Source of the DNA: Tridacna crocea
Taxonomy: Eukaryota > Mollusca > Bivalvia > Cardiida > Cardiidae
DNA: 64,000 bases
Direction of reading: 5' to 3'
Assembly (NCBI GenBank): GCA_943736015.1
Contig: OX031069.1
Location: forward strand, 44,302,728-44,366,727
The position numbers and the translations under genes are program-made. Shown here piece after piece: positions 1 to 64,000 of this stretch. Under the pieces are notes generated by a model. That model had not been told where the DNA came from. It made no database searches and saw only the letters and a program-made list of their open reading frames with translations. Each line of letters begins with the position of its first letter. The stretch's first letter is position 1.

Positions 1-169
1 AGACAATAAAGTAAAGTACGATCCAAAGATTGCAATTTGTGTTGCCAAGGGTAAAAAGCATTGTGGGTGAAAGAGAAAATGCTGGTGTCCAGCATCTGTT
101 CCTACAATGGATTTTAAAGCTTTACCTTTCTCAAGGTCTTTAAAAGTTGGGTTTGTGTGGTAAAGAGTT
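1..169 (-). mobile_element. TTAA-hairpin copy cut by window start
   Basis: The copy begins inside the 'GACAAtAAAGT' part and keeps a decayed hairpin (core gctggtgtccagc) and the end TGTGGTAAAGAGTTGA. Its last four bases, TTGA, are also the first of the next copy. Confidence 0.7.
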
Positions 170-401
170 GACCCTTTACCACACAATCCCTGCTTTTGAC
201 ACCCCTGAAAAAGAAGCCTGTAGAAAAAAATTGTGGAAAAAGGAGAAAATGCTGGTATCCAGCATTTTCTCCTTTTCCCACAAAGTTTTCTAACCTACCC
301 AGCACAAATTTCAAATTTTCAGTCACTAAGATAATTTTTGTCGTCTGCAAATGCTTTCGATTTGGACAAGCTTAAAATTTTGCTGTTTGGTAAAGAGTTA
401 A
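168..401 (+). mobile_element. TTAA-hairpin copy, type A
   Basis: It runs from TTGACCCTTTACCACACAA to GTTTGGTAAAGAGTTAA. The core is GCTGGTATCCAGC. The outer stem has decayed on both sides. Confidence 0.85.
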
Positions 402-588
402 AGATGCATATATAATCTCTTCTGTAAGCTTTTTACTGTATGGAGCTACCATAATCAGTCTTGTATCTTCATTCCAAATGGTGCCCTTGATGGTTGTACT
501 GTTACACAGATTGCAACTGACAGAAAATAAAATTCCTTTTCTTGAGGCCATCTTAGAAATCAGTGTTGTTGTTGTTTCAGTCTTTGAA

Positions 589-817
589 TTAACTCTTTAC
601 CACACAATCCTGACTTTTAACAACCCTGAGAAAGAAGGCTATAGAAAAGATTGTAGGAAAAGGAGAAAATGCTGGTAACCAGAATTTTCTCCTATTCCTA
701 CAATCTTTTCAACCATTCCCATAGCAAATTTTAACTTTTTAATAACATTTATTTTGTCGTCTGCAAATGCTTTCAATTTGGACCAGTCAAAAATTTTGTC
801 GTTTTCTAAAGGGTTAA
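589..817 (+). mobile_element. TTAA-hairpin copy, type A, compensated stem
   Basis: Length 229 bp with TTAA at both ends. The stem reads GATTGTAGG on one side and CCTACAATC on the other, so both arms changed together relative to the usual CATTGTGG/CCACAATG. Confidence 0.88.
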
Positions 818-843
818 GTCATGCACAGTAATATAAAACCCAA

Positions 844-947
844 GTATTTGAATTGGGTGCAATGTTGCTTTCTTGATTTTCTGTACAAATCATCTATCAA
901 ATGTATTATTTTAGAATCACCTACTCCACCAACAATGGAAAGGAAAC
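844..947. repeat. Direct repeat, copy 1, flanking a TTAA-hairpin copy
   Basis: About 104 bp, from gtatttgaattgggt to caatggaaaggaaac, recurs at 1227-1330 with a few differences. The pair brackets the TTAA-hairpin copy at 949-1177. Confidence 0.85.
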
Positions 948-948
948 C

Positions 949-1177
949 TAAACCCATTACCACTCAATCCCTACTTTTGACGCCCCAGAGAAAGAAACCT
1001 TTTGAAAACACTGTGGTAAAAGGAGAAAATGCTGGTTACCAGCATTTTTTCCTTTTCCCACAGTGTTTTCTACCCTTCCCAGAACAAATTTCAATTTTTC
1101 AGTCACCTTTCTTTTGTTGTCTGCAAATGCTTTCAATTTGGACCAGTCTAAAATTTTCTCGTGTGGTAAAGAGTTAA
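949..1177 (+). mobile_element. TTAA-hairpin copy, type A
   Basis: 229 bp. Stem CACTGTGG/CCACAGTG, core GCTGGTTACCAGC, last bases GTGTGGTAAAGAGTTAA. The left TTAA has become CTAA. Confidence 0.88.
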
Positions 1178-1178
1178 G

Positions 1179-1226
1179 TCTTTACCAAATGACAAAATTA
1201 CTGACTGGTCCAAATGGAAAGCACTT
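1179..1226 (-). mobile_element. TTAA-hairpin fragment, one end only
   Basis: Only the TTTACCAAATGACAAAATTA end and the GACTGGTCCAAATGGAAAGC block remain. It joins directly to the second direct-repeat copy. Confidence 0.6.
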
Positions 1227-1330
1227 GTATTTGAATTGGGTACGATGTTGCTTTCTTGATTTTCTGTACAAATCATCTATCAAATGCACTATTTTAGAAT
1301 CACCTACTTCATCAACAATGGAAAGGAAAC
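1227..1330. repeat. Direct repeat, copy 2
   Basis: Second copy of the 104-bp sequence at 844-947. Confidence 0.85.
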
Positions 1331-1343
1331 ATGATTATTCTCA

Positions 1344-1492
1344 TTAACCCTTTCCCAAACAATACCTGATTTTTACGACACTGAGATAGAGCCTTTAGAT
1401 AACATTGTTGGAAAAGGAGAAAATGCTTGTAAGACTTTTAAGTGCTTTCAATTTGGACCAGTCTAAAACTTTGTTGTTTGGTAAAGGATTAA
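1344..1492 (+). mobile_element. TTAA-hairpin copy, type B-like, hairpin half deleted
   Basis: 149 bp between intact TTAA ends. The left arm (GGAAAAGGAGAAAATGCTTG) is present but the sequence then jumps to the AGTGCTTTCAATTTGG block, so the right arm is lost. Confidence 0.82.
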
Positions 1493-1515
1493 ATATAGTT
1501 TGCCCTTAGCTCTTG

Positions 1516-1735
1516 TAACCAGACGTCAAAATTACTGACTGGTCCAAATTGAAAGCACTTGCAGATGACAAAATAAATGTAACTCGAGAATTGAAATTTG
1601 TTTTGAGCAGGGTAGAAAACATTGTGGTAAAAGGAGAAAATGCTGGCTACCAGCATTTTCTCATTATCCCACAATGTTTTCAAAAGGCTTCTTTCTTGGG
1701 GTCTTGAAAAGTAGGGATTGTGTGGTAAAGGGTAA
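1516..1735 (-). mobile_element. TTAA-hairpin copy, nearly complete
   Basis: Core GCTGGCTACCAGC, stem CATTGTGG/CCACAATG, right end GATTGTGTGGTAAAGGGTAAA. The left end has lost its first bases. Confidence 0.82.
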
Positions 1736-1753
1736 ATCACCCAATCCCAGCAT

Positions 1754-2236
1754 TTAACTCCATACCAAACGACAATATTTTAGACTGATCGAAATTGAAA
1801 GCATTTGCAGATGACAAAATAGATGTGTTTCAAAAATGGAAATTTATTAATGGGAATCTAGAAAACAATGCTGCATTTTCTCCTTTTCCCACAAAGTTTT
1901 TCTACTCTTATCAAGAACAAATTTTCCTGTTTTAGCCCTACTGAAACTGTTGTCTGCAAAGGCTCTTAACCCTTTACTCCATAAATACGCATTTCTACAC
2001 ATTGCATGTAGAAGCCTTTGGAAAACATTGTGGCAAAAGGTGAAATTGCTCGTGACGAGCAATTTCACCTTTTGTCACAATGTTTTCTATGCTATCAAAA
2101 GGTGTCATTTACACATAAGAAACAGTTTCATTCTTGCTGTCATTTAGGGTCAATTAGAGATATCTTAGAAATGCTTTATGGGGTAAAGGGTTAATTTGGA
2201 CAGGTCTAAAATCTTGTTGTGTGGTCAAGGGTTGAG
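1754..2236. mobile_element. TTAA-hairpin hybrid with the same end on both sides, interrupted
   Basis: The left side carries the CCAAACGACAATATTTTAG end and GCATTTGCAGATGAC block. The right side, after a single hairpin arm, carries the same block in inverse (tgtctgcaaaggct...tttggacaggtctaaaat). It thus has two 'right' ends. A type C copy sits inside it at TTAA. Confidence 0.75.
1966..2194 (+). mobile_element. TTAA-hairpin copy, type C, nested
   Basis: 229 bp, from TTAACCCTTTACTCCATA to GGGGTAAAGGGTTAA. Core TTGCTCGTGACGAGCAA. It splits the host copy inside 'gctc|TTAA|tttgg' and leaves TTAA on both sides, which shows the 4-bp TTAA target duplication. Confidence 0.92.
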
Positions 2237-2359
2237 TGATGCAATTTTAAGTTACTGAGACTTTTACTACAATTTGATCACAATTGGATTGATTCATATA
2301 ATGAAAGCAATTTTCACTTAAAATGTTCTTATAAAGCCAGAATGATTAGGATTAAATTT

Positions 2360-2523
2360 CTTAAATTTTGAAGATATTGTGAAAAAAAGAAAATATTGTG
2401 GGAAATAAGAAAATACTGGTTGCCAGCGCTCTTTGCTCCCCTCCCCCTGTTCTAGCCCCCTCCATCCCCCAAATTTTTCTAAAGCCTTTTTCTTCGTGGT
2501 CATTGAATTGTGAAGTAAAGAGT
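2360..2523 (-). mobile_element. TTAA-hairpin remnant, decayed
   Basis: Recognisable parts are 'gtgggaaataagaaaatactggttgccagc' in pieces, the aaagcctttttct arm and the end tgaagtaaagagtt. A C-rich stretch interrupts the stem. Confidence 0.5.
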
Positions 2524-2694
2524 TTTAGATCAAATGCAACAATCTACTATCACCAGTGCTAAAAGGAGAAAATGCTTGTTACCAGCATCTTCTTCAGTAC
2601 TTTTGTAAGCTCACTAAAAAGTCTTGTTGGGGCTTGTATGATTGTTGGATTGTTTTGCAGAGTTTGAAAGGAACATAACAGCAAAAATTATGAC

Positions 2695-2926
2695 TTAACC
2701 GTTTACGATGACAAAATGTGAGCCTTGTCCAAAGTGGAAGCATTTGCAGACAATAATTGCAATATGGTTTAAATTTATGGTGCAATCTTGCTTTAATAGA
2801 GTAGAAAACATTGAGGAAAAAGGAGAAAATACTGGTTACCAGCACTTTCTCCTTTTCCCACTATGTTTCCAATAGGCCACTTCTACAGGTTTGTGAAAAC
2901 CCGGGATTGTTAAGGTAAAGGGTTAA
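2695..2926 (-). mobile_element. TTAA-hairpin copy, full length
   Basis: TTAA at both ends. The core is ACTGGTTACCAGC and the end reads GTAAAGGGTTAA. The left end is changed (ccgtttacgatgac). Confidence 0.82.
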
Positions 2927-2967
2927 AGAAATGAAGTGAAGATCATTACTTGTCAACATGAAGAGAG

Positions 2968-3195
2968 TTAACCCTTTACCACACAGCAAAATTTTAGACT
3001 CCTCGTATGAAGGAAATTCACAGAAAACATGTCGAATGTTTTTCATATGATGATATTTGTTCTGGAATATGTGGAAAACATTGTGACAAAAGGAGAAATT
3101 GCTGGTCACCAGAATTTTGTTCTTTTCCCACAATGTTTTCAAAAGCGTCCGTTCTCTGGATTGTTAAAACTTGGGATAGTGTGGTGAGGCGTTAA
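2968..3195 (-). mobile_element. TTAA-hairpin copy, full length
   Basis: TTAACCCTTTACCACACAGC start, core GCTGGTCACCAG, right end gtgtggtgaggcGTTAA. The interior diverges from types A-D (ttcatatgatgatatttg). Confidence 0.82.
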
Positions 3196-3350
3196 ATAAG
3201 ATTTCCTTTAAAAGAATGATGACAGACGGGTTTGTTGTCATGCAAATGGTTTACTCTAAGGAATACCAGGCCTTCTTCATGTAACTTTCTTCTTTTACTC
3301 CATGAGCATGTAATTGTTAGCTCAAGAAATCCGTATTTAGAAAATAGTTT

Positions 3351-4371
3351 TTAGCTCACCTGAGCATGAAGTACTCATGGTGAGCTTTCGTGATCGCCCA
3401 ATGTCTGTTGTGCGTTGTGCATCATCCACGATTTCTTTAAACATCTTTTTCTCTGAAACTGGAAGGAGTAGAGCTTTGATATTTGGTATGTAGCATTTCC
3501 TAGTGGATCTCTACCAAGTTTGTTCATATGATGCCCCTGGGGTAAAAACTGGCTCTGCCCCGGGGATCACAAGTTTGAACATAGGAACAAAGAAGGAAAA
3601 CTTTAAAAATCTTCTTCTCTGAAACTGGATGGCTTAGAGCTTTATTATTTTGTATGAAGCATCTCCTAGTTAACCTCTTCCAAGTTTATTCATATTATGA
3701 TGCCCCTCAGGGGTCCAAACTGGCCCTGCCCCGGGGGTCAAAAGTTTGAACATGGGGGGGAAAAAAAGGAAAACTTTAAAATTCTTCTTCTTTGAAACAA
3801 GAAGGTGTTGATCTTTGATATTTGGTATATAGATTCTCCTAGTGGACCTTTGCCAAGTTTATTCATTATGATGCCCCTGGGGACATAATTGGCCCAGCCC
3901 CGCGGGTCACATGTTTAAACATGGGAACTAAAAAGGAAAAAATTAAAATTCTTCTCTGAAACTAGGAGGTGTAGAGCTGTGATATTTGGTATGTAGCATC
4001 TACTAGTGGACCTGAGACTACCAAGTTTATTCATAAGATGCCCCAGGGGTCACAACTGGCCCTGCCCAGAGGGTCACATTCTAAACATAGGAACAAAAAA
4101 GGAAAACTTTGAAATTCTTTGGAGAGCTTTGATATTTGGTATGTCAAATTGACTTGAGACTTGGTGATCATGTTTGTTGTATTGCCTGCCATTTGCAACT
4201 ATTATACCTCCTCAACAACTGCCGGTGGGATGGGCATATGTTGCGACAATTTGCCACTCTTGTTTCATTATCATTTGGCCTTGAACCTCAATATTTGGTA
4301 TTTATCTTTATTGAAGACCTTCACTGCTTAGTTTTCAGGTGAGCCATATAGGACCATCATGGTCCTCTTGT
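3351..4371 (+). repeat. GCTCACCTGAGC-type interspersed repeat with ~165-bp internal units
   Basis: It starts TTAGCTCACCTGAGC and ends TTTTCAGGTGAGCC followed by tggtcctcttgtt. Inside, a unit of about 165 bp (ctctgaaactgg ... gatatttggtatgtagc ... gatgcccctgggg ... gaacataggaac) starts near 3451, 3617, 3790 and 3954, with a partial fifth. I know this family from bivalve genomes. No protein frame of note is seen. Confidence 0.8.
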
Positions 4372-4394
4372 TGGTAACATTTACTCTCTCTAGT

Positions 4395-4475
4395 GCTGAG
4401 CCCTTGTAGCTTAGGCGTTAGGGTGCAGGACTTAAGAACAAGGGGTTGTAGGTTTGATCTTTGGCTCGACCAATT
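4395..4475 (+). repeat. tRNA-like SINE head
   Basis: gcccttgTAGCTTAGGCG resembles an RNA polymerase III A box and GGTTTGATC a B box at tRNA-like spacing. It follows directly on the GCTCAC-type repeat. No clear SINE tail is visible. Confidence 0.5.
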
Positions 4476-4539
4476 TTTCTCCAAGAATTGATGATGGTCA
4501 TTGCAAAGGATTTATTCCTCACCCACAGCTCACCATTTC

Positions 4540-4766
4540 TTAACTCATTACCAAACGACAACATTTTAGGCTTGTCTAAATCGAAATCATTTGCAGACGA
4601 CAAAATAAAAGTGACTGAAAATTTTGAATTTGTTTTGTGAAGAGTAGAAAATGTTGTGGGAAACGGAGAATAGGCTGGTTACCAGCATTTTCTCCTTTTC
4701 AGGCAATGTTTCTAAAGGCTTCTTTTTCAGAGTTGTCAAGACTAGGGATTGTGTGAAATGGGTTGA
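4540..4766 (-). mobile_element. TTAA-hairpin copy, full length
   Basis: TTAACTCATTACCAAACGAC start. The right arm of the hairpin is intact while the left is altered (ggagaataggctgg). It ends GTGTGAAATGGGTTGA. Confidence 0.82.
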
Positions 4767-4929
4767 AAGTAACTTGTGCAGAGCACTGGTAAAAGAGACC
4801 CCAGGAAAGCATGGATAGGTGAAAATCAAGCACTTGCAGCGGAACATTGGCACCCACATGCCAATAACTCTTGCTTTCTTATCCCATAATTTTTTCAAAA
4901 GCTCTTTTACCAAAGGTAGTTACAAAAAA

Positions 4930-5930
4930 ATTTTGATGCAGAACATCAAAGGCGCTGCAAATCAGTTGTTTCTGAAATAAGGCACATTACAGCATTCAAA
5001 TTGTACAAAGTAAATTTATGCAGAACTCGGTGAGAAATGTACTGAGAAGCCCTAAACTGATTCTTTAGAATACAACTAAAAACTTAAATAAAAGGAAATA
5101 GGCAGTGATAGTAAGACACAATGATAGCCATTAATCTTCAGCGAAATTTAAAGTAATTAAAAATGGAGCCATGCACCAAAGCAGTTGTCACTCTGCAAAC
5201 AACTCCAGAGAATATTATTAAAACCAGGTTGTACATTACCAAATTAATATTAAAATTATTAGAAATAATATTAAAATCAGGGTAGGAAATGAACCAAAGT
5301 GGATACAAAATGATCAAAGTGAGTACGAAATAACCAGAATAACAAGCACCTTTACAGGTGCGTACGAAATGACCAAATTTGTACGAAATGGCCTTGGTAC
5401 AAAATTATCTTATTACGAAATGACTATGGCAGCCGAATAAACAATATGGCTGCCTCCATAGGTAACTTTCAAAAGCGAATAAAAATTTAGAGCCGCCCCT
5501 CATGCGGCGCCACAAAAACATAAGATTCTGCGGATGCGGTTATCAACACAGAGCTCCAGATAGAGGTTTTTACACCGATCAATTTTTTTGTAACTATTAA
5601 TTTCTTGATAAGTATTTCCACATGATTTGACATTACCTGTACATTTGTCAATAAGGTTAACAAGTTACACTTCAAAACCTGTCAATTTACGCTGGAGAAG
5701 TGGGTAATGACTTTGTTGTCCATCTCTATGCTTAGATGAGGTCTAACATGTAACCAGTATTTCTTTGAATTTGTATTTGTGAATTTCAATTCTGTAATCC
5801 AATTCCACAATGATTTGTTCTAGTGGAACTAGAACTGGTCTGATTGAACTTTACATTGTAATAATTTAAAACAGCAGTGTCTCAGGACTTTGTAGGGCCT
5901 CTGGTGTAATGGCGTGCCCTAGATTGAACC
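4930..5930. other. Intronic stretch without gene or hairpin element
   Basis: No exon or transposon end is seen. Between about 5290 and 5430 the words 'gtacgaaatgacc' and 'gatacaaaatgatcaaagt' recur as a decayed short tandem repeat. Confidence 0.5.
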
Positions 5931-5998
5931 CTTGGTTAAGGAGCCTAGAACAAAATTACCTTTTCTAGCTGTCAAAATATATGGAATCTTGTTACCCT

Positions 5999-6227
5999 TT
6001 AACCCTTTCCCAAACAATCCCTGGTTTTTACGGGAAAGGAATAGAAGCCTTTGAGAAACATTGTGGGAAAAGGAGAAAATGCTGGTAACCAGCATTTTCT
6101 CCTTTTCCCACAATGTTTTTTACCCTATCATATAGAAAAATCATCTTTTAAGCAACTGTTAATTTGTCATCGGCAAAATGCTTTGAATTTGGTCTGGTCC
6201 AAAATTTGTCTTCTGGGAAAGGGTTAA
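5999..6227 (+). mobile_element. TTAA-hairpin copy, type B, near-consensus
   Basis: 229 bp. TTAACCCTTTCCCAAACAA to TCTGGGAAAGGGTTAA. The stem and core GCTGGTAACCAGC are perfect for about 60 bp. Confidence 0.93.
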
Positions 6228-6748
6228 GATGCAATATTTGTCATGAGGTCACAAGAAGGACAATGGTTTGATAAAATATCAATGAAATAGGTTTTATTAG
6301 GCTTACAAGGAGTAAATGGGTATCTTTAATTGTCAAAATAAATACAGTGAGACTTTTTCAACCAAATAATAATTAAATACAAGCTGTAACGTCTATTACC
6401 ATAGAAGAACCCTGCTCCAGACTTCTTTTGATAATTTTGGATAAAAAAGGCAATTGATATAAACAAGCACTTTGGGTTTTTGATCCACCATATTTTTCCC
6501 CAATCAAAAAAATGTTATTCCCTTACATCTTATGTTTCTCTTTGGAATGATTTGTAACATTGTTAGTACTTTGTAAAATCTTGACTACATATTGAATATA
6601 GCCAGGTTATTTGGTTCACTACAGTTGCAGAAACAGTCTCATAAACTTGATCTTTATTTGTTTTTGCATGTTTTATCTATGCATAAAGTTCTGAAATGGC
6701 CTGTATCCCTGATGAACTGACTGCTAACCCAGAACGGCAGAAACGATA

Positions 6749-6977
6749 TTAACCTTTTGCCACACAATGACGACTTTTAACGCCCCTGAGGAAGAAGCCT
6801 TTTGAAAACTTGGTGAGGAAAGGAGAAAATGCTGGTAACCAGCACTTTCTCTTTTACCCACAAAGTTTTCTATCCTATCAGAGCAAAATTGCACCATATG
6901 AGCCACTTTGAAATTGTCGTCTGCAAATGCTTTCAATTTGGATAGGTCTAAAATTTTGCTGTGTGATAACGGGTTAA
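6749..6977 (+). mobile_element. TTAA-hairpin copy, type D
   Basis: 229 bp. It has the CCACACAATGACGACTTTTA end and the interior CACCATATGAGCCACTTTG. Arms are partly decayed. Right end gtgtgataacGGGTTAA. Confidence 0.9.
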
Positions 6978-7042
6978 ACTGTTAACAATTTCCATGATGG
7001 ATCATTGTGATTTGTGACTGAAGTCTGAATGAAAACAATTGT

Positions 7043-7208
7043 CTACAAAATGACAGAAATTTTAGACTTGTCCACATTGGAAGCATCAGCAGACGACAAA
7101 TGTAGCTCTCAGGTGATTTCTGATAAAAAGCATTGTGGGAAGAAGAGAAATTGCTGGTAACCAGAATTTAGTCCTTTTCCTACTATGTTTTCAAAAGCCT
7201 TTTTGTCA
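7043..7208 (-). mobile_element. TTAA-hairpin partial copy
   Basis: It keeps the GACAGAAATTTTAGACTTG start, an arm with core TTGCTGGTAACCAGAA, and tttcaaaagcc. Both tips are missing. Confidence 0.65.
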
Positions 7209-7209
7209 A

Positions 7210-8350
7210 GCCTGCTTGCCAATGAGCAAGAGATAGCTGTCATAATGTCTATGCAGTTTATGTGCATGTCTTGTATCTGTCTGGATTTGTTTGGACCAGA
7301 ACTTCTACATTAAATTTAATAGATAGATTCCAGAATAATTTTGCACATTGATCTCCTTCATTTGACATATTGGTTCAGGTGGGTCGAAGGTCAAGGTCAC
7401 ACTTGAAGGTCAAATGACAAAATTGTCTTGCATAGATTTTGTCTGAGCTACAGCTTCTAAATTTATTGATGGATTTAAGAAATAATTTTACACTGATGTT
7501 CTCGTTTAACAGTAGCATTGCAATTTGAATCTCTTGTTTATTTAGATATAGGCCCAATGTCAAGATCACACTGAAAGGTCAAATGATAAAGTTGTCGTTT
7601 ATAGTTAGGCATTTTAAAGCAACAGATTGTACAATATAAGATAGATTTAAAATTATTTTGGCACAGTTATTCCCCATCATGGGTGGGGATAGCGGTGCCA
7701 TTTTAGATATTTGATAATATAGTTTCAAGGTCAAGGTCAAACTTAAACAATGAATATTATAAATACGGTTGTTGACTTATGAAGGTGCATGTGCTGGGAT
7801 CATGCAATGCTATTTATGACATAATTATCATTACAGGCTTGTGATTTTGTGAAATTTCTATTGTTCAGCATTAAAAATGAATTCATAGAGGCTACAGCGC
7901 CCATAAATCTGTACATTATAATCGCATGGCCATAATAAGGTCGGGCTGAATGAACTAAAGAGGAAATTCAGTTGCACTGCTAACCACTGGCAAAAGATAA
8001 ACTAGGTGATGAGGCCCTGAAAAGTTTGTCAATTTTTTTAAGCACTGTAACATTAATTCACAGTATGTATTCTGTATAAAGTTGCTAAAAAAATTCTTTG
8101 GTCAAATATGACTAAAAGCCCCATGAGTTTATAAATATGCCTGACATTAAGTGATTGCGGGAAAATTGCAAAGATCTTTGTATACCTAGAAATAACTGTA
8201 GGCCCAAGTTTGTATTGATGTTTAGTCAGAGAGGGATATAACATGGAAAAGGACAAAGGTTTATGTTGGAAGTTGTTGGAAATTCTAAGATCAATGCTGA
8301 TAATAAGCACTTGCCTCCAGGTAATCAATTGTATGTCAGGAAGAGTGGGA
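7210..8350. repeat. Intronic region with diverged 'ggtcaaggtca' tandem repeats
   Basis: Blocks with 'ggtcaaggtcacacttgaaggtcaaatgac' in pieces recur near 7385, 7555 and 7730 at about 175-bp spacing, a pattern I know from bivalve introns. From 7770 to 8350 I see nothing. Confidence 0.5.
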
Positions 8351-8351
8351 A

Positions 8352-8595
8352 TTTTACACCCTTTACTAAAGGATCATGTGTTTTAATGACCCTGAAGAAG
8401 ATTTTGAGTGTTTTAAAAACAGTTTAGGAAAAAGAGAAAAAACAAGTTACCATTACATGTATTTGCTCCTCTTTCCAGAATATTTTCTACCTTTTCAGTG
8501 GCAAACACCCATAATTTGAAATGTTTTAAATGCCATAGATATGAAAATGAATTCAGTTTGCACAGGTCTAAATTTGTTGTTTGTGAAGGAGTTAA
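8352..8595 (+). mobile_element. TTAA-hairpin copy, decayed
   Basis: Left end cccttta, 'aatgaccctgaagaag' and right end caggtctaaatttgttgttt...GTTAA are still recognisable. The hairpin is no longer perfect. Confidence 0.6.
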
Positions 8596-8797
8596 AGTAC
8601 TTTTGACAAGAAGTTGCCTTTGCAGCCAGTGAAGGGCATGATAAAACTGCACAAAAAATGCAGTCTGATCTTTGATCTTCTTTGTCCACTGTGAAGTTAC
8701 ATGGACATCTAAGGACAACGGCAAACTTTAATTGTAGGCATTTGAGATTTTTTTCAGACTGAATTTATCTTCGGGTCAATTTTGACATGCTACGGGT

Positions 8798-9049
8798 TAA
8801 CTCTATGTTTTCTATAGGCTTCTTCTCCAGGGTCTTTAAAGACCTAGGGTCTTTAAAGACCCTGGAGAAGAAGCCTAAAAAAATATAGTGAGAAAGGGAA
8901 AAATATGTTCCCAGCATTTTCTCCTTTTTGCACCATGTTTTTTCTCCTTTCAGTAAATCCATTAATTTGTTCAGATTTCAATTTTTTTCATCTGATGTTG
9001 CTTTTAAATATTTAGGAGTGTAAGAATCTGTTGGCTAGAAAAGAGTTAA
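8798..9049 (+). mobile_element. TTAA-hairpin copy, decayed, with a second small palindrome
   Basis: The stem is weak (gggaaaaatatgttcccagcattttctcc). The left flank of the stem holds a separate 61-bp inverted repeat (8816-8876). TTAA at 9046-9049 is shared with the next copy. Confidence 0.55.
8816..8876. repeat. 61-bp inverted repeat
   Basis: Arms 'aggcttcttctccagggtc' and 'gaccctggagaagaagcct' flank gaccta, a perfect hairpin made from the 'ctt tct cag ggtc' block of the element copied in inverse. Confidence 0.85.
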
Positions 9050-9274
9050 CCCATCACCACACAATCCCCACTTTTGATGACCCTGAGAACAAAGCCTGTG
9101 GAAAACATTGTGGGAAAAGGAGAAAATGCTGGTGGCCAGCATTTTCTCCTTTTTCCACAATGTTTTCTACCCGTCCCAAAACAAATTTTAAATTTTCAGT
9201 CACTTTTATTTTGTGGTCTGCAAATGCCTTCGGTTTGGACAAGCTGAAAATCTTCTTGTTTGGAAATGTGTTAA
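9046..9274 (+). mobile_element. TTAA-hairpin copy, type A
   Basis: 229 bp with TTAA both ends. Core GCTGGTGGCCAGC, an even palindrome variant. Stem CATTGTGG/CCACAATG. Confidence 0.9.
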
Positions 9275-9520
9275 AACTCCAGTTTGGTTTTCTTATTTCT
9301 CTGAAAACCCTAGAATTTCGGGCTGATCAAGACAGATACCAAATAAATGGAGTAGAATTATTAGTCTGAAATATCGTTGTGCAACAAGAAAACATGCACT
9401 ATTAAGTACCAAGATGTTAGCTTGATATTACGCTGATCATCTTGACACTTATTTTCTTCCTTGTTTTCAGTTTGAAATATAAGGTATAAGAATGATTCAG
9501 TGATGTTCTATGTCCCTTTC

Positions 9521-9645
9521 AACAATATTTCAGTTGTATCATGGTAGTAATGGCAATAAGCTTGTTTATTCTCATATGTCCTTGGTTTCCACAGTATGAG
9601 ACTGGGGCCTGGAAGTGTCTTGCCCAAGGATATTCCCCAGAAAAA
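9521..9645 (-). repeat. SINE 3' part, reverse orientation
   Basis: 'atttcagttgtatcatgg ... atatgtccttgg ... ggaagtgtcttgcccaagg' is the reverse complement of the SINE tail near 60360-60455. A run of A follows at 9639. Confidence 0.6.
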
Positions 9646-9729
9646 AAAAAAACAATTGTTTTCCTATGCATGTGAAGGGAAGGAACCGTAAGATTTGTAT
9701 CAAGGTGAAATAAAAAAGACCTTTACCCT

Positions 9730-10272
9730 TAAAGGTGGGTATTTAGAATTTTCACATCTCACCGAATTAAAAAATATATATCATTGAAATTCATATGAAA
9801 AAATAATACAAATCATCAATAATTAAGATTCATAGAATTATAAAAAAAAATTTTTTTGATGGTATTCCCTTAAAAGGCTACGTAGCCTTTTAAGGTATTT
9901 TTTGATTTCGCGCTAAAAATCAATAAAGCATTTTGGGAATGCCTAGTGACTGGCACGTGACTCATTACGCTTAAATTCCATTACATAGCAAACATGTAAT
10001 AAGTATTTTCCACAACGTCTTCTTCAGACGCTATGTTTGAAACTTTGTCTGTGTATTCCTGTATGTAAATGAGCGAATTGATCAGCTAAAAATAGAACGT
10101 GTCCCCCGTTGGTGTCGACCTGGGCTGTAGTAAATCTCTAACTTCTCGTGTTGTTGGACAGTGTTCGACTACTGGGGTTTTATGAATGAAAATTAAAAGG
10201 CTTTTGGAGTATAAGGATGATTTTTGCATTTTCGTGTAATTTTCGTCCCAAAATCTGAAGGGCCACCTTTAA
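9730..10272 (+). mobile_element. MITE with short TTAAAGGTGG / CCACCTTTAA ends
   Basis: About 540 bp between cttaaaggtgggtatttag and gaagggccacctttaac. No transposase frame. Its two ends joined together, in inverse orientation, make the 170-bp element at 16660-16830, so the shorter one is an internally deleted relative. Confidence 0.75.
9868..9895. repeat. 28-bp perfect palindrome
   Basis: ccttaaaaggctac followed by its exact reverse complement, inside the 543-bp MITE. Confidence 0.9.
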
Positions 10273-10609
10273 CCAGCCCTTAATTTCTTTAAGATAACAA
10301 AAGAAAAAAAAGCTATAGAATAATGGACATTGACTATAGGTTTATATGGCTAAGACAACAGATGGAGCGACTGAGAAAATAGAGAAGGATCAGACTGCAC
10401 AAATATGCAGGCTGATCCTGCTCTATAGTCTTAGCAAATTACATTTTATGGTTGCAAGTTACGTTCATGAAATAGATGAAAAGCCAGGACATACTCAGTG
10501 TAGGTTAAAAACAAAATATTACCATACTATTTTCTAGAATATTTTGAAGACTGTCAGAAGGTGTGGAGCTACAATTAGAGTTCACACTGTATACAAAAAG
10601 CAAAAAGGG

Positions 10610-10643
10610 TTGTTCAAACTCAGGATTGTGTGGTAAAGGGTTA
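10610..10643 (-). mobile_element. TTAA-hairpin right-end fragment
   Basis: Only tcaaactcaggattgtgtgg and taaagggttaa remain, followed by a short G run. Confidence 0.6.
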
Positions 10644-10735
10644 AAGGGGGGGGGCTTCTCAATTTATTTAGTGGGAATTGAATTTTTAGCATGACAGTTT
10701 CCAAAGAAAATGTCAGAAGTATTAGCCTAGCCCTG

Positions 10736-10844
10736 TCTATGAAAGTATAGAAAATATCGTGGGAAAAGGAGAAAATGCTTGTTACCAGTATTTTCTTCTT
10801 TTCCTGCAAAGTTCTCAGAATGCTTATTCCTTGGGGTCATTTAA
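10736..10844 (-). mobile_element. TTAA-hairpin partial copy
   Basis: The hairpin (GGAAAAGGAGAAAATGCTTG with an imperfect right arm) and 'ccttggggtca' remain. It runs into the TTAA of the next copy. Confidence 0.65.
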
Positions 10845-11109
10845 CCCTTCAACACACAATTCTGGAATTTGATGACACTTTGAGAGAAGCCTTTTGAAAA
10901 CATACTGGAAACTAGAGGCGCTTGAGCACCTGTATCACTCCACAGGCCTGATACTTATGTAACGGTGACGAGAAGTTTTTAACAATTACCACTCATAACT
11001 GCATTTTAGGTCACTAAAGAAAAATCTAATTGAAGATTTATTATGTGTTGTCTGCAACATCTTTAAATTATGACCATTTATAAAAAATTTGTCGTCTGGT
11101 TAAAGTTAA
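10841..11109 (+). mobile_element. TTAA-hairpin copy, hairpin replaced
   Basis: Both ends are present (TTAACCCTTCAACACACAA; GTCGTCTGGTTAAAGTTAA). Downstream of gaaaacat the palindrome is gone and about 70 bp of unrelated sequence (gcgcttgagcacctgtatc) takes its place. Confidence 0.65.
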
Positions 11110-11285
11110 AGAGGGTCTTCTTACAAACCATTTTGGGTGGGGAAACATCAAAATATAGAAAAAAATATGTATTGTGGCAATTGTTTTATTGAAGTTGCAG
11201 GATCAGTTTGATTGGATAACAAAATGCCTAACCACAACAGTAAAGCCCTATCCCTCTTTGTACTAGGTCACCAGTAGGTCAACAA

Positions 11286-11492
11286 ACCTTTACCAGAACT
11301 AATAAAAGTGACCAAACTGGAAGTATTTGCAGACAACAAATTATACATTGATGAAATGATGAGTTCTCTCTTTGATGAAAACACAGAGGGAAAAGGAGAA
11401 AATGCTGATTACCAGCATTTTCTCCTTTTCCAAGAGTGTTTTCCAAAGACTTCTTCTTTAGGGTCGTTAAAAGTCAGGATTGATTGGTATAG
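11286..11492 (-). mobile_element. TTAA-hairpin copy, type D-like
   Basis: Core GCTGATTACCAGC, stem GGAAAAGGAGAAAATGC. The left end is damaged; the right end is gattgattggtatag. Confidence 0.75.
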
Positions 11493-11524
11493 ACTTACTA
11501 TCATAGGAACTAACCTGCAATACA

Positions 11525-12205
11525 ACGATGAAATCCAACGAATAGTTTGAGAGAAGAAATTTTTCACAGATTTTACTTTATACCATAAAAGGAAAATGAG
11601 TCTCCCATAAAAGCCATGTTTTTTGACAGATCCTTTTTTTTTAAAGGAATTCTGTAGACCTCTATCTAAGGAACATTCCTGCAAAATAATAATGCTATCC
11701 AGTTAAGGGTTTTGGAGGAGAAGAATTTTAAAGGTTTTTATTTTGGTTGCCATGGCAACCAGAATTATTCATGGAACACAATTATTGGAGGGAATTCGAA
11801 GGAGGACCACCTAAGGAGCATTCCTGTGAAATTTGGTAAAAATCCAGTCAATAGTTTCAGAGGAGAAGTTTTTTAACCCTTTCCCAAACAACAAGATTTT
11901 GGATTAAACCAAACTGAGAAGGTCAGCAGAACAGATATTAAATGTACCACTCATGATGATTTCTGTTTTTGATTGGGTAGAAAATATATTGGGAAAAGGA
12001 GAAAATGCTGTTTGCCAGAATTTTCTCCTTTTCCCAACATGTTTTTAAAACAACTCTTCTCCTGGGTCGTAAAAACCAGGGATTGTTTGGGAAAGGGTTA
12101 AAGAAAAAGTTTATGGACGCACACACGAATGGACGGGCGCACGCACGCACAATGGACACAACACCATGACAATAGCTCGCTGGCCTTCGGCCAGTGGAGC
12201 TAAAA
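11525..12205 (+). repeat. GCTCAC-type repeat, 3' half, interrupted
   Basis: It contains 'ggttgccatggcaaccaga', 'aaggagcattcctgtgaaat' and a terminal hairpin agctcgctggccttcggcca. A type B TTAA-hairpin element splits it at TTAA (11873-12101). Both halves read continuously without the insert. Confidence 0.75.
11873..12101 (-). mobile_element. TTAA-hairpin copy, type B, inside the GCTCAC repeat
   Basis: 229 bp, TTAACCCTTTCCCAAACAA to GTTTGGGAAAGGGTTAA. Core GCTGTTTGCCAGA. The host sequence 'gaagtttttTTAAagaaaaagttt' is cut at TTAA, with TTAA on both sides. Confidence 0.92.
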
Positions 12206-12362
12206 AGAGAAAATGCTGGTAAACAAGTATTTTCTTGTTTTTCCACAATTTTTTCTGTTTTATGGAGGACAAATTCCAGTATGTGAGCCATCTTTAAGTT
12301 GTCATCTGCAAATGCTTTCAATTTGAACCAGTCTAAAACTTTGCTGTTTGGTAAATAGTTTA
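12204..12362 (+). mobile_element. TTAA-hairpin right half
   Basis: It begins in the left arm (aagagaaaatgctggtaaac) and runs through GTCATCTGCAAATGCTTTCA to tttggtaaatagttTAA. The left end was never here or is lost at the GCTCAC repeat boundary. Confidence 0.75.
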
Positions 12363-12512
12363 ATTCAGGATCATGTGGGAAAGTCAGATAGACTTTCATG
12401 CGCTTTTTCAAAGGTGAGAATAACAGAATGTCTCCACTCGGAAAAGGTCATTGTTCGATGGACTAATAAAGGCTATTGGGTTTTTGCAGCCCGGGTGCTT
12501 TATCTCCTGTCA

Positions 12513-12741
12513 TTAACCCATTACCAATCGACAGTATTTTAGACTGGTCCAAATTGAAAGCATTTGCAGACGACAAAATAAAAGTGACTGAAAATTTGAA
12601 ATTTGTTCTGTGAAGAGTAGAAAACATTGTGGGAAAAGGAGAAAATGCTGGTTACCAGCATTTTCTCCTTTTCCCACAATGTTTTCCAAAGGCTTCTTTC
12701 TCAGGGGCGTCAAAAGTAGGGATTGAGTGGTAATGGGTTAA
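12513..12741 (-). mobile_element. TTAA-hairpin copy, type A, near-consensus
   Basis: 229 bp with TTAA at both ends. Perfect stem CATTGTGGGAAAAGGAGAAA and core GCTGGTTACCAGC. Confidence 0.93.
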
Positions 12742-12897
12742 TTAGTGTCTGGGAAAGGTTTATGGGTGGGCTGAACAACTATTTTATTATACAATCAGGT
12801 CTATATAACTAGGTTTTACAGGAAATGCTGCCATGCCTTATTTGAAGTTAATCTGTTACTTTTGTGTGCAGTGTTTAAGCTCACCTATGCATGTGCT

Positions 12898-13126
12898 TTA
12901 ATTCTTTACCAAACAACTAAATTTTGGGCTTGTCCAAATTGAGAGCATTTGCAGACGACAAAATAAAGGTGCTCAAAAAAATGGAATTTGTTTTATGAAG
13001 GGTAGAAAACATTGTGGGAAAAGGAGAAAATGCTGTTGACCAACATTTTCTCCTTTTCCCACTATGTTTTCAAAAGGCTTCTGTCTCAGGGTGGTAAAAA
13101 CCAGGGATTGTTAAGTATAGGGGTAA
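12898..13126 (-). mobile_element. TTAA-hairpin copy, type B-like
   Basis: TTAATTCTTTACCAAACAAC start, core GCTGTTGACCAAC, 'gtaaaaaccagggattgtt' right part. The last TTAA has decayed to GTAAGG. Confidence 0.87.
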
Positions 13127-13397
13127 GGTTGCAGTAAATGCCAAGAGTTTTTTGTATACTTTTTGTAATAACCTCTAAGTCTTTGAGAACATTAGTTTAC
13201 GAGCGAGCGAGTGTTCTGTTGCTATAGATATAGAACAAATATCTTATCAACGGGCAGGATATCAGATATCAGCCCGTTGCCCTGTCATATCTGCCCTTGC
13301 GTGACACTGATATTACACCATTTTCAGTGGAAAATGTTACTATTATTAGTAACAGAATGTAATAAAGGCAACTATATGTCAAGAAACAGGCAAACAT

Positions 13398-13739
13398 CAT
13401 CCTCGGATACCCCGGATCTCCCTATTTGCTACGCTAAATCGACCCCTGGGACAATTAATTGAATTTCCCTCGCTTTACCGCTGGCCGAATGCTGGCCTTT
13501 CATTGGTTCCATCATCATTTTGTGATGGGCGAGTCGACCAATGAAAACGATCCTTACAAATCGATTCGATTAAGCTGTCAAGATGGAGGATTACTACCGT
13601 TTGGCGTGTGAAAAATTTGGTGTGTCAAGTTTTGGTTGTCATTGACAACGCACTGTCTTATGAAAGCGGTTTTATCAGTCAATTGTCCCAGGGTCGATGT
13701 AGCGTAGCAAATAGGGAGACCCCGGGGTATCCGAGGATG
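13398..13739. mobile_element. Mutator-like non-autonomous element, 9-bp TSD
   Basis: 342 bp with long inverted ends. CATCCTCGGATACCCC opens it and GGGGTATCCGAGGATG closes it, and the match continues for about 60 bp (ccctatttgctacgct; agcgtagcaaataggg). It is flanked by the 9-bp direct repeat GGCAAACAT (13389-13397 and 13740-13748). Long ends with 9-bp duplications are typical of the Mutator (MULE) superfamily. No transposase. Confidence 0.88.
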
Positions 13740-13772
13740 GGCAAACATTATATAGTCTACATTTTATACCAT

Positions 13773-13994
13773 TTAACCCATTACCACACAATCCCTACTT
13801 TTGACGCCCTGAAAAAGAAGCCTTTTGAAAACACTGTAGGAAAAGGAGAAAATGCTGGTAACCAGCATTTTCTCCTTTTCCCACAGTGTTTTCTACCCTT
13901 CCCAGTTTCAATTTTTCAGTCACCTTTATATTGTCATCTGCAAATGCTTTCATTTTGAACCAGTCTAAAATGTTGTCGTGTGGTAAAGAGTTAA
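13773..13994 (+). mobile_element. TTAA-hairpin copy, type A
   Basis: TTAACCCATTACCACACAA to GTGTGGTAAAGAGTTAA. Core GCTGGTAACCAGC. A few bases are missing near 'cccttcccagtttcaa', giving 222 bp. Confidence 0.92.
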
Positions 13995-14253
13995 ATGTAA
14001 GGATATTATGGGTCTGACAACAGCTAGGTTACAATTATCCTTTTTCAAATTTCCAGTGTCTGGCAGAACAATGAAAAATGTAAAACTTATGGTTTCAAGT
14101 TGGCAGTAATTTTTCTAGTTTTGTATTTCTTTGATAAACGGCCAGGTAACACTCAGACTAATACTATCCGTACTTTTAAATGGTTTGAAATGTATTTGCC
14201 TGCTGCATATTACCCTACCTGCAGAATTGATCATTTTTGCTTTTTAGAGGTCT

Positions 14254-14435
14254 TTAACCCTTTCCCAAACGGCAAATTTTGGACCCGACAAAATTGAAAG
14301 CATTTTGCAGGTGACAAATTAACAGTTGCAAAAAAGATGAAAACATTACCAGCATTTTCTCCTTTTCCCACAATGTTTTCAAAAGGTTTCTATTCCTGAC
14401 CCGTAAAAACCAGGGATTGTTTGGGAAAGGGTTAA
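14254..14435 (-). mobile_element. TTAA-hairpin copy, type B, one arm deleted
   Basis: 182 bp with intact TTAA ends. After 'gatgaaaacatt' it goes straight to ACCAGCATTTTCTCC, so the left arm of the palindrome is lost. Confidence 0.88.
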
Positions 14436-14675
14436 ATTCTTATCAAATTTCTAAATCTTAGACCTTTCCAAACCCCTGTTTTCTCAGAAGCCTTTGCATA
14501 ATTATGTTACAATTATGAGAGTTGGATCTTCTGCATTTGCTTTGTGAAGGGTAGAAAACAATGTGGGAAAAGGAGAAAATGCTGGTTACTAGCATTTTCT
14601 CCTTTTCCCATAGTGTTTTCAAAAGGCTTCTTTCTCAGGGGCGTCAAAAGTAGGGATTGTGTGGTAATGGGTTAA
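14432..14675 (-). mobile_element. TTAA-hairpin copy abutting the previous one
   Basis: It shares TTAA 14432-14435. The left half is scrambled (tgttttctcagaagcctttg lies where GCAGACGAC is expected). The hairpin (core GCTGGTTACTAGC) and the right end GTGTGGTAATGGGTTAA are clear. Confidence 0.8.
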
Positions 14676-15079
14676 TACAGCTTGCTGCAAAGTGGTCAGA
14701 TCGCCATTATGTGGTTTACAGGTTACTGGTCAGGCACTCCCTCTTCTATCAAATAGTGAACATATGTTGCATGTTTTGCTGCCACTGATTTGGTCTGCAC
14801 TACTTGCATAAGTACTTAGTTTTTCTGTGTGTAAGTCTTTACCATTTTTGGCCCAGAAGAAGGAAACTCAAACATTACGAAAAATTTAGAAAATGCTGGC
14901 AACCCAAAATGTAAGTCTTTCATAGACAAATCCAATAATTTTAACCCATGAAGCGCTGAACTGAGTGAGGATCAAGATCAGACAATCTGAAACTGTCTGC
15001 TCCATTGTTACATATTCTGGTCAAACAACCTTGAAACAACAAGATGTTTTTCCTGGTTGAAAAGGTCCACTTCATTATA

Positions 15080-16408
15080 CAGTCGAATCTGAGTTAGCGG
15101 TCATACGTGCGTAGCGGCCAATCTGTGATTAACGGTCAGTTCAGGCCCGCCCGTGCAAATTAACTCTTTAAAGTCCTTTAATTAACGGTAAACTGTGATA
15201 TGTGGTCAGCGGTCACATTTGAAGATCTTAATTGCACTTAAAGCATATCCCATAAAGTGGTCACGCGACCCGACTAATTGCAAGCAGGTGGTGTGAAAAA
15301 TTAATTAACACGTCTGGCTCCGTGTGCATACACTGCGACGCTATACCAATCAACATGTGTGATAAACAGTTGAACTTCATAGTGTAGGTGTACACTTTGC
15401 ATAAACGGTGTTATAGCAGGCTATTCTTTGCTATTCGATCGGCAGATAGACGCTGCTTCCCCGCACTGGTTTACATTAGTACTATTGAAAACGAGGTTAC
15501 CAATTTCCAAAATGGCGTCGAGTACCGTAATTTGCCAAAATTTTGGGACAGTAAAAAATAATTATTCTTTTTCGTGTCCCAATACTGTGGTTTACAAGAA
15601 AAAATATGATCAAACAAGACAATCTGTCATACTGAAAGTCACTGGCTAACCCGTCGAATATTGCCGACGTTGAACGTCGGTGATGTCAGGTTTGCAGGTT
15701 GTCTATTTTTAGATTGATTGGAATTCCACCGATCAGTTTGAGCACACGAGTTTAAAACTTCGCTTTTTCTCATCGTTTTCGTTGATTATTAACTTTTCGC
15801 TCATTATTATCTGCATCTTGAGATCGCGATGAATATGTTATTTTGCGTTTGTAGATAAAATTCACAACATAATTTACCTGCTTACATCTACGTGAGGTGA
15901 ACAACGTTAATTCCACTCTGACAAGTAGCCTACCTGCTCGGAACGTTTTCAAATCGATCAATTGACCTTGGGCAAAACTGTGTACCTTTATTTAACAATG
16001 AAACCCGATTGACCTAAAATACACGCGTGTCAACTCTGTCAACTTTGGATGTACACATTTCCACGTTATGGGTCTTGGATAACGAAGGAAATCTACTGAT
16101 TACAATAAAAATGTATAGCAGAGAAAGACTGGAAGAGGTGAAAGTGCTCATGAGGAATGATTTCTATTTTCATTCCACAATGTTTTCAACAGTTATCATC
16201 GGCAGTGGAATTAAAAAAAAAATGGACTTGTCCAAATTGAAAGCTTTTGCAGACAACAATGTAAATCATAAATGTGATTGAAAATTTAAATTTGTTGTGA
16301 AAGAATGGAAAATATTTTTGCTAATCTGATCTGTGTTAAGCAGCCAACTGTCATATGCAGCCACTTTTGGTTTGTCCCTTGGTTGGCTGCTTAAGACAGT
16401 TTCGACTG
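15080..16408. mobile_element. pogo/Tigger-like non-autonomous element (Tc1/mariner), TA target
   Basis: The left end TA|CAGTCGAATCTGAGTTAGCGG and right end CTTAAGACAGTTTCGACTG|TA are imperfect inverted repeats of the CAGTCGAA type. 'gcggtca' and 'cagcca' words recur near the ends, as in Tigger elements. No transposase frame. The middle contains a TTAA-hairpin fragment. It could be two partial copies instead of one. Confidence 0.55.
16212..16318 (-). mobile_element. TTAA-hairpin fragment
   Basis: It keeps GGACTTGTCCAAATTGAAAG, CTTTTGCAGACAACAA and gattgaaaatttaaatttg. Neither tip nor the hairpin is present. Confidence 0.55.
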
Positions 16409-16502
16409 TAGTTCCGTGCTGTGAGATTTAACAACAATTTTTGTCGACATGCAAGGTTATCAATTATTTGTAATCCAGCATTTAGTCTTTTTTTTTGAAG
16501 AG

Positions 16503-16604
16503 TTAACTATTTGCCATACAATTTTAAGTTTAACAACCCCAAAGTTTTCAAAAGGCTTCCATCTCTGGGTCCTAAAAACCAGGGATTGTTTTGGAAAGTG
16601 TTAA
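16503..16604. mobile_element. TTAA-hairpin hybrid with two left ends, 102 bp
   Basis: The left side is the catac-aatttta end. The right side is 'ccatctctgggtcctaaaaaccagggattg...gtgTTAA', the same element end inverted. Only a scrap of the stem remains. Confidence 0.65.
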
Positions 16605-16659
16605 ATTATTGCCCTCACATGCTATTAACATAATGCAGTCAAAAATTTTACCTTTTGTT

Positions 16660-16830
16660 AAAGGTGGCCCTTCAGATTTTGGGATGAGGTAACACCATCA
16701 AAAAAATTTCTTTTGTTAATTTTATGAATCTTAATTATTGATAATTTGTATTATATTTTCATTTGAATTTCAGTGATATATATTTTTTTTAATTTGGTGA
16801 GATGTAAAAATTCTAAATACCCACCTGTAA
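16660..16830 (-). mobile_element. Deleted relative of the 543-bp MITE
   Basis: 'ttaaaggtggcccttcagattttggga' in pieces and 'atttggtgagatg...aaatacccacct' match the two ends of the element at 9730-10272 in inverse orientation; about 370 bp of its middle is absent. Confidence 0.75.
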
Positions 16831-16873
16831 AAAGTTGATTATGTTAACAGTGAACTCATTATTTCCTTTTCAG

Positions 16874-17040
16874 ATGTAAAACACAAGCCTACAGAAAAAA
16901 TCTACCCGACACCAGCGTGGTTATCTGCTTTCATAATGAGGCTTGGACAGTTTTATTACGAACATTCCACACTGTTTTAGACAGATCCCCACCACACCTT
17001 ATTAGGGAAATCATCCTTGTAGATGACTTCTCAGACAAAC
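16874..17040 (+). CDS. GALNT: GALNT catalytic-domain exon 1 (HNEAW block)
   Basis: Internal exon of a polypeptide N-acetylgalactosaminyltransferase, the Golgi type II membrane enzyme that moves GalNAc from UDP-GalNAc to Ser/Thr and starts mucin-type O-glycosylation. It is bounded by a good acceptor (tttccttttcag) and donor (gtaagt). The frame is 1 nt + 55 codons + 1 nt with no stop. It encodes [20 protein letters not shown], then [10 protein letters not shown], then the strand [10 protein letters not shown], which are the start of the GT-A Rossmann-like fold that binds UDP. The leading Cys matches the conserved Cys that opens the catalytic domain in GALNTs. The [21 protein letters not shown] pattern resembles vertebrate GALNT10 and GALNT4 about equally to my eye, so the paralogue is not assigned. 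Upstream exons for the cytosolic tail, membrane anchor and stem were not found in 1-16.8 kb. The following intron is 24.2 kb. Confidence 0.95.
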
Positions 17041-17496
17041 GTAAGTATTAAACTCTTTCTTCACACATTTGCCAAGCCTGCTTGCTCAGTAGGCACCACC
17101 CAGGGCGAGTCTTACGAACAAGGTCCGTAACAAAGAAACAAATAAATGCATAGCTCCAATACAAACTGCATCTGGTGTGGTGGGATTTGGATTCTTGAAG
17201 GGACAAATATGGTCATTTCTTGAGGATTAAAAGACCAATACCATAACCACTGAGTAGGGATATATCTCTTGGATGCAGTTGTCAAGTATTGTATTTAATT
17301 AAATCGGGAAGGATTAGCTTAATGCATGAAGAAGTGGTCTCTTGTAACACTAGAGTAATCTGTGGATTTTATGTGTATATTCGAATCTCATTTTTATCCC
17401 AATTCTCTATTAGGATTGGTGATGATATTCATTGTAAAAGGGCATATTCCTCTCTCAAAGCAGATCATTTAGCACACCTCTCCATTAGGTGGAATA

Positions 17497-17540
17497 AGGC
17501 CATGGCAGCTCAGTGGTAAAGTATACTAGTCTTGGACACC
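17497..17540 (+). repeat. Possible tRNA-like SINE scrap
   Basis: 'ggcagctcagtggtaaagta' resembles a tRNA A box region. No B box follows at the right distance. Confidence 0.3.
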
Positions 17541-17543
17541 CAT

Positions 17544-17806
17544 GCATTAGCCAGGGGGAGTTCTATGTGTTCTAGAATTAAACTCGAACAAATTGACTCG
17601 AACTGTGGAATCTTTCTGATGTTGTTCTAGAACAATAAAGAAAAGCTCTACAAACATTGTAAGTCAGAGTGATTAGCATTAGCCAGGAGGAGTTCTATGT
17701 GTTCTAGAATTAAACTCGAACAAATTGACTGGGAACTCTGGAATCTTTCTGATATTGATCTAGAACAATAAAGAAAAGTTCTTCAAACATTGTAAGTCAG
17801 GGTGAT
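17544..17806. repeat. Two tandem copies of a ~132-bp unit
   Basis: 'gcattagccagggggagttc ... aacattgtaagtcagagtgatt' at 17544 is repeated from 17676 with about 10 differences. Confidence 0.88.
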
Positions 17807-17853
17807 TTCTAAAGCAATAGGTATTAAACTAATCTTTCTGGTATATGTGTGCT

Positions 17854-18082
17854 TTAACCCATTACCACACGGCAAAATTTTAGACCTATCCAAATTGAAA
17901 GCATTTGCAGACGACAATTTCAAAGTGGCTCAAACAGTCCAATTCTGCTTTGATAGGGTGGAAAATTTTGTGGGAAAAGGAGAAAATGCTGGTTACCAGC
18001 ATTTTCTCCTTTTCCCACAATGTTTTCAAAAGGCTTCATCCTCAGTAGTGTTTAATGGTGTCATTGTGTGGTAATGGGTTAA
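17854..18082 (-). mobile_element. TTAA-hairpin copy, type D
   Basis: 229 bp. 'TTTCAAAGTGGCTCAAACAG' marks type D. Core GCTGGTTACCAGC. Right end GTGTGGTAATGGGTTAA, whose TTAA also opens the next copy. Confidence 0.92.
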
Positions 18083-18307
18083 CCCTTTCCCAAACAATCC
18101 CTGTTTTTTACGGGTCTGGAATAGTAGCCTTTTGAAAACATTGTGGGAAAAGGAGAAAATGCTGGTAACCAGCATTTTCTCCTTCTCCCACAATGTTTTT
18201 TACCCTATCATGGACAGAAATCATCTTTTCAGCAAGAGTTGAATTGTCGTCTGCAAATGCTTTCAATTTGGTCTAGTCCAAAAGTTTGTCGTTTGGGAAA
18301 GGGTTAA
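18079..18307 (+). mobile_element. TTAA-hairpin copy, type B, back to back
   Basis: 229 bp. CCCAAACAATCCC start, GTCGTTTGGGAAAGGGTTAA end, perfect hairpin apart from one base (ccttctccc). Confidence 0.93.
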
Positions 18308-18369
18308 ATATTACTCAGGGGGAAAAAAGCAGCTAGATTTTCATATTGATAGAATTTGCAGACAACAAA

Positions 18370-18596
18370 TTAACCCATTTCCACACAATCCCTACTTTTG
18401 ACGGTCCTGAGAAAGAAGCTTTTAGAAAACATTGTGGGAAAAGGAGAAAATGCTGGTGACTAGCATTTTCTCCTTTTCCCACATTGTTTTCTACCCTTCA
18501 TAAAACATTTCAAATTTTCAGTCACTTTTATTTTGTTGTCTGCAAATGCTTTTGATTTGGACAAGCCTAAAATTTTGTTGTTTGGTAATGAGTTAA
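18370..18596 (+). mobile_element. TTAA-hairpin copy, type A
   Basis: TTAACCCATTTCCACACAA to TTTGGTAATGAGTTAA. Core GCTGGTGACTAGC. Confidence 0.9.
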
Positions 18597-18816
18597 CATG
18601 GCCAAATTATAGACTTTTCAAAAATACATGTATATGTATTTCCAATTGAAAAAATAATTCTGAATTAGATTTTTGGATTTGTCTTTGTAAACACAGAAAT
18701 CATTGTGGGAAAAGCAGAAAATTCTGATCATCAGCATTTGTTTCCTTTCCCCATAATGCTCAAAAGCCTTTTACCTTCGAGTTGTGAAAACACAGACTTA
18801 TTTGGTAAACAGGTAA
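18593..18816 (-). mobile_element. TTAA-hairpin copy, decayed
   Basis: 'cattgtgggaaaagcagaaa' and 'ctcaaaagcctttt' are recognisable. The core has changed to ctgatcatcag, still palindromic. Confidence 0.55.
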
Positions 18817-18975
18817 ATGTGGCAAATGTGAAAGGCCTCATCTTTGAAATTTTCAAGAAAACATTTTGGGAAAAAGAGAAGATGCTGGTAACACCAGCAT
18901 TACCTCCTTTTCTCACAATGTTTACAAGAGCCTACTTCCAGAGGTTCATAAAAACACTCAGGTTGTGTGGAAATA
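18817..18975 (-). mobile_element. TTAA-hairpin copy, decayed
   Basis: 'gaaaacattttgggaaaaag', core gctggtaacaccagc, and 'aggttgtgtggaaata' are visible; ends are uncertain. Confidence 0.5.
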
Positions 18976-19132
18976 GATACGGAATTGAAGTGTACCAGGT
19001 CTGACTGTAGCCCTCCATTATCTCTTGTCCTGCAGACATCTTGTTCGTAATGGATTCCATAGAAATGTCAATGAAACGTGAGTTGGTTCTAATGGGCTTT
19101 GTTACAGGTTTTTAGTGACTGCCTCGCTCCCA

Positions 19133-19225
19133 TTAACCTTTTACCACACAGTCCTGAGTTTTAATGATCCTTGAAGAGTGGTCTTTCAAAAACATTGTGG
19201 GAAAAGGAGAAAAGGCTGGTAGTCA
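19133..19225 (+). mobile_element. TTAA-hairpin left half
   Basis: TTAACCTTTTACCACACAG through the left arm (ATTGTGGGAAAAGGAGAAAA), then breaks off at ggctggtagtcacag. Confidence 0.75.
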
Positions 19226-19298
19226 CAGTCAAACACACAAATCAACACTTCAACTATGATCAAGGGTTGTGTCCAATATCATTTAAAAGAAACTTATT

Positions 19299-19507
19299 TT
19301 AATCCTTTACCACACAATGACAACTTTTAACAACCCCGAGGAAAAAGCCTATTGAGAGCATTGTGGGAAAAGGAGAAAATGCTGTTAACCAGCATTTTCT
19401 CCTTTTCCCACAATGTTTGCACAATTTGAGCCAGTCTTTAAAATTGTCGTCTGCAGAATGCTTTCAAATTGAATAGGTCTGAAATTTTGCCATTTGATAA
19501 AGGTTAA
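19299..19507 (+). mobile_element. TTAA-hairpin copy, type D, shortened
   Basis: CCACACAATGACAACTTTTA start, core GCTGTTAACCAGC, interior tttgagccagtcttt, right end ccatttgataaaGGTTAA. 209 bp. Confidence 0.87.
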
Positions 19508-19720
19508 CCCATCTTTAAGCAGTCATGGGTTTCAACAACCCTGAGATGTTAAAAGACTTTTGAAAACATTGTGGAAGAGGGAGAAAATGCTGTCAACCAG
19601 CATTTTCTCCTTTTCCCAGAATATTTTCTAAGTCTCTTCAAAAACAAATCCAATTATTTGTGCAACAGTTATTTGTTGTCTACAAATGCTTTTAGTTCGG
19701 ACCAGTCTATTTTATATTAA
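19504..19720 (+). mobile_element. TTAA-hairpin copy sharing TTAA
   Basis: Left end altered (cccatctttaagcagtcatg). Core GCTGTCAACCAGC. The right end has lost its GTAAAGGG. Confidence 0.75.
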
Positions 19721-19762
19721 ATTATATTCTATGAAATATGGTTGTGTTGTGATTGTGAAGAC

Positions 19763-19971
19763 TTAAACTCTCTTTCAAACTAAACTTTCAGTGGCCCGAG
19801 ACAGAAGGCTTTCTGAAACATACACAATTTTATGCATAAGTGGGAAGAGCAGAAAAAATACTGAGCTTACATATTTTCTCCTTTGAAAATAACCTGTCTT
19901 TTGGACAAACCAGTCCTCCTTATAGTCAAATGAAAGTGTTGCTTGCAAAAGTTTCCATGTTATGGACATTA
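19763..19971 (+). mobile_element. Probable TTAA-hairpin remnant
   Basis: 'ttaaactctctttcaaactaa', 'gcccgagacagaaggctttct' in parts, and 'ggacaaaccagtc' suggest an old copy. The Mutator-like element landed at its right side. Confidence 0.4.
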
Positions 19972-19980
19972 AAACTTAAG

Positions 19981-20389
19981 CATCTTTGCGAGCCAAGTTT
20001 ACGATCACTACGTGGGTCTTACCTTAGCCGATGGAGCCCAATTTCGGGATTCCTGCGATGCGCCCTCTATTGTATGCTGGTTATAAATGTAACCCCTCTT
20101 TACATCATATTTCTAAAAGCATATGAAATATTCTTTTACAAACTGCTTATGAATACACATGAAGCGACAAGTAGACATCCATGTGGGTTTCCATGTTTTA
20201 CCTTCTATTAGAAAGGTAGAGACCTTGTTCTATTTTTTTCAAAGATGAAATGCTATGAGCAATTTCATTCGTTGCATTTAGAGCTGGCTGCATCCAATGA
20301 AAAAGCATATCGGGTGAACGTAAAAATCAAGCTCGATCCGCCAAGGGTAGAGTAGCATAGTGTATCGTCGGCCTTGGCTTGCAAAGATG
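19981..20389 (+). mobile_element. Mutator-like MITE, 9-bp TSD (first of two)
   Basis: Ends CATCTTTGCGAGCCAAG and CTTGGCTTGCAAAGATG are inverted repeats. It is flanked by AAACTTAAG at 19972-19980 and 20390-20398, a perfect 9-bp duplication. The interior 'acccctctttacatcatatt' and 'gagctggctgcatccaatga' recurs in inverse at 33653-33971. This copy has an extra block near 20150-20230. No transposase. Confidence 0.88.
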
Positions 20390-20437
20390 AAACTTAAGTA
20401 AATGAGCTAGAGAAATTTCTGTCATTTAGATTATCTT

Positions 20438-20670
20438 TTAAATCATTACCAAACAACAAAAATTTAGACTGGCCCAAATTGAGAGCATTTGCAGATGGCA
20501 AAATAAATGCAACTCAGAAATTGAAATTTGTTTTAGGAAGGGAAGAACGCATTGTGGGAAAAGGGGAAAATGCTGGTTACCAGCATTTTCTCCTTTTCCT
20601 ACAATGTTTTCAAAAGGCTTCTTTCTCAGGGTAAATTGTCAAAAGTCGGGATTGTGTGGTAAAGAGTTGA
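20438..20670 (-). mobile_element. TTAA-hairpin copy, full length
   Basis: Core GCTGGTTACCAGC, stem with GCATTGTGGGAAAAGGGGAA, right end GTGTGGTAAAGAGTTGA. A few inserted bases in 'tcagggtaaattgtcaaaag'. Confidence 0.9.
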
Positions 20671-20764
20671 AGGAACCATTTTTCGTAAGCTGTTCAAGTA
20701 GTCTAATAACATGTTGAGCTTTATCTAAAAGTTGGAAAAAAACTCTGTTTCTTTTTTTTCAAAA

Positions 20765-22176
20765 TTAACTATTTACCGAGCAACAAAGTTCAGGCCTAGA
20801 CCAAATTCAAAGCTTTTGCAGACAGTAGGGCTCTGTACCGGTACTCGATATATATCGAAAACCGGTATTTTACGTTCGATAGATATATCGGATCGAACGT
20901 TTCTGTATCGAACAAAATATCGATCATCAAAAGAAATAAAAGTAAAGCATATAAATACCCAATTTAGTTGTTTTTAACGGCGAAATTCATTACGAGTTTA
21001 CTTTAGGTAATCTCTAAAGTCGAGTAGTCGTAGAGGTAGGTGTGGCTACCTGGGAAACTTACAACCAATCGAAATGCGTCATTCTTTATTACTCGCCCTG
21101 TACCCGTTACACAATGGATGACAATTAGCTAATACCCCTATTCTCGTTCCCCCGTCATGCTGTTTGAAATCCGCAAATTATGCATCAATCAGCAGATTGC
21201 AGACAAATTTACGCTGATAATTGGTCAATATAGTTGATTAAAGAAAGGTAATGAACATCTCGTGATGTGATCGAGAGGTAGCGATGGAAATAATTGAAGC
21301 CGTGACCTTTCAACCTTCCTAAGATTTTATTTGGTCGATCTTTTAATATTGCCGAAAAATGTGGCTCGAAAATCAAATCTCTTTTTCCATTAGAATATCT
21401 GAAATCAGTGTTCCGACTCGCGTAAATTATTATGTAAATCATTTTATAGACTTGAAATTTGCATAACAAATGTTAATCACACGCGAGACCTCACGCAAGA
21501 AAAAACATGGACAAAAAAGGCCATTATCTGTTTATCGTGAGTAAAATAACAGGTTTTGATGCTACATGTAGTTCTAATCCTTATTGAGAAATCTATGTAG
21601 AATCATGCGAACATACCTATCCAGAAATTAACACGCATGAAAAATTGTTCGGTGAAAAAAAAAACTCGGAAACCCATGACACAACAAAATGTCTCCTTGA
21701 CATTGTCCGATCAGAGTCCTCTTAGACTGTCTTTTCAGCTTTTTAATGAGTAGTAAATGTAGATCTAGTTAGAATTCATATTAATTTAGGCCTACATAAT
21801 TATGAAATTTCAATACAATCTAGAAGTGTTAAATTTGCGGTATTTTGTTTTTCAGGTATGCTGAAAAAAGAACAAACACAATTTTCGCATTTTTTTCTTT
21901 CTTTTATTGAAAATTGAAATATCATATGATATATCGAATATCGATCATTTTGTATCGATACAAATATCGTATCGATCAAACTGACCGATACGGAGCCCTA
22001 GCAGACAGCATATTGAATGTAGCTTAACAGACGATTTCTGTGTGTGATAGGGTAGAAAACATTGTGGGAGAAGGAGAAAATGCTGGTTACCAGCATTTTC
22101 TCCTTTTCCTACAATGTTTTCAAAGGACTTCTTCCCGCAGGTCGTTAAAACTCGAGATTGTGTGGTAAAAAATTAA
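20765..22176 (-). mobile_element. TTAA-hairpin copy split by a hAT-like insertion
   Basis: TTAACTATTTACCGAGCAAC through CTTTTGCAGACAG, then 1.2 kb of inserted element, then the hairpin (core GCTGGTTACCAGC) and GTGTGGTAAAAAATTAA. Removing the insert restores a normal-length copy. Confidence 0.9.
20826..22000. mobile_element. hAT-like non-autonomous element, 8-bp TSD
   Basis: 1175 bp. The ends TAGGGCTCTGTACCGGT and ACCGATACGGAGCCCTA are inverted repeats. The 8-bp flank GCAGACAG occurs at 20818-20825 and 22001-22008. TATCGAT-type words crowd both subterminal regions, as is usual for hAT binding sites. No transposase frame is visible. It inserted into the GCAGACAA block of a TTAA-hairpin copy. 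Confidence 0.9.
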
Positions 22177-22362
22177 GGCATGCATTGGCCATATATTTTA
22201 ACCTGTTCTCTTTTTAAAAAATCTTATCTCTTACTGCAAGACGGCCATTATCAATTTTATGTGTATTACATACCTATCATGATTTTGTAATGTCACTTGA
22301 ACTTTTCTGGTGCTGGGCATGCACTTTATAACATTTTTAAGTTTTCTCTGTTTTTAGCTCAC

Positions 22363-22590
22363 TTAACTCTTTACCACACAATGACGACTTTTAACACCCC
22401 TAAGGAAGAAGCCTTTTGAAACATTGTGGGAAAGGGAGAAAATGCTAGTAACCAGCATTTTCTCTTTTTCTCACTAAGTTTTCTACCCTATCAAAGCAAA
22501 ATTGCCCCATATGAGCCACTTTGAAATGGTTGTCTGCAAATGCTTTCAGTTTTGATATGTCTAAAGTTTTGCTGTGTGGTAACGGGTTAA
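22363..22590 (+). mobile_element. TTAA-hairpin copy, type D
   Basis: CCACACAATGACGACTTTTA start, interior CCCCATATGAGCCACTTTG, right end GTGTGGTAACGGGTTAA. Core GCTAGTAACCAGC. Confidence 0.92.
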
Positions 22591-22635
22591 GCACAAAGTA
22601 AGCTTTAGTGATAGTGCTGGGTCTGTTGTGGAAAC

Positions 22636-22824
22636 TGACAGCATTAGTGCAGATGACAAAATGAATGTCTCTCAAAATCTTAGATTTGTTTTTGGAAGGG
22701 TACAAAACTTTGTGGGAAAAGAAGAAAATGCTGGTTACCAGCATTTTCTCCTTTTCCCACAATGTTTTCTAAAGGTTACTTCCTCAGAGTGGTCAAAAGT
22801 CTTGAGTGTGTGGAAAAGGATTAA
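22636..22824 (-). mobile_element. TTAA-hairpin copy, left end missing
   Basis: From GTGCAGATGACAAAATGAAT through the hairpin (core GCTGGTTACCAGC) to gtgtggaaaaggaTTAA. Confidence 0.82.
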
Positions 22825-22974
22825 ATGCAAGAGTGTTGAGTAATTGATGAAGTCATACACCTCTCCTGTTCCCACAATGTTTTCTAAAGGCTACTTCCTC
22901 AGAGTTGTTCAAAAGTCGTGATTGTGTGGGAAAGGTTTAAATGCAAGAGTGTCGAGTAATTGATGAAGTGATAC
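22757..22974. repeat. Tandem duplication (~115 bp) of an element end plus flank
   Basis: 'cccacaatgttttctaaagg ... aaatgcaagagtgttgagtaattgatgaag' (22757 on) recurs from about 22871 with minor changes, copying half a TTAA-hairpin element together with its flank. Confidence 0.8.
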
Positions 22975-23171
22975 AGTGCTACAAAAGCTGGCATCCCAAA
23001 TCCCCAAAAGACCAGCATTTTTCATGAGAAGACCAAATAATGATGAATGAAGAATTAATTTGTCCTCTACTTGTACTTGCCGGGAGACTTTCCAAAGGCG
23101 TTGTTTTAAATCTATTAGTTATTCTTTTATTGAGCAGGTCCATGTTTGAAGCTTGAAGCATTGGAACTACC

Positions 23172-23278
23172 TTAACCCTTTGTGTGTTTTTCACTACCCA
23201 GGGAAAGAAGCCTTCTGAAAACATTGTGGGAAAAGGAGAAAATGCTGGTAATCAGCATGTTCTCCTTTTTTCCACAGT
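23172..23278 (+). mobile_element. TTAA-hairpin left half, cut by a SINE
   Basis: TTAACCCTTTGTGTG start and hairpin with core GCTGGTAATCAGC. It stops at ttccacagtcgg, where a SINE begins. Confidence 0.78.
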
Positions 23279-23518
23279 CGGACTCATGACCTGGTGTTTA
23301 TGAGTTTGATACCCAGTTGAGGCAAACTTTCTTTCCGGCGTATTTTCGCCTCTCACCTCTTCTGAAGCATGTGAGAAAAGTAGTCGGTAACTTTGGAAAG
23401 AAAGTAGTTTTAGTACTGGTATGAGAAAGCCAGGAAACACATGTGTGTTACTGGCCGCCATGATATGACCTTGGCTTTTAAAGTGGCGTTAAACCCCAAC
23501 ATAACCAATCAACCAACC
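23279..23518 (+). repeat. tRNA-derived SINE
   Basis: A B-box-like 'gagtttgatacccagttgag', the block 'gagaaagccaggaaacacatgtg' in parts, and a tail 'gcgttaaaccccaacataac' ending in caatcaaccaacc. The middle matches the SINE at 54513-54735. The tail form is common in mollusc SINEs. Confidence 0.72.
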
Positions 23519-23743
23519 AACAAAGTTTTGGGTTCGTCAAAATGGAAAAGCAATGATAGACAACAAATTTAATCTGGCTCAGATGGATAGATGATGGACT
23601 TATGCCTTGAAATAGTAGAAAATCATTGTAGGAAAAGGAGAAAATAGTGGTTACCAGCATTTTCTCCTTGTCCCACAATGTTTTCAAAAGCCTTTTCCCA
23701 GAGGACTGTTAAAAGTTGGGATTTTTGCGTGATAAAGGGTTAA
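23519..23743 (-). mobile_element. TTAA-hairpin copy, left tip replaced by SINE tail
   Basis: 'caacaaagttttgggttcgtc' start, hairpin with core GTGGTTACCAGC, right end tgcgtgataaagggTTAA. Confidence 0.78.
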
Positions 23744-23768
23744 ATGTCCCTATCAAGGAAGAAGGCTT

Positions 23769-23969
23769 TTGAACCTTTTACCACACTGTGACGACTTTTA
23801 ATGACTCTGGTGAAGAAATATTTTGAAAACATTGTAGGAAAAGGAGAAAATGTTTGTAAACATCAGTTTCTTTTTTTCAATCAAAATTTTCTACCCCGTC
23901 AGAGAAAACTTGGAAGCAATGGTTTCAATTTGGATAGGTTTGAAATTTTGCAGTCTGGTAAAGGGTTAA
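23769..23969 (+). mobile_element. TTAA-hairpin copy, type D, shortened
   Basis: CCACACTGTGACGACTTTTA, an imperfect hairpin (tttgtaaacatcag) and right end cagtctggtaaaGGGTTAA. Confidence 0.75.
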
Positions 23970-24091
23970 AACATCATGGGAAAAGAAGTAATTGCTAGCT
24001 TTTACAATAGTTCCAAATCTCATCATTCGAGCTGAATTTCATCTGTCAAATACTTTGGATATGGACTTGAGATTTGAAATTTTGTTTTCCT

Positions 24092-24318
24092 TTAACTCAT
24101 TACCAAACGACAAAATTTTAGGCTTGTCCAGATCGACAACATTCGCAGATGACAAATGAAAGTGACTAAATTTGTTTTGTGAAGAGTAGAAAACATTGTG
24201 GGAAAAGGAGAAAATGCTGATTACTAGCATTTTCTCCTTTTCCCACAATGTTTTCTTCTAACTTTAAGCCTTCCTTCTCAGGGTCGTCAAAAGTACAGAT
24301 TGTGTGGTAATGGGTTAA
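24092..24318 (-). mobile_element. TTAA-hairpin copy, type A
   Basis: TTAACTCATTACCAAACGAC to GTGTGGTAATGGGTTAA. Core GCTGATTACTAGC. The right stem edge holds a small insert (cttctaactttaagcc). Confidence 0.9.
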
Positions 24319-24517
24319 TTCCATCCACAAAATTTTGGACTTGACAAAATTGAAAGCATCTGCAGACAACAAAACGAATGCACTAGGTCAAGATGATCAT
24401 TGATTTCTGTCTTTGATTGGTATATAGAAAACGTTGTGGGAAAAGTGAAATTGTGGTTACCTGAGCATTTTCTCCTTTTCCCATGGTGTTTTCAAAGATT
24501 GTGTGATTAAGAAATTA
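24315..24517 (-). mobile_element. TTAA-hairpin copy sharing TTAA, decayed
   Basis: TTAATTCCATCCACAAAATT start, GCATCTGCAGACAACAA block, hairpin with a broken left arm, and a shortened right end. Confidence 0.7.
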
Positions 24518-24893
24518 GGGGACATTTTTGGGCTGAAGAAAATATTAAAAACCTCCAGAAGCAATATTTGACAGTGTTGATCCAAGATCAGACTGTATTT
24601 TCTATGCAGTCTGATCGTGTGCCGAAAGTCCTTTTTTTTGCTCCTGAAGTTAAATGTGGAGCTAATGTTGCACAAAGAATGTGGTGGGTGGAGTTAATTA
24701 TCTTGCCTTGGAAAATTAAATGGTCATAAATCATTAACAAGGACTGACATCATGTGATTATTCCTGGAATTATGTGTTCTTTAGGGGTTGACAGTATTTC
24801 TATAGAGATGTCCTTTACAGAATTATCTCTTCCTGTTCATTGATTTGCGAAAAATTATTTTATCATTAGCCCCTAGCTGAAATAATTTTAACT

Positions 24894-25086
24894 TGATATT
24901 AGATGACAAAATTTCGGACTTCCAAATTGAAAGCATTAGCACTCAATGAAATTAACGTGACTCAAAAATTGAAATTTGGAAGCGTAGAAAACAGTATTGG
25001 ATATTGAAACAATGCTGGTTACCTGGATTTTCTCCTCCTCCTACAATGGTTTCAAAAGGCTTTTTTCACAGTCTGGTATAGAATTA
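24894..25086 (-). mobile_element. TTAA-hairpin copy, decayed
   Basis: 'gatgacaaaatttcggactt', 'aaattgaaagcattagcac', core gctggttacctgg, ending gtatagaaTTAA. Confidence 0.62.
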
Positions 25087-25089
25087 AAG

Positions 25090-25558
25090 CCGAGGACTTG
25101 ATCCTTTTACCCACATGCACTGTGTCGACTTAAAGAAATTCTTTGAATTTTTTTTTTCTCTTAAACCATTTGTTAGATTTTGAAATAATTTTTTAGACAT
25201 TTCCCTTGGATGCCCTCTTAAAAAATTGCAAAATTTTGATCAGTCAAGAAACAAGGCTGGAAATAATGTAACAACTGGCATCAAACAACATGCAAGCAAA
25301 ACCTTTCTCACAATGTTTTCTAGGCATTCACATGACAGGTCGAATGACTCGCAATTTTAGTCCCAAAGTGTACTCAGCAAGGCAGATTTTTCCCTTGACA
25401 TTTGGATTCGGGGGTCATTAATGACACACACACGACAGCCCCCACCCCCACCCCCCCTTCAAATGAAGAAAAGAAGGCACACATGAATTTTTGGGCTCAT
25501 TTTGAAGATTTTGAGGTCAAGATTCAAAGAAAAAGGGAGCTCATGGAAAACCCTGGCA
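25090..25558. other. Intronic stretch, nothing recognised
   Basis: It contains a short CA/C-rich tract (25425-25461) and scraps of the GCTCAC-type internal unit (25180-25270). No exon signals. Confidence 0.4.
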
Positions 25559-25612
25559 AGTGCTTTTAATTTAGACAAGTTAAAGATTTGATGATCTTGT
25601 AAAGAGTTAAAT
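25558..25612 (+). mobile_element. TTAA-hairpin right-end fragment
   Basis: 'aagtgcttttaatttagaca' to cttgtaaagagTTAA only. Confidence 0.6.
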
Positions 25613-25864
25613 CTCTGGGTAAGTTCCCCTAGATAAGTTGTTGATGCAGTAATTTTCCAGTTGATGAGGGAAGCATTAAATTATGTTTCCAAGAAAATGA
25701 TAGATGAGATGGCTTAAAAGCAGTAATTTTCAAAAACTATTGAAGCCAAAAGCCCTCGGATTTTTTTTCCTGGGAAAAAATACTGCAATATCGGAAAATT
25801 AAAGGTACCAAAATAAAACCTCAGTATTATCCCCTATATTGCACACTAAAAGAAACGGATACTT

Positions 25865-26096
25865 TTAACCCTTTACCTCACAATCCCTACTTTTAACGCC
25901 CCTACGAAAGAAGCCTTTTAAAAACATTGTGGGAAAAGGAGAAAATGCTGGTTACCCCAGCATTTTCTCCTTTTTCCCTCAATGTTTTCTATCCTTCCCA
26001 AAACAAATTTCAATCTTTTAGTTGCATTTATTTTGTCATCTGCAACTGCTTTCATTTTGGACTAGTTGTATACTTTGTTGTCTGGTAAAGGGTTAA
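25865..26096 (+). mobile_element. TTAA-hairpin copy, type A
   Basis: TTAACCCTTTACCTCACAA to TCTGGTAAAGGGTTAA. The core carries extra bases (gctggttaccccagc), so its loop is larger. Confidence 0.9.
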
Positions 26097-26463
26097 ATTG
26101 ACTGTAAAAACCCAAATATTGCTGTCTGAAGGGTATTATTTGAGTAAGTATACCATTGTATTGGACAGTGTTGATCCTAGATCAGACTGCATGTGTAAAT
26201 GGCCAATGTTCGCCAGGTCGCCTGGCGATGGCACGTAAAATCTGATCATTGCTGACATTGTGTTGCCTAACTGCCACTAGCCGACATCCTGATCACGTCA
26301 CACCATGTTCGAAATTAAGAAACTACCTGGCCCCACCTGGAACCCAGCAGCCTTTTACTGGCATTTATGACCATCACACTGATTTGTTAAATGTTGTCCT
26401 GCCGCCTGTAACTTTAAGAATGTCTTAAAATTGGCATGTGGCAGTTTCACATTCTGACTACTT

Positions 26464-26666
26464 TTACCCTATCCCAAACAAGCCCTGGTTTTTAGGTGTC
26501 TGCAGTAAAAGTCTTTGAAAACACTGTGGGAAAAGGAGAAATTGCTCATTACGAGCAATTTCTCCTTTTCCCACAGTGTTTTCTACCCTTTTTGAGAACT
26601 TTCTGCAATTTTCTCTATATCCAAAATTGTCGTCTGCAAATTCTTTCGATTTGGAAGAGTCCAAAT
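26464..26666 (+). mobile_element. TTAA-hairpin copy, type E, right end missing
   Basis: 'accctatcccaaacaagccc' start. Perfect palindrome with core TTGCTCATTACGAGCAA and stem CACTGTGG/CCACAGTG. It stops at 'ggaagagtccaaa', where GCTCAC-type internal units begin. Confidence 0.85.
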
Positions 26667-27130
26667 CCTTGGGTGACCCTTTTCAAAAAGTGTTCGTGAA
26701 ATTTTGATTCATCTAGAAACATGGCTCTGGTGAATGGGGGCTTCTTGCACTATATGGAAATGAAGAGATTCTTTAAAATTCTTGTTCTCTGAAAACCATT
26801 GTCGGATTTTAAAATAATTTCACAGCAATCCTTGGGTGACCTTTTCACAAGTTGTGTTTGCGAAATTTTGATCTGTCGAGAAACATGGCTCTGGTGAATG
26901 GGGGCTACTTGCACTATACCGACATGAAGAAATTCTTGAAATTCTTCTTCTCTGAAACCACTTATCAGATTTTTAGATAATTTCACAGGAATCTTCCTTG
27001 AATGACCGTTCTCAAAAATTGTTCAGTAAATTCTGATAGGTCAAGAAACATGGCACTGGTGAATGTGGGCTACTTGCACTATATGGAAACAAGAGAAAAA
27101 GAAGACGCAAGGGCGTCAAGGTCACCCGAA
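26667..27130 (-). repeat. GCTCAC-type internal units in tandem (~164 bp)
   Basis: 'ccttgggtgaccttttcaca' and 'aaacatggctctggtgaatg' recur at about 164-bp spacing (near 26667, 26830, 26995). The units match those inside 32733-33618. Confidence 0.75.
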
Positions 27131-27359
27131 AATGATTTTTTTTCCCATTATTAACTGAGAAATATGTAGACAACAGAAATGATCTGACTCCAATTTTTTC
27201 AGTTATTTTTCATTTGTGATAAAAATAGCTAGATCTATTGTTTTCCAATCAAATTGACATGACAATATAGTGACCTACAATGTCACAAATTTGCCATATG
27301 ACCAACTGTCAAAATAAAGTATGGGCTTTCGCACTGCAAAACGTTCAAATGCCCGATTT

Positions 27360-27640
27360 ACCTTTTATTCTACTTTTATGCCAGTATTCAATTTTGCCAT
27401 CTGAGAATAACTGCATAATTAAAAAAAAAATGCTACAAATACATTTTTTTCAGCCATGAGTAAAAAATTTTGTATTTCGTTTATAATTAGAGATACATGT
27501 ATACCTTATAATTGGTCAATGATTACAAAATATACATGTGGTTACTAAATAGTTTATCTTACAACTTACATTCAAGTTATATTTCCCTTGTGAAGTTTCT
27601 TTTTCCATTGCGCCGGTCCCGTGCAATGGTAATTTAGAAG
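27360..27640. repeat. Diverged ~280-bp repeat, copy 1 of 3
   Basis: Shares 'atgctacaaatacattttt', 'cagcc', and 'ctttttccattgcgcc' at the same spacing with 29690-29975 and 30285-30565. Confidence 0.55.
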
Positions 27641-27739
27641 AAGTTTAATGATCTGGGTACTCAATAGGTATGGGGAAAAAAGTTTCAGCTTATTTAACTT
27701 ATAACTTATCAAGTAATATCATCTTTATTATATATATTA

Positions 27740-28348
27740 TCAACCATAAACTCATTCTTTTTTTCAAAATGGCCAATGGTCTAGTTCCAAACTACCTATG
27801 CTCTCTTGTCCCGCCCACTATTGGTTTAGTAACACGACGTATAATCTTCCTAATTCTAATGACTTGGCAAACATAGTTTGTAGAACTAACGTTTGTATGA
27901 ATTCCTTTCTGCAATCAGGTTTTACGCATGGAACTCTTTGCCACAAGCTACAAGAGAAACTGACTCTCTCTCGTCGTTTAAACGTTTGCTGAACATAGAC
28001 AAACCCACTCCTTGTAAACTGTATTTTTTTAACTGGAAAGAAAAATGCAAATTATTCATACTCGACTTAGAAATACATGTAAATGTAGCGATCTAAAACA
28101 GCATCTCTTCTGGAAAAATATTGTGGCTTCTCCTCTTTGTCGTTGCGGGGAAGTTGAATCTAATACACACTACTTCTTTGAATGCAGATTTTATCATTCG
28201 AACAACACTCGGACAACATATTAGTGCAAAATCTGCTTTTAATATTGATACAGTTCTTTTTGGAGACAATGAACTCTCCCTTGTCGAAAACAAACAGATC
28301 TTCAATGCAGTTCATGAATACATTGATAAAAGCAAGAGATTCTCTTAG
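27740..28348 (+). pseudogene. LINE reverse-transcriptase 3' end, decayed
   Basis: Pieces of the C-terminal part of a Jockey/CR1-like non-LTR retrotransposon ORF2 in three frames: FKMANGLVPNYLCSLVPP (27754 on), YAWNSLPQATRETDSLSSFK (27930 on), SPLCRCGEVESNTHYFFEC (28125 on, a zinc-finger-like CxC...HxxxxC), and LFGDNELSLVENKQIF...SKRF to a stop at 28346. Frame changes at least twice, so it is dead. Only about the last 200 codons are here. The exact LINE clade is not settled. Confidence 0.75.
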
Positions 28349-28349
28349 T

Positions 28350-29200
28350 TTTAATCCAATACATTAAAAGTCCTCTTTTTTGACAATGTAACACGTTACT
28401 GTCGAGAACATATAAATTATATACATGTACAAGTATAATTTTGTATCTTTTGTTGCCACTCTGCTCAATCACTCAATCACCAATCACCATTCCTTTTTTC
28501 TTTTTACTTTTTGAGATAATGAAGCCTTTTTGTTCTTTACATTCATTACTTTCTGTTTTTTATGATAATCTTTTCTCTTCTTGATATTATTTGATAGTAT
28601 TGGCGTATCATGTGATTTAGCTTGGGGAGGGGAACTATATAAGCAATATGCTTTCGTCCCGATCCTTTTCACATTTATTTCTTGTATTATCTATGTATAG
28701 CCATACAAAATACAGTTTAACAAGATATGCAAGACATGAGAAAAGACAAAAATGCATGTTTATCAGTATAATTTGGAAAAAATAAGTGTGTGTCGGCATT
28801 ACATGAAATACTTCATGTTTTCCGAAGGAATCATGGAAAAGATGATTACAAATTATGTTGTTTATGTTGAAAAACCAAAAACCGTTGATATAAAAGAATT
28901 CAGACATCACCAAAACTATCTGCTGCTGAGCGCGCCTAAGAATGGTATTGCAAATGTTGTGCATCAGGACCAGACAGCACGCAATGTGCATTCTGACCGC
29001 TAATCCATGAAGTCTGAAAATTAACAGTTCGAACTACTCAATCTTCAGCTTTTCTTTCCTGAAAAATTTTCAATTACATTCATAAATACGAGGAAAGTCT
29101 GATAACATTTCGAATATCTGAAATTAAAAAAAAAAAAAAGATTTCATGTACATTATGTACATTTATACAAATAATCAACTGCGAATGATAAAACATATAC
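28350..29200. other. Intronic stretch, nothing recognised
   Basis: AT-rich, possibly in part the 3' UTR of the LINE. Open frames here have no similarity to anything I know. Confidence 0.4.
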
Positions 29201-29648
29201 ATGTATACTGATAATTGCAACCAAATTCTTAGGTGAAGTTTCTGAGGAGAGTGTAGAGTGTCTTACAAGAAATGCTCTCTGATCCTAGATCTACTCAGTC
29301 CAATACACTGATCAACACGCTGAACTACGTACATGTATATGAATTCATATATAACCTGACAAAATAAGTAATAATTACGGATATTGCTAAACATGTAAGC
29401 TGGCATGTAAACTGATTAATGTAACCAAAGCCAGTCAGTGAAATATCTGAGGACGGTGTAGATCAAGATCAGACTTACCAAAATTACAATCTGATCCTAG
29501 ATTCACGCAATCTAATGTATATAAGATGATACATGTAACCAAAGCCAATCAGTGAAATATCTGAAGAGGGTGTAGATCAAGATCAGACTTACCAAAATTG
29601 AAGTCTGATCCTAGATTCACGCAGTCCAATGCATGTAAGCTGATATTT
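29200..29648. repeat. Tandem ~114-bp units carrying an inverted 'GATCAGACT' module
   Basis: Two good copies start at 29421 and 29535 (gtaaccaaagccartcagtg ... gatcaagatcagact ... tctgatcctagattcacgca), with an older third from about 29205. Each unit can form a hairpin between gatcagact and the later agtctgatc-like word. Confidence 0.78.
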
Positions 29649-29689
29649 AAATTAAGTTATAATCCATTTTAAAATTCAATCTGAACTTT

Positions 29690-29975
29690 AAGACCTGTAT
29701 TGGGTGCATTATATTGTACTTGTTCAAACTTGGTAATTTTTCCATTACCCCTTCTGAGATTACCTGCTTAAAGAAGGAAATATTGCTACAAATATATTTT
29801 TTTTAGCCATAAAAACTTTATTTTTCAATATTCCTGTAGGTATATACCCTAGGAAAGATATATGAATACAAATACACACGTTTGAAATCATACATATTTA
29901 CTTTATATAGTAACAAATGTATAATGTGTATTGCGTACTTTCTTTTCCATTGCGCCAGTCCCGCACAAAGGAAAT
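29690..29975. repeat. Diverged ~280-bp repeat, copy 2 of 3
   Basis: 'gacctgtattggg', 'ttgctacaaatatattttt' and 'ctttcttttccattgcgcca' align with the copies at 27360 and 30285. A type B TTAA-hairpin element lies right after it. Confidence 0.55.
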
Positions 29976-30203
29976 TTAACCCTTTCCCAAACAATCCCTG
30001 GTTTTTACGGATCTAGAATAGTAGCCTTTTGAAAACATTGTGGGAAAAGAAGAAAATGCTGGTAACCAGCATTTTCTGCTTTTCCCACAATGTTTTCTAC
30101 CCTATCATAGACAGAAATCATCTTTTCAGCAAGAGTTGAAATTTCGTCTGCTAATGTTTTCAATTTGGTCTAGTCCAAAAGTTTGTCGTTTGGAAAGGGT
30201 TAA
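29976..30203 (+). mobile_element. TTAA-hairpin copy, type B
   Basis: TTAACCCTTTCCCAAACAA to GTCGTTTGGAAAGGGTTAA. Core GCTGGTAACCAGC; one G short of 229 bp. Confidence 0.93.
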
Positions 30204-30284
30204 AAGATTTTAACATTTGTACTTAAAAGCATAAAGAAATTCTAATCATTTTCTTCAATTAACTACCCATAAGAAAATACATTA

Positions 30285-30565
30285 AAGACCTGTAACACTT
30301 TAGGTACAATATACTGTTGGTAAATTTTCCATTTCGCCATCTAGGAATACGTGCATAAAGGAAAAATATCACTATAAGTACATTTTTTTCAGCGGTACAA
30401 AAACATAATTTTTGGTTTTTACTTGTAAATTACCTTTAATGGGTGGAAAAAAAAACAAGTTTCAAATCATTATTGTTATTCTATTTAATAAACAGGCATG
30501 ATACATTTCCATGCGTATTTTCTTTTCCATTCCGTCCATTGCTCTAAAATATTTCCATTCCGCTC
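30285..30565. repeat. Diverged ~280-bp repeat, copy 3 of 3
   Basis: 'gacctgtaacactttaggta', 'cactataagtacatttttttc' in parts and 'ttttcttttccattccg' match the other two copies. Confidence 0.5.
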
Positions 30566-30983
30566 TTTAGGCCTACCGGTAAAGAGTCATTATCTCCCGC
30601 TAGATGGCATTCTATAAATACTCAAATCATCGAAGAATGCGCAGACAACGGTAACGAGTAGGAGCAGTTCTGCATTTCCATTGGTTCCTAAGATCATGTG
30701 ACTGGACGAGTTCATTTGCGTTAAAAATAGATGCATTCTGCACAAGAACATTCATTGTTTCACAAAATGTTGCACAGCAGACCGTTAATAATTCTTTCAC
30801 GATTCTTTATCGGTTTAAAAACAAGAAAACAACCTAAAAAAAGATGAAGAAAACCCCACACAACAATTTCACAAACATTCACACCCATTTTACCAAATTA
30901 AACCTGGCGAATATGATGAAAGATTTCAACCGGAAGTACCTATACTCTCCATGAACATCTGTTCTGAACTATATTAAATATAA
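30566..30983. other. Intronic stretch, nothing recognised
   Basis: No exon, transposon end or clear repeat seen. Confidence 0.4.
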
Positions 30984-31207
30984 GGTCGCCGGCTTCTGCC
31001 GGGCGACCAATGAAGAAACTCCTAAAAACTTTTCTTTTCTGAAACTGCTGGCCAGATTTTGAAAGGACTTTTACAGGTGACCTTTTGAAAATTGCTTGGC
31101 AAAATAATGAATTTGTTTCCAGTGTTTCAATACCTCATAAAAAAAAATTAGTTATGGTCCTCTCAAAATTCAGGTGAGCGATCCAGGGACGTCTTGGCCC
31201 TCTTGTT
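30984..31207 (+). repeat. GCTCAC-type repeat, 3' end fragment
   Basis: It starts with the hairpin ggtcgccggcttctgccggg and ends 'caggtgagcgatccaggg...ttggccctcttgttt', the same 3' end as 3351-4371. Confidence 0.72.
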
Positions 31208-31278
31208 TAATTTTTGTCGACTGAAAATGCCCTCTAACTAAGACTAGTCTAAAATTTTGTCATGTGTTAAAGAGTTAA
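31208..31278 (+). mobile_element. TTAA-hairpin right-end fragment
   Basis: 'tttttgtcgactgaaaatgc' to gtcatgtgttaaagagTTAA. Confidence 0.65.
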
Positions 31279-31497
31279 TTCTTTACCAAACATCAAAAGT
31301 GTAGAGATGGCCAAATTGAAACATTTAAAGACAGTGATTTTAAATTTGGCTCAAATGAAGGAATTTTACTTTGACAGGGTAGAAAACTTTGTGGGAAAGG
31401 AGAAAATGCTGGTTACCAGCATTTGCTCCTTTTACCACAATGTTTTCAAAAGGACTAATTCTCTGAGGATTGTTTTAACTCTGGAATCTGTGGTGTC
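31275..31497 (-). mobile_element. TTAA-hairpin copy, type D-like
   Basis: TTAATTCTTTACCAAACATC start, 'tttggctcaaatgaaggaat' interior, core GCTGGTTACCAGC, decayed right end. Confidence 0.8.
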
Positions 31498-31507
31498 ATT
31501 TAGCTTC

Positions 31508-31708
31508 AAATCTTCACCAAACGACAAAATTATAGACTGGTCCAAATAAAAAGAATTTGCAGACGACAATATAAATATATCCGAAAAGTTCAAATTAGGT
31601 TTGGGAAGGGTAAAAAACATTTGGGAAAAAGAGATATTGCTTGATACCAGCATTTTCTCCTTATTACGCAATATTTACCAAAGGCCTACTTCTCTGAGGG
31701 GCGTTTAA
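31508..31708 (-). mobile_element. TTAA-hairpin copy
   Basis: 'cttcaccaaacgacaaaatt' start, imperfect hairpin (ttgcttgataccagc), 'cttctctgaggggcgtTTAA' end shared with the next copy. Confidence 0.78.
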
Positions 31709-31933
31709 TTCTTTACCAAACAACAAAATTATAGACTGGTCCAAATTGAAAGCGTTTGCAGACAACAAAGTAAAAGTGACTGAAAATTTGAAATTTGTAT
31801 GGAAGAGTAGAGAAAGCATTATGGAAAAAGGAAGAAATGCTGGTTACCAGCATTTTCTCCTTTTTTCACAATGTTTGCGAAAGTTTTCTCTCTCAGGGTC
31901 GTCAAAAGTTGGCATTTTGTGGTAAAGGGTTAA
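31705..31933 (-). mobile_element. TTAA-hairpin copy, full length
   Basis: 229 bp. TTAATTCTTTACCAAACAAC to TTTTGTGGTAAAGGGTTAA. Core GCTGGTTACCAGC. Confidence 0.9.
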
Positions 31934-32167
31934 GCTGGGATTGTGCGTTGTTGAGCTTTAACGGGATAATCTTGTCAAGTTTCACTTCTATAATTAAGAA
32001 TGATTTATATGGGAACAGATTAGACTCATCATTTATCCAAGCCAAGAAAAATTATCACTTCCTTGGAATTATGGGGGAAATATGGTAATTCTCATGCTGC
32101 AAAATGCTTTCATGTCAGGGAACGTGGGGAATATGGAGACACAGTTTTTTTTTTTTGTCTCATCTCT

Positions 32168-32228
32168 GTAACCCTTTTCTAAATGACAAAAAGATTTAGA
32201 CTTGTCCAAAATCAAAACCTTTATTTAA
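32168..32228 (-). mobile_element. TTAA-hairpin left-end fragment
   Basis: 'ccttttctaaatgacaaaaa', 'gacttgtccaaaatc' then TTAA of the next copy. Confidence 0.6.
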
Positions 32229-32432
32229 CCCATTACCACACAATCCCTACTTTTGATGCCCCTGAGAAAGAAGCTTTTAGAAAACATTGTGGGCAAAGGA
32301 AAAAATGTTAGTAACCAGCATTTTCTCCTTTTCCCACAATGTTTTCTACCCTTCACAGAACAAATTTCAAATTTCCAGTCACTTTTATTTTGTCGTCTGC
32401 AAATGCTTTCAATTTGGACCAGTCTAAAATGT
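32225..32432 (+). mobile_element. TTAA-hairpin copy, type A, right tip missing
   Basis: TTAACCCATTACCACACAA start, core GTTAGTAACCAGC, GTCGTCTGCAAATGCTTTCA block, stops after 'gtctaaaatgt'. Confidence 0.87.
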
Positions 32433-32441
32433 GGCTCCTGC

Positions 32442-32595
32442 AATGATGTTCATTTCTGAAAGGGTAGTAAACATACTGGGAAAAGGAGAAAATGCTGGTT
32501 ACCAGCATTTTCTCCTTTTCCCTGCAATTATAATTTTAATAAGCATTTTTTCTTTCAGCGTTATAAAAACTCGGGACTGCATGATAAAAGGACAA
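32442..32595 (-). mobile_element. TTAA-hairpin right half
   Basis: 'atgttcatttctgaaagggt', core GCTGGTTACCAGC, 'aaaactcgggactgcatga' end. A short insert separates the right stem edge (ccctgcaattataatt). Confidence 0.75.
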
Positions 32596-32620
32596 GTCTA
32601 TGGACTTAAAAGTAATTAAA

Positions 32621-32732
32621 TTTTGCAGACAACAAATTATTTAACGTACCTCAAAGGGTGGAATATGTGTTGGAAGCTTGAAAAACAATGTGGGACACAG
32701 AGAAAATGCTGGTATGTATTAGTATTTTCTCG
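32621..32732 (-). mobile_element. TTAA-hairpin partial copy, cut by the GCTCAC repeat
   Basis: 'ttttgcagacaacaaattat', then arm 'caatgtgggacacagagaaa' and a damaged right arm ending at cg|ttagctca. Confidence 0.65.
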
Positions 32733-33618
32733 TTAGCTCACCTGAGCACAACATGCTCAAAGGGAGCTTTTAGGATCGCTCGGTGTCCGTTGTGCGTCAT
32801 GTGCCGTCAATAATTCTTTAAACATTAACTCCTCCTATTTGAGCCAATTTGGACCAAACTTGGTGGAATGCTCCTGAAGTCAGATCTTCAAAAATTGTTC
32901 ACAGAATATGATACTGTCAAAAACTGGTTGCTATGGCAACCAAATGAAATTTTCCAAATTCTTTAAAAATCATCCTCTCTGAAACCACTGGACAGATTTT
33001 TAAAATGATTTCACAGAGATGTCCTTGGGTGAACCTTTTCAAAAATTGTTCCCAAAATTTAGATATGTCAAGAAACATGGCTCTGATGAATGGGGGCCAT
33101 GTCAGAGAAGAAGAATTTTAAAGAATTTCTTCATGGCCATATAGTACAAGTAGCCCCCATTGAAATTATTTCAAAATCTGATTAATGGTTTCAGAGAAGA
33201 AGAATTTTTAAGAATTCCTTCATTTCTGTATAGTGCAATTAGCCCCCATTCACCAGAGCAAGGTTTCTTAATGGATCAAAATTTCACGAACAGTTTTTGG
33301 AAGGGGTCACCCAAGGAACATCTCTGTGAAATTATTTTCAAAATCTGACTAGCGGTTTCAGTGAAGAAGATGTTTAAAGAATTTCCTAGAAGATTCCATT
33401 TGGTTGCCATGGCAACCAGAGTTTTTGATGGAATCAAATTCTGTGAACAATTTTAAAAGAGGACCTCCCAAGGAACATTCCACCAAGTTTGGTCCAAATT
33501 GACCCAGCAGTTTAGGAGGAGTTGATGTTTAAAGAATTGTTGACAACGCACTGATGCACGACGGACACCGGGGGATCCTAAAAGCTTCCCTTGGGCACAC
33601 TGTGCTCAGGTGAGCTAA
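32733..33618. repeat. GCTCAC-type repeat as a full inverted pair
   Basis: It starts TTAGCTCACCTGAGCACA and ends TGTGCTCAGGTGAGCTAA. The two halves mirror each other: gggagcttttaggatc/gatcctaaaagcttccc, ggttgctatggcaacc/ggttgccatggcaacc, cctcctatttgagccaattt/aaattgacccagcag..gaggag. Total 886 bp. No reading frame. Confidence 0.85.
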
Positions 33619-33652
33619 AAAGAATAAAGCTGAGTACAGACAGTGGTATAGT

Positions 33653-33971
33653 CAACTTCGCAACCCAAGGCTGACGATCCACTAAGCTACTCTACCCTTA
33701 GCGGATCGAGCTTGATTTTTACATTCTCCCAATACGCTTTTTCATTGGATAAAGCCAGCTCTAACTGCAATGAATGAAATCGCTCGTAAAAATAGAATAA
33801 GGTCGCGATAAGCTGTTTGTAAAACGATATTTCATTGGCTTTCAGAAATATGATGTAAAGTGGGGTAATAAGCAGCATCCAATAGAGGCGCATTGCAGGA
33901 ATCTCAAAATCAGGCTCAATCAGCCCAGGTAAGATCCACGTAAGTGATCGTAACCTTGGCTCGCGAAGATG
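33653..33971 (-). mobile_element. Mutator-like MITE (second of two)
   Basis: The reverse-orientation relative of 19981-20389. Ends CAACTTCGCAACCCAAGG and CCTTGGCTCGCGAAGATG. Flanks TGGTATAGT (33644-33652) and TGGTATATT (33972-33980) match in 8 of 9 bases. 319 bp, without the extra block of the other copy. Confidence 0.85.
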
Positions 33972-34239
33972 TGGTATATTAATATGATGGCAATAATGTG
34001 TCGCTCAGTGCAGGTTTAAACCCAAGTATTTTTCAAATCAAATGTATGCAAAATTTACACTTGAATATTTTGGGCATTATGAAGTGTTACCTTAACTTGA
34101 TTTGAACTGACCCAGGTCAACATCATTTATATAAATCAGAATATCAAAATTCTATTTTTACTGTACGCAATCTCTTGAATTGTCACGAAATATTTCGAAG
34201 CTGTGCTCGAATCAACTTGGCTGCATGTACCTGCCTCAC

Positions 34240-34463
34240 TTAACCCTTTCCCAAACAATCCCTGGTTTTCACACTCCTGGAAAAGAATCTTTTTGAAAAC
34301 ATCGTGGGAAAAGGAGAAAATGCTGGTAACCAGCATTTTCTCCTTTTCCCACAATGTTTTCTATCCTCCTGGAACAAATTTCAATTTTCGAATCACATTT
34401 TGTTGTTTGCAAATGCTTTCAATTTTGACTAGTCTAAAATTTTGCTGTTTGGTTAAGAGTCAA
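34240..34463 (+). mobile_element. TTAA-hairpin copy, type B-like
   Basis: TTAACCCTTTCCCAAACAA start, perfect core GCTGGTAACCAGC, right end GCTGTTTGGTTAAGAGTCAA. Confidence 0.9.
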
Positions 34464-34616
34464 AAACAATTTCCAGAATAATATACTACTCAAAATTTGC
34501 TAGGGATCACCCTCAAAGATTCATCTAAATATATATATGTGGCACGTATCATGTATGATTTTACAATATGTTACATTGCCATACTGATCAATAAAATGAC
34601 TAGTGGAAATGGATCT

Positions 34617-34842
34617 TTAATCCTTTACCTCACAATGCCGTCTGTTAAAGACACTGAGAAAGAAGCCTTTGGAAAACATTGTTGGAAAAGGAGAAAATGC
34701 TGGTATCCAGCATTTTCTCCTTTTCAAACGAAGTTTTCTACCCTATGACAGACAGCACAGTGCATGTCGCATATAATTTTTGATCTGCAAATGCTTTCAG
34801 CCTGGACAGATCTAGAATTTTATTGTATGGTAAAGAGTTTAT
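34617..34842 (+). mobile_element. TTAA-hairpin copy
   Basis: TTAATCCTTTACCTCACAA start, core GCTGGTATCCAGC, right stem edge decayed (ttttcaaacgaag), end atggtaaagagTTT. Confidence 0.85.
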
Positions 34843-35416
34843 GCAAAACTGTTGTAACAATAATTATAAACCCATACAGAAATATGTAAATGATCCCTAT
34901 CAAAGTTTGAGTTATGAGGCACAATAAAGAATCCACGAGGGTGATAGCCAGAGTGGTTTATTCATTGCGCCTCAGAACTCACAACATGGTTTATTGAACT
35001 ATATACCACGATAGGAAGAAGATTATTTCGATTCTAACATGGTCAATTCTTAATTACAGGAAAACAAGTTCAAACGTAGAGTAAAAACGTGGATAAAGAT
35101 TATGTTCCATTGAATAACCCACTCAGTGAATGACGTCACTTAGTAAAGAATGACATCACTCTGCTTGGATTGTCGCAGATTTTACCATGTTTTCCTTGCA
35201 CTGTGTTTATAGAACGGAATTTGCATGTCATGTTAGAATAGGAGCTTTACTTATATGCCCAATATATCTTCAGCATAAAGGTCAGGATCAGGTTAAACAA
35301 AGTAGACAATGACAGACTTCATCCTTAAATGTATATAAATAATAAAACCAAAATTGGTAATATGTATTGTTGTTTTTGATTGTTGACTTTATTCACATTG
35401 ACACAATATTGATGTT
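34843..35416. other. Intronic stretch, nothing recognised
   Basis: No repeat or exon is recognised. 'aatgacgtcac' and 'aatgacatcac' occur 30 bp apart (35128-35160). Confidence 0.4.
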
Positions 35417-35627
35417 TTAAACTCTTTACCAAACATCGGTAATTTAAGATTTTCGCAATTGAAAGCACTTACACTGATGATGAAATATCAAGGTGCCTGA
35501 GAGGTCAGCTTTCTTTGATAGAGTGGGGAACATTGTGAGAAAAGGAGAAAGCGGTGTTTACCAGCTTTTTCTCATTTTCCAACATTGTTTTTTAGAAAGG
35601 GTAAGTAGAAACATGGAATTGGCTGAA
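35417..35627 (-). mobile_element. TTAA-hairpin copy, decayed
   Basis: TTAAACTCTTTACCAAACAT start, stem with gcggtgtttaccagc, right end eroded. Confidence 0.7.
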
Positions 35628-35841
35628 CTCTTTTCAAAATGACAAGGTTTTAGACTCACCCAAATATCGTCAAAAATTTAAATGTGACTCAAAAGATAAG
35701 ATTTTCCTTTCGTAGGGAGAAAACTATGTGGGAAAATAAGAAAATGCTGGTTACCAGCATTTTCTCTTTTTCCCACAAAATTTTCAAAGTGCTTCTTCCT
35801 TGGGGTTGTTATTAGACTCAGGATTGTGTGGTAAAGAGTGG
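35624..35841 (-). mobile_element. TTAA-hairpin copy
   Basis: TGAACTCTTTTCAAAATGAC start, core GCTGGTTACCAGC, right end GATTGTGTGGTAAAGAG. Confidence 0.82.
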
Positions 35842-36052
35842 GCAAGGTCCTGGTTTATTTAAGATTTGTATGAATTCATCCTGAGTGTTAATGTAAACAT
35901 TAGTTTTAATGTATAAACATTAGTGAAAAGACAGCATTTAATTGCCCAGAAATAACCTCAAAAAGGCAAATTCTGGTTTAAGCCACATTGAATTCAGGAG
36001 CCACATATGTTTTGTGCCATCAGGTTTTGTTACTTAAATGAATATTATAGTC

Positions 36053-37763
36053 TTAACTCTTTACCAAATGACACATATAGATTTTGTTCAGGTTTTGAGT
36101 TTTGTAGATACAGTGGATTCCACTTAATCGCAACCCTGTTTATCGGGATTTTCGGTTTTTTGCAAGATTTGGTCCAGCACCGATCCATTTCCTATCTAGA
36201 CAACGTTAATTTCAACGCTTAATCGGGATCCCTTAAATAGAACATTTCGGTTTTTTGCAACGAAAAATTAGCACATGATTCGAAATTCTAGTGTTTATTA
36301 GCAATTCCGTGGGATAAGACAGCGAAAAATTTCAATCTGTCCGGGGAAAAAAAAGGTTACTCAAAAAGATAAAAGTCGAATTTCAATGCGTACAGAGAAT
36401 CGCAGATTAAAAGCCAATGTAGCAGTATACAAATGACGAGTCGGACATGATCCGTTTTCATAATTTAATCATTAAAGATAAAAATTCTTGGCGTATTTCA
36501 TGTTATTCTTTCATTTAAGAAAGTGTAATAACGGTTACAAAACATCTGCAAATGGCCGACACTCTAAATATGGAGCTTCACTGGTTGCCGATTTTCAAAC
36601 TATTGGACGGTTACTCGAGATTTAGGGTACCAGGCTGTACATCCACAACCAAGAGCACTGATTAATAAAATGGTAATTTTAGGGCCGGAAAATTGGCGAA
36701 AAGATGACTACATGTACTTAAATCTTGTCTTGGTATAACTCGGAAAATAAAAAACGAATATAGACGTTCTATGATCAGACTACACATTCTGTGCAGTCCG
36801 ATCTTTATCTACGCTCCCCGAAAGCAACGAATTCGGCACTTTACCCGTTACAAGAAAGTCCAATCAAAATAACCTATCACCGATCAGATAATTAAACACT
36901 GGGGGAAAAAAAACTTAACTGTTTGTTAGTACTGTTTGTTAGTATCTTGTCGATAATACCAATTTGTGACAAGCAATTTGACTACAGGCGTGAAAGTAAG
37001 GTGTACCGAATGTAAACTGTGAAAAACACAGAAAACCATTTCTTATTTCGGTCTGCTTTGAATGGTATGGCCTATATTGATGCGTTAAAATAGAATTGTC
37101 TGGGCGGCAATCAGTCTATGACGTCAACCAAAATTTACCCACCCATTCAACCTAACAAATGGCGAGTCGGGGTTTATACAGGTGCACAGTACGATAATGT
37201 TGTGTAAGAATGTACATGTACACATGGAGTAAATGTTAGATAACCGGAAACTGAAGATATGCGTCGAAACCTGTGTTGACAAAAAGTTTGTACTGAATTT
37301 TATGTCAAACGAAGCACCACCATGGCTAACACCCAGGATCGTTTCTGGTGCTTTGTGCACTTGATAGGTAAATAAGCAAACAAGCGATTTTTTTAAACTT
37401 GTTTAGTTTGAAATACATATATTTAAAAAAAATCATGAACATTAATCAAATGATCGGGATGCAAGAGCTGAACGTCTGTCAATAGAACGAAACGGTCGTC
37501 TGCAACTCTGGTTTGACTTCCGATCTGAAAAGAGCCATCGGATTATCGGGCCGACCGCTTATTCGCAATATTTTCTCTGACAAATAGGACTTGCAAATAA
37601 GCGGAATCTACTGTAGTATAATAAGTATTAATCATGATTATGATCTGAAAGAAAACATTGTAGGAAAAGGACAAAATGCTTGTTACTTAAATTTTCTACT
37701 TTTTCCACAAAGTTTTTAAAAGCTGGGATTGGTGAAAGTAAGGATTGTTTTATAAAGGGTTAA
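36053..37763 (-). mobile_element. TTAA-hairpin copy split by a Tigger-like element
   Basis: TTAACTCTTTACCAAATGAC on the left; on the right 'gaaaacattgtaggaaaagg', a decayed hairpin, and gtttataaagggTTAA. 1.5 kb of another element sits between. Confidence 0.82.
36111..37613. mobile_element. Tigger/pogo-like non-autonomous element, TA target
   Basis: 1503 bp. Ends TA|CAGTGGATTCCACTTAATCG and CAAATAAGCGGAATCTACTG|TA are inverted repeats with TA on each side. Subterminal 'atcgggattttcggttttttgc' occurs twice near the left end (in parts). No transposase frame, so it is a deletion derivative of a Tc1/mariner relative. Confidence 0.82.
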
Positions 37764-37769
37764 AAGACA

Positions 37770-38330
37770 TTGTGCTAAAATACTCAGAAATTAATTTTTA
37801 TTGTAACAAATAGAAAGTAAATGACAAAAACTCGAAACCATTAGAGAATTTGTTTTTCCAATTTCACATATACAAAATTGATATAACTTTGTTTATTTAA
37901 TTACCAATGTAACTTGAAGACTCTCATATTGCTTCTTTTCTAAATATTTTTTTGGAAATAATTGGATACCCTATTTAGCCCAAATTTATGGGATCTGTAA
38001 TATAAAAATAATAGCACAAGAAATAACCATTTCTGTGATAAACCTTATATACCAGACAACAAAATGGTTGATGGGTTTGTGATAAAGCATTTCAGAGAAC
38101 AAATCCAATGTGATTCAAACAAGTTGGCTTCTTTATAAAAGAAGCCAGGAGAGGTGAGCATCAATATTTTCAAATAGCTTATTGGCTTTTCATTTCAGTA
38201 TATTTTGGTATATGTAAACAAACAAGTAAAAAAGCAGCAGCATTAAAACGTCATTTGGTTTACATGACAGTCATTCTACCTTTTTATTGCGTCTTCAAAT
38301 CGCATGATCTAGTCCAGCAGTCTTCTTCCA
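37770..38330. other. Intronic stretch with one element scrap
   Basis: 'taccagacaacaaaatggttg ... tgattcaaacaag' at 38050-38125 looks like the left part of a TTAA-hairpin copy in - orientation. The rest holds nothing I recognise. Confidence 0.4.
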
Positions 38331-38332
38331 CT

Positions 38333-38500
38333 TTTTAGCTCACAAAATGCTCAAGGGGAGCTTTTAAATAGGATCACCTTTGAGTGTCAATTCTTTGAAT
38401 TCAATTCCTCCTAAACTGCTTGGCCAATTTGGACCAAACTTAGCTGGAATGTTCCTTGGGAGGTCCTCTTTTAAAAAGTGTTCGCAGAATTTGATTGAAA
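38333..38500 (+). repeat. GCTCAC-type repeat, 5' end fragment
   Basis: 'tttttagctcacaaaatgctcaaggggagctttt' in parts to 'ttaaaaagtgttcgcagaat', then runs into a TTAA-hairpin copy. Confidence 0.72.
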
Positions 38501-38717
38501 CGACAAAATGTTTTGATTGGTTCAAATTGACAGTATTTGCAGATGACTAATTAAATATCCCTGAAATGATGGAATTTTTACCTCATAGGATAGAAAACAT
38601 CGTTGGGAAAGGAGAAAATATAGGTCACCAGCATTTTCTCAATTTACCACAATCTTGTTTTCAAATGGCCTTTTTCTCAGGGTCATCAAAAGTCGGCATA
38701 GTGTGGTGAAGAGTTAA
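38499..38717 (-). mobile_element. TTAA-hairpin copy, left tip lost
   Basis: 'aacgacaaaatgttttgatt' start, core taggtcaccagc, right end GTGTGGTGAAGAGTTAA. Confidence 0.78.
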
Positions 38718-38951
38718 GCTTAAATTGGCTGTTTTGTAAGAGGAAAATCAGTGCAAAATTAAGAGAGATTTTGGTGGTCTAATGAATATTCATAAGGTCT
38801 GCGAGGGTGAAAACAGGAAGCAGTCAATCTATTAAAAGAGTGTGAATGTTGGACCCTTCAACACTTGTCATATTGAATTATGATTTATTGATAAATAATT
38901 CTCTCTTCTATCTCTCCTGCTGGGAGGTAAAGTCAACATGCCCAAATTGTT

Positions 38952-38995
38952 TTTTAACCATCTACCACACAATTCTGATTTTTATCTCTTCACCT
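38952..38995 (+). mobile_element. TTAA-hairpin left-end fragment
   Basis: TTAACCATCTACCACACAAT then cut at the next copy. Confidence 0.6.
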
Positions 38996-39207
38996 TAACC
39001 CTTTACCACACAATGATGCTTTTTGACAACCCTAAGGACGATGCCTTTTGAAAACTTTGTGCGAAAAGGAGAAAGTGCTGGTAACCACCCTATCGAAGAA
39101 AAAGAAAAAGAAGAAAAATTGCATCATTTTAGCCACTATGAAATTGTTGTCTGCAAATGCTTTCAATTTGGATAAAGGCTAAAATTTTGCCATGTGGTAA
39201 AGGGTTA
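38995..39207 (+). mobile_element. TTAA-hairpin copy, type D, right arm deleted
   Basis: CCACACAATGATGCTTTTTG start; after 'gtgctggtaacca' it jumps to 'ccctatcgaagaaaaag'. Right end ccatgtggtaaaGGGTTAA. Confidence 0.85.
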
Positions 39208-39427
39208 ATAACAAAATTGTGGACTCCTTCAAATTAAAAGCATTTGCAGACAACAAAAAAATAATGTCGCTCAAATGATGATTTTTGTATATGATAGGGT
39301 TGAAAACATTGTGGGAAATGGAGAAAATGTTTGTTACCAGCATTTTCTCCTTTTCTCACTGTGTTTTAAAAGCTTCCTTTATCAGGGTAGTTAAATGTCA
39401 GGATTGTGTGTTAAAGACTCAAGTTAA
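39204..39427 (-). mobile_element. TTAA-hairpin copy sharing TTAA on both sides
   Basis: Left tip shortened (TTAATAACAAAATTGTGGAC). Core TTTGTTACCAGC. Right end gtgtgttaaagactcaagTTAA. Confidence 0.75.
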
Positions 39428-39590
39428 TGAACCTGCAGAAAAAATGCTTTGAAAACGTAATGCGAAAGGTAGGAAATGCTCTAACCTGTATTGACTCCTT
39501 TTGTCACGGTGTTATTTAATCTTTCAAAGACAAATCTTTATTTTAAGCCGCAGTTAATTTTTGGTCTTTGATATTGCACAAGTCTTATAT
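39424..39590 (+). mobile_element. TTAA-hairpin remnant, decayed
   Basis: 'aaaatgctttgaaaacgtaa', 'ctccttttgtcacggtgtta' and 'ttttaagccgcagttaattt' follow the element's order. Confidence 0.45.
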
Positions 39591-39653
39591 GTGTTGCCCG
39601 CATTTTCTCCTTTTCCTACAATTTTTTTGTGAAAGCCATCATCTTAATGGTCA

Positions 39654-39960
39654 TTAATTCTTTACCACACACTCCCAACTTTTAACAACCCTGAGAAAGA
39701 AACCTTCATAAAACTTTGTGGGAAAAGGAGAAAATGCTGGTGACCAGCATTTTCTCCTTTTCCCACAATGTTTTCTTTCCTTCCAAAAACAAATTTCAAA
39801 TTTTCAGTCACTGGTAACCAGCATTTTCTCCTTTTCCCACAATGTTTTCTGCCCGTCCAAAAACTACTTTTAAATTTTCAGTCACCTTTATTTTGTCATC
39901 TGCAATTTATGCATTCAAATTTGGACCAGTCTAAAATGTTGTTGTTTGGTAAAGAGTTAT
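39654..39960 (+). mobile_element. TTAA-hairpin copy with duplicated right arm
   Basis: TTAATTCTTTACCACACAC start. The block from ACCAGCATTTTCTCC to TTTTCAGTCACTGGT is present twice in tandem (about 78 bp each), so there are one left arm and two right arms. Confidence 0.88.
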
Positions 39961-40210
39961 TAACTCTTTTGACAAGAAAAAATTAAAAATGTTTAAATAA
40001 CAAAATTTTGGACAAGTCCAAAATGAAAGCCCTTGCAGACGACAAATTAAATGTGGCTCAAAAATTGAAATTTGTTTCCAGCAGAGTAGAAAACATAGTG
40101 AGAAAAGGAGAAAAGGCTGGTTACCAGCATTTTCTTCTTTACCCACAGTGTTTTCAAAAGGCTTCTTTCACAGGGGTGTTAAAAGCCAGGATTGTGTGGT
40201 AATGGGTTGA
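39960..40210 (-). mobile_element. TTAA-hairpin copy with inserted bases at left end
   Basis: TTAACTCTTTTGACAAGAAA then 'aacaaaattttggacaagtc'. Core GCTGGTTACCAGC. Right end GTGTGGTAATGGGTTGA. Confidence 0.82.
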
Positions 40211-40238
40211 TACCCAGAATGGTGTGTGGACCAGCGAG

Positions 40239-40471
40239 TTAACCCACTACCACACAATCCCTACTTTTGACGCCTCGTAGAAAGAAGCCTTTAGAAAACA
40301 TTGTGGGACAAGGAGAAAATGCTAGTAACCAGCGCACATTTTCTCCTTTTCCCACAATGTTTTCTACCCTTCACAAAACAAATTTCAAATTTTCAGTCAC
40401 TTTTATTTTGTCGTCTGCAATTCCTTTTAATTTTGACAAACCTAAAATTTTGTCGTTTGGTAATAGGTTAA
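40239..40471 (+). mobile_element. TTAA-hairpin copy, type A
   Basis: TTAACCCACTACCACACAA to GTCGTTTGGTAATAGGTTAA. The loop has extra bases (gctagtaaccagcgcac). Confidence 0.9.
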
Positions 40472-40627
40472 TATTCATAGGATAGATCACAGTAATTGCA
40501 GGAAGCATTCAGTCTGCTGGAAAGGAAGTGTTGATATGATAGTTCTCTGCACGTGTCAAACTGAAGTATGAATTATTGATAAATTATTTCCCCTGTATTT
40601 CTCAGACTTTAGACAATGTTGACGTTT

Positions 40628-40845
40628 TTAATCCTTTACCATAGGACAAAATTTTACACTGGTTCATATTTAAAACATTTTGACAAGAAGAAATTGAAAA
40701 TGTTTGAACTGATTATTTTTTTTTGTTTTAAAAAATTAGAGAACATTGTTGGAAAAGGAGAAAATGCTGATTTCTAGCATTTTATTCTTTTATAACAGTT
40801 CTTTCAAAGCCTTCATGAAACTTGGGATTGTTTGATAAATGAGTC
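40628..40845 (-). mobile_element. TTAA-hairpin copy, decayed
   Basis: TTAATCCTTTACCATAGGAC start, core GCTGATTTCTAGC, right end ttgggattgtttgataaatga. Confidence 0.72.
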
Positions 40846-41230
40846 GTTGTTCACAATACTCTGTGTAGGTCAAGATCTGACAGCACAGAAAATTGTACTT
40901 TTCATAAAATTGGACAGAAATTTGCATGCTGCACAGGCTAATCCGAGAGGGCACTTTACGACTACAAAAGATTTTGTGATACAGTAGACTTAAGTAAAAT
41001 AGAAAGTTACATAAAAACGGAATGACTTGTTTTGGATTAGATCCGTTACAGTACTTTACGCAAATATCCGAATACCCCCTTTTGCTTGGTGCAGGCCATA
41101 ATTATATAAATCTAAACTGGCCACCAAAGGAAATTCTAAAGTGTTGAAGGCACTTAACTTTTCAAAAAGTGTAATCATCTGCTAGAGAAAAATCTGTATG
41201 ACAATACAATATGTTCATTTCTATTTTCAG
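40846..41230. other. Intron end before exon 2, with a decayed 'gatctgaca' module
   Basis: 'gtaggtcaagatctgacagcacagaaaattg' in pieces and 'gctgcacaggctaatccgag' belong to a bivalve interspersed module. Otherwise unique. Confidence 0.45.
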
Positions 41231-41395
41231 CACATCTTGGAAAGCAGCTGGAAGATTACATTAAAGATTATCCCAAAGTAAAGATAGTTCGAGCTAAACA
41301 GCGAGAAGGCCTTATACGTGCTCGACTGTTGGGTTATTCTGCGGCTGTTGGTGATGTTGTTACATTTTTAGATTCACATTGTGAATGTGCTGTGG
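41231..41395 (+). CDS. GALNT: GALNT catalytic-domain exon 2 (DSH metal-binding block)
   Basis: Second GALNT exon in the window. The acceptor is ctattttcag and the donor is gtaagt. It has 2 nt + 54 codons + 1 nt and joins exon 1 in phase, giving His at the junction. It reads [20 protein letters not shown], then [20 protein letters not shown], then [23 protein letters not shown] is the conserved nucleotide-sugar-binding segment of family GT27. Asp-Ser-His is the D-x-H motif that coordinates Mn2+ and the UDP diphosphate. The CEC pair after it is typical of the GALNT1/3/4/6/12/13 type of enzyme. The last base is the first base of a Gly codon completed by either version of the next exon (GWLEPLL). 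TTAA-hairpin copies lie about 385 bp upstream and 94 bp downstream. Confidence 0.95.
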
Positions 41396-41488
41396 GTAAG
41401 TTTAACTATTTATGAAATACCAAAATTTTTTACTTGACCACATCCGAAAGGTTTGCATATTAGGAACAAAATAATTCAAACAACATGT

Positions 41489-41717
41489 TTAACTCATTAC
41501 CACATGACAAAATTTTAGACTGGTCCAAATTGAAATCATTTGCAGACAACAAAATAAAGGTAACTAAAAAATTGAAATTTGTTCTGGGAAGGGTAGAAAA
41601 CACTGTGGGAAAAGGAGAAAATGCTGTTTACCAGCATTTTCTCCTTTTCCCACAGTGTTTTCAAAAGGCTTCTTTTTCAGGGGCATCAAAAGTAGGGATT
41701 GTGTGGTAATGGGTTAA
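41489..41717 (-). mobile_element. TTAA-hairpin copy, type A, near-consensus
   Basis: 229 bp, TTAA both ends. Stem CACTGTGG/CCACAGTG, core GCTGTTTACCAGC. Lies 94 bp after the exon 2 donor. Confidence 0.92.
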
Positions 41718-41937
41718 AAGATTTCATTTGTTGTTGATGGGGGAAAAATGATTGTTGGAAAAGGAGAAAATGCTTGTTACTATGCATTTTGTAGGATTTA
41801 ACAATAACCATGGTACCTATATTTTGACCCTTGCAACAAAAAAAAAAAACTTGTTACTTTATTGTGGACAGTTGAGAACAAGATTGTATTGCACAGAACA
41901 TGCAGTCTGATTATGATTTTCGCAAATTGCAAAGTTT

Positions 41938-42303
41938 TGACACCTTTGGATTTAAATCGTTGCTGCATCAATGATGTTTAACCCTTTCCCAAATGACAAA
42001 CTTTTGGACTAGACCAAATTAAAAGCATTTGGAGATGACAATTCAGCTCTTGCTGAAAAGATGATTTCTGTCTATGATATGGTAGAAAACATTGTGGGAA
42101 AAGAAGAAAATACTGGTTACCAGAAAATGCTGGTTACCAGCATTTTCTTCTTTTCCCTCAATGTTTTCAAAAGGCTTCTATTCCAGACCTGTAAAAACCA
42201 GGGATTGTTTGGGAAAGGGTTAAGCCAGAATCAGACCCAAATATTGAACAGTGCAGTTCAGACATCTTTGGATTTAAATCATTGCTGTTTCAATGATGTT
42301 TAG
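41938..42303. repeat. Duplicated flank around a TTAA-hairpin copy
   Basis: 'ctttggatttaaatcgttgctgcatcaatgatgttta' (in parts, 41943-41980) recurs at 42268-42302, and 'cagacccaaatattgaacagtg' recurs at about 42315, so the element sits in a small tandem duplication. Confidence 0.65.
41978..42223 (-). mobile_element. TTAA-hairpin copy, type B, loop duplicated
   Basis: TTAACCCTTTCCCAAATGAC to GTTTGGGAAAGGGTTAA. 'gaaaatactggttacca' is followed by a second gaaaatgctggttacca, lengthening the loop by 17 bp. Confidence 0.9.
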
Positions 42304-42479
42304 GCCTGAAAATCAGGCCCAAATATTGGACAGCACAGTTCAGATATGGGGTACCAAGGTATGGTCTTGATCTAACAGTTAAATTTAAAGACATGGTTTT
42401 GATTTTCTCTGTCAGTAAAATTCATAAAATTTACAAAATTTCAAGGTAACCTTTTACAAAGGCTAAAAGCAATCTCCCC

Positions 42480-42709
42480 TTAACTCTTTACCACACAAGA
42501 AAATTTTAAACTGGTCCAAATTGAAAGCATTTGCAGACGACAAAATAAATGTGAATAAAAAAATAGAAATTTGTTCTGGGAAGGGCAAAAAACACTGTGG
42601 GAAAAGGAGAAAATGCTGGTTACCAGCATTTTCTCCTTTTCCCATAGTGTTTTCAACAGACATCTTTCTCAGGGATGTCAAAAGTAGGGATTGTGTGGTA
42701 ATGGGTTAA
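42480..42709 (-). mobile_element. TTAA-hairpin copy, type A
   Basis: TTAACTCTTTACCACACAAG to GTGTGGTAATGGGTTAA. Core GCTGGTTACCAGC. One extra base relative to 229. Confidence 0.92.
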
Positions 42710-42930
42710 CTCTTTATCAAATGAAAAAATTTCAGATTGGTCCATATTGAAAGCATTTGCAGACAACAAAATAAAACTGACTGGAAATTTTAAATTTAAG
42801 GAAGGGAAGAAATTATTATGGGTAAAAGAGAAAATGCTGGTTACCAGTATTTTCTCCTTTTCCCACAATGTTTTCAGAAAGCTTCTTTCTCAGGTTCTTT
42901 AAAAGTCAGGATTGTGTGGTAAAGGGCTAA
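42706..42930 (-). mobile_element. TTAA-hairpin copy sharing TTAA, same direction
   Basis: TTAACTCTTTATCAAATGAA start, core GCTGGTTACCAGT, right end GTGTGGTAAAGGGCTAA. Left stem edge decayed. Confidence 0.87.
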
Positions 42931-43004
42931 GAAAACAAACTTGTGGTATACACCCAGGCAAGATTGCAAATTCTGATCAGTCTAATCTTGATCTATGCCG
43001 TCCT

Positions 43005-43383
43005 TTAATTCTGTACCAAACAATCCCTGGTTTTACAACCCTCAGATTGAAGCCTTTTTAAACATTGTTGGAAAAGGAGAAAATGCTGTTAACCCTTTCC
43101 CAAACAACAACTTTTAGACTATTACAAACTAAAAGAGTTTTCAGACATCAATTTTGAATTTGATGAAAATGGTAGAAAGTTCTCCAAAAGGGTAGAAAAC
43201 ACTGTGAGAAAAGGAGAAATTGCTCAGTATGAGCAATTTCTCCTTTTCCCACAGTGTTTTCAAAAGACTTGCACTGCAGACACGTAAAAACCAGGACTTG
43301 TTTGGGAAAGGGTTAACCAGCATTTTTCTCCTTGTCCCACAATTTAATCTACCCTACTGGAATCAAAACTTGCTGTATTAAAG
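43005..43383 (+). mobile_element. TTAA-hairpin copy split at its loop
   Basis: TTAATTCTGTACCAAACAATC and left arm to 'aaaatgctg', then a complete second copy, then the right arm 'TTAAccagcatttttctcc'. Its right end is eroded about 40 bp before exon 3a. Confidence 0.88.
43089..43316 (-). mobile_element. TTAA-hairpin copy, type E, inserted in the loop of another
   Basis: TTAACCCTTTCCCAAACAAC to GTTTGGGAAAGGGTTAA, core TTGCTCAGTATGAGCAA, stem CACTGTGAG/CCACAGTG. The target was the TTAA in the host loop GCTG-TTAA-CCAGC, now on both sides. Confidence 0.93.
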
Positions 43384-43423
43384 AATATATTAATTGTTTA
43401 CTAATATGATTTTATCCTCGTAG

Positions 43424-43640
43424 GTTGGTTAGAGCCGTTATTGGACCGTATTGCGGAAAACAAATCCATCGTTGTTTGCCCGGTTATTGACGTCATCGAA
43501 GACGACTCCTTTAAATATCAATATGGCAATGCCCGTTCAACAAGCATAGGGGGATTTGACTGGAATTTACAATTTAATTGGCACGCAATTCCAGAGTACG
43601 AACGTCAACGTAGAAATAATTTAGACTATCTTCCGGTCAG
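43424..43640 (+). CDS. GALNT: GALNT exon 3a, first of two alternative exons
   Basis: The acceptor is ttttatcctcgtag, with a branch-point-like TTTACTAAT about 20 nt upstream. The donor is gtactt. The exon holds 2 nt + 71 codons + 2 nt, 217 nt in all. It completes the Gly from exon 2 and encodes WLEPLLDRIAENKSIVVCPV, IDVIEDDSF, a variable loop, then GGFDWNLQFNW and LPV, with Arg split over the donor. These are the family blocks WLEPLL, VVCPIIDVI and GGF(N/D)W.L.F.W. In human GALNT2 the F-x-W of that last block lines the acceptor-peptide pocket (from memory), so this exon builds part of the substrate groove. The family's next block (SPTMAGGLF) would follow in an exon beyond the window. Compared with exon 3b it keeps the canonical Cys in VVCP and the GGF motif, so it is the more typical version. 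The remains of a TTAA-hairpin copy end about 40 bp before the acceptor. Confidence 0.95.
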
Positions 43641-43777
43641 GTACTTGACAGTTTGATCTCTCCACCCATCCTTTTTAAAAGTCACCATTGTTTTTTTTTC
43701 TGAAAAACTAATACATGTATTGCTTTTATTAACAGACTGTTTGATTGATTTTTCTTTCTGGTGTTTTTCTGGATCTG

Positions 43778-43984
43778 TTAACTCTTTCCTAGACAACAAA
43801 ATTTTAGACTTGTTCAAATTGAAAGTAATTGAAACAAATTACTGGTGATTCAAATGGCAGAATGTGTCCATGGTAGAAGAGAAAACATGGTGGAAAAAGA
43901 ATTAAGCATTTTCTCCTTTTCCACAATGCTTTCGAAAGGTGTACTTCTCGGGGTCATTAAAACTAAGGATTTTATGGCAAAGGG
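43778..43984 (-). mobile_element. TTAA-hairpin copy, decayed
   Basis: TTAACTCTTTCCTAGACAAC start, left arm lost (gaattaagcattttctcc), right end ttttatggcaaaggg. Confidence 0.7.
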
Positions 43985-44048
43985 AAAACTTTTTATCAGT
44001 AAAATGCAGACTTTTTCAATTACGATGCATTTGTAAGTAAAATTTGTA

Positions 44049-44205
44049 TGTGGATCAATGATGCAATTTATCTTTGATGCAATAATGAACAGTGTGGGGA
44101 AATGAGAAAATGCTGGTTACCAGCATCGACTCCTTTGTCAGCAGTGTTTTTGTCAAAAGGCTACTTCTTTTGGGTCGTTCAAACTCAGGATTGTGTGATA
44201 TACAA
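44049..44205 (-). mobile_element. TTAA-hairpin partial copy
   Basis: Core GCTGGTTACCAGC in a decayed stem; right part 'gggtcgttcaaactcaggat' and tgtgtgata. Confidence 0.68.
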
Positions 44206-44324
44206 ATTTTTATGCTCCCTGAAGGCCAAGCGTATAGTCGCTGCTTGGTCTGTCATCCATCAGTCTCTATTTCTGTCCATCTGTCTGTCCTTTAATCCAA
44301 AGCCACTTCTCCACAACATGGGAC

Positions 44325-44390
44325 CAAATTTGTTCTCTGCAAATGCTTCCAATTCGAAAAAGTCTAAAATTTGTCATTTGGTAACGGGTA
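44325..44390 (+). mobile_element. TTAA-hairpin right-end fragment
   Basis: 'ttctctgcaaatgcttccaa' to gtcatttggtaacggGTAA. Confidence 0.62.
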
Positions 44391-44656
44391 ACAGATTCCC
44401 TTGTCGTATCAGATATGTTCATAAGAAGTGATACATGTAATAATAGATTTTCTACTGTGCTGTTTTCTAAGAAAACACGAACATAATGTCATAGCCATTC
44501 CATCACCTTTATTGTCAGACAATAATGTTAAACATCTTTCTGATGTTTGTGTCATTAATGTTGAGATTTACTTCGACTTTGGCTAACTTGGGTCAACTGT
44601 TCATCATACAAAGGGGAACCCTTTCCAGAAAAGCAACCCTCGTCAAAGAGAAATCT

Positions 44657-44881
44657 TTAACTCTTTACCACACAATCCCGACTTTGAACAACCCTATGAA
44701 AAAAACTTTCAGAACATTGTAAGAAAAGGAGAAAATGCTGGAAGCCAGCATTTTCTCTTTTTCACACAATGTTTTCTACCCTTCCCAAATCAATTTCAAT
44801 TTTTCAGGCACATCAGTTTCGTCATCTTCAAATGCTTTCTATTTGGACTGGTCTATAAATTTGCCCTAGGTACAGAGTTGA
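44657..44881 (+). mobile_element. TTAA-hairpin copy, type A
   Basis: TTAACTCTTTACCACACAA start, core GCTGGAAGCCAGC (symmetrical), right end ctaggtacagagTTGA. Confidence 0.88.
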
Positions 44882-45438
44882 ATTATTATCACAGTTATGT
44901 CCCTTTTCTTACTTAGAATTTCCACCAAAAAAGCAACCACAACTGAGTAAAACAAGTGGTACCCTGGCATAAATCTTCAAATCAACAACAGGTTATGCCC
45001 AATTCTTATTCAGAAAACTTCCTGCTTTGGGAATATTATAATAGACAAATACATATAATACCAGACTGAATTGTGGTAGCATTGATGCATACAGATAGTC
45101 CATATCACAAAAGATCGAATCATTGAATGAGTGTAATAAATTGATCCTGGAAGGTTAATCTTTGACATTCATGAAAGCTGGTTTAGCCAAAGATCAAATT
45201 GATCCGTAGTTTTAAAAAAGAAATTATGGTATTTTGTTTCGTGCTGTTGAATTGATGGTCTTATTAGACTGTATGTGACAACAAATAGCTGCGATTGATG
45301 GGTATTACCTGTTGTCTGTTGGATGGTTACAGAAGATGAAAAGGGTACAGCTTACCACATATTGGCACCAACATGCACTGCTCTTGTAGTAAGGTCTCAT
45401 TACCTCTTGAAACAATCTTGCGGCAATTTTTAGTTCTT
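44882..45438. other. Intronic stretch, nothing recognised
   Basis: No exon signals and no repeat that I recognise. Confidence 0.4.
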
Positions 45439-45648
45439 TTAATCCTTTACCAAACAACAACCTGGACGAAGAGGCTTTTTGAAAATAGAATGGGAAAAGG
45501 AAAAAGAGCTGGTAACCAATATTTTCTGTTTCCAAAATCTTTCCTACCCCATCAGTGAAAAAATTCATTAATTAAGTTACATTTAAATATGTTGTTTTCA
45601 AATGCTTTCATTTTGGACAAATCTACATTTTTCTCATTTGGCATTATC
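45439..45648 (+). mobile_element. TTAA-hairpin copy, decayed
   Basis: TTAATCCTTTACCAAACAAC start, core GCTGGTAACCAAT, 'caaatgctttcattttggac' and a right end without TTAA (catttggcattat). Confidence 0.75.
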
Positions 45649-45650
45649 CA

Positions 45651-45837
45651 ATTGAAAGGATTTGCTGTCAAACAACAAGAATTATTGTTCAAAGTATGAA
45701 ATTTGTCATCAGTCAGAAAACATTGTAGGATAAGGAGAAAATGCCGGTTACCAGCATTTTCTCCTTTTCCCATTTACGTTTTCATTTGCTGTCTACCTCA
45801 GGGTTGTATAAAGTTGAGACTTTGTGGTAAAGAAATA
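45651..45837 (-). mobile_element. TTAA-hairpin copy, left tip lost
   Basis: 'attgaaaggatttgctgtca', core GCCGGTTACCAGC, right end tttgtggtaaagaaata. Confidence 0.75.
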
Positions 45838-46147
45838 ATGGAATACAGATAATCTGTAAAACATAATGGTTTGATGCTGGTAGGTGCAACTTGAAGCGCA
45901 AATCTGCAAGAAACAGTTTAAACTTTCTTTTCCTGTGATGTTTTCAAATGCCATCTTTGGCAAGAAGGTTAAAAATTTAGATTGTATTCAAATTGATGAA
46001 CACATGAATTGAGCACTTTTCAGAAAGGATCGTCACAAAAAAACAAAATTGCAAATGATTGCAGCAATATTTCACATGTTTTTCTTTCAAAATGTTGTGG
46101 TTTAACCTGACATTGCCAGTTTTTGTCATCACATTTTACACATTTGT

Positions 46148-46378
46148 TTAAGCCATTACCACATAATCCTGAGTTTTAACGACCCTGTAAAAAGAAGGCT
46201 TTTGAAAACATCGTGGGAAAAGGAGAAAATGCTGGTAACCAGCATTTTCTCTTTTTCCCCACAGTGTTTTCTACCTGATCCAGAGCAAAAATGATCATTT
46301 CAGTTACATTTAATTTGTCGTCTGCATATCCGTTCAATTTGGACCAGTCTAAATGTTTGGTGTTTTGGAAAGAGTTGA
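46148..46378 (+). mobile_element. TTAA-hairpin copy
   Basis: TTAAGCCATTACCACATAA start, core GCTGGTAACCAGC, 'gatccagagcaaaaatgatc' interior, end tttggaaagagTTGA. Confidence 0.88.
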
Positions 46379-46409
46379 ATAAATCAGTGTTTACATTTTA
46401 TGAGAATAT

Positions 46410-46537
46410 TTGGTCCATTACAACATAACCCTAGACAACACAACCCAAACTTCAAGGATCTTGAAAAAAACAGACTTTAGAAAACAATTTATAAAGATAA
46501 AGGGGACCAGCATTTTCTATTTTCCCATATTGTTTAA
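46410..46537 (+). mobile_element. TTAA-hairpin remnant, decayed
   Basis: 'ttacaacataaccctagaca', 'tttagaaaacaatttataaag', 'accagcattttctattttcc' in order; ends at a TTAA shared with the next copy. Confidence 0.5.
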
Positions 46538-46975
46538 TCCTTTACCACGCAGTGATGACTTTTAACGACCCTAAGGAAGATGCCTTTTGAAAACATTGTG
46601 GGAAAAGAAGAAAATGCTAGTAACTAGCATTTTCTTCTTTGCCCACAATGTTTTCTGCCCTATCGAAGAAAATTTGTATCATCCACAGAGTTCCAGATAA
46701 GGGGAGTGATGGTATTCTAAATCCATTATTTCTGTTTGAAACCCTGTGTTGTGGGCACTCATTAGAAGTTTTTCGATGAGACAATTATAATGAGTACCCA
46801 CAACATAGGGTATAGTGGAGAATAATGAATAATTTTAGTTTTGAAATCAAAATCACTCCCTCTATCTGGAGCTCCGATTTCAGCCACTGATACATGTATT
46901 GACATTTTTGTCCGCAGAATTGCATTCAATTTGGGTAGGTCTAAAATTCTGCCAGGTAGGGTTAATAGGAATTTC
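46534..46975 (+). mobile_element. TTAA-hairpin copy, type D, split by a foldback element
   Basis: TTAATCCTTTACCACGCAG start, core GCTAGTAACTAGC, right part 'tttcagccactgatac', GTCCGCAGAATTGCATTCAA and GGGTTAA. An insert of about 187 bp lies between 'tgtatcatccac' and 'gatttcagcc'. Confidence 0.85.
46688..46874. mobile_element. Foldback element, ~187 bp
   Basis: gagttccagataaggggagtgat on the left pairs (in parts) with atcactccctctatctggagctc on the right; 'ccctgtgttgtgggcactca' pairs with 'tgagtacccacaacataggg'. The whole insert can form one long imperfect hairpin. Target duplication not clear. Confidence 0.75.
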
Positions 46976-47060
46976 ATCATTTGATACACAGTTGATTCCT
47001 TTGTCTACTGCGAATGCTTACAATATGCTTTGGTCTTAAATTTCATGGTTTGGTTAAGTT

Positions 47061-47209
47061 TAAATATTTTCATAAGATAATAAAATTTGATAGCATTTAC
47101 AAAATAATGACAAAATAACTTCAGCTCAAGTGATGTGTGTCGTTGCTGAAAAAAGTGAAAACATAGTGGGAAAAAAGAAAAAAATGGGGATTGCGTGGTA
47201 AAGATTTAA
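47061..47209 (-). mobile_element. TTAA-hairpin remnant, hairpin deleted
   Basis: 'tttgatagcatttacaaaat', 'acatagtgggaaaaaagaaa' then directly 'tggggattgcgtggtaaaga' and TTAA. Confidence 0.6.
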
Positions 47210-47432
47210 CCCTTTCCCAAACAATCCCTGGTTTTTACGGGTCAGGAATAGAAGCCTTTTGAAAAGATTTTGGGAAAAGGAGAAAATGCTGGTAACCAGC
47301 ATTTTCTCCTTTTCCCACAATGTTTTCTACCCTGTCATATAGAAAAATCATCTGTTTAGCAACTCTTATTGCAATCTGCAAAATGCTTTGAATTTGGCCT
47401 GGTCCAAAATTTGCCGTTTTGGAAAGGGTTAA
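47206..47432 (+). mobile_element. TTAA-hairpin copy, type B
   Basis: TTAACCCTTTCCCAAACAA to GCCGTTTTGGAAAGGGTTAA. Core GCTGGTAACCAGC; left stem changed to gattttggg. Confidence 0.92.
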
Positions 47433-47510
47433 GTCATGAGATGCTCTTTAGAAAGTTTCAAGAGGTTTTGATCTAATCTAACTGGCTCATCATTATATAC
47501 CAAATAATTG

Positions 47511-47715
47511 CTGGTGTGGTATCTTATAATGGTTGTGAGTGTGGTGTCCATGGTTGTGAGATAAAGCATTGGCCTCCTAACCAAAAGGTCCTGAGTTCGA
47601 TAATTGGGAGCAGGTATCAACTTTGGGATATTTCATTGGCCCACACATTAGGCATGAGTTCTGGTATAGTTCCCAGGAAGCAGAATGGGGAGAAATGGGT
47701 TTAAGTTGTAAGAAC
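47511..47715 (+). repeat. tRNA-derived SINE
   Basis: 'tggttgtgagataaagcattggcctcctaaccaaaaggtc' (in parts) reads like an anticodon arm and 'gagttcgataattgggagc' like a T arm with B box. A tail with 'ttctcaatcgatgtaaaac' follows. It resembles bivalve tRNA SINEs I know. Confidence 0.65.
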
Positions 47716-47760
47716 CTGTTTCTCAATCGATGTAAAACACATTTTGTTAAAACTAAACTC

Positions 47761-47905
47761 ATCAGCATTTCCTCCATCTCCTACATTGTTTTCTAGTCTT
47801 TCAATGACAAGTTTCATCTTGTGAGCCATATCTAATTTGTCATAACTTATGCAAATGCTTTCAAATCAGGCATGTCTAAATTTTTGTCTTTTGGTAAAGA
47901 TTTAA
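47761..47905 (+). mobile_element. TTAA-hairpin right half
   Basis: 'atcagcatttcctccatctc' right arm, type D interior 'cttgtgagccatatctaatt', right end cttttggtaaagaTTTAA. Confidence 0.75.
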
Positions 47906-47920
47906 CATATTGGTGTTCTT

Positions 47921-48095
47921 GACTCATTGCTTGCTTAAAATGTTGAGATTTCTCACTGCTTGCTTATTATATAATGATTTCTCACTGCTTGCTTGTAATG
48001 TGAGATTTCTCACTGCTTGCTTGTAATGTTTAGATTTCTCACTGCTTGCTTGTAATGTTTAGATTTCTCACTGCTTGCTTGTAATGTCTAGATTT
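47921..48095 (+). repeat. Minisatellite, ~29-bp unit, about six copies
   Basis: 'agatttctcactgcttgctt gtaatgttt' repeated; the last three units are almost identical, the first ones diverged. Confidence 0.92.
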
Positions 48096-48332
48096 AGATG
48101 TATTTGAAATAACAGCTTTATTTAGAAGTATTTGAAATAACTGCCTCTTACCAACCCTTTAACAACTTGTAGCATATTTTTAGCCAGTAGTCTGGCCAAT
48201 TTACAATACCATGCTTTTATCTTGTTGGAATGTAGGCCAAGATCAAACTGCACAGAAAGGGCAACCTGAGTTTGATCCTCACTCTCCACTTTTTCAATCA
48301 ATCTTTCAATCAAATGGTTACTGTCAGCTAAC

Positions 48333-48561
48333 TTAACCCATTACCACTCAATCCCTACTTTTGACGCCCCTGAGAAAGAAGCCTTTTGAAAACCCTGTGG
48401 GAAAAGGAGAAAATGCTGGTAACCAGCATTTTCTCCTTTTCCCACAGAGTTTTCTACCCTTCCCAGAACAAATTTCAATTTTTCAGTCACTTTTATTTTG
48501 TCGTCTGCAAACGCTTTCAATTTGGACCAGTCTAAATTTTTCTCGTGTGGTAAAGAGTTAA
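48333..48561 (+). mobile_element. TTAA-hairpin copy, type A, near-consensus
   Basis: 229 bp. TTAACCCATTACCACTCAA to CTCGTGTGGTAAAGAGTTAA. Core GCTGGTAACCAGC. Confidence 0.94.
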
Positions 48562-48726
48562 ACTAACAACCCCATGTTTTACTGACTGTGAAACAGAAGC
48601 CTTTGGAAAACATTGTGGGAAAAGGAGAAATGCTGGTTACCAGCATTTTCTCCTTTTCCCACTATGTTTTCTAAAGGCTTCTTTCTCAGGGTTGTCAAAA
48701 CTTGGCATAGTATGGTAAAGGGTTAA
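48558..48726. mobile_element. TTAA-hairpin hybrid with two left ends, 169 bp
   Basis: Left: aaccccatgttttactgac and gaaacagaagcctttggaaa. Right: 'ttttctaaaggcttctttct', 'cagggttgtcaaaacttggc', GTAAAGGGTTAA. Both sides are the same end inverted, so the whole copy is close to one palindrome. Confidence 0.85.
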
Positions 48727-48982
48727 ATGGATGAGTAACTTGTGTTTGTTGGAAGGAAAAAAAAGCAATATTTTTGTTGAAGTTTTATCAGCATAACCAA
48801 ATAAGGGTTTTGTTGAGAATGCATTAGACTGTTTACTTAGCTGATAGGATATTTCCAAGATATAACAATGGTTTGTCTGTGTCAATATTGGCGAAACATT
48901 ATAGAAGCCCCGCTGTTCGTCTCACGGAGACTGGATTAGGGACAGAAAGTAAGAATGTAAGAAAAGATGAAACAGTGGATAT

Positions 48983-49201
48983 GAACTTGTTATCAAACAA
49001 GAAAATTTTAGACTTGTTAAATTTGATAGTGTTTGCTGATGACAATTTAAATGGGGCTCAAATGATAGAGATTGTCTTTGATATGGTAGAAAACACCATG
49101 GGAAAAGGAGAAAATGCTGGTTACCAGCATTTTCTCCTATTCCCTCAGTGTTTTCAAAAGACCTCTAAGTCGTTAAAACTTGTGTATGGTAAAGGGTTAA
49201 G
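48983..49201 (-). mobile_element. TTAA-hairpin copy, left tip altered
   Basis: 'cttgttatcaaacaagaaaa' start, core GCTGGTTACCAGC, right end tgtatggtaaaGGGTTAA. Confidence 0.85.
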
Positions 49202-49326
49202 TGAGAGAGAGGGACAGAGGGGACTAACAATTTATGGAATGGAGCCTTGAGAGGTATCAAAAGATTTTAGTCCACAAGTATGATTAAATAAAGAGTGATA
49301 AATGCATGTGAGATTCTGTTTATCAC

Positions 49327-49554
49327 TTAACCCATTACCACACAATCCCTACTTTTGACGCCCCTGAGAAAGAACCCTTAGAAAACATTGTGGGAAAAGG
49401 AGAAAATGCTGGTAACCAGCATTTTCTCCTTTTCCCACAATGTTTTCTACCCTTCACAAAACAAATTTCAAATGTTCAGTCACCTTTTTTTTGTCGTCTG
49501 CAAATGCTTTCTATTTGGACCAGTCTAAAATATTGTCGTTTGGTAATGGGTTAA
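49327..49554 (+). mobile_element. TTAA-hairpin copy, type A, near-consensus
   Basis: TTAACCCATTACCACACAA to GTCGTTTGGTAATGGGTTAA. Perfect core GCTGGTAACCAGC; 228 bp. Confidence 0.94.
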
Positions 49555-49688
49555 AAACCAATGACAGACAAATTACTGTAGTATATTTTGGCTACATAAC
49601 CACTGCTTCGTCCATGTTTACAGATGTACATGTAGGTTGCTTCCAAAATGCAAGTGCACAAGAAAGATAACTCTGATTTAGGCATCAA

Positions 49689-49895
49689 CTTTACCCTTTA
49701 CCAAACGACAAAATTTCAGGCTGGTCAAAATTCAAAGCATTTGCAGACGACAAAATAAACATTGCTCTAAAAATGAAATTTGTTTTGGGAAGGGTAGAAA
49801 ACATTCCAGGAAAAGGTTTCTCCTTTTCCCACAATGTTTTCTAAAGGCTTTTTCTTCAAGGGCGTCAAAACTTGGGAATGTGTGGTGAAGAGTAA
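49689..49895 (-). mobile_element. TTAA-hairpin copy, palindrome centre deleted
   Basis: TTTACCCTTTACCAAACGAC start. The arms meet directly as 'ccaggaaaaggtttctccttttcccac', so the innermost ~30 bp are gone. Right end gtgtggtgaagagtaa. Confidence 0.85.
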
Positions 49896-50680
49896 TGAGA
49901 AGGATGAAATAATTGATAGGAAGAATAATTCAAAATATGTCCACAATTCTAACATTTATGACTTTTGCTGTGGTATCAAGCAAGAAAATGCTTGTTTATA
50001 TTACGTCTTTCCAACAACGTTATAATTTTCAATCAAATTGGCAGTGTTACAAATTTTTGCATGATGCTGTGGTTGGTTTATAACCAGCTTTATGCTCTCG
50101 CAATTGCCTCTTTTTTGTTTCTGCTTTTCACTTTGTTGAAAAGCAGTATCAGGAAATGTTTATGAAAATGTTAGGTTTCCAAATTGCACCAGAAAAGATT
50201 CATTCTCTTCTATGTTGGTTTGCTATGGTATGAATCAAGGGGTATCAATAATCGGTAGCAAGGCTTCATCCTAATGTTGGTTTCAGAATTGTTCATGTAA
50301 ATATCTTCGGTTTACTTGGAAAACCTTGTATCTACAGTTTATTACAAGCTGTATTTACGTGGTTTTTGAAGTAAATCTACGATATGCTAGCAGCATACTG
50401 CAGGGAAAACATGTCAACATTTTAGACCAATCATAACTGTTTCCATCTATTCACTCCTTAATTAAAACCAAAAAGTAGGTGAAAAGCTAGCACATTCAGC
50501 TAGATTGAAAAAGGAGGATTTTTTTCCCCTATATAGACGAAATCTGTGTTTCAAAATACATGCAGTCTGGGCAGTTGACAGCTGCTATGTTGTCTGCTAC
50601 AATGTAGAAAGGAATTTCAAAGGAACAAACGATTAGTCCTTATATTGAAGACTAATTGTCTGTCAAAAAAATCCATCGCT
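49896..50680. other. Intronic stretch, nothing recognised
   Basis: AT-rich sequence with no exon or element end that I can support. Confidence 0.4.
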
Positions 50681-50681
50681 T

Positions 50682-51236
50682 ACCCTTTACCCGATGATTA
50701 TTATTTTTAAACGATCCCCAAGAAAGAAAAGCATTCAATGGCACGGCGGGGAATCACGTGACACAACAACAACAACAATGACCGTTATTTGAAAAAATTG
50801 CCCAACTTCAGGTAAGAAAATCTTCAATAATTCCGTTAATACGTGACCGATTGGAATTTGGTTTGAACCAGAGAAGGCGGAAGGACTCCGGGGATTTGCT
50901 TGATGTGTTAGATTTTTTAAACAACACCTGATAAAAAAGTTATTGACGAGCAAACAAATTATCCAGGGTAAAAAATTTGTTTGCTCGTCAATAACTTTTT
51001 TATCAGGTGTTGTTTAAAAAATCTAACACATCAAGCAAATCCCTGGAGTCCTTCCGCCTTCTCTGCTTCAAACCAAATTCCAATCGGTCATGTATTAACG
51101 GAATTATTGAAGATTTTCTTACCTGAAGTCGGGGAATTTTTTCAAATAACGGTCATTGTTGTTGTTGTTGTGTCACGTGATTCCCCGGCGTGAATGGGTA
51201 ACCAGCATTTCCTCTTCTTCCTTGTTTGCATTTTAT
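50682..51236 (+). mobile_element. TTAA-hairpin copy split by a 451-bp hairpin element
   Basis: Left: taccctttacccgatgatta, 'taaacgatccccaagaaaga'. Right: 'aatgggtaaccagcatttcc' (the right arm). Between them lies the element at 50742-51192. Confidence 0.72.
50742..51192. mobile_element. 451-bp foldback transposon with 219-bp arms, 5-bp TSD
   Basis: Left arm 50742-50960 and right arm 50974-51192 are almost perfect reverse complements (a few differences) around a 13-bp spacer (atccagggtaaaa). Ends CACGGCGGGGAATCACGTGA and tcacgtgattccccggcgtg. Flanks AATGG on both sides (50737-50741, 51193-51197). A 5-bp duplication with CAC...GTG ends fits Transib or a related superfamily, but I cannot confirm that. 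The near-identity of arms suggests a recent insertion. Confidence 0.9.
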
Positions 51237-51243
51237 CTTGCAA

Positions 51244-51464
51244 CTTTTTACCCAACAACAAGAGTTTGGACTGCACCAAATTGAAAGGGTTTGCGAACAC
51301 CACATGTCGCTTAATTGGTGATTTCTGGCTCTGATAGAGTAGAAAACATTGTGGGAAATGGAGAAAATGCTGGTTACCAGCATTTTCTCCATTTCTTGCA
51401 ATGTTTTCAAAAGGCCCTTTCAGTTGGGTTGTTAATAAACAGAATTGTGTGGTAAAGAGTTAGA
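51244..51464 (-). mobile_element. TTAA-hairpin copy
   Basis: 'ctttttacccaacaacaaga' start, core GCTGGTTACCAGC, stem CATTGTGGGAAATGGAG with matching 'ctccatttcttgcaatg', right end TGTGTGGTAAAGAGTTA. Confidence 0.82.
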
Positions 51465-51485
51465 AAACAATTTTCATTATTTTTA

Positions 51486-51600
51486 GTAACTTACGACTAT
51501 GTCTTCAGACTTGTGACTATGTCTTCAGACTTATGACTATGTCTTCAGACGCTTTCAATTTGGACTAGTCTGAAATTCTGTCAGCTTGTAAAGTTGTTAA
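51486..51600 (+). mobile_element. TTAA-hairpin right end containing a 20-bp tandem repeat
   Basis: Three to four copies of 'ttgtgactatgtcttcagac' (51491-51550) then 'gctttcaatttggactagtc' and cagcttgtaaagttgTTAA. The repeat arose from the GTCGTCTGC-like block. Confidence 0.78.
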
Positions 51601-51655
51601 GGTCTGTACCACATAAACCTGAGTTTTAACTACCCTTGGGGAATGGCCTTTTGAT
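51597..51655 (+). mobile_element. TTAA-hairpin left-end fragment
   Basis: 'accacataaacctgagtttt' and 'aactacccttggggaatggc' only. Confidence 0.55.
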
Positions 51656-51661
51656 TCACAA

Positions 51662-51881
51662 TGAAACAACAAAATTTTAGGTTTGTCCAAATCCAAAGCA
51701 TTTGCAGACGACAAAATACAAGTGACTGAAAATTTGACGTTTGCTTTTTTAAGTGTAGAAAACATTCTTGGAAAAGGAGAAAATGCTGGTCACCAGCATT
51801 TTCTCCTTTACCCACAGTGTTTTCTAGAGGCTTCTTTCTCAGGGTCGTCAAACATAGGGATTGTGTGTGGTAATGGGTCAA
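51662..51881 (-). mobile_element. TTAA-hairpin copy
   Basis: 'tgaaacaacaaaattttagg' start, core GCTGGTCACCAGC, right end TGTGTGTGGTAATGGGTCAA. Confidence 0.85.
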
Positions 51882-51939
51882 AAGCCTCAGGGGAAAAAGA
51901 GATGATCTTCTAACTTTCACAAACAACTGTCATCATTTA

Positions 51940-52017
51940 AACTAAATTCTATTATGTTGTCAGCAGATACTTTCAGTTAGGACCAGACAAAAACTTTGTA
52001 GTTTAGTAAAGAGATAA
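51940..52017 (+). mobile_element. TTAA-hairpin right-end fragment
   Basis: 'tgttgtcagcagatactttc' to gtagtttagtaaagagaTAA. Confidence 0.6.
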
Positions 52018-52066
52018 AGCAGTTATATTGGATCTGACATGAGTTGGTTTTTGAGATAAAATTCTT

Positions 52067-52293
52067 TTAACTCTACCACACAATCCCGACTTTTAACGAC
52101 CCTGAGAAAGCAGCCTGTTGAAAACACTGGAGGAAAAGGAGAAAATACTGGTAACCAGCATTTTCTCCTTTTCACACAGTGTTTTTTACCCTTCCCAAAC
52201 CAGATTTTAATTTTTCAGTCACCTTTATTTTGTCGTCTGCAAATACTTTCAATTTGGACCAGTATAAAATTTTCTCGTGTGGTAAAGAGTTAA
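52067..52293 (+). mobile_element. TTAA-hairpin copy, type A
   Basis: TTAACTCTACCACACAATC to CTCGTGTGGTAAAGAGTTAA. Core ACTGGTAACCAGC. Confidence 0.9.
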
Positions 52294-52301
52294 ACGAGTC
52301 T

Positions 52302-52352
52302 ACAAAAAAATGTTATTAAGTGAGCCTTTGGGAGCTTAATAACATTTTTTGT
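52302..52352. repeat. 51-bp hairpin
   Basis: 'acaaaaaaatgttattaag' pairs with 'cttaataacattttttgt' around tgagcctttgggag. Its origin is not known to me. Confidence 0.78.
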
Positions 52353-52674
52353 GGATGAGCTTAATGAATTTTTACTTCAAAAACCAGCAGGTGTCAGATT
52401 CTTTTTATCACATTACTGTATAACAAGAGTTATTGTCCAAAATGTGTTAAAACAAGAGGCATACATGTATCATGTGTAGTGAAATTTACATGAAGTCTGT
52501 GCGCTTTCTTTGACAGGTACTTTATGAACGAAAATAGTTACGAAGAAACTTGCATATATTGATTTTGTTTTGAGTCTAAAAGTGATATTAAATTAATACC
52601 TTTATCATGATAAGTCTACTGACAGCTAATTTCCTTCAGGAACCTGGGTCAGCAATGTTTTAGAAATGAAGTGT

Positions 52675-52896
52675 TTAACGCTTTACTCCATAAGGCATTC
52701 CTATGGCATCTCTAATTGACCCAAAATAACAGCAAGAATGAAGCTGTTTCTTATGCATATTAATGACACCTTTTGATAGCATAGAAAACATTGTGACAAA
52801 AGGTGAAATTGCTCGTGACGAGCAATTTCACTTTTTGTCACAATGTTTTTCTAAAGGCTCCTACAAGCAATGTGTAGAAATGGAGTAAAGGGTTAA
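52675..52896 (-). mobile_element. TTAA-hairpin copy, type C
   Basis: TTAACGCTTTACTCCATAAG to TGGAGTAAAGGGTTAA. Core TTGCTCGTGACGAGCAA, stem CATTGTGAC/GTCACAATG. Confidence 0.93.
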
Positions 52897-53072
52897 AACA
52901 GAGTGTTGACCAAATACAGGTTTATTTTCTTATCTCACACATGTGTGAGACAAGAAAATTTGTCATGGCTGTATTACATTGAAAACAAAGGGAGTTATGT
53001 GTGAGATATTTTGTGTATCTCACAAGGGGAGTTATGTGATAAAAGCCTAGAATGTTGGCTTATGGTAAAGGG

Positions 53073-53301
53073 ATAACCTTTTACCAGACAACAAAATTAA
53101 AGACTAGTCCATATTGGAAGCATTTGCAAACAACAAATTCACCATGATCGAAATAAAATCCATACATGAAAGTGTAGAAAATATTGTGGGAATAAGGAGA
53201 AAATGTTCAGGTTTACAGCATTTTGTACTGTTCCCCACAATGTCTTCAAAAAACTTCATCCACAGGTGCATTAAATTCAAAATTGTCTGGTAAAGGGTTA
53301 A
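53073..53301 (-). mobile_element. TTAA-hairpin copy
   Basis: ATAACCTTTTACCAGACAAC start, decayed hairpin (tgttcaggtttacagca), right end TCTGGTAAAGGGTTAA. Confidence 0.78.
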
Positions 53302-53527
53302 ACCCATTACCACACAATCCCTACTTTTGACGCCCCTGAGAAAGAAGCCTTTTGAAAACACTGTGGGAAAAGGAGAAAATGCTGGTAACCAGCATTTTTT
53401 CCTTTTCTCACAGTGTTTTCTACCCTTCCCAGAACAAATATCAATTTTTCAGTCACCTTTATTTTGTCGTCTGCAAATGCTTTCAATTTGGACCAGTCTA
53501 AAATTTTCTCGTGTGGTAAAGGGTTAA
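53298..53527 (+). mobile_element. TTAA-hairpin copy, type A, near-consensus
   Basis: TTAAACCCATTACCACACAA to GTGTGGTAAAGGGTTAA. Stem CACTGTGG, core GCTGGTAACCAGC. A C-run (53549-53562) follows. Confidence 0.93.
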
Positions 53528-53917
53528 ACTGCAAGAGAAGATCATTTCCCCCCCCCCCCCCCTCCCAATTGATTGCATGCAGGAAAACAATCAACTGTAC
53601 AAATCAGACAGATAATTAGAACCTTTTTCCCTTTTTCCTCCCTACAGACACCTGTATTTCAACTCCCCAGTTTATTGATGGCTTTCAAAATATTGTGATA
53701 AATGGGGAAAAAAATGCTCATAATGTTGAACATGCATGTATATCCTAAGGATATTTTGAATTACCGGTAGATGTTTTTTTCTTGAAACTGATAACCCTTT
53801 GCATTTGATTTGTTGGAAAAGTATATTATAGCTTTCCATACCCTTTCCATACAGTAGATGACACTTGAAGCATTAGTGGACACTGTAGATCAGAGATCAG
53901 ACTACACAGAATGTGCA
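53528..53917. other. Intronic stretch with a poly-C run
   Basis: About 14 C at 53549-53562; a 'gatcagagatcagactacaca' module at 53888. Nothing else recognised. Confidence 0.4.
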
Positions 53918-54107
53918 GGGCTTGTATTCACCAACCATTATTGAGAATTTTCTTGGTCTTATTCTCCAGAATTTTCTACATTTTAAGCAACTCACTTCTG
54001 ATTGGCTAAACCATTAGGTTTAGCCAATCAGATGTTGTGTTACTTATAAATGTAAAAATTCTGGGGAATAAGACCAAGAATGTTCTTAGGTTGGTGAATA
54101 CAGGCCC
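53918..54107. mobile_element. Foldback MITE, ~190 bp
   Basis: Ends GGGCTTGTATTCACCAAC and GTTGGTGAATACAGGCCC. Further in, 'cttggtcttattctccagaa' pairs with 'ttctggggaataagaccaag', and 'ttggctaaaccattaggttt' folds with agccaatca. A whole-length hairpin; target duplication not visible. Confidence 0.82.
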
Positions 54108-54512
54108 AGTTCTCTTATCTTCATTTCCACTGCTACCATATTATCTGTTGGTTTTGCAGAGGACATGTATAGTATTTTTAGCCTGTGGGAAAACAGCATA
54201 TTTGTTCAGTAGTGAAAAAAATATTACATGGAGGGAGAGGATTGTGGGTATTGGAAAGGAAGGGCTGCATATTTTGCATATATTTCCTGGGAGACGCATG
54301 ACATGCAGACGGGTAATAAAGTAAAACCAGTCATCATGGCGGCTAATTATAGACCTTGCCTAAACCTAGATAAAATCACGGAAAGATGAAATATTGGAAG
54401 GAATGTACAATTATCTTTTTTTTTTCCAGTCTAAATATAAGAAAAAATAAAACTAGTAACAAACAATAATTTGAATGTTATTGAATCCCTTTTCTCAAAA
54501 TGATTTTTTTTT

Positions 54513-54735
54513 GCCCACCTGGGTAAGTTGGTGGTTGGCATATCTGACTAAAGACTGAGTAGTTATGGGTTCGATACTGAGTTGAGGCATATTTTCTTTC
54601 TGGCAACTTTTGCATCATACGTCTGACGTGTGTGTGAAAATGTATTCAATGGCTTGGAAAGAAAGTTGTGTGAGTACTTGAGTGAGAAAGCCAAGAAACA
54701 CATGTGTTGGTGCTCTGACTGCCTTGATGTACACT
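54513..54735 (+). repeat. tRNA-derived SINE, nearly complete
   Basis: 'gcccacctgggtaagttggt' (A box region), 'ctgactaaagactgagtag' and 'atgggttcgatactgagttg' (B box) form a tRNA-like head. The body 'gagtgagaaagccaagaaac' and 'acatgtgttggtgctctgac' matches the SINE at 23279-23518. Confidence 0.75.
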
Positions 54736-54737
54736 GC

Positions 54738-54965
54738 TTGACCCATTACCACACAATTGCGACTTTTGACGCCCCTGAGAAAGAAGTCTTTAGAAAGCAT
54801 TGTGGGAAAAGGAGAAAATGCAGGTTACCAGCATTTTCTCCTTTTCCCACAATGTTTTCTACCCTTCATAAAAAAAATTCCAAATTTTCTGTCACTTCTA
54901 TTATATCGTCGGCAATTCCTTTCAATTTGGACAAACGTAAAACTTTGTCTTTTGGTAATCGTTTA
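54738..54965 (+). mobile_element. TTAA-hairpin copy, type A
   Basis: TTGACCCATTACCACACAA to tcttttggtaatcGTTTAA. Core GCAGGTTACCAGC. Confidence 0.9.
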
Positions 54966-54971
54966 AGCTAT

Positions 54972-55200
54972 TTAACTCTTTACCAAACAACAGAATTTTA
55001 GACAGGCTGGAAACGAAAGCACTTGCAGACGACAAAATAAACATGACTAAAAAATTTAAATTTGTTTCCAGTAGAGTAGAAAACATTGTGGGAAAAGGAG
55101 AAAATGATGGTTTCTAGCATTTTCTCCTTTTCCTACTATGTCTTCAAAAGGCTTCCATCTCAGAGTCGTAAAAACCTGGGATTGTTTGGTAAAGGGTTAA
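54972..55200 (-). mobile_element. TTAA-hairpin copy, type B-like
   Basis: 229 bp. TTAACTCTTTACCAAACAAC to TTGTTTGGTAAAGGGTTAA. Core GATGGTTTCTAGC; 'gtaaaaacctgggattgttt' marks a type-B right part. Confidence 0.9.
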
Positions 55201-55345
55201 TAACTGAGAAAATTTAGGCTTATGGAAACAAATGTGGGAAAAGGAAAAAAAAAATGGTAGTAAGTAGCTATTTCTTTTTTCCCCACATGCTGTCTACCCA
55301 ATGAAAGATAGACTGCTTAATCAGAGTTTTAAGTGTTGGTCATTA
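55197..55345. mobile_element. TTAA-hairpin remnant, decayed
   Basis: Shared TTAA, 'caaatgtgggaaaaggaaaa', 'gtagtaagtagctatttctt' and 'ccccacatgctgtctaccca' remain. Confidence 0.5.
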
Positions 55346-55574
55346 TAGGCAAAGAAAAGGAATTCTTAAACTCGATAAGAAGCTGTCAAGTCTCTCAGGT
55401 CTTTTGTTTAGTTTTTACCTGTTTTAAAATTCAGTTTTGCAACCGTTGTTATGTTAATGATTACAACATACATCAAACCAACTAACAAACAAACTCGAGG
55501 GATTTTCTCTAATTTATCATGCACCGATGTAACATGGGAAGAAAAAGATGCACAATTTATAATTAATTGCAGTA

Positions 55575-55803
55575 TTAACTCTTTACCAAGCAACAAAATA
55601 ATACACCGTTCCAAATTGTAAGCATTTGTAGACAACAAGATAATTGTGACTGAAAAGTTGAAATTTGGTTTGGGAAGGGTAGAAAACATTGTGGTAAAAG
55701 GAGAAAATGCTGGTAACCAGCATTTTCTCCTTTTCCCACAATGTTTTCAAAAGGCTTCTTTCTCGGTGTCGTTAAAAGTCGGGATTGTCTGGTAATGGGT
55801 TAA
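55575..55803 (-). mobile_element. TTAA-hairpin copy, full length
   Basis: 229 bp. TTAACTCTTTACCAAGCAAC to TCTGGTAATGGGTTAA. The centre base is A (GGTAACC) though the rest is in - orientation, so the loop was inverted or mutated. Confidence 0.92.
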
Positions 55804-55877
55804 ACCAATCAATCCAAAAAACTGCACCAGATTCCCCTTTATTTAAATCCGAAGCCAAAGCATTGTTTAAGCACATT

Positions 55878-55986
55878 TTTCCAGTGTTTTCATTATTTTC
55901 AAAGACACATCACATCAGACGCTCCACACTGAATTTGTTGTCTGCAATTGCTTTCAAAATGGACAAGTCTAAAAGTAAAGAGTTAA
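55878..55986 (+). mobile_element. TTAA-hairpin right-end fragment
   Basis: 'ttttccagtgttttcattat', 'gttgtctgcaattgctttca', 'gtctaaaagtaaagagTTAA'. Confidence 0.65.
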
Positions 55987-56502
55987 ATAATGCAAATTAA
56001 ACTTGCCTGCATTGTCACCAATGAATTGTTTACTAAAGCCTGTTTCACATCAGCCTTACGACAGCCGTACAGGAACATTTTTTGACAAATTGCGAGACTT
56101 CACGTGGAGTCTGCAAGACGACCTTACGAATTTGCAGTGCTGTAGATGTTTTAAGCTGGTTTTTGAAAATGCTCATTTTGTTTGCAATTTCTTTGCAATT
56201 TTTTTGAGTTTGCGCGGCAACTGTACGGTTGCCACTTGGCAGCCGTACTGTTGCCTTGAGACCATCGCACATCAATCGTGCGGTTTTATACTTGCGTTTG
56301 TCTTACGAAGACTGCACGATGATAGCACAAACATCTTGCGGCTGTCTTGAGAATGCCTTGCGTTAGGCGAAACTCTGTCTGAAGACTACTGCGGAAGGTA
56401 CGAAAAACGTTTAGATTCACAAATGTCTTGAGAAAAGTTAGCGCCATCCCTCCTCTAAAAATGTTGGTAGGTCTTGTTCATCATCAGTCGCTTTTGAGAT
56501 TT

Positions 56503-56597
56503 CAGGAATAGAAAGCCATGTCTCGGAAACAAAGATCTAAGAAGGGAAAGGGGAAGGCTACGGTTGCTGAACTTCCACTGAACCTGAGAACACCAAG
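56503..56597 (+). other. Exon-like block inside the Harbinger-like element
   Basis: After an acceptor-like tttgagatttcag an ATG (56518) opens MSRKQRSKKGKGKATVAELP and LNLRTPR, then a donor-like AG|gtacc. Very basic and short. It could be the first exon of an element-borne or captured gene, or chance. I do not recognise the protein. Confidence 0.25.
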
Positions 56598-56661
56598 GTA
56601 CCATCAACTCAGGATTCAGATATAGAAGGCACATGCTTGTACAAAAGTGACAAATATGCCT

Positions 56662-56890
56662 TTAACTCTTTACCATACGACAAAAATTTAGACTGGTTCA
56701 AATTGAAAGCATTTGCAGATGACAAAATAAAGGTGACTAAAAAATTGACATTTGTTCTGGGAAGGGTAGAAAACACTGTGGGAAAAGGAGAAAATGCTGG
56801 TTACCAGCATTTTCTCCTTTTCCTACAGTGTTTTCAAACGTCTTCTTTCACAGGGGCGTCAAAAGTAGGGATTGTGTGGTAATGGGTTAA
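56662..56890 (-). mobile_element. TTAA-hairpin copy, type A, nested in the Harbinger-like element
   Basis: 229 bp. TTAACTCTTTACCATACGAC to GTGTGGTAATGGGTTAA. Stem CACTGTGG/CTACAGTG, core GCTGGTTACCAGC. Confidence 0.93.
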
Positions 56891-57467
56891 CATAAAATTG
56901 CATCATCCCGTTCTTCATCCGCGAGTATCCTGTTCATAGCTACAGTACGCAACCTATGTGGTTGGATAGCTGAAGTTAACTCTGTGAAGGCCTTCTGCAG
57001 AATGAGGATGTTGCTGCATACCATTGTGTCTACATGTATATGTATATATCCAAACCTGGACAAGAGGAGATCATTAGTCCTCCTTATGGTGATCGCACAA
57101 ACTCCGTATAGCTGTCTTGCAAATTTGTGCTTGCTTTGCGTTGGTCTTACGAAGCTTTGCAAATTCTTACGAATAGGTAGCTATTGTGTTTTCAGCTGAG
57201 ATCGTATGACGAAAAAATCGCACGGCTGATGTGAAACAGGCTTAAGTGACGATAGTGGGCCATTAACTTTTGCATGCTAAAATTACACATGCTGTGATAA
57301 AGAGACAATGGTGACTTCTGAAAATGTGTTTATGAAAAACAAGTGTAGCAATAATTCGGTAAAAATTAGATTTTGCAGCTTCAACAAACCTGATAATAAT
57401 CGTTTATTAAATCCTTGGGAATCATTAAAGCCTTGACTAGCAAGATTTCCAGTTTGAAATTACATTT

Positions 57468-57617
57468 TTGACCCTTTATCAAACAACCATGTTTTTCATG
57501 ACCCTGAAGAAGAGGACTTCTGAAAACACAGTGAAAGAAGGAGAAAATGATGGAAAACAGCATTTTCTCCTTTTCCCACAATGTTTTCTACCAATACAAA
57601 GTCAAATCCTGTCCTTT
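57468..57617 (+). mobile_element. TTAA-hairpin copy without right part
   Basis: TTGACCCTTTATCAAACAAC start, core GATGGAAAACAGC, right arm to 'ttttctaccaatac', then directly the next copy. Confidence 0.75.
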
Positions 57618-57844
57618 TACTCTTTACCACATGAGAACATTTTCGACTGGTCCAAATTGAAAGCATTTGCAGATGACAAAATAAAGGTGACTGAAAAATT
57701 AAAATTTGGTTTGGGAAGGGTAAAAAACACTGTGGAAAAATGAGAAAAGGCTGGTTACCAGCATTTTCTCCTTTTCCCACAGTGTTTTCCAAGGGCTGCT
57801 TTCTCAGGGTCGTTAAAAGTCGGGATTGTATGGTATGGAGTTAA
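57616..57844 (-). mobile_element. TTAA-hairpin copy, type A
   Basis: TTTACTCTTTACCACATGAG to GTATGGTATGGAGTTAA. Core GCTGGTTACCAGC; 229 bp. Confidence 0.9.
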
Positions 57845-57940
57845 CCAACATTTGTTGTCTGTAAACAACCAACATTTGTTGTCTATTAACGCTTTCAATT
57901 TGGACTGGTCCATGTTTTTTTTCATCTGGTAAAGAGATAA
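57841..57940 (+). mobile_element. TTAA-hairpin right part with a small duplication
   Basis: 'caaccaacatttgttgtct' occurs twice, then 'cgctttcaatttggactggt' and CATCTGGTAAAGAGATAA. Confidence 0.7.
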
Positions 57941-58165
57941 CCCTTTACAAAATTTCAGAATTTTGGACTTGTCCAATTTAAAAGCACTTGCAGACAACAA
58001 AATTAAAGTAATTCAAAATTTGAACTTTGTTTCCAGTAGGGTAGTAAACATTCTGGGAAAAGGAGAAAATGCTGGTTACCAGCATTTTCTCCTTTTCCCA
58101 TAATCTTTTCAAAAGGCCTCCATCTCTGGATTGTAAAAACCACAGATTGTTTGGTAAAGGGTTAA
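57937..58165 (-). mobile_element. TTAA-hairpin copy, type B-like
   Basis: 229 bp. ATAACCCTTTACAAAATTTC to TTGTTTGGTAAAGGGTTAA. Core GCTGGTTACCAGC. Confidence 0.9.
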
Positions 58166-58205
58166 GGCAATTTCTGACATTAGTCTGCCCATACTCATGA
58201 ACTCT

Positions 58206-58441
58206 TAACTCTTCACCACACAACAAAATTCTAGACCTGTACAAATTGAAAGCATTTGCAGATGACAAAATAAACATGACTCAAAAATTGAAGCTTGACT
58301 TAAGAAGAGCAGAAAACATTGTGGGAAAAGGAGAAAATGCTGGTTACCAGCATTTTCTCCTTTTCCCTCAATGTTTTCAGAAGGCTTCTTCCTCTGCAGA
58401 TATGGGTCATAAAAACCAGGGATTGTTTGGTAAAGGGTTAA
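58206..58441 (-). mobile_element. TTAA-hairpin copy
   Basis: TTAACTCTTCACCACACAAC to TTGTTTGGTAAAGGGTTAA: one end is type A, the other type B, so this copy mixes two end types. Confidence 0.9.
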
Positions 58442-58656
58442 GAAAATGGAAATGAAATAGAATGCATGTGTCTTTATAAAAATCTTAGGGCCTCTGCACA
58501 TTTCTAGCTCGGGTGTTTTTGAAGAAAACATTGAGATATTTTCATCGCTCTGGCATCATCTGCAGAACGTGCAAAAATTTTGATTATTTCAAAACTTTGA
58601 TTTTTAATGCCATTACTGCAGCTACTTACCTCAAACTTGGACAAACTGTCCACTAT

Positions 58657-58865
58657 TTAACTCTTTACCAAACAACAAATTTTAGACTCTTCGAAACTGA
58701 AAGAGTTTGCCAACGACAATTTCAAATTTGATATAAATGACATAAAGTTCTCCAAATAGTAGAAAGCACTGTGGGAAAAGGAGCAATTTGTCCTTCTTCC
58801 ACAGTGTTTTCAAAAGACTTGTACTGCAGACCGTAAAAATAAGGGCTTGTTTGGGAAAGGGTTAA
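58657..58865 (-). mobile_element. TTAA-hairpin copy, type E, palindrome centre deleted
   Basis: TTAACTCTTTACCAAACAAC start, type E interior 'gagtttgccaacgacaattt', CACTGTGG/CCACAGTG stem with only 'gagcaatttgtc' left of the core, right end GTTTGGGAAAGGGTTAA. Confidence 0.88.
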
Positions 58866-59091
58866 TTCTTTACCACACCATCCCGACTTTTAACGACCCC
58901 CAAAGGGAAAGCTTTTGAAAACATAATAGGAAAAGAAGAAAATGCTGGTAACCATCATTTTCTTCTTTACCCACAATGTTTTCTACCCTTTCCAAAACTA
59001 ATTTCAATTTCTGATTTACATTTGATTTTTTGTCTGCAAAATGCTTTCAAATTGAACCAGTCTAAAATTTTATCATTTGGTAAAGAGTTAT
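58862..59091 (+). mobile_element. TTAA-hairpin copy, type A
   Basis: TTAATTCTTTACCACACCAT start, core GCTGGTAACCATC, right end catttggtaaagagTTATAA. Confidence 0.88.
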
Positions 59092-59132
59092 AATGTGTAG
59101 AAATGTGTTTGAATGAATAAATAAGCAATATT

Positions 59133-59384
59133 CATGCGCGGATCCAGATATCTTTCTCAAGAGGGGTCCCACCGAAAACGCACTCGTCTTATTATAATTA
59201 TGATACTTTGATTTCCGGATTTCAGTGGATGTAAGCCGTTTACAAGAAAGTTGACGTTTCCAGTTCTAAACATAAGGAGGTCTCCATATATCAAACCAGT
59301 ACCATTTCACAAATCCGATAACCAAAATTTTGCCAAAATTCCAGGGGGGTCCACACCCTGATCCCCCCTCTGGATCCGCCCATG
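59133..59384. mobile_element. MITE with CATGCGCGGATCCAG ends
   Basis: 252 bp. CATGCGCGGATCCAGAT on the left and CTCTGGATCCGCCCATG on the right, flanked by ATATT on each side (59128-59132, 59385-59389). The 'ggggggtccacaccctgatc' interior is a pattern I know from several marine invertebrates. Superfamily not assigned. Confidence 0.78.
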
Positions 59385-59389
59385 ATATT

Positions 59390-60274
59390 TATAGCCCAAA
59401 AGCATGAAAAGAAGTTTCAGATTTGTTATTTGATATGGATTTTGGTCGGGGGGGGGGGGAATTACATCAAAATTATATCAGGTCAAAATTGTAAACAATG
59501 GGGGAGCCTATCAGTATAGTCATTTACAAAACCTCATCTAAAAATAGAAGACTGGACTACTTCTTGTTTCAACACGGGAAATGGCGTACAGGTCTACTTG
59601 TAGGATCATGGGTATTCACCTTCTTTCTGCCATCTAAAATCGCTAAATATTAATGTGTTCATACAAAATTTAAATTTCCAATGCCTTTAAAATCATTCCA
59701 CTGCACTCGATATAAAATTTTGACATCCTTGAATAAATTGTTGTTGTACTCTTGTAACATAGATTGTTGTGGCAGTAGACAAAGATTGTTGGGGCAGTTA
59801 CAGACCTACGTAGTGTATCTTGGCTCCATTTTCTTGTAATTTACAAGGCAAAAGTCATACATAGTCACATGACAAGCATAATGTGATATCCTGAACTGAT
59901 CAGTGGATAGGAGCCAAGTTCAAAGTTGCATTTTCTATCCATAATAATGTATGCAAAATCGCAGCTGCCAGGTTTGATATTTCGTTGTCATGAAGCTACA
60001 AGTATGAATATAGTAAGATAAAATAATTCAAAGCAATTGGTTATATTTGGCTTAAAATGAGTGGTTTCTTTAAAAGGGGAACCATTGTACTCTCAAGGGC
60101 AGATAACTACCCAAGTATGTTTGACATATTGATGCCTAATATCATTTTTATGTTACTTAAATTTTTTGCTGAAAATCAGGCAATTGCTGCCAAGGGTTCA
60201 CACCTGCATGCCATACTCTTGTTTTGGTCTAATTTCACATCACTCAATATTGCTTGATATGGATGGAGGAAGGG
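59390..60274. other. Intronic stretch, nothing recognised
   Basis: A G-run near 59449-59459. No exon or element end supported. Confidence 0.4.
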
Positions 60275-60460
60275 AGGGGTCCCTGCACAACTCAGTGGTA
60301 AAGTGCAGAACTTGAAACCTTGAGGCATCTGATTTAAGCCGAGCGAAAAGTAACAGGGAGCATCACTTGGCAAGACACTTCAGAGCCCTAGGCTCAGAAC
60401 TGGTGAAATCCAGGACATATATTTAAGCTGTTGCCATGATACAACTGAAATAACGTTACA
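60275..60460 (+). repeat. SINE, tRNA-like head and tail
   Basis: 'cacaactcagtggtaaagtg' is A-box-like. The tail 'cacttggcaagacacttcag ... gatacaactgaaataacg' recurs in inverse at 9521-9645. Confidence 0.62.
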
Positions 60461-60562
60461 TGCAGTATCAAAAAACACTCAATCAATGTTTATGTATGTG
60501 GGACAGCAGCCATTTCCTCAGAAAAAAAAAATATGTTAGCAATGCTATGTGTAAAGGGAGCT

Positions 60563-60790
60563 TTAAACTCTTTACCACACAAAAATATTTTAGGCTAGTC
60601 CAAATTGGAGCATTTGCAGATGTCACCATAAATGGGACTCGAAAAATGAAATATGTATTAGGATTAAAGAAAACACTGTGGGAAAAGGAGAAAATGCTGG
60701 TTTCCAGCATTTTCTTCTTTTCCCACAGTGTTTTCAAAAGGCTTTTTTCACGGAGTCATGAAAAGTCGGGATTATGTGGTAAAGGGTTAA
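60563..60790 (-). mobile_element. TTAA-hairpin copy, type A
   Basis: TTAAACTCTTTACCACACAA to TTATGTGGTAAAGGGTTAA. Stem CACTGTGG, core GCTGGTTTCCAGC. First unit of a tandem duplication. Confidence 0.9.
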
Positions 60791-61314
60791 TGCATCTGCA
60801 AAAGGGTTGACTCCGGTGGGCCTGAATAGCTGGCATAAGCTAGCCCTAGTTCAGACTCTTGCATATGGTAAATTGTCTGCTTGTCCAAGGACTAGTTTAC
60901 CTTGTGGTTCAATGGGTTGTTGCAGAAAATGGATTTAACTCTTTACCACACGACAAAATTTTAGACCGGTCAAAATTGAAAACATTTGCAGACAACAAAA
61001 TACATAAACAAAATGTAAAAAGTGAAATTTTTTTCCTGCATGGTAGAAAACATTGTGGGAAAAGGAGAAAATGCTGTTTACAAGCTTTTTCTTTTTTTCT
61101 CACAATGTTTTCTAAAGGTTTCTTTCTCAGGGTCATTAAAAGTCAGGATTGTGTGGTAAAGGGTTAGTGCATCTGCAAAAGGTTTGACTCCAGTGGGCCT
61201 GAACAGTTGGCATAAGCTAGCCCGAGTCCAGAATCTTGCTTTATGTAAATTGTCTGCTTGTCCCAGGACTAGCATACCCTCATGGTTCAATTGGTTGTTG
61301 CAGAAAATTGATTT
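60789..61314. repeat. Direct repeats of ~148 bp around a TTAA-hairpin copy
   Basis: 'gcatctgcaaaagggttgac ... ggttgttgcagaaaatggattta' at 60791-60936 recurs at 61169-61314 with about 15 differences. Each is preceded by a TTAA-hairpin copy. Confidence 0.88.
60935..61166 (-). mobile_element. TTAA-hairpin copy, type A
   Basis: TTAACTCTTTACCACACGAC to GTGTGGTAAAGGGTTAG. Core GCTGTTTACAAGC; the right arm is changed (tttttctttttttctcac). Confidence 0.88.
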
Positions 61315-61792
61315 AATGAATGCATAATAATATGACGACTTTTTTGGTTTTATTATTATGGAGATGCATTAAACCACTCTTTTGCTAGAGTGGGGCTCAT
61401 GTGTAAAGTGACCCATCATGCAAAAAGGGACCTTCTGCAAACTGGGAAAAGTGTCAACCCTGGTCAGACTGAGCCAATTGTGCAGGCTAACCAGGGTTGA
61501 CACTTTTCGTTTTAATGACATTTTCTGTATGAAAAGTGGTTATTGTACCTTGTTATCCAATCATTTTTGAATTATCAACTTAAATTGACCTGCACTATCA
61601 TTCATCTGTTTTCATCTAATTGATGTACAGAATTCCCAGACAGTCCCTTTTTCTCACATAGGTCACAAATATTTCTAGTTGACACGTCATCAAGCTGTTG
61701 CTGCAATAACAATTATAACAGAATTAGGGTACGTTGAACCCTGCATAAAAAATTATTTCACAGTTAAGCTGCCTCAACATGGCTTCTTTGGA
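61315..61792. other. Intronic stretch with one hairpin module
   Basis: 'aaaagtgtcaaccctggtca' and 'taaccagggttgacactttt' form an inverted repeat around 'gactgagccaattgtgcagg' (61447-61510). Nothing else recognised. Confidence 0.6.
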
Positions 61793-61853
61793 CTAATGCT
61801 TTATCAAACAGCAAAAATTTTGGATTTTTCCTGGTTGTAAGCATTTGTCTTAA
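61793..61853 (-). mobile_element. TTAA-hairpin left-end fragment
   Basis: 'ctttatcaaacagcaaaaat', 'gttgtaagcatttgtc', then TTAA of the next copy. Confidence 0.6.
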
Positions 61854-62081
61854 CCCATTACCAAACGACAAAATTTTAGGCTTGTCCAAGTTGAAAGCAT
61901 TTGCAGATGACAAAAGTAAAGTGACCAAGAATTGGAAATTTGTTTTGTGAAGGGTAGAAAACATTGTGGGAAAAGGAGAAAATGCTGGTTACCAGCATTT
62001 TCTCCTTTTCCCACAATGTTTTCCAAAGGTTTTCTTTCTCAGGGGTGTCAAAAGTAGGGATTTTGTGGTATTATGGGTTAA
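61850..62081 (-). mobile_element. TTAA-hairpin copy, type A
   Basis: TTAACCCATTACCAAACGAC to TTTTGTGGTATTATGGGTTAA. Perfect core GCTGGTTACCAGC. Confidence 0.92.
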
Positions 62082-62109
62082 ATGATTGAAATGTGTCTTC
62101 CAGAGGGGT

Positions 62110-62379
62110 TTAACCCTTTACCACACAATCCTGACTTTTAATGACCCAGAGAAAGAAGCCTTTGGAGAACACTGGAAAAAAGGAGAAAATGCTAGTTACC
62201 AGCATTTTTTAAAAAAATTCTAGGAGAAATTGCTGGTAACCAGCATTTCTCCTTTTCCAACAACTTTTTCTACCTTTCCCCAAGACAAATTTCGATTTTA
62301 GAGCAATACTTATGTTGTTGCCTGCAAATGCTTTCAATTTAGACTGGTCTACAACTTTGTCCTTAGGTAAAAAGTTTAA
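62110..62379 (+). mobile_element. TTAA-hairpin copy with two loops
   Basis: TTAACCCTTTACCACACAA start. First loop GCTAGTTACCAGC, then 'tttttaaaaaaattctag', then a second loop TTGCTGGTAACCAGC. Right end ttaggtaaaaagTTTAA. Confidence 0.85.
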
Positions 62380-62533
62380 CATTATTGTTAGAAAAATAAG
62401 TCCGACCAGCAACATTTTCTCCTTTTCCCACATTGTTTTAGTCACATTTAATATGTGCTTTGCAAAATTTGTTGCTTAAAATGAAGACATAGTCTAAAAC
62501 TTTGTAACGCTGTAAAATTGTTTTGCATTAAGT
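62376..62533 (+). mobile_element. TTAA-hairpin remnant, decayed
   Basis: Shared TTAA; 'gaccagcaacattttctcct', 'cccacattgttttagtcaca' and 'agtctaaaactttgtaacgc' remain. Confidence 0.55.
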
Positions 62534-62536
62534 TGC

Positions 62537-62764
62537 TTAACTCTTTACTACACAATCCCGACTTTTAACGACCCTGAGGAAGAAGGTGTGCGGTAAAAAT
62601 GTCAGAGGTAAAAATGCCATAGGTAAAAATGTCATAGGTAAAAATGTCAGAGTCAAAGTGGTAAATATGCCATAGGTAATAATGTCATAGGTAAAAATGT
62701 CAGAGGTACAAGGTATATATTAATTTGGACCAGTCTAATATTGTGCAGTTTGGTAAAGAGTTAA
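62537..62764 (+). mobile_element. TTAA-hairpin copy, hairpin replaced by a minisatellite
   Basis: TTAACTCTTTACTACACAATC and 'aacgaccctgaggaagaagg' on the left, 'taatttggaccagtctaata' and TTTGGTAAAGAGTTAA on the right. The palindrome is absent and a short tandem array fills the space. Confidence 0.88.
62591..62710 (+). repeat. Minisatellite, 15-16-bp unit, about eight copies
   Basis: Unit 'aggtaaaaatgtcat' with variants (gtcag, gccat). It lies exactly where a TTAA-hairpin copy should carry its palindrome. Confidence 0.92.
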
Positions 62765-62875
62765 ATGAATGATAGATGCTTGATATAACTTTTATAATAT
62801 TTATGTCCTTACTTTCTACTGATGTTTCATGATATGTTTTCGAATTATAACTGAATAAAACCAATAAGATATTTT

Positions 62876-63000
62876 TTCCCAACAATGTTTTCTATCCTTC
62901 ACAAAACAAATTTCAGATTTTCAGTCACTTTTATTTTGTTGTCTGCAAATACTTTCGATTCGGACAAACCTAAAATTTTATTGTTTGGTAATGAGATAAT
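62876..63000 (+). mobile_element. TTAA-hairpin right half
   Basis: 'ttcccaacaatgttttctat', 'cagtcacttttattttgttg', right end gtttggtaatgagaTAA. Confidence 0.75.
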
Positions 63001-63229
63001 TTAACTCTTTACCGAACAACACCTGGTTTTTACGGGTCTGGAATAGTGGCCTTTTGAAAACATTGTGGGAAAAGGAGAAAATGCTGGTAACCAGCATTTT
63101 CTCCTTTTCCCACAATGTTTTCTACCCTATCATAGACAGAAATCATCTTTTCAGCAAGAGTTGAATTGTCGTCTGCAAATGCTTTCAATTTGGTCTAGTC
63201 CAAAACTTTGTCGTTTGGGAAAGGGTTAA
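63001..63229 (+). mobile_element. TTAA-hairpin copy, type B, 112 bp before exon 3b
   Basis: 229 bp. TTAACTCTTTACCGAACAAC start and GTCGTTTGGGAAAGGGTTAA end. Perfect stem and core GCTGGTAACCAGC. Confidence 0.93.
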
Positions 63230-63343
63230 TTAATGGTTAGTTGCACTCCTTAGTGCATGAAACAGTAACAAAATTAATGATACTAACCGTAGTGGATGAA
63301 CATAGGCCTCGACATTGACTCAAGAAAGACGTTAAATTCTCAG

Positions 63344-63554
63344 GTTGGCTGGAACCGCTGTTGGATAGGATTGCTGGAGATACTACCCGAGTTGTGACCC
63401 CCATTATTGACCGTATTTCTGATGAAACCCTGAATTATATCAGTTTAAAAGGGATTGGTATAGGGAATTTCAATTGGGGCTTACAGTTTACATGGAGATA
63501 TATTCCCAATATAAAACGTTACGATCCTTCTCTGAGTAAAACGTCCCCTGTCAG
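63344..63554 (+). CDS. GALNT: GALNT exon 3b, second of two alternative exons
   Basis: A divergent second copy of exon 3a lies 19.7 kb downstream. The acceptor is aaattctcag and the donor gttagt. It has 2 nt + 69 codons + 2 nt, 211 nt in all, with the same phases as 3a. It encodes WLEPLLDRIAGDTTRVVTPI, IDRISDETLNY, a loop two residues shorter, then GNFNWGLQFTW and SPV with a split Arg. By eye about 30 of 71 positions match exon 3a, with the first ten codons identical in protein. The frame is open throughout and both splice sites are intact, so it looks functional. The near-invariant Cys of VVCP is Thr here and GGF is GNF, while the F-x-W pair is kept. The acceptor has a weak, purine-rich tract (caagaaagacg), which suggests regulated use. 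The alternative, a separate tandem gene, is unlikely because no other GALNT exons lie between the two. Confidence 0.92.
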
Positions 63555-63623
63555 GTTAGTGAGAAACTGCACCGCTGTATATACACAAAAGTGAACTAAC
63601 CAAAGGCTTTTTAAGACTTTTCC

Positions 63624-63852
63624 TTAACCCTTTATTCCATAGATACTCATTTCTACGCATTGCTTGTAGGGGCCTTTGGAAAACATTGTGGCAAAAGGTG
63701 AAATTGCTCGTGACGAGCAATTTCACCTTTTGTCACAATGTTTTCTGTGCTATCAAAAGGTGTCATATACACATAAGAAACAGCTTGATCCTTGCTGTTA
63801 TTTGGGGTCAATTAGAGATACCATAGAAATGCTTCATGGGGTAATGAGTCAA
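63624..63852 (+). mobile_element. TTAA-hairpin copy, type C, 70 bp after exon 3b
   Basis: 229 bp. TTAACCCTTTATTCCATAG start, core TTGCTCGTGACGAGCAA, end tggggtaatgagTCAA. Very similar to 1966-2194. Confidence 0.92.
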
Positions 63853-63879
63853 GGTATATAATAGCTTATGATTTAATAA

Positions 63880-64000
63880 TTTAACAAGCATAAGTCTTCA
63901 AACAGCAATATTTTACGTTTGTCCAAATCGAAAGTATTTGTAGACGACAAAATAAAAGTGTCTGAAAATTTGAAATTTGTTTTGTGAGGGGTAGAAAACA
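63880..64000 (-). mobile_element. TTAA-hairpin copy cut by window end
   Basis: 'tcttcaaacagcaatatttt', GTTTGTCCAAATCGAAAG, AGACGACAAAATAAAAGTG, up to the first stem bases (gtagaaaaca). Confidence 0.8.

Follow-up and report, generated by a model that had tools for sequence, protein, structure and literature searches.

Putative mutually exclusive exons encoding two versions of the acceptor-groove segment in a PGANT9-like polypeptide GalNAc-transferase gene of Tridacna crocea

The locus analyzed here raises the question whether a polypeptide GalNAc-transferase (GALNT) gene of Tridacna crocea can exchange one segment of its catalytic domain by choosing between two homologous exons, 3a and 3b. The window, which is the whole stretch of DNA that was analyzed, comprises 64,000 nt without any N and contains the following exons:

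16874..17040, + strand: exon encoding the start of the GALNT catalytic domain (tblastn with a GalNAc-T1 segment, E 3e-13), flanked by AG and GTAAGT and joining exon 2 in frame
41231..41395, + strand: exon 2, common to both forms, with the DSH motif and a phase 1 end (tblastn with PGANT9, E 9e-20)
43424..43640, + strand: exon 3a, 217 nt, version a of the acceptor-groove segment (best PDB match PGANT9, E 3.6e-26)
63344..63554, + strand: exon 3b, 211 nt, version b of the acceptor-groove segment (best PDB match PGANT9, E 1.2e-16)

Exons 2, 3a and 3b are coding exons of a GALNT (CAZy GT27). When compared individually with the PDB, 3a matched 14 and 3b 15 distinct GALNT sequences, and the best match of both was the same segment of a PGANT9 entry (6e4q or 6e4r). 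Drosophila PGANT9 (PDB 6E4Q/6E4R) is thus the closest solved relative of both exons, and the gene appears to be PGANT9-like, where PGANT9 ranks best only among the solved sequences that were matched (T1, T2, T4, T7, T9, T10, T12 and two unnumbered enzymes). Exon 2 joined to 3a or to 3b matched Pfam Glycos_transf_2 (E 4.3e-21 and 1.5e-19), and the DXH motif of the GT2-type catalytic core is present as DSH in exon 2. Members of the family further carry AGGLF and WGGEN motifs, a C-terminal lectin domain and an N-terminal membrane anchor. The exon at 16874..17040 is probably the exon 1 of the original prediction; since it carries an acceptor site but no protein start, the gene presumably starts with a different exon. 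Elsewhere, Rfam at gathering thresholds gave no match in the window, and of the 18 stop-to-stop frames with at least 110 residues, ten were compared with Pfam; four of these ten gave weak matches (E 0.0082 to 0.075), and none exceeded a curated cut-off. Viral contigs were scanned with exon 3b and with an alignment of exons 2 and 3, which yielded 10 and 23 pattern matches, respectively, but no relatives.

The exon structure underlying the original prediction was borne out. Coordinates and lengths of 3a and 3b are correct, each length is 1 mod 3, and both exons have open frames, AG/GT borders, phase 1 entry and phase 2 exit. They also share the opening GWLEPLLDRIA, in which the Gly codon is split with exon 2. 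Omission of both exons would shift the frame by the arithmetic of their lengths, and inclusion of both, which had likewise been predicted to break the frame, brings in a premature stop:

63366..63368, + strand: TAG stop, in frame when 3a is spliced to 3b, with the joined translation ending in YLPVRLAGTAVG

Counting from the codon that is split at the junction, this stop is codon nine. At a probability of roughly 0.7, we read 3a and 3b as products of a tandem duplication that are used in a mutually exclusive manner by a PGANT9-like GALNT gene. Exon 2, which carries the donor/metal site with the DSH motif, would be spliced to either 3a or 3b, and from the chosen exon 3 the transcript would continue into a common exon 4 located past position 64000. 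Use of exactly one of the two is the most probable explanation for tandem, homologous and frame-equivalent exons, with no other catalytic-domain exon found between them and a stop after double inclusion. In our judgement, the spacing of 19.7 kb between 3a and 3b is long for a tandem pair and counts against exclusive use.

The stop after double inclusion would also fit a function of 3b as a poison exon, which, when included after 3a, lowers the enzyme level via nonsense-mediated decay. We regard this as extremely improbable, as a poison exon would have no need to keep a GALNT frame, matching phases and 20 of 22 residues that are invariant in the family.

Alternatively, 3a and 3b could belong to two tandem GALNT genes, each with its own exons 1 and 2 and its own exons from 4 onward. 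In favor of two genes, the gene runs out of the window, so that exon 4 of neither version lies inside it, and 3b is slightly closer to Drosophila PGANT9 than to 3a (34 vs 30 of 64 columns). A profile of exon 2 run against the six frames of the window gave one good match (E 4.8e-34, next 2.2), and a profile of exon 3 gave two (E 1e-37 and 4.8e-32, next 0.16). These matches were found by construction, since the profiles contain exon 2 and 3a plus 3b, respectively; the independent test is tblastn with GALNT segments. A profile of the next catalytic segment found no match in the six frames (best of 4: E 4.5). From 43640 to 63344 or later in the window, neither the profiles nor the tblastn matches listed contained a second exon 2 or a following catalytic exon; this search covered the catalytic segments, as distinct from the lectin part and the N-terminal membrane anchor. 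The original prediction had named a 3b with its own exons 1 and 2 as an observation that would speak against it. No second exon 2 was found within the window, and exon 1 is represented by one locus among the tblastn matches listed for the T1 segment query. Two tandem genes are therefore disfavored, and, considering further that 3b begins right after the DSH motif, so that it depends on an exon 2 upstream to yield an enzyme, and that the window contains no N, we consider them very unlikely. Because no other catalytic exons were found between 3a and 3b, we infer that they are adjacent homologous exons of one gene.

As a further alternative, 3b could be a relic, either an exon copy or the remnant of a tandem gene copy, that has become unspliced or rarely spliced next to a constitutive 3a. 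The acceptor tract of 3b is indeed weak, with 37% pyrimidine vs 63–74% in the other three exons, and 3b has the longest branch in the tree. Five solved GALNTs have 22 invariant residues in this segment; all 22 are present in 3a and 20 in 3b, where a Gly has changed to Asn and an Arg to Asp. Among the 34 residues common to at least four of the five relatives, 3a keeps 31 and 3b 25, meaning that nine well-conserved positions are changed in 3b. On the other hand, the frame of 3b is open, its AG and GT are intact, its length is right modulo 3, and its donor is strong: it outscores the donor of 3a, and of the 3481 GT dinucleotides in the window only 26, this donor included, score equal or higher. 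The two exons are identical at 32 of 70 residues, and 14 of these 32 use different codons; in the first 11 codons alone, six silent codon differences have left the amino acids unchanged. Both exons have therefore been kept by selection, which demonstrates past selective constraint on 3a and 3b. Estimates of dN/dS between 3a and 3b were 0.62/2.33 (NG86) and 0.61/1.75 (LWL85), with dS saturated.

How recent a loss of function would have to be was estimated from neutrally evolved copies, simulated by substitutions without insertions or deletions and with 3a taken as the ancestor. At the full observed divergence, none of 20,000 copies reached the observed protein identity, and at all or half of this divergence none kept at least 20 of the 22 invariant residues. 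At a quarter of the divergence, 43 of 20,000 copies kept 20 of 22, and two of 20,000 had frame and splice sites as well. With no more than an eighth of the divergence placed after the loss of function, 2145 of 20,000 copies keep 20 of 22 residues and 427 also look intact in frame and splice sites. Plain neutral debris is thus rejected as an explanation for 3b unless the loss of function was recent. A relic is compatible only with such a recent loss, and altogether we consider it rather unlikely.

Copies of an abundant palindromic element flank the exons and offered a candidate mechanism for exclusive splicing:

41489..41716, + strand: copy of the element, 94 nt past the end of exon 2, a possible RNA-pairing partner and a lead only
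63002..63229, − strand: reverse-orientation copy 115 nt upstream of 3b, likewise a lead only

Positions 62990-63229 are 78% complementary to 41489-41728, and the two copies were calculated to pair at −249.5 kcal/mol, compared to −62.2, −70.0 and −76.2 kcal/mol for three shuffles. A comparison of eight copies showed stronger pairing of the copy after exon 2 with the copies at 48334 (−349.2), 53301 (−363.0), 52072 (−289.1) and 46150 (−267.0) than with the one before 3b, which gives no support to looping of the RNA as a specific basis of exclusivity. Elements lie at most 115 nt upstream and at most 138 nt downstream of both 3a and 3b, which is not the case for exons 1 and 2; such flanking was found in 4.8% of 24,670 element-free placements, with thresholds that were set after seeing the data. 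An involvement of the palindromic elements in the choice between 3a and 3b is a lead only.

If 3a and 3b are indeed exchanged, the product would retain an unchanged donor site, presumably also unchanged downstream parts, and one of two walls of the acceptor-peptide groove. According to the alignment, the swapped segment corresponds to GalNAc-T2 residues Trp233 to about 300 and holds five of the eight residues that line the peptide groove of GalNAc-T2. The groove residues and the role of Phe280 and Trp282 were taken from the available text of PMC4432651. Equivalents of Phe280 and Trp282, the aromatic residues holding Pro-x-Pro, are present in both 3a and 3b. At the position of Val255, which is Val in four of five relatives, 3b has Arg, and a second Arg of 3b aligns with Tyr284, where, as at T2 position 270, the alignment is uncertain by about one residue. 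The net charge of the segment is +1 in 3b vs −4 in 3a, a distance of five charges; T1 also has +1 over the same segment, so that charge alone stays within the range of the family. As 3b has Arg at the Val255 and Tyr284 positions and is five charges more positive, the 3b enzyme would be predicted to prefer acidic acceptors, and the 3a enzyme those that are neutral or basic. The choice between 3a and 3b is predicted to be tissue-specific. From the sequence we infer that the exons are in fact spliced, that exon 4 is shared, that both isoforms are active and that specificity switches between them.

A switch of acceptor choice by exchange of 3a and 3b is plausible because splice switches in PGANT9A/B and PGANT5A/B change charge and substrate choice. 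For Drosophila pgant9, alternative exons 8A and 8B are described to switch charge and substrate choice between PGANT9A and PGANT9B, where some 30 residues in the alpha subunit of the lectin domain vary, in contrast to the catalytic domain here (PMC6115407). The original prediction had contrasted known variants in the lectin domain with a variable catalytic domain in this gene, which is out of date: PGANT5A and PGANT5B differ in catalytic-domain residues 398-457, so that, as proposed here, splicing of a GALNT exchanges part of the catalytic domain (available part of PMC12776162). According to the same source, PGANT5A is dominant in salivary glands and the two forms differ in charge-based substrate choice. 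The pgant5 swap concerns a flexible gating loop and a helix-turn-helix that lie further downstream than the segment discussed here, and pgant5 is the orthologue of GalNAc-T1 (PMC12776162), whereas the T. crocea gene is PGANT9-like. Tandem duplicated exon substitutions have been reported for GALNT13, Pgant5 and gly-5, that is, for GALNT genes from vertebrate, fly and nematode in which splicing swaps homologous exons as proposed here (PMC9741552). In GALNT13 and gly-5, the swapped segment could even be the same as here; as far as its available text goes, PMC9741552 treats human, fly and worm. The novelty claim of the original prediction is thus too strong. The kind of event is known, and what appears to be new is the segment, namely the acceptor groove upstream of the pgant5 loop, in a PGANT9-like gene. 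In another mollusc GALNT, the Biomphalaria glabrata ppGalNAcT, Phe308 and Trp310 (T2 Phe280 and Trp282) lie within the segment encoded here by exon 3; this enzyme was studied as a single form, and the available main text of PMC6994419 contains neither words beginning with splic- nor the word exon.

A recent duplication in the lineage would unite 3a and 3b in one clade, a topology that was rejected by the AU test (p 0.037) but not by the KH (0.096) and SH (0.098) tests (73 columns, 7 sequences). The pair might even predate the split of molluscs and arthropods, which we consider distinctly unlikely. An ancestral PGANT9-type enzyme would then have had two interchangeable grooves, and Drosophila pgant9 would have kept only b and gained the charge switch in the lectin domain. 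If the pair is that ancient, a splice-controlled charge switch would have arisen in three parts of the family, the groove, the gating loop and the lectin loop.

A swap confined to the groove, with constant donor site and presumably constant lectin domain, would constitute a natural experiment separating groove from lectin effects on the substrate choice of GALNTs. The pair would also add a mollusc lineage to those with homologous exon swaps in GALNT genes. It has been speculated that molluscs have few GALNT isoforms (available text of PMC6994419), and the swap of 3a and 3b would bear on this speculation because splicing could supply variety to mollusc GALNTs.

Four plus-strand exons in the window, all bordered by AG and GT (4/4), represent a single GALNT (polypeptide GalNAc-transferase) gene:

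16874-17040, + strand, exon at the start of the catalytic domain, opening with CKTQAY behind an acceptor site
41231-41395, + strand, exon 2, ending in phase 1 just past DSHCECAV
43424-43640, + strand, exon 3a, completing the Gly codon of exon 2 and reading WLEPLLDRIA, phase 2 exit
63344-63554, + strand, exon 3b, completing the same Gly codon and reading WLEPLLDRIA, phase 2 exit

The gene should extend further upstream, because an acceptor site precedes the exon at 16874-17040 and its opening CKTQAY. Exon 4, the presumed shared downstream exon, had no match within the window and should lie beyond position 64000. The exon pair of the original prediction was thus recovered with its coordinates, codon completion, common start, exit phases and splice borders.

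A tandem copy of the gene would be expected to place a second exon 2 and exons 4 onward between 3a and 3b, and neither was found. Our searches covered the catalytic segments only. In six-frame profile searches of the window, a single good exon-2-like segment was detected (E 4.8e-34; runner-up E 2.2), and an exon-3 profile, built with 3a and 3b themselves among its sequences, detected these two segments (runner-up E 0.16). The next catalytic segment had no match in the window (best of four hits E 4.5). Independent segments of Drosophila PGANT9 and of GalNAc-T1 and T2 returned the same four exons by tblastn, with none else at E <0.36 among the matches listed. Exon 2, 3a and 3b follow one another without any further catalytic exon detected in between, which is the layout of a tandem alternative exon pair.

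Both versions resemble genuine GALNT coding sequence. Searched alone against solved structures, 3a matched 14 distinct GALNT sequences (best E 3.6e-26) and 3b matched 15 (best E 1.2e-16), the top match of both being 6e4q/6e4r, identified in PMC6115407 as Drosophila PGANT9A and PGANT9B. Residues are identical at 32 of 70 aligned codons, 14 of these 32 using different codons, and the first 11 codons hold six silent differences and no residue change. Substitution estimates were dN 0.62 and dS 2.33 (NG86) or dN 0.61 and dS 1.75 (LWL85), with dS saturated and dN/dS therefore a guide only. At the 22 positions invariant in PGANT9, T1, T2, T4 and T12, 3a retains 22 residues and 3b 20; at the 34 positions common to at least four of these five, they retain 31 and 25. 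Among 20,000 neutrally simulated copies, none kept 20/22 invariant residues at full or half divergence. At quarter divergence 43 did so, two of 20,000 combining residues, frame and splice sites, and at an eighth the counts were 2145 and 427. The conserved residues and these simulations therefore indicate that 3b is either a coding exon maintained by selection or one whose function disappeared only recently.

The claim that exactly one version must be used held up as far as the reading frame is concerned. Both exons are 1 mod 3 in length; joining 3a to 3b yields ...YLPV-RLAGTAVG followed by a stop at the ninth codon, counting from the split junction codon, and omission of both shifts the frame by arithmetic. 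Judged from sequence, mutually exclusive splicing is the likely mechanism, and reading frame plus nonsense-mediated decay would be enough to leave only single-exon transcripts productive. Scored with textbook consensus frequencies entered by hand, the 3b donor is strong: of the 3481 GT sites in the window, 26, itself counted, reach at least its score. For the 3a donor the number is 215 of 3481. The acceptor tract of 3b is poor, with 37% pyrimidine against 63-74% in the other three exons, which would suit regulated use and equally decay of the exon.

Repeats are abundant in the window. One element of ~230 nt, with TTAA at its ends and a ~70-nt palindromic core, is a putative piggyBac-type MITE family in view of these ends. 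At E 1e-3 or better its profile matched 255 times, in both orientations; once merged, the matches form 119 blocks that occupy 24,333 nt, or 38% of the window. Copies flank 3a and 3b alike, and their pairing energies revealed no preference for the 3b copy. A near-perfect inverted repeat also lies between 3a and 3b, and five tandem arrays were found:

41489-41716, + strand, copy of the ~230-nt element
53301-53527, - strand, copy of the ~230-nt element
50742-50960 / 50974-51192, inverted repeat, 219-nt arms, 97% complementary, 13-nt spacer
3435-4119, tandem array, unit 166 nt
17544-17807, tandem array, unit 133 nt
26664-27083, tandem array, unit 164 nt
29419-29645, tandem array, unit 114 nt
47923-48095, tandem array, unit 29 nt

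The 166-nt and 164-nt arrays may be related, since both consensus units contain CTTTAAAATTCTTCT.

The pair may be old. Over 64 columns, 3b equals PGANT9 at 34 and 3a at 30, and 3a equals PGANT9 at 40; 3b was closer to PGANT9 than to its neighbour 3a in 90% of 10,000 column bootstraps. A maximum likelihood tree from 73 columns, in which the 3b branch is long, grouped 3b with PGANT9 (support 81). The AU test rejected a clade of 3a and 3b (0.037), whereas the KH (0.096) and SH (0.098) tests did not. These results hint at an old origin without proving it.

Exon swapping in GALNTs is of an established kind. GALNT13, Pgant5 and gly-5 appear in PMC9741552 in a list of families in which tandem duplicated exons replace one another; the list spans vertebrates, arthropods and nematodes, and the authors take these events as convergent. 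The variable part is the lectin alpha subunit in pgant9 (PMC6115407) and catalytic residues 398-457 in Pgant5 (PMC12776162), so that the original prediction, which set a variable catalytic domain apart from the known variants, overstated the novelty. Among the literature matches listed, titles and abstract openings included neither a swap of the groove segment nor a mollusc GALNT exon pair. If spliced as we infer, the groove segment would appear to be new for GALNTs as the swapped part; if the GALNT13 or gly-5 event exchanges the same segment, this would be just one more case.

The peptide groove of GalNAc-T2 is lined by Val255, Leu270, Phe280, Trp282, Tyr284, Phe361, His365 and Phe377, and exchange of Phe361 or Trp282 for Ala almost eliminated activity (PMC4432651). 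Exon 3 begins at T2 Trp233 and takes in five of the eight, Val255 to Tyr284. Equivalents of Phe280 and Trp282 are present in both versions. At the Val255 position 3b carries Arg, where T4 has Thr and 3a, PGANT9, T1, T2 and T12 have Val; at the position aligned with Tyr284, 3b again has Arg and 3a has His. Over this segment 3a has a net charge of -4 and 3b one of +1; T1 also has +1, so that the charge by itself lies inside the family range. Splice-driven charge changes alter substrate choice in PGANT9A/B (PMC6115407) and PGANT5A/B (PMC12776162). On the basis of the residue and charge differences and these precedents, a switch in acceptor choice is predicted, in which the 3b form would serve acidic acceptors and the 3a form neutral or basic ones.
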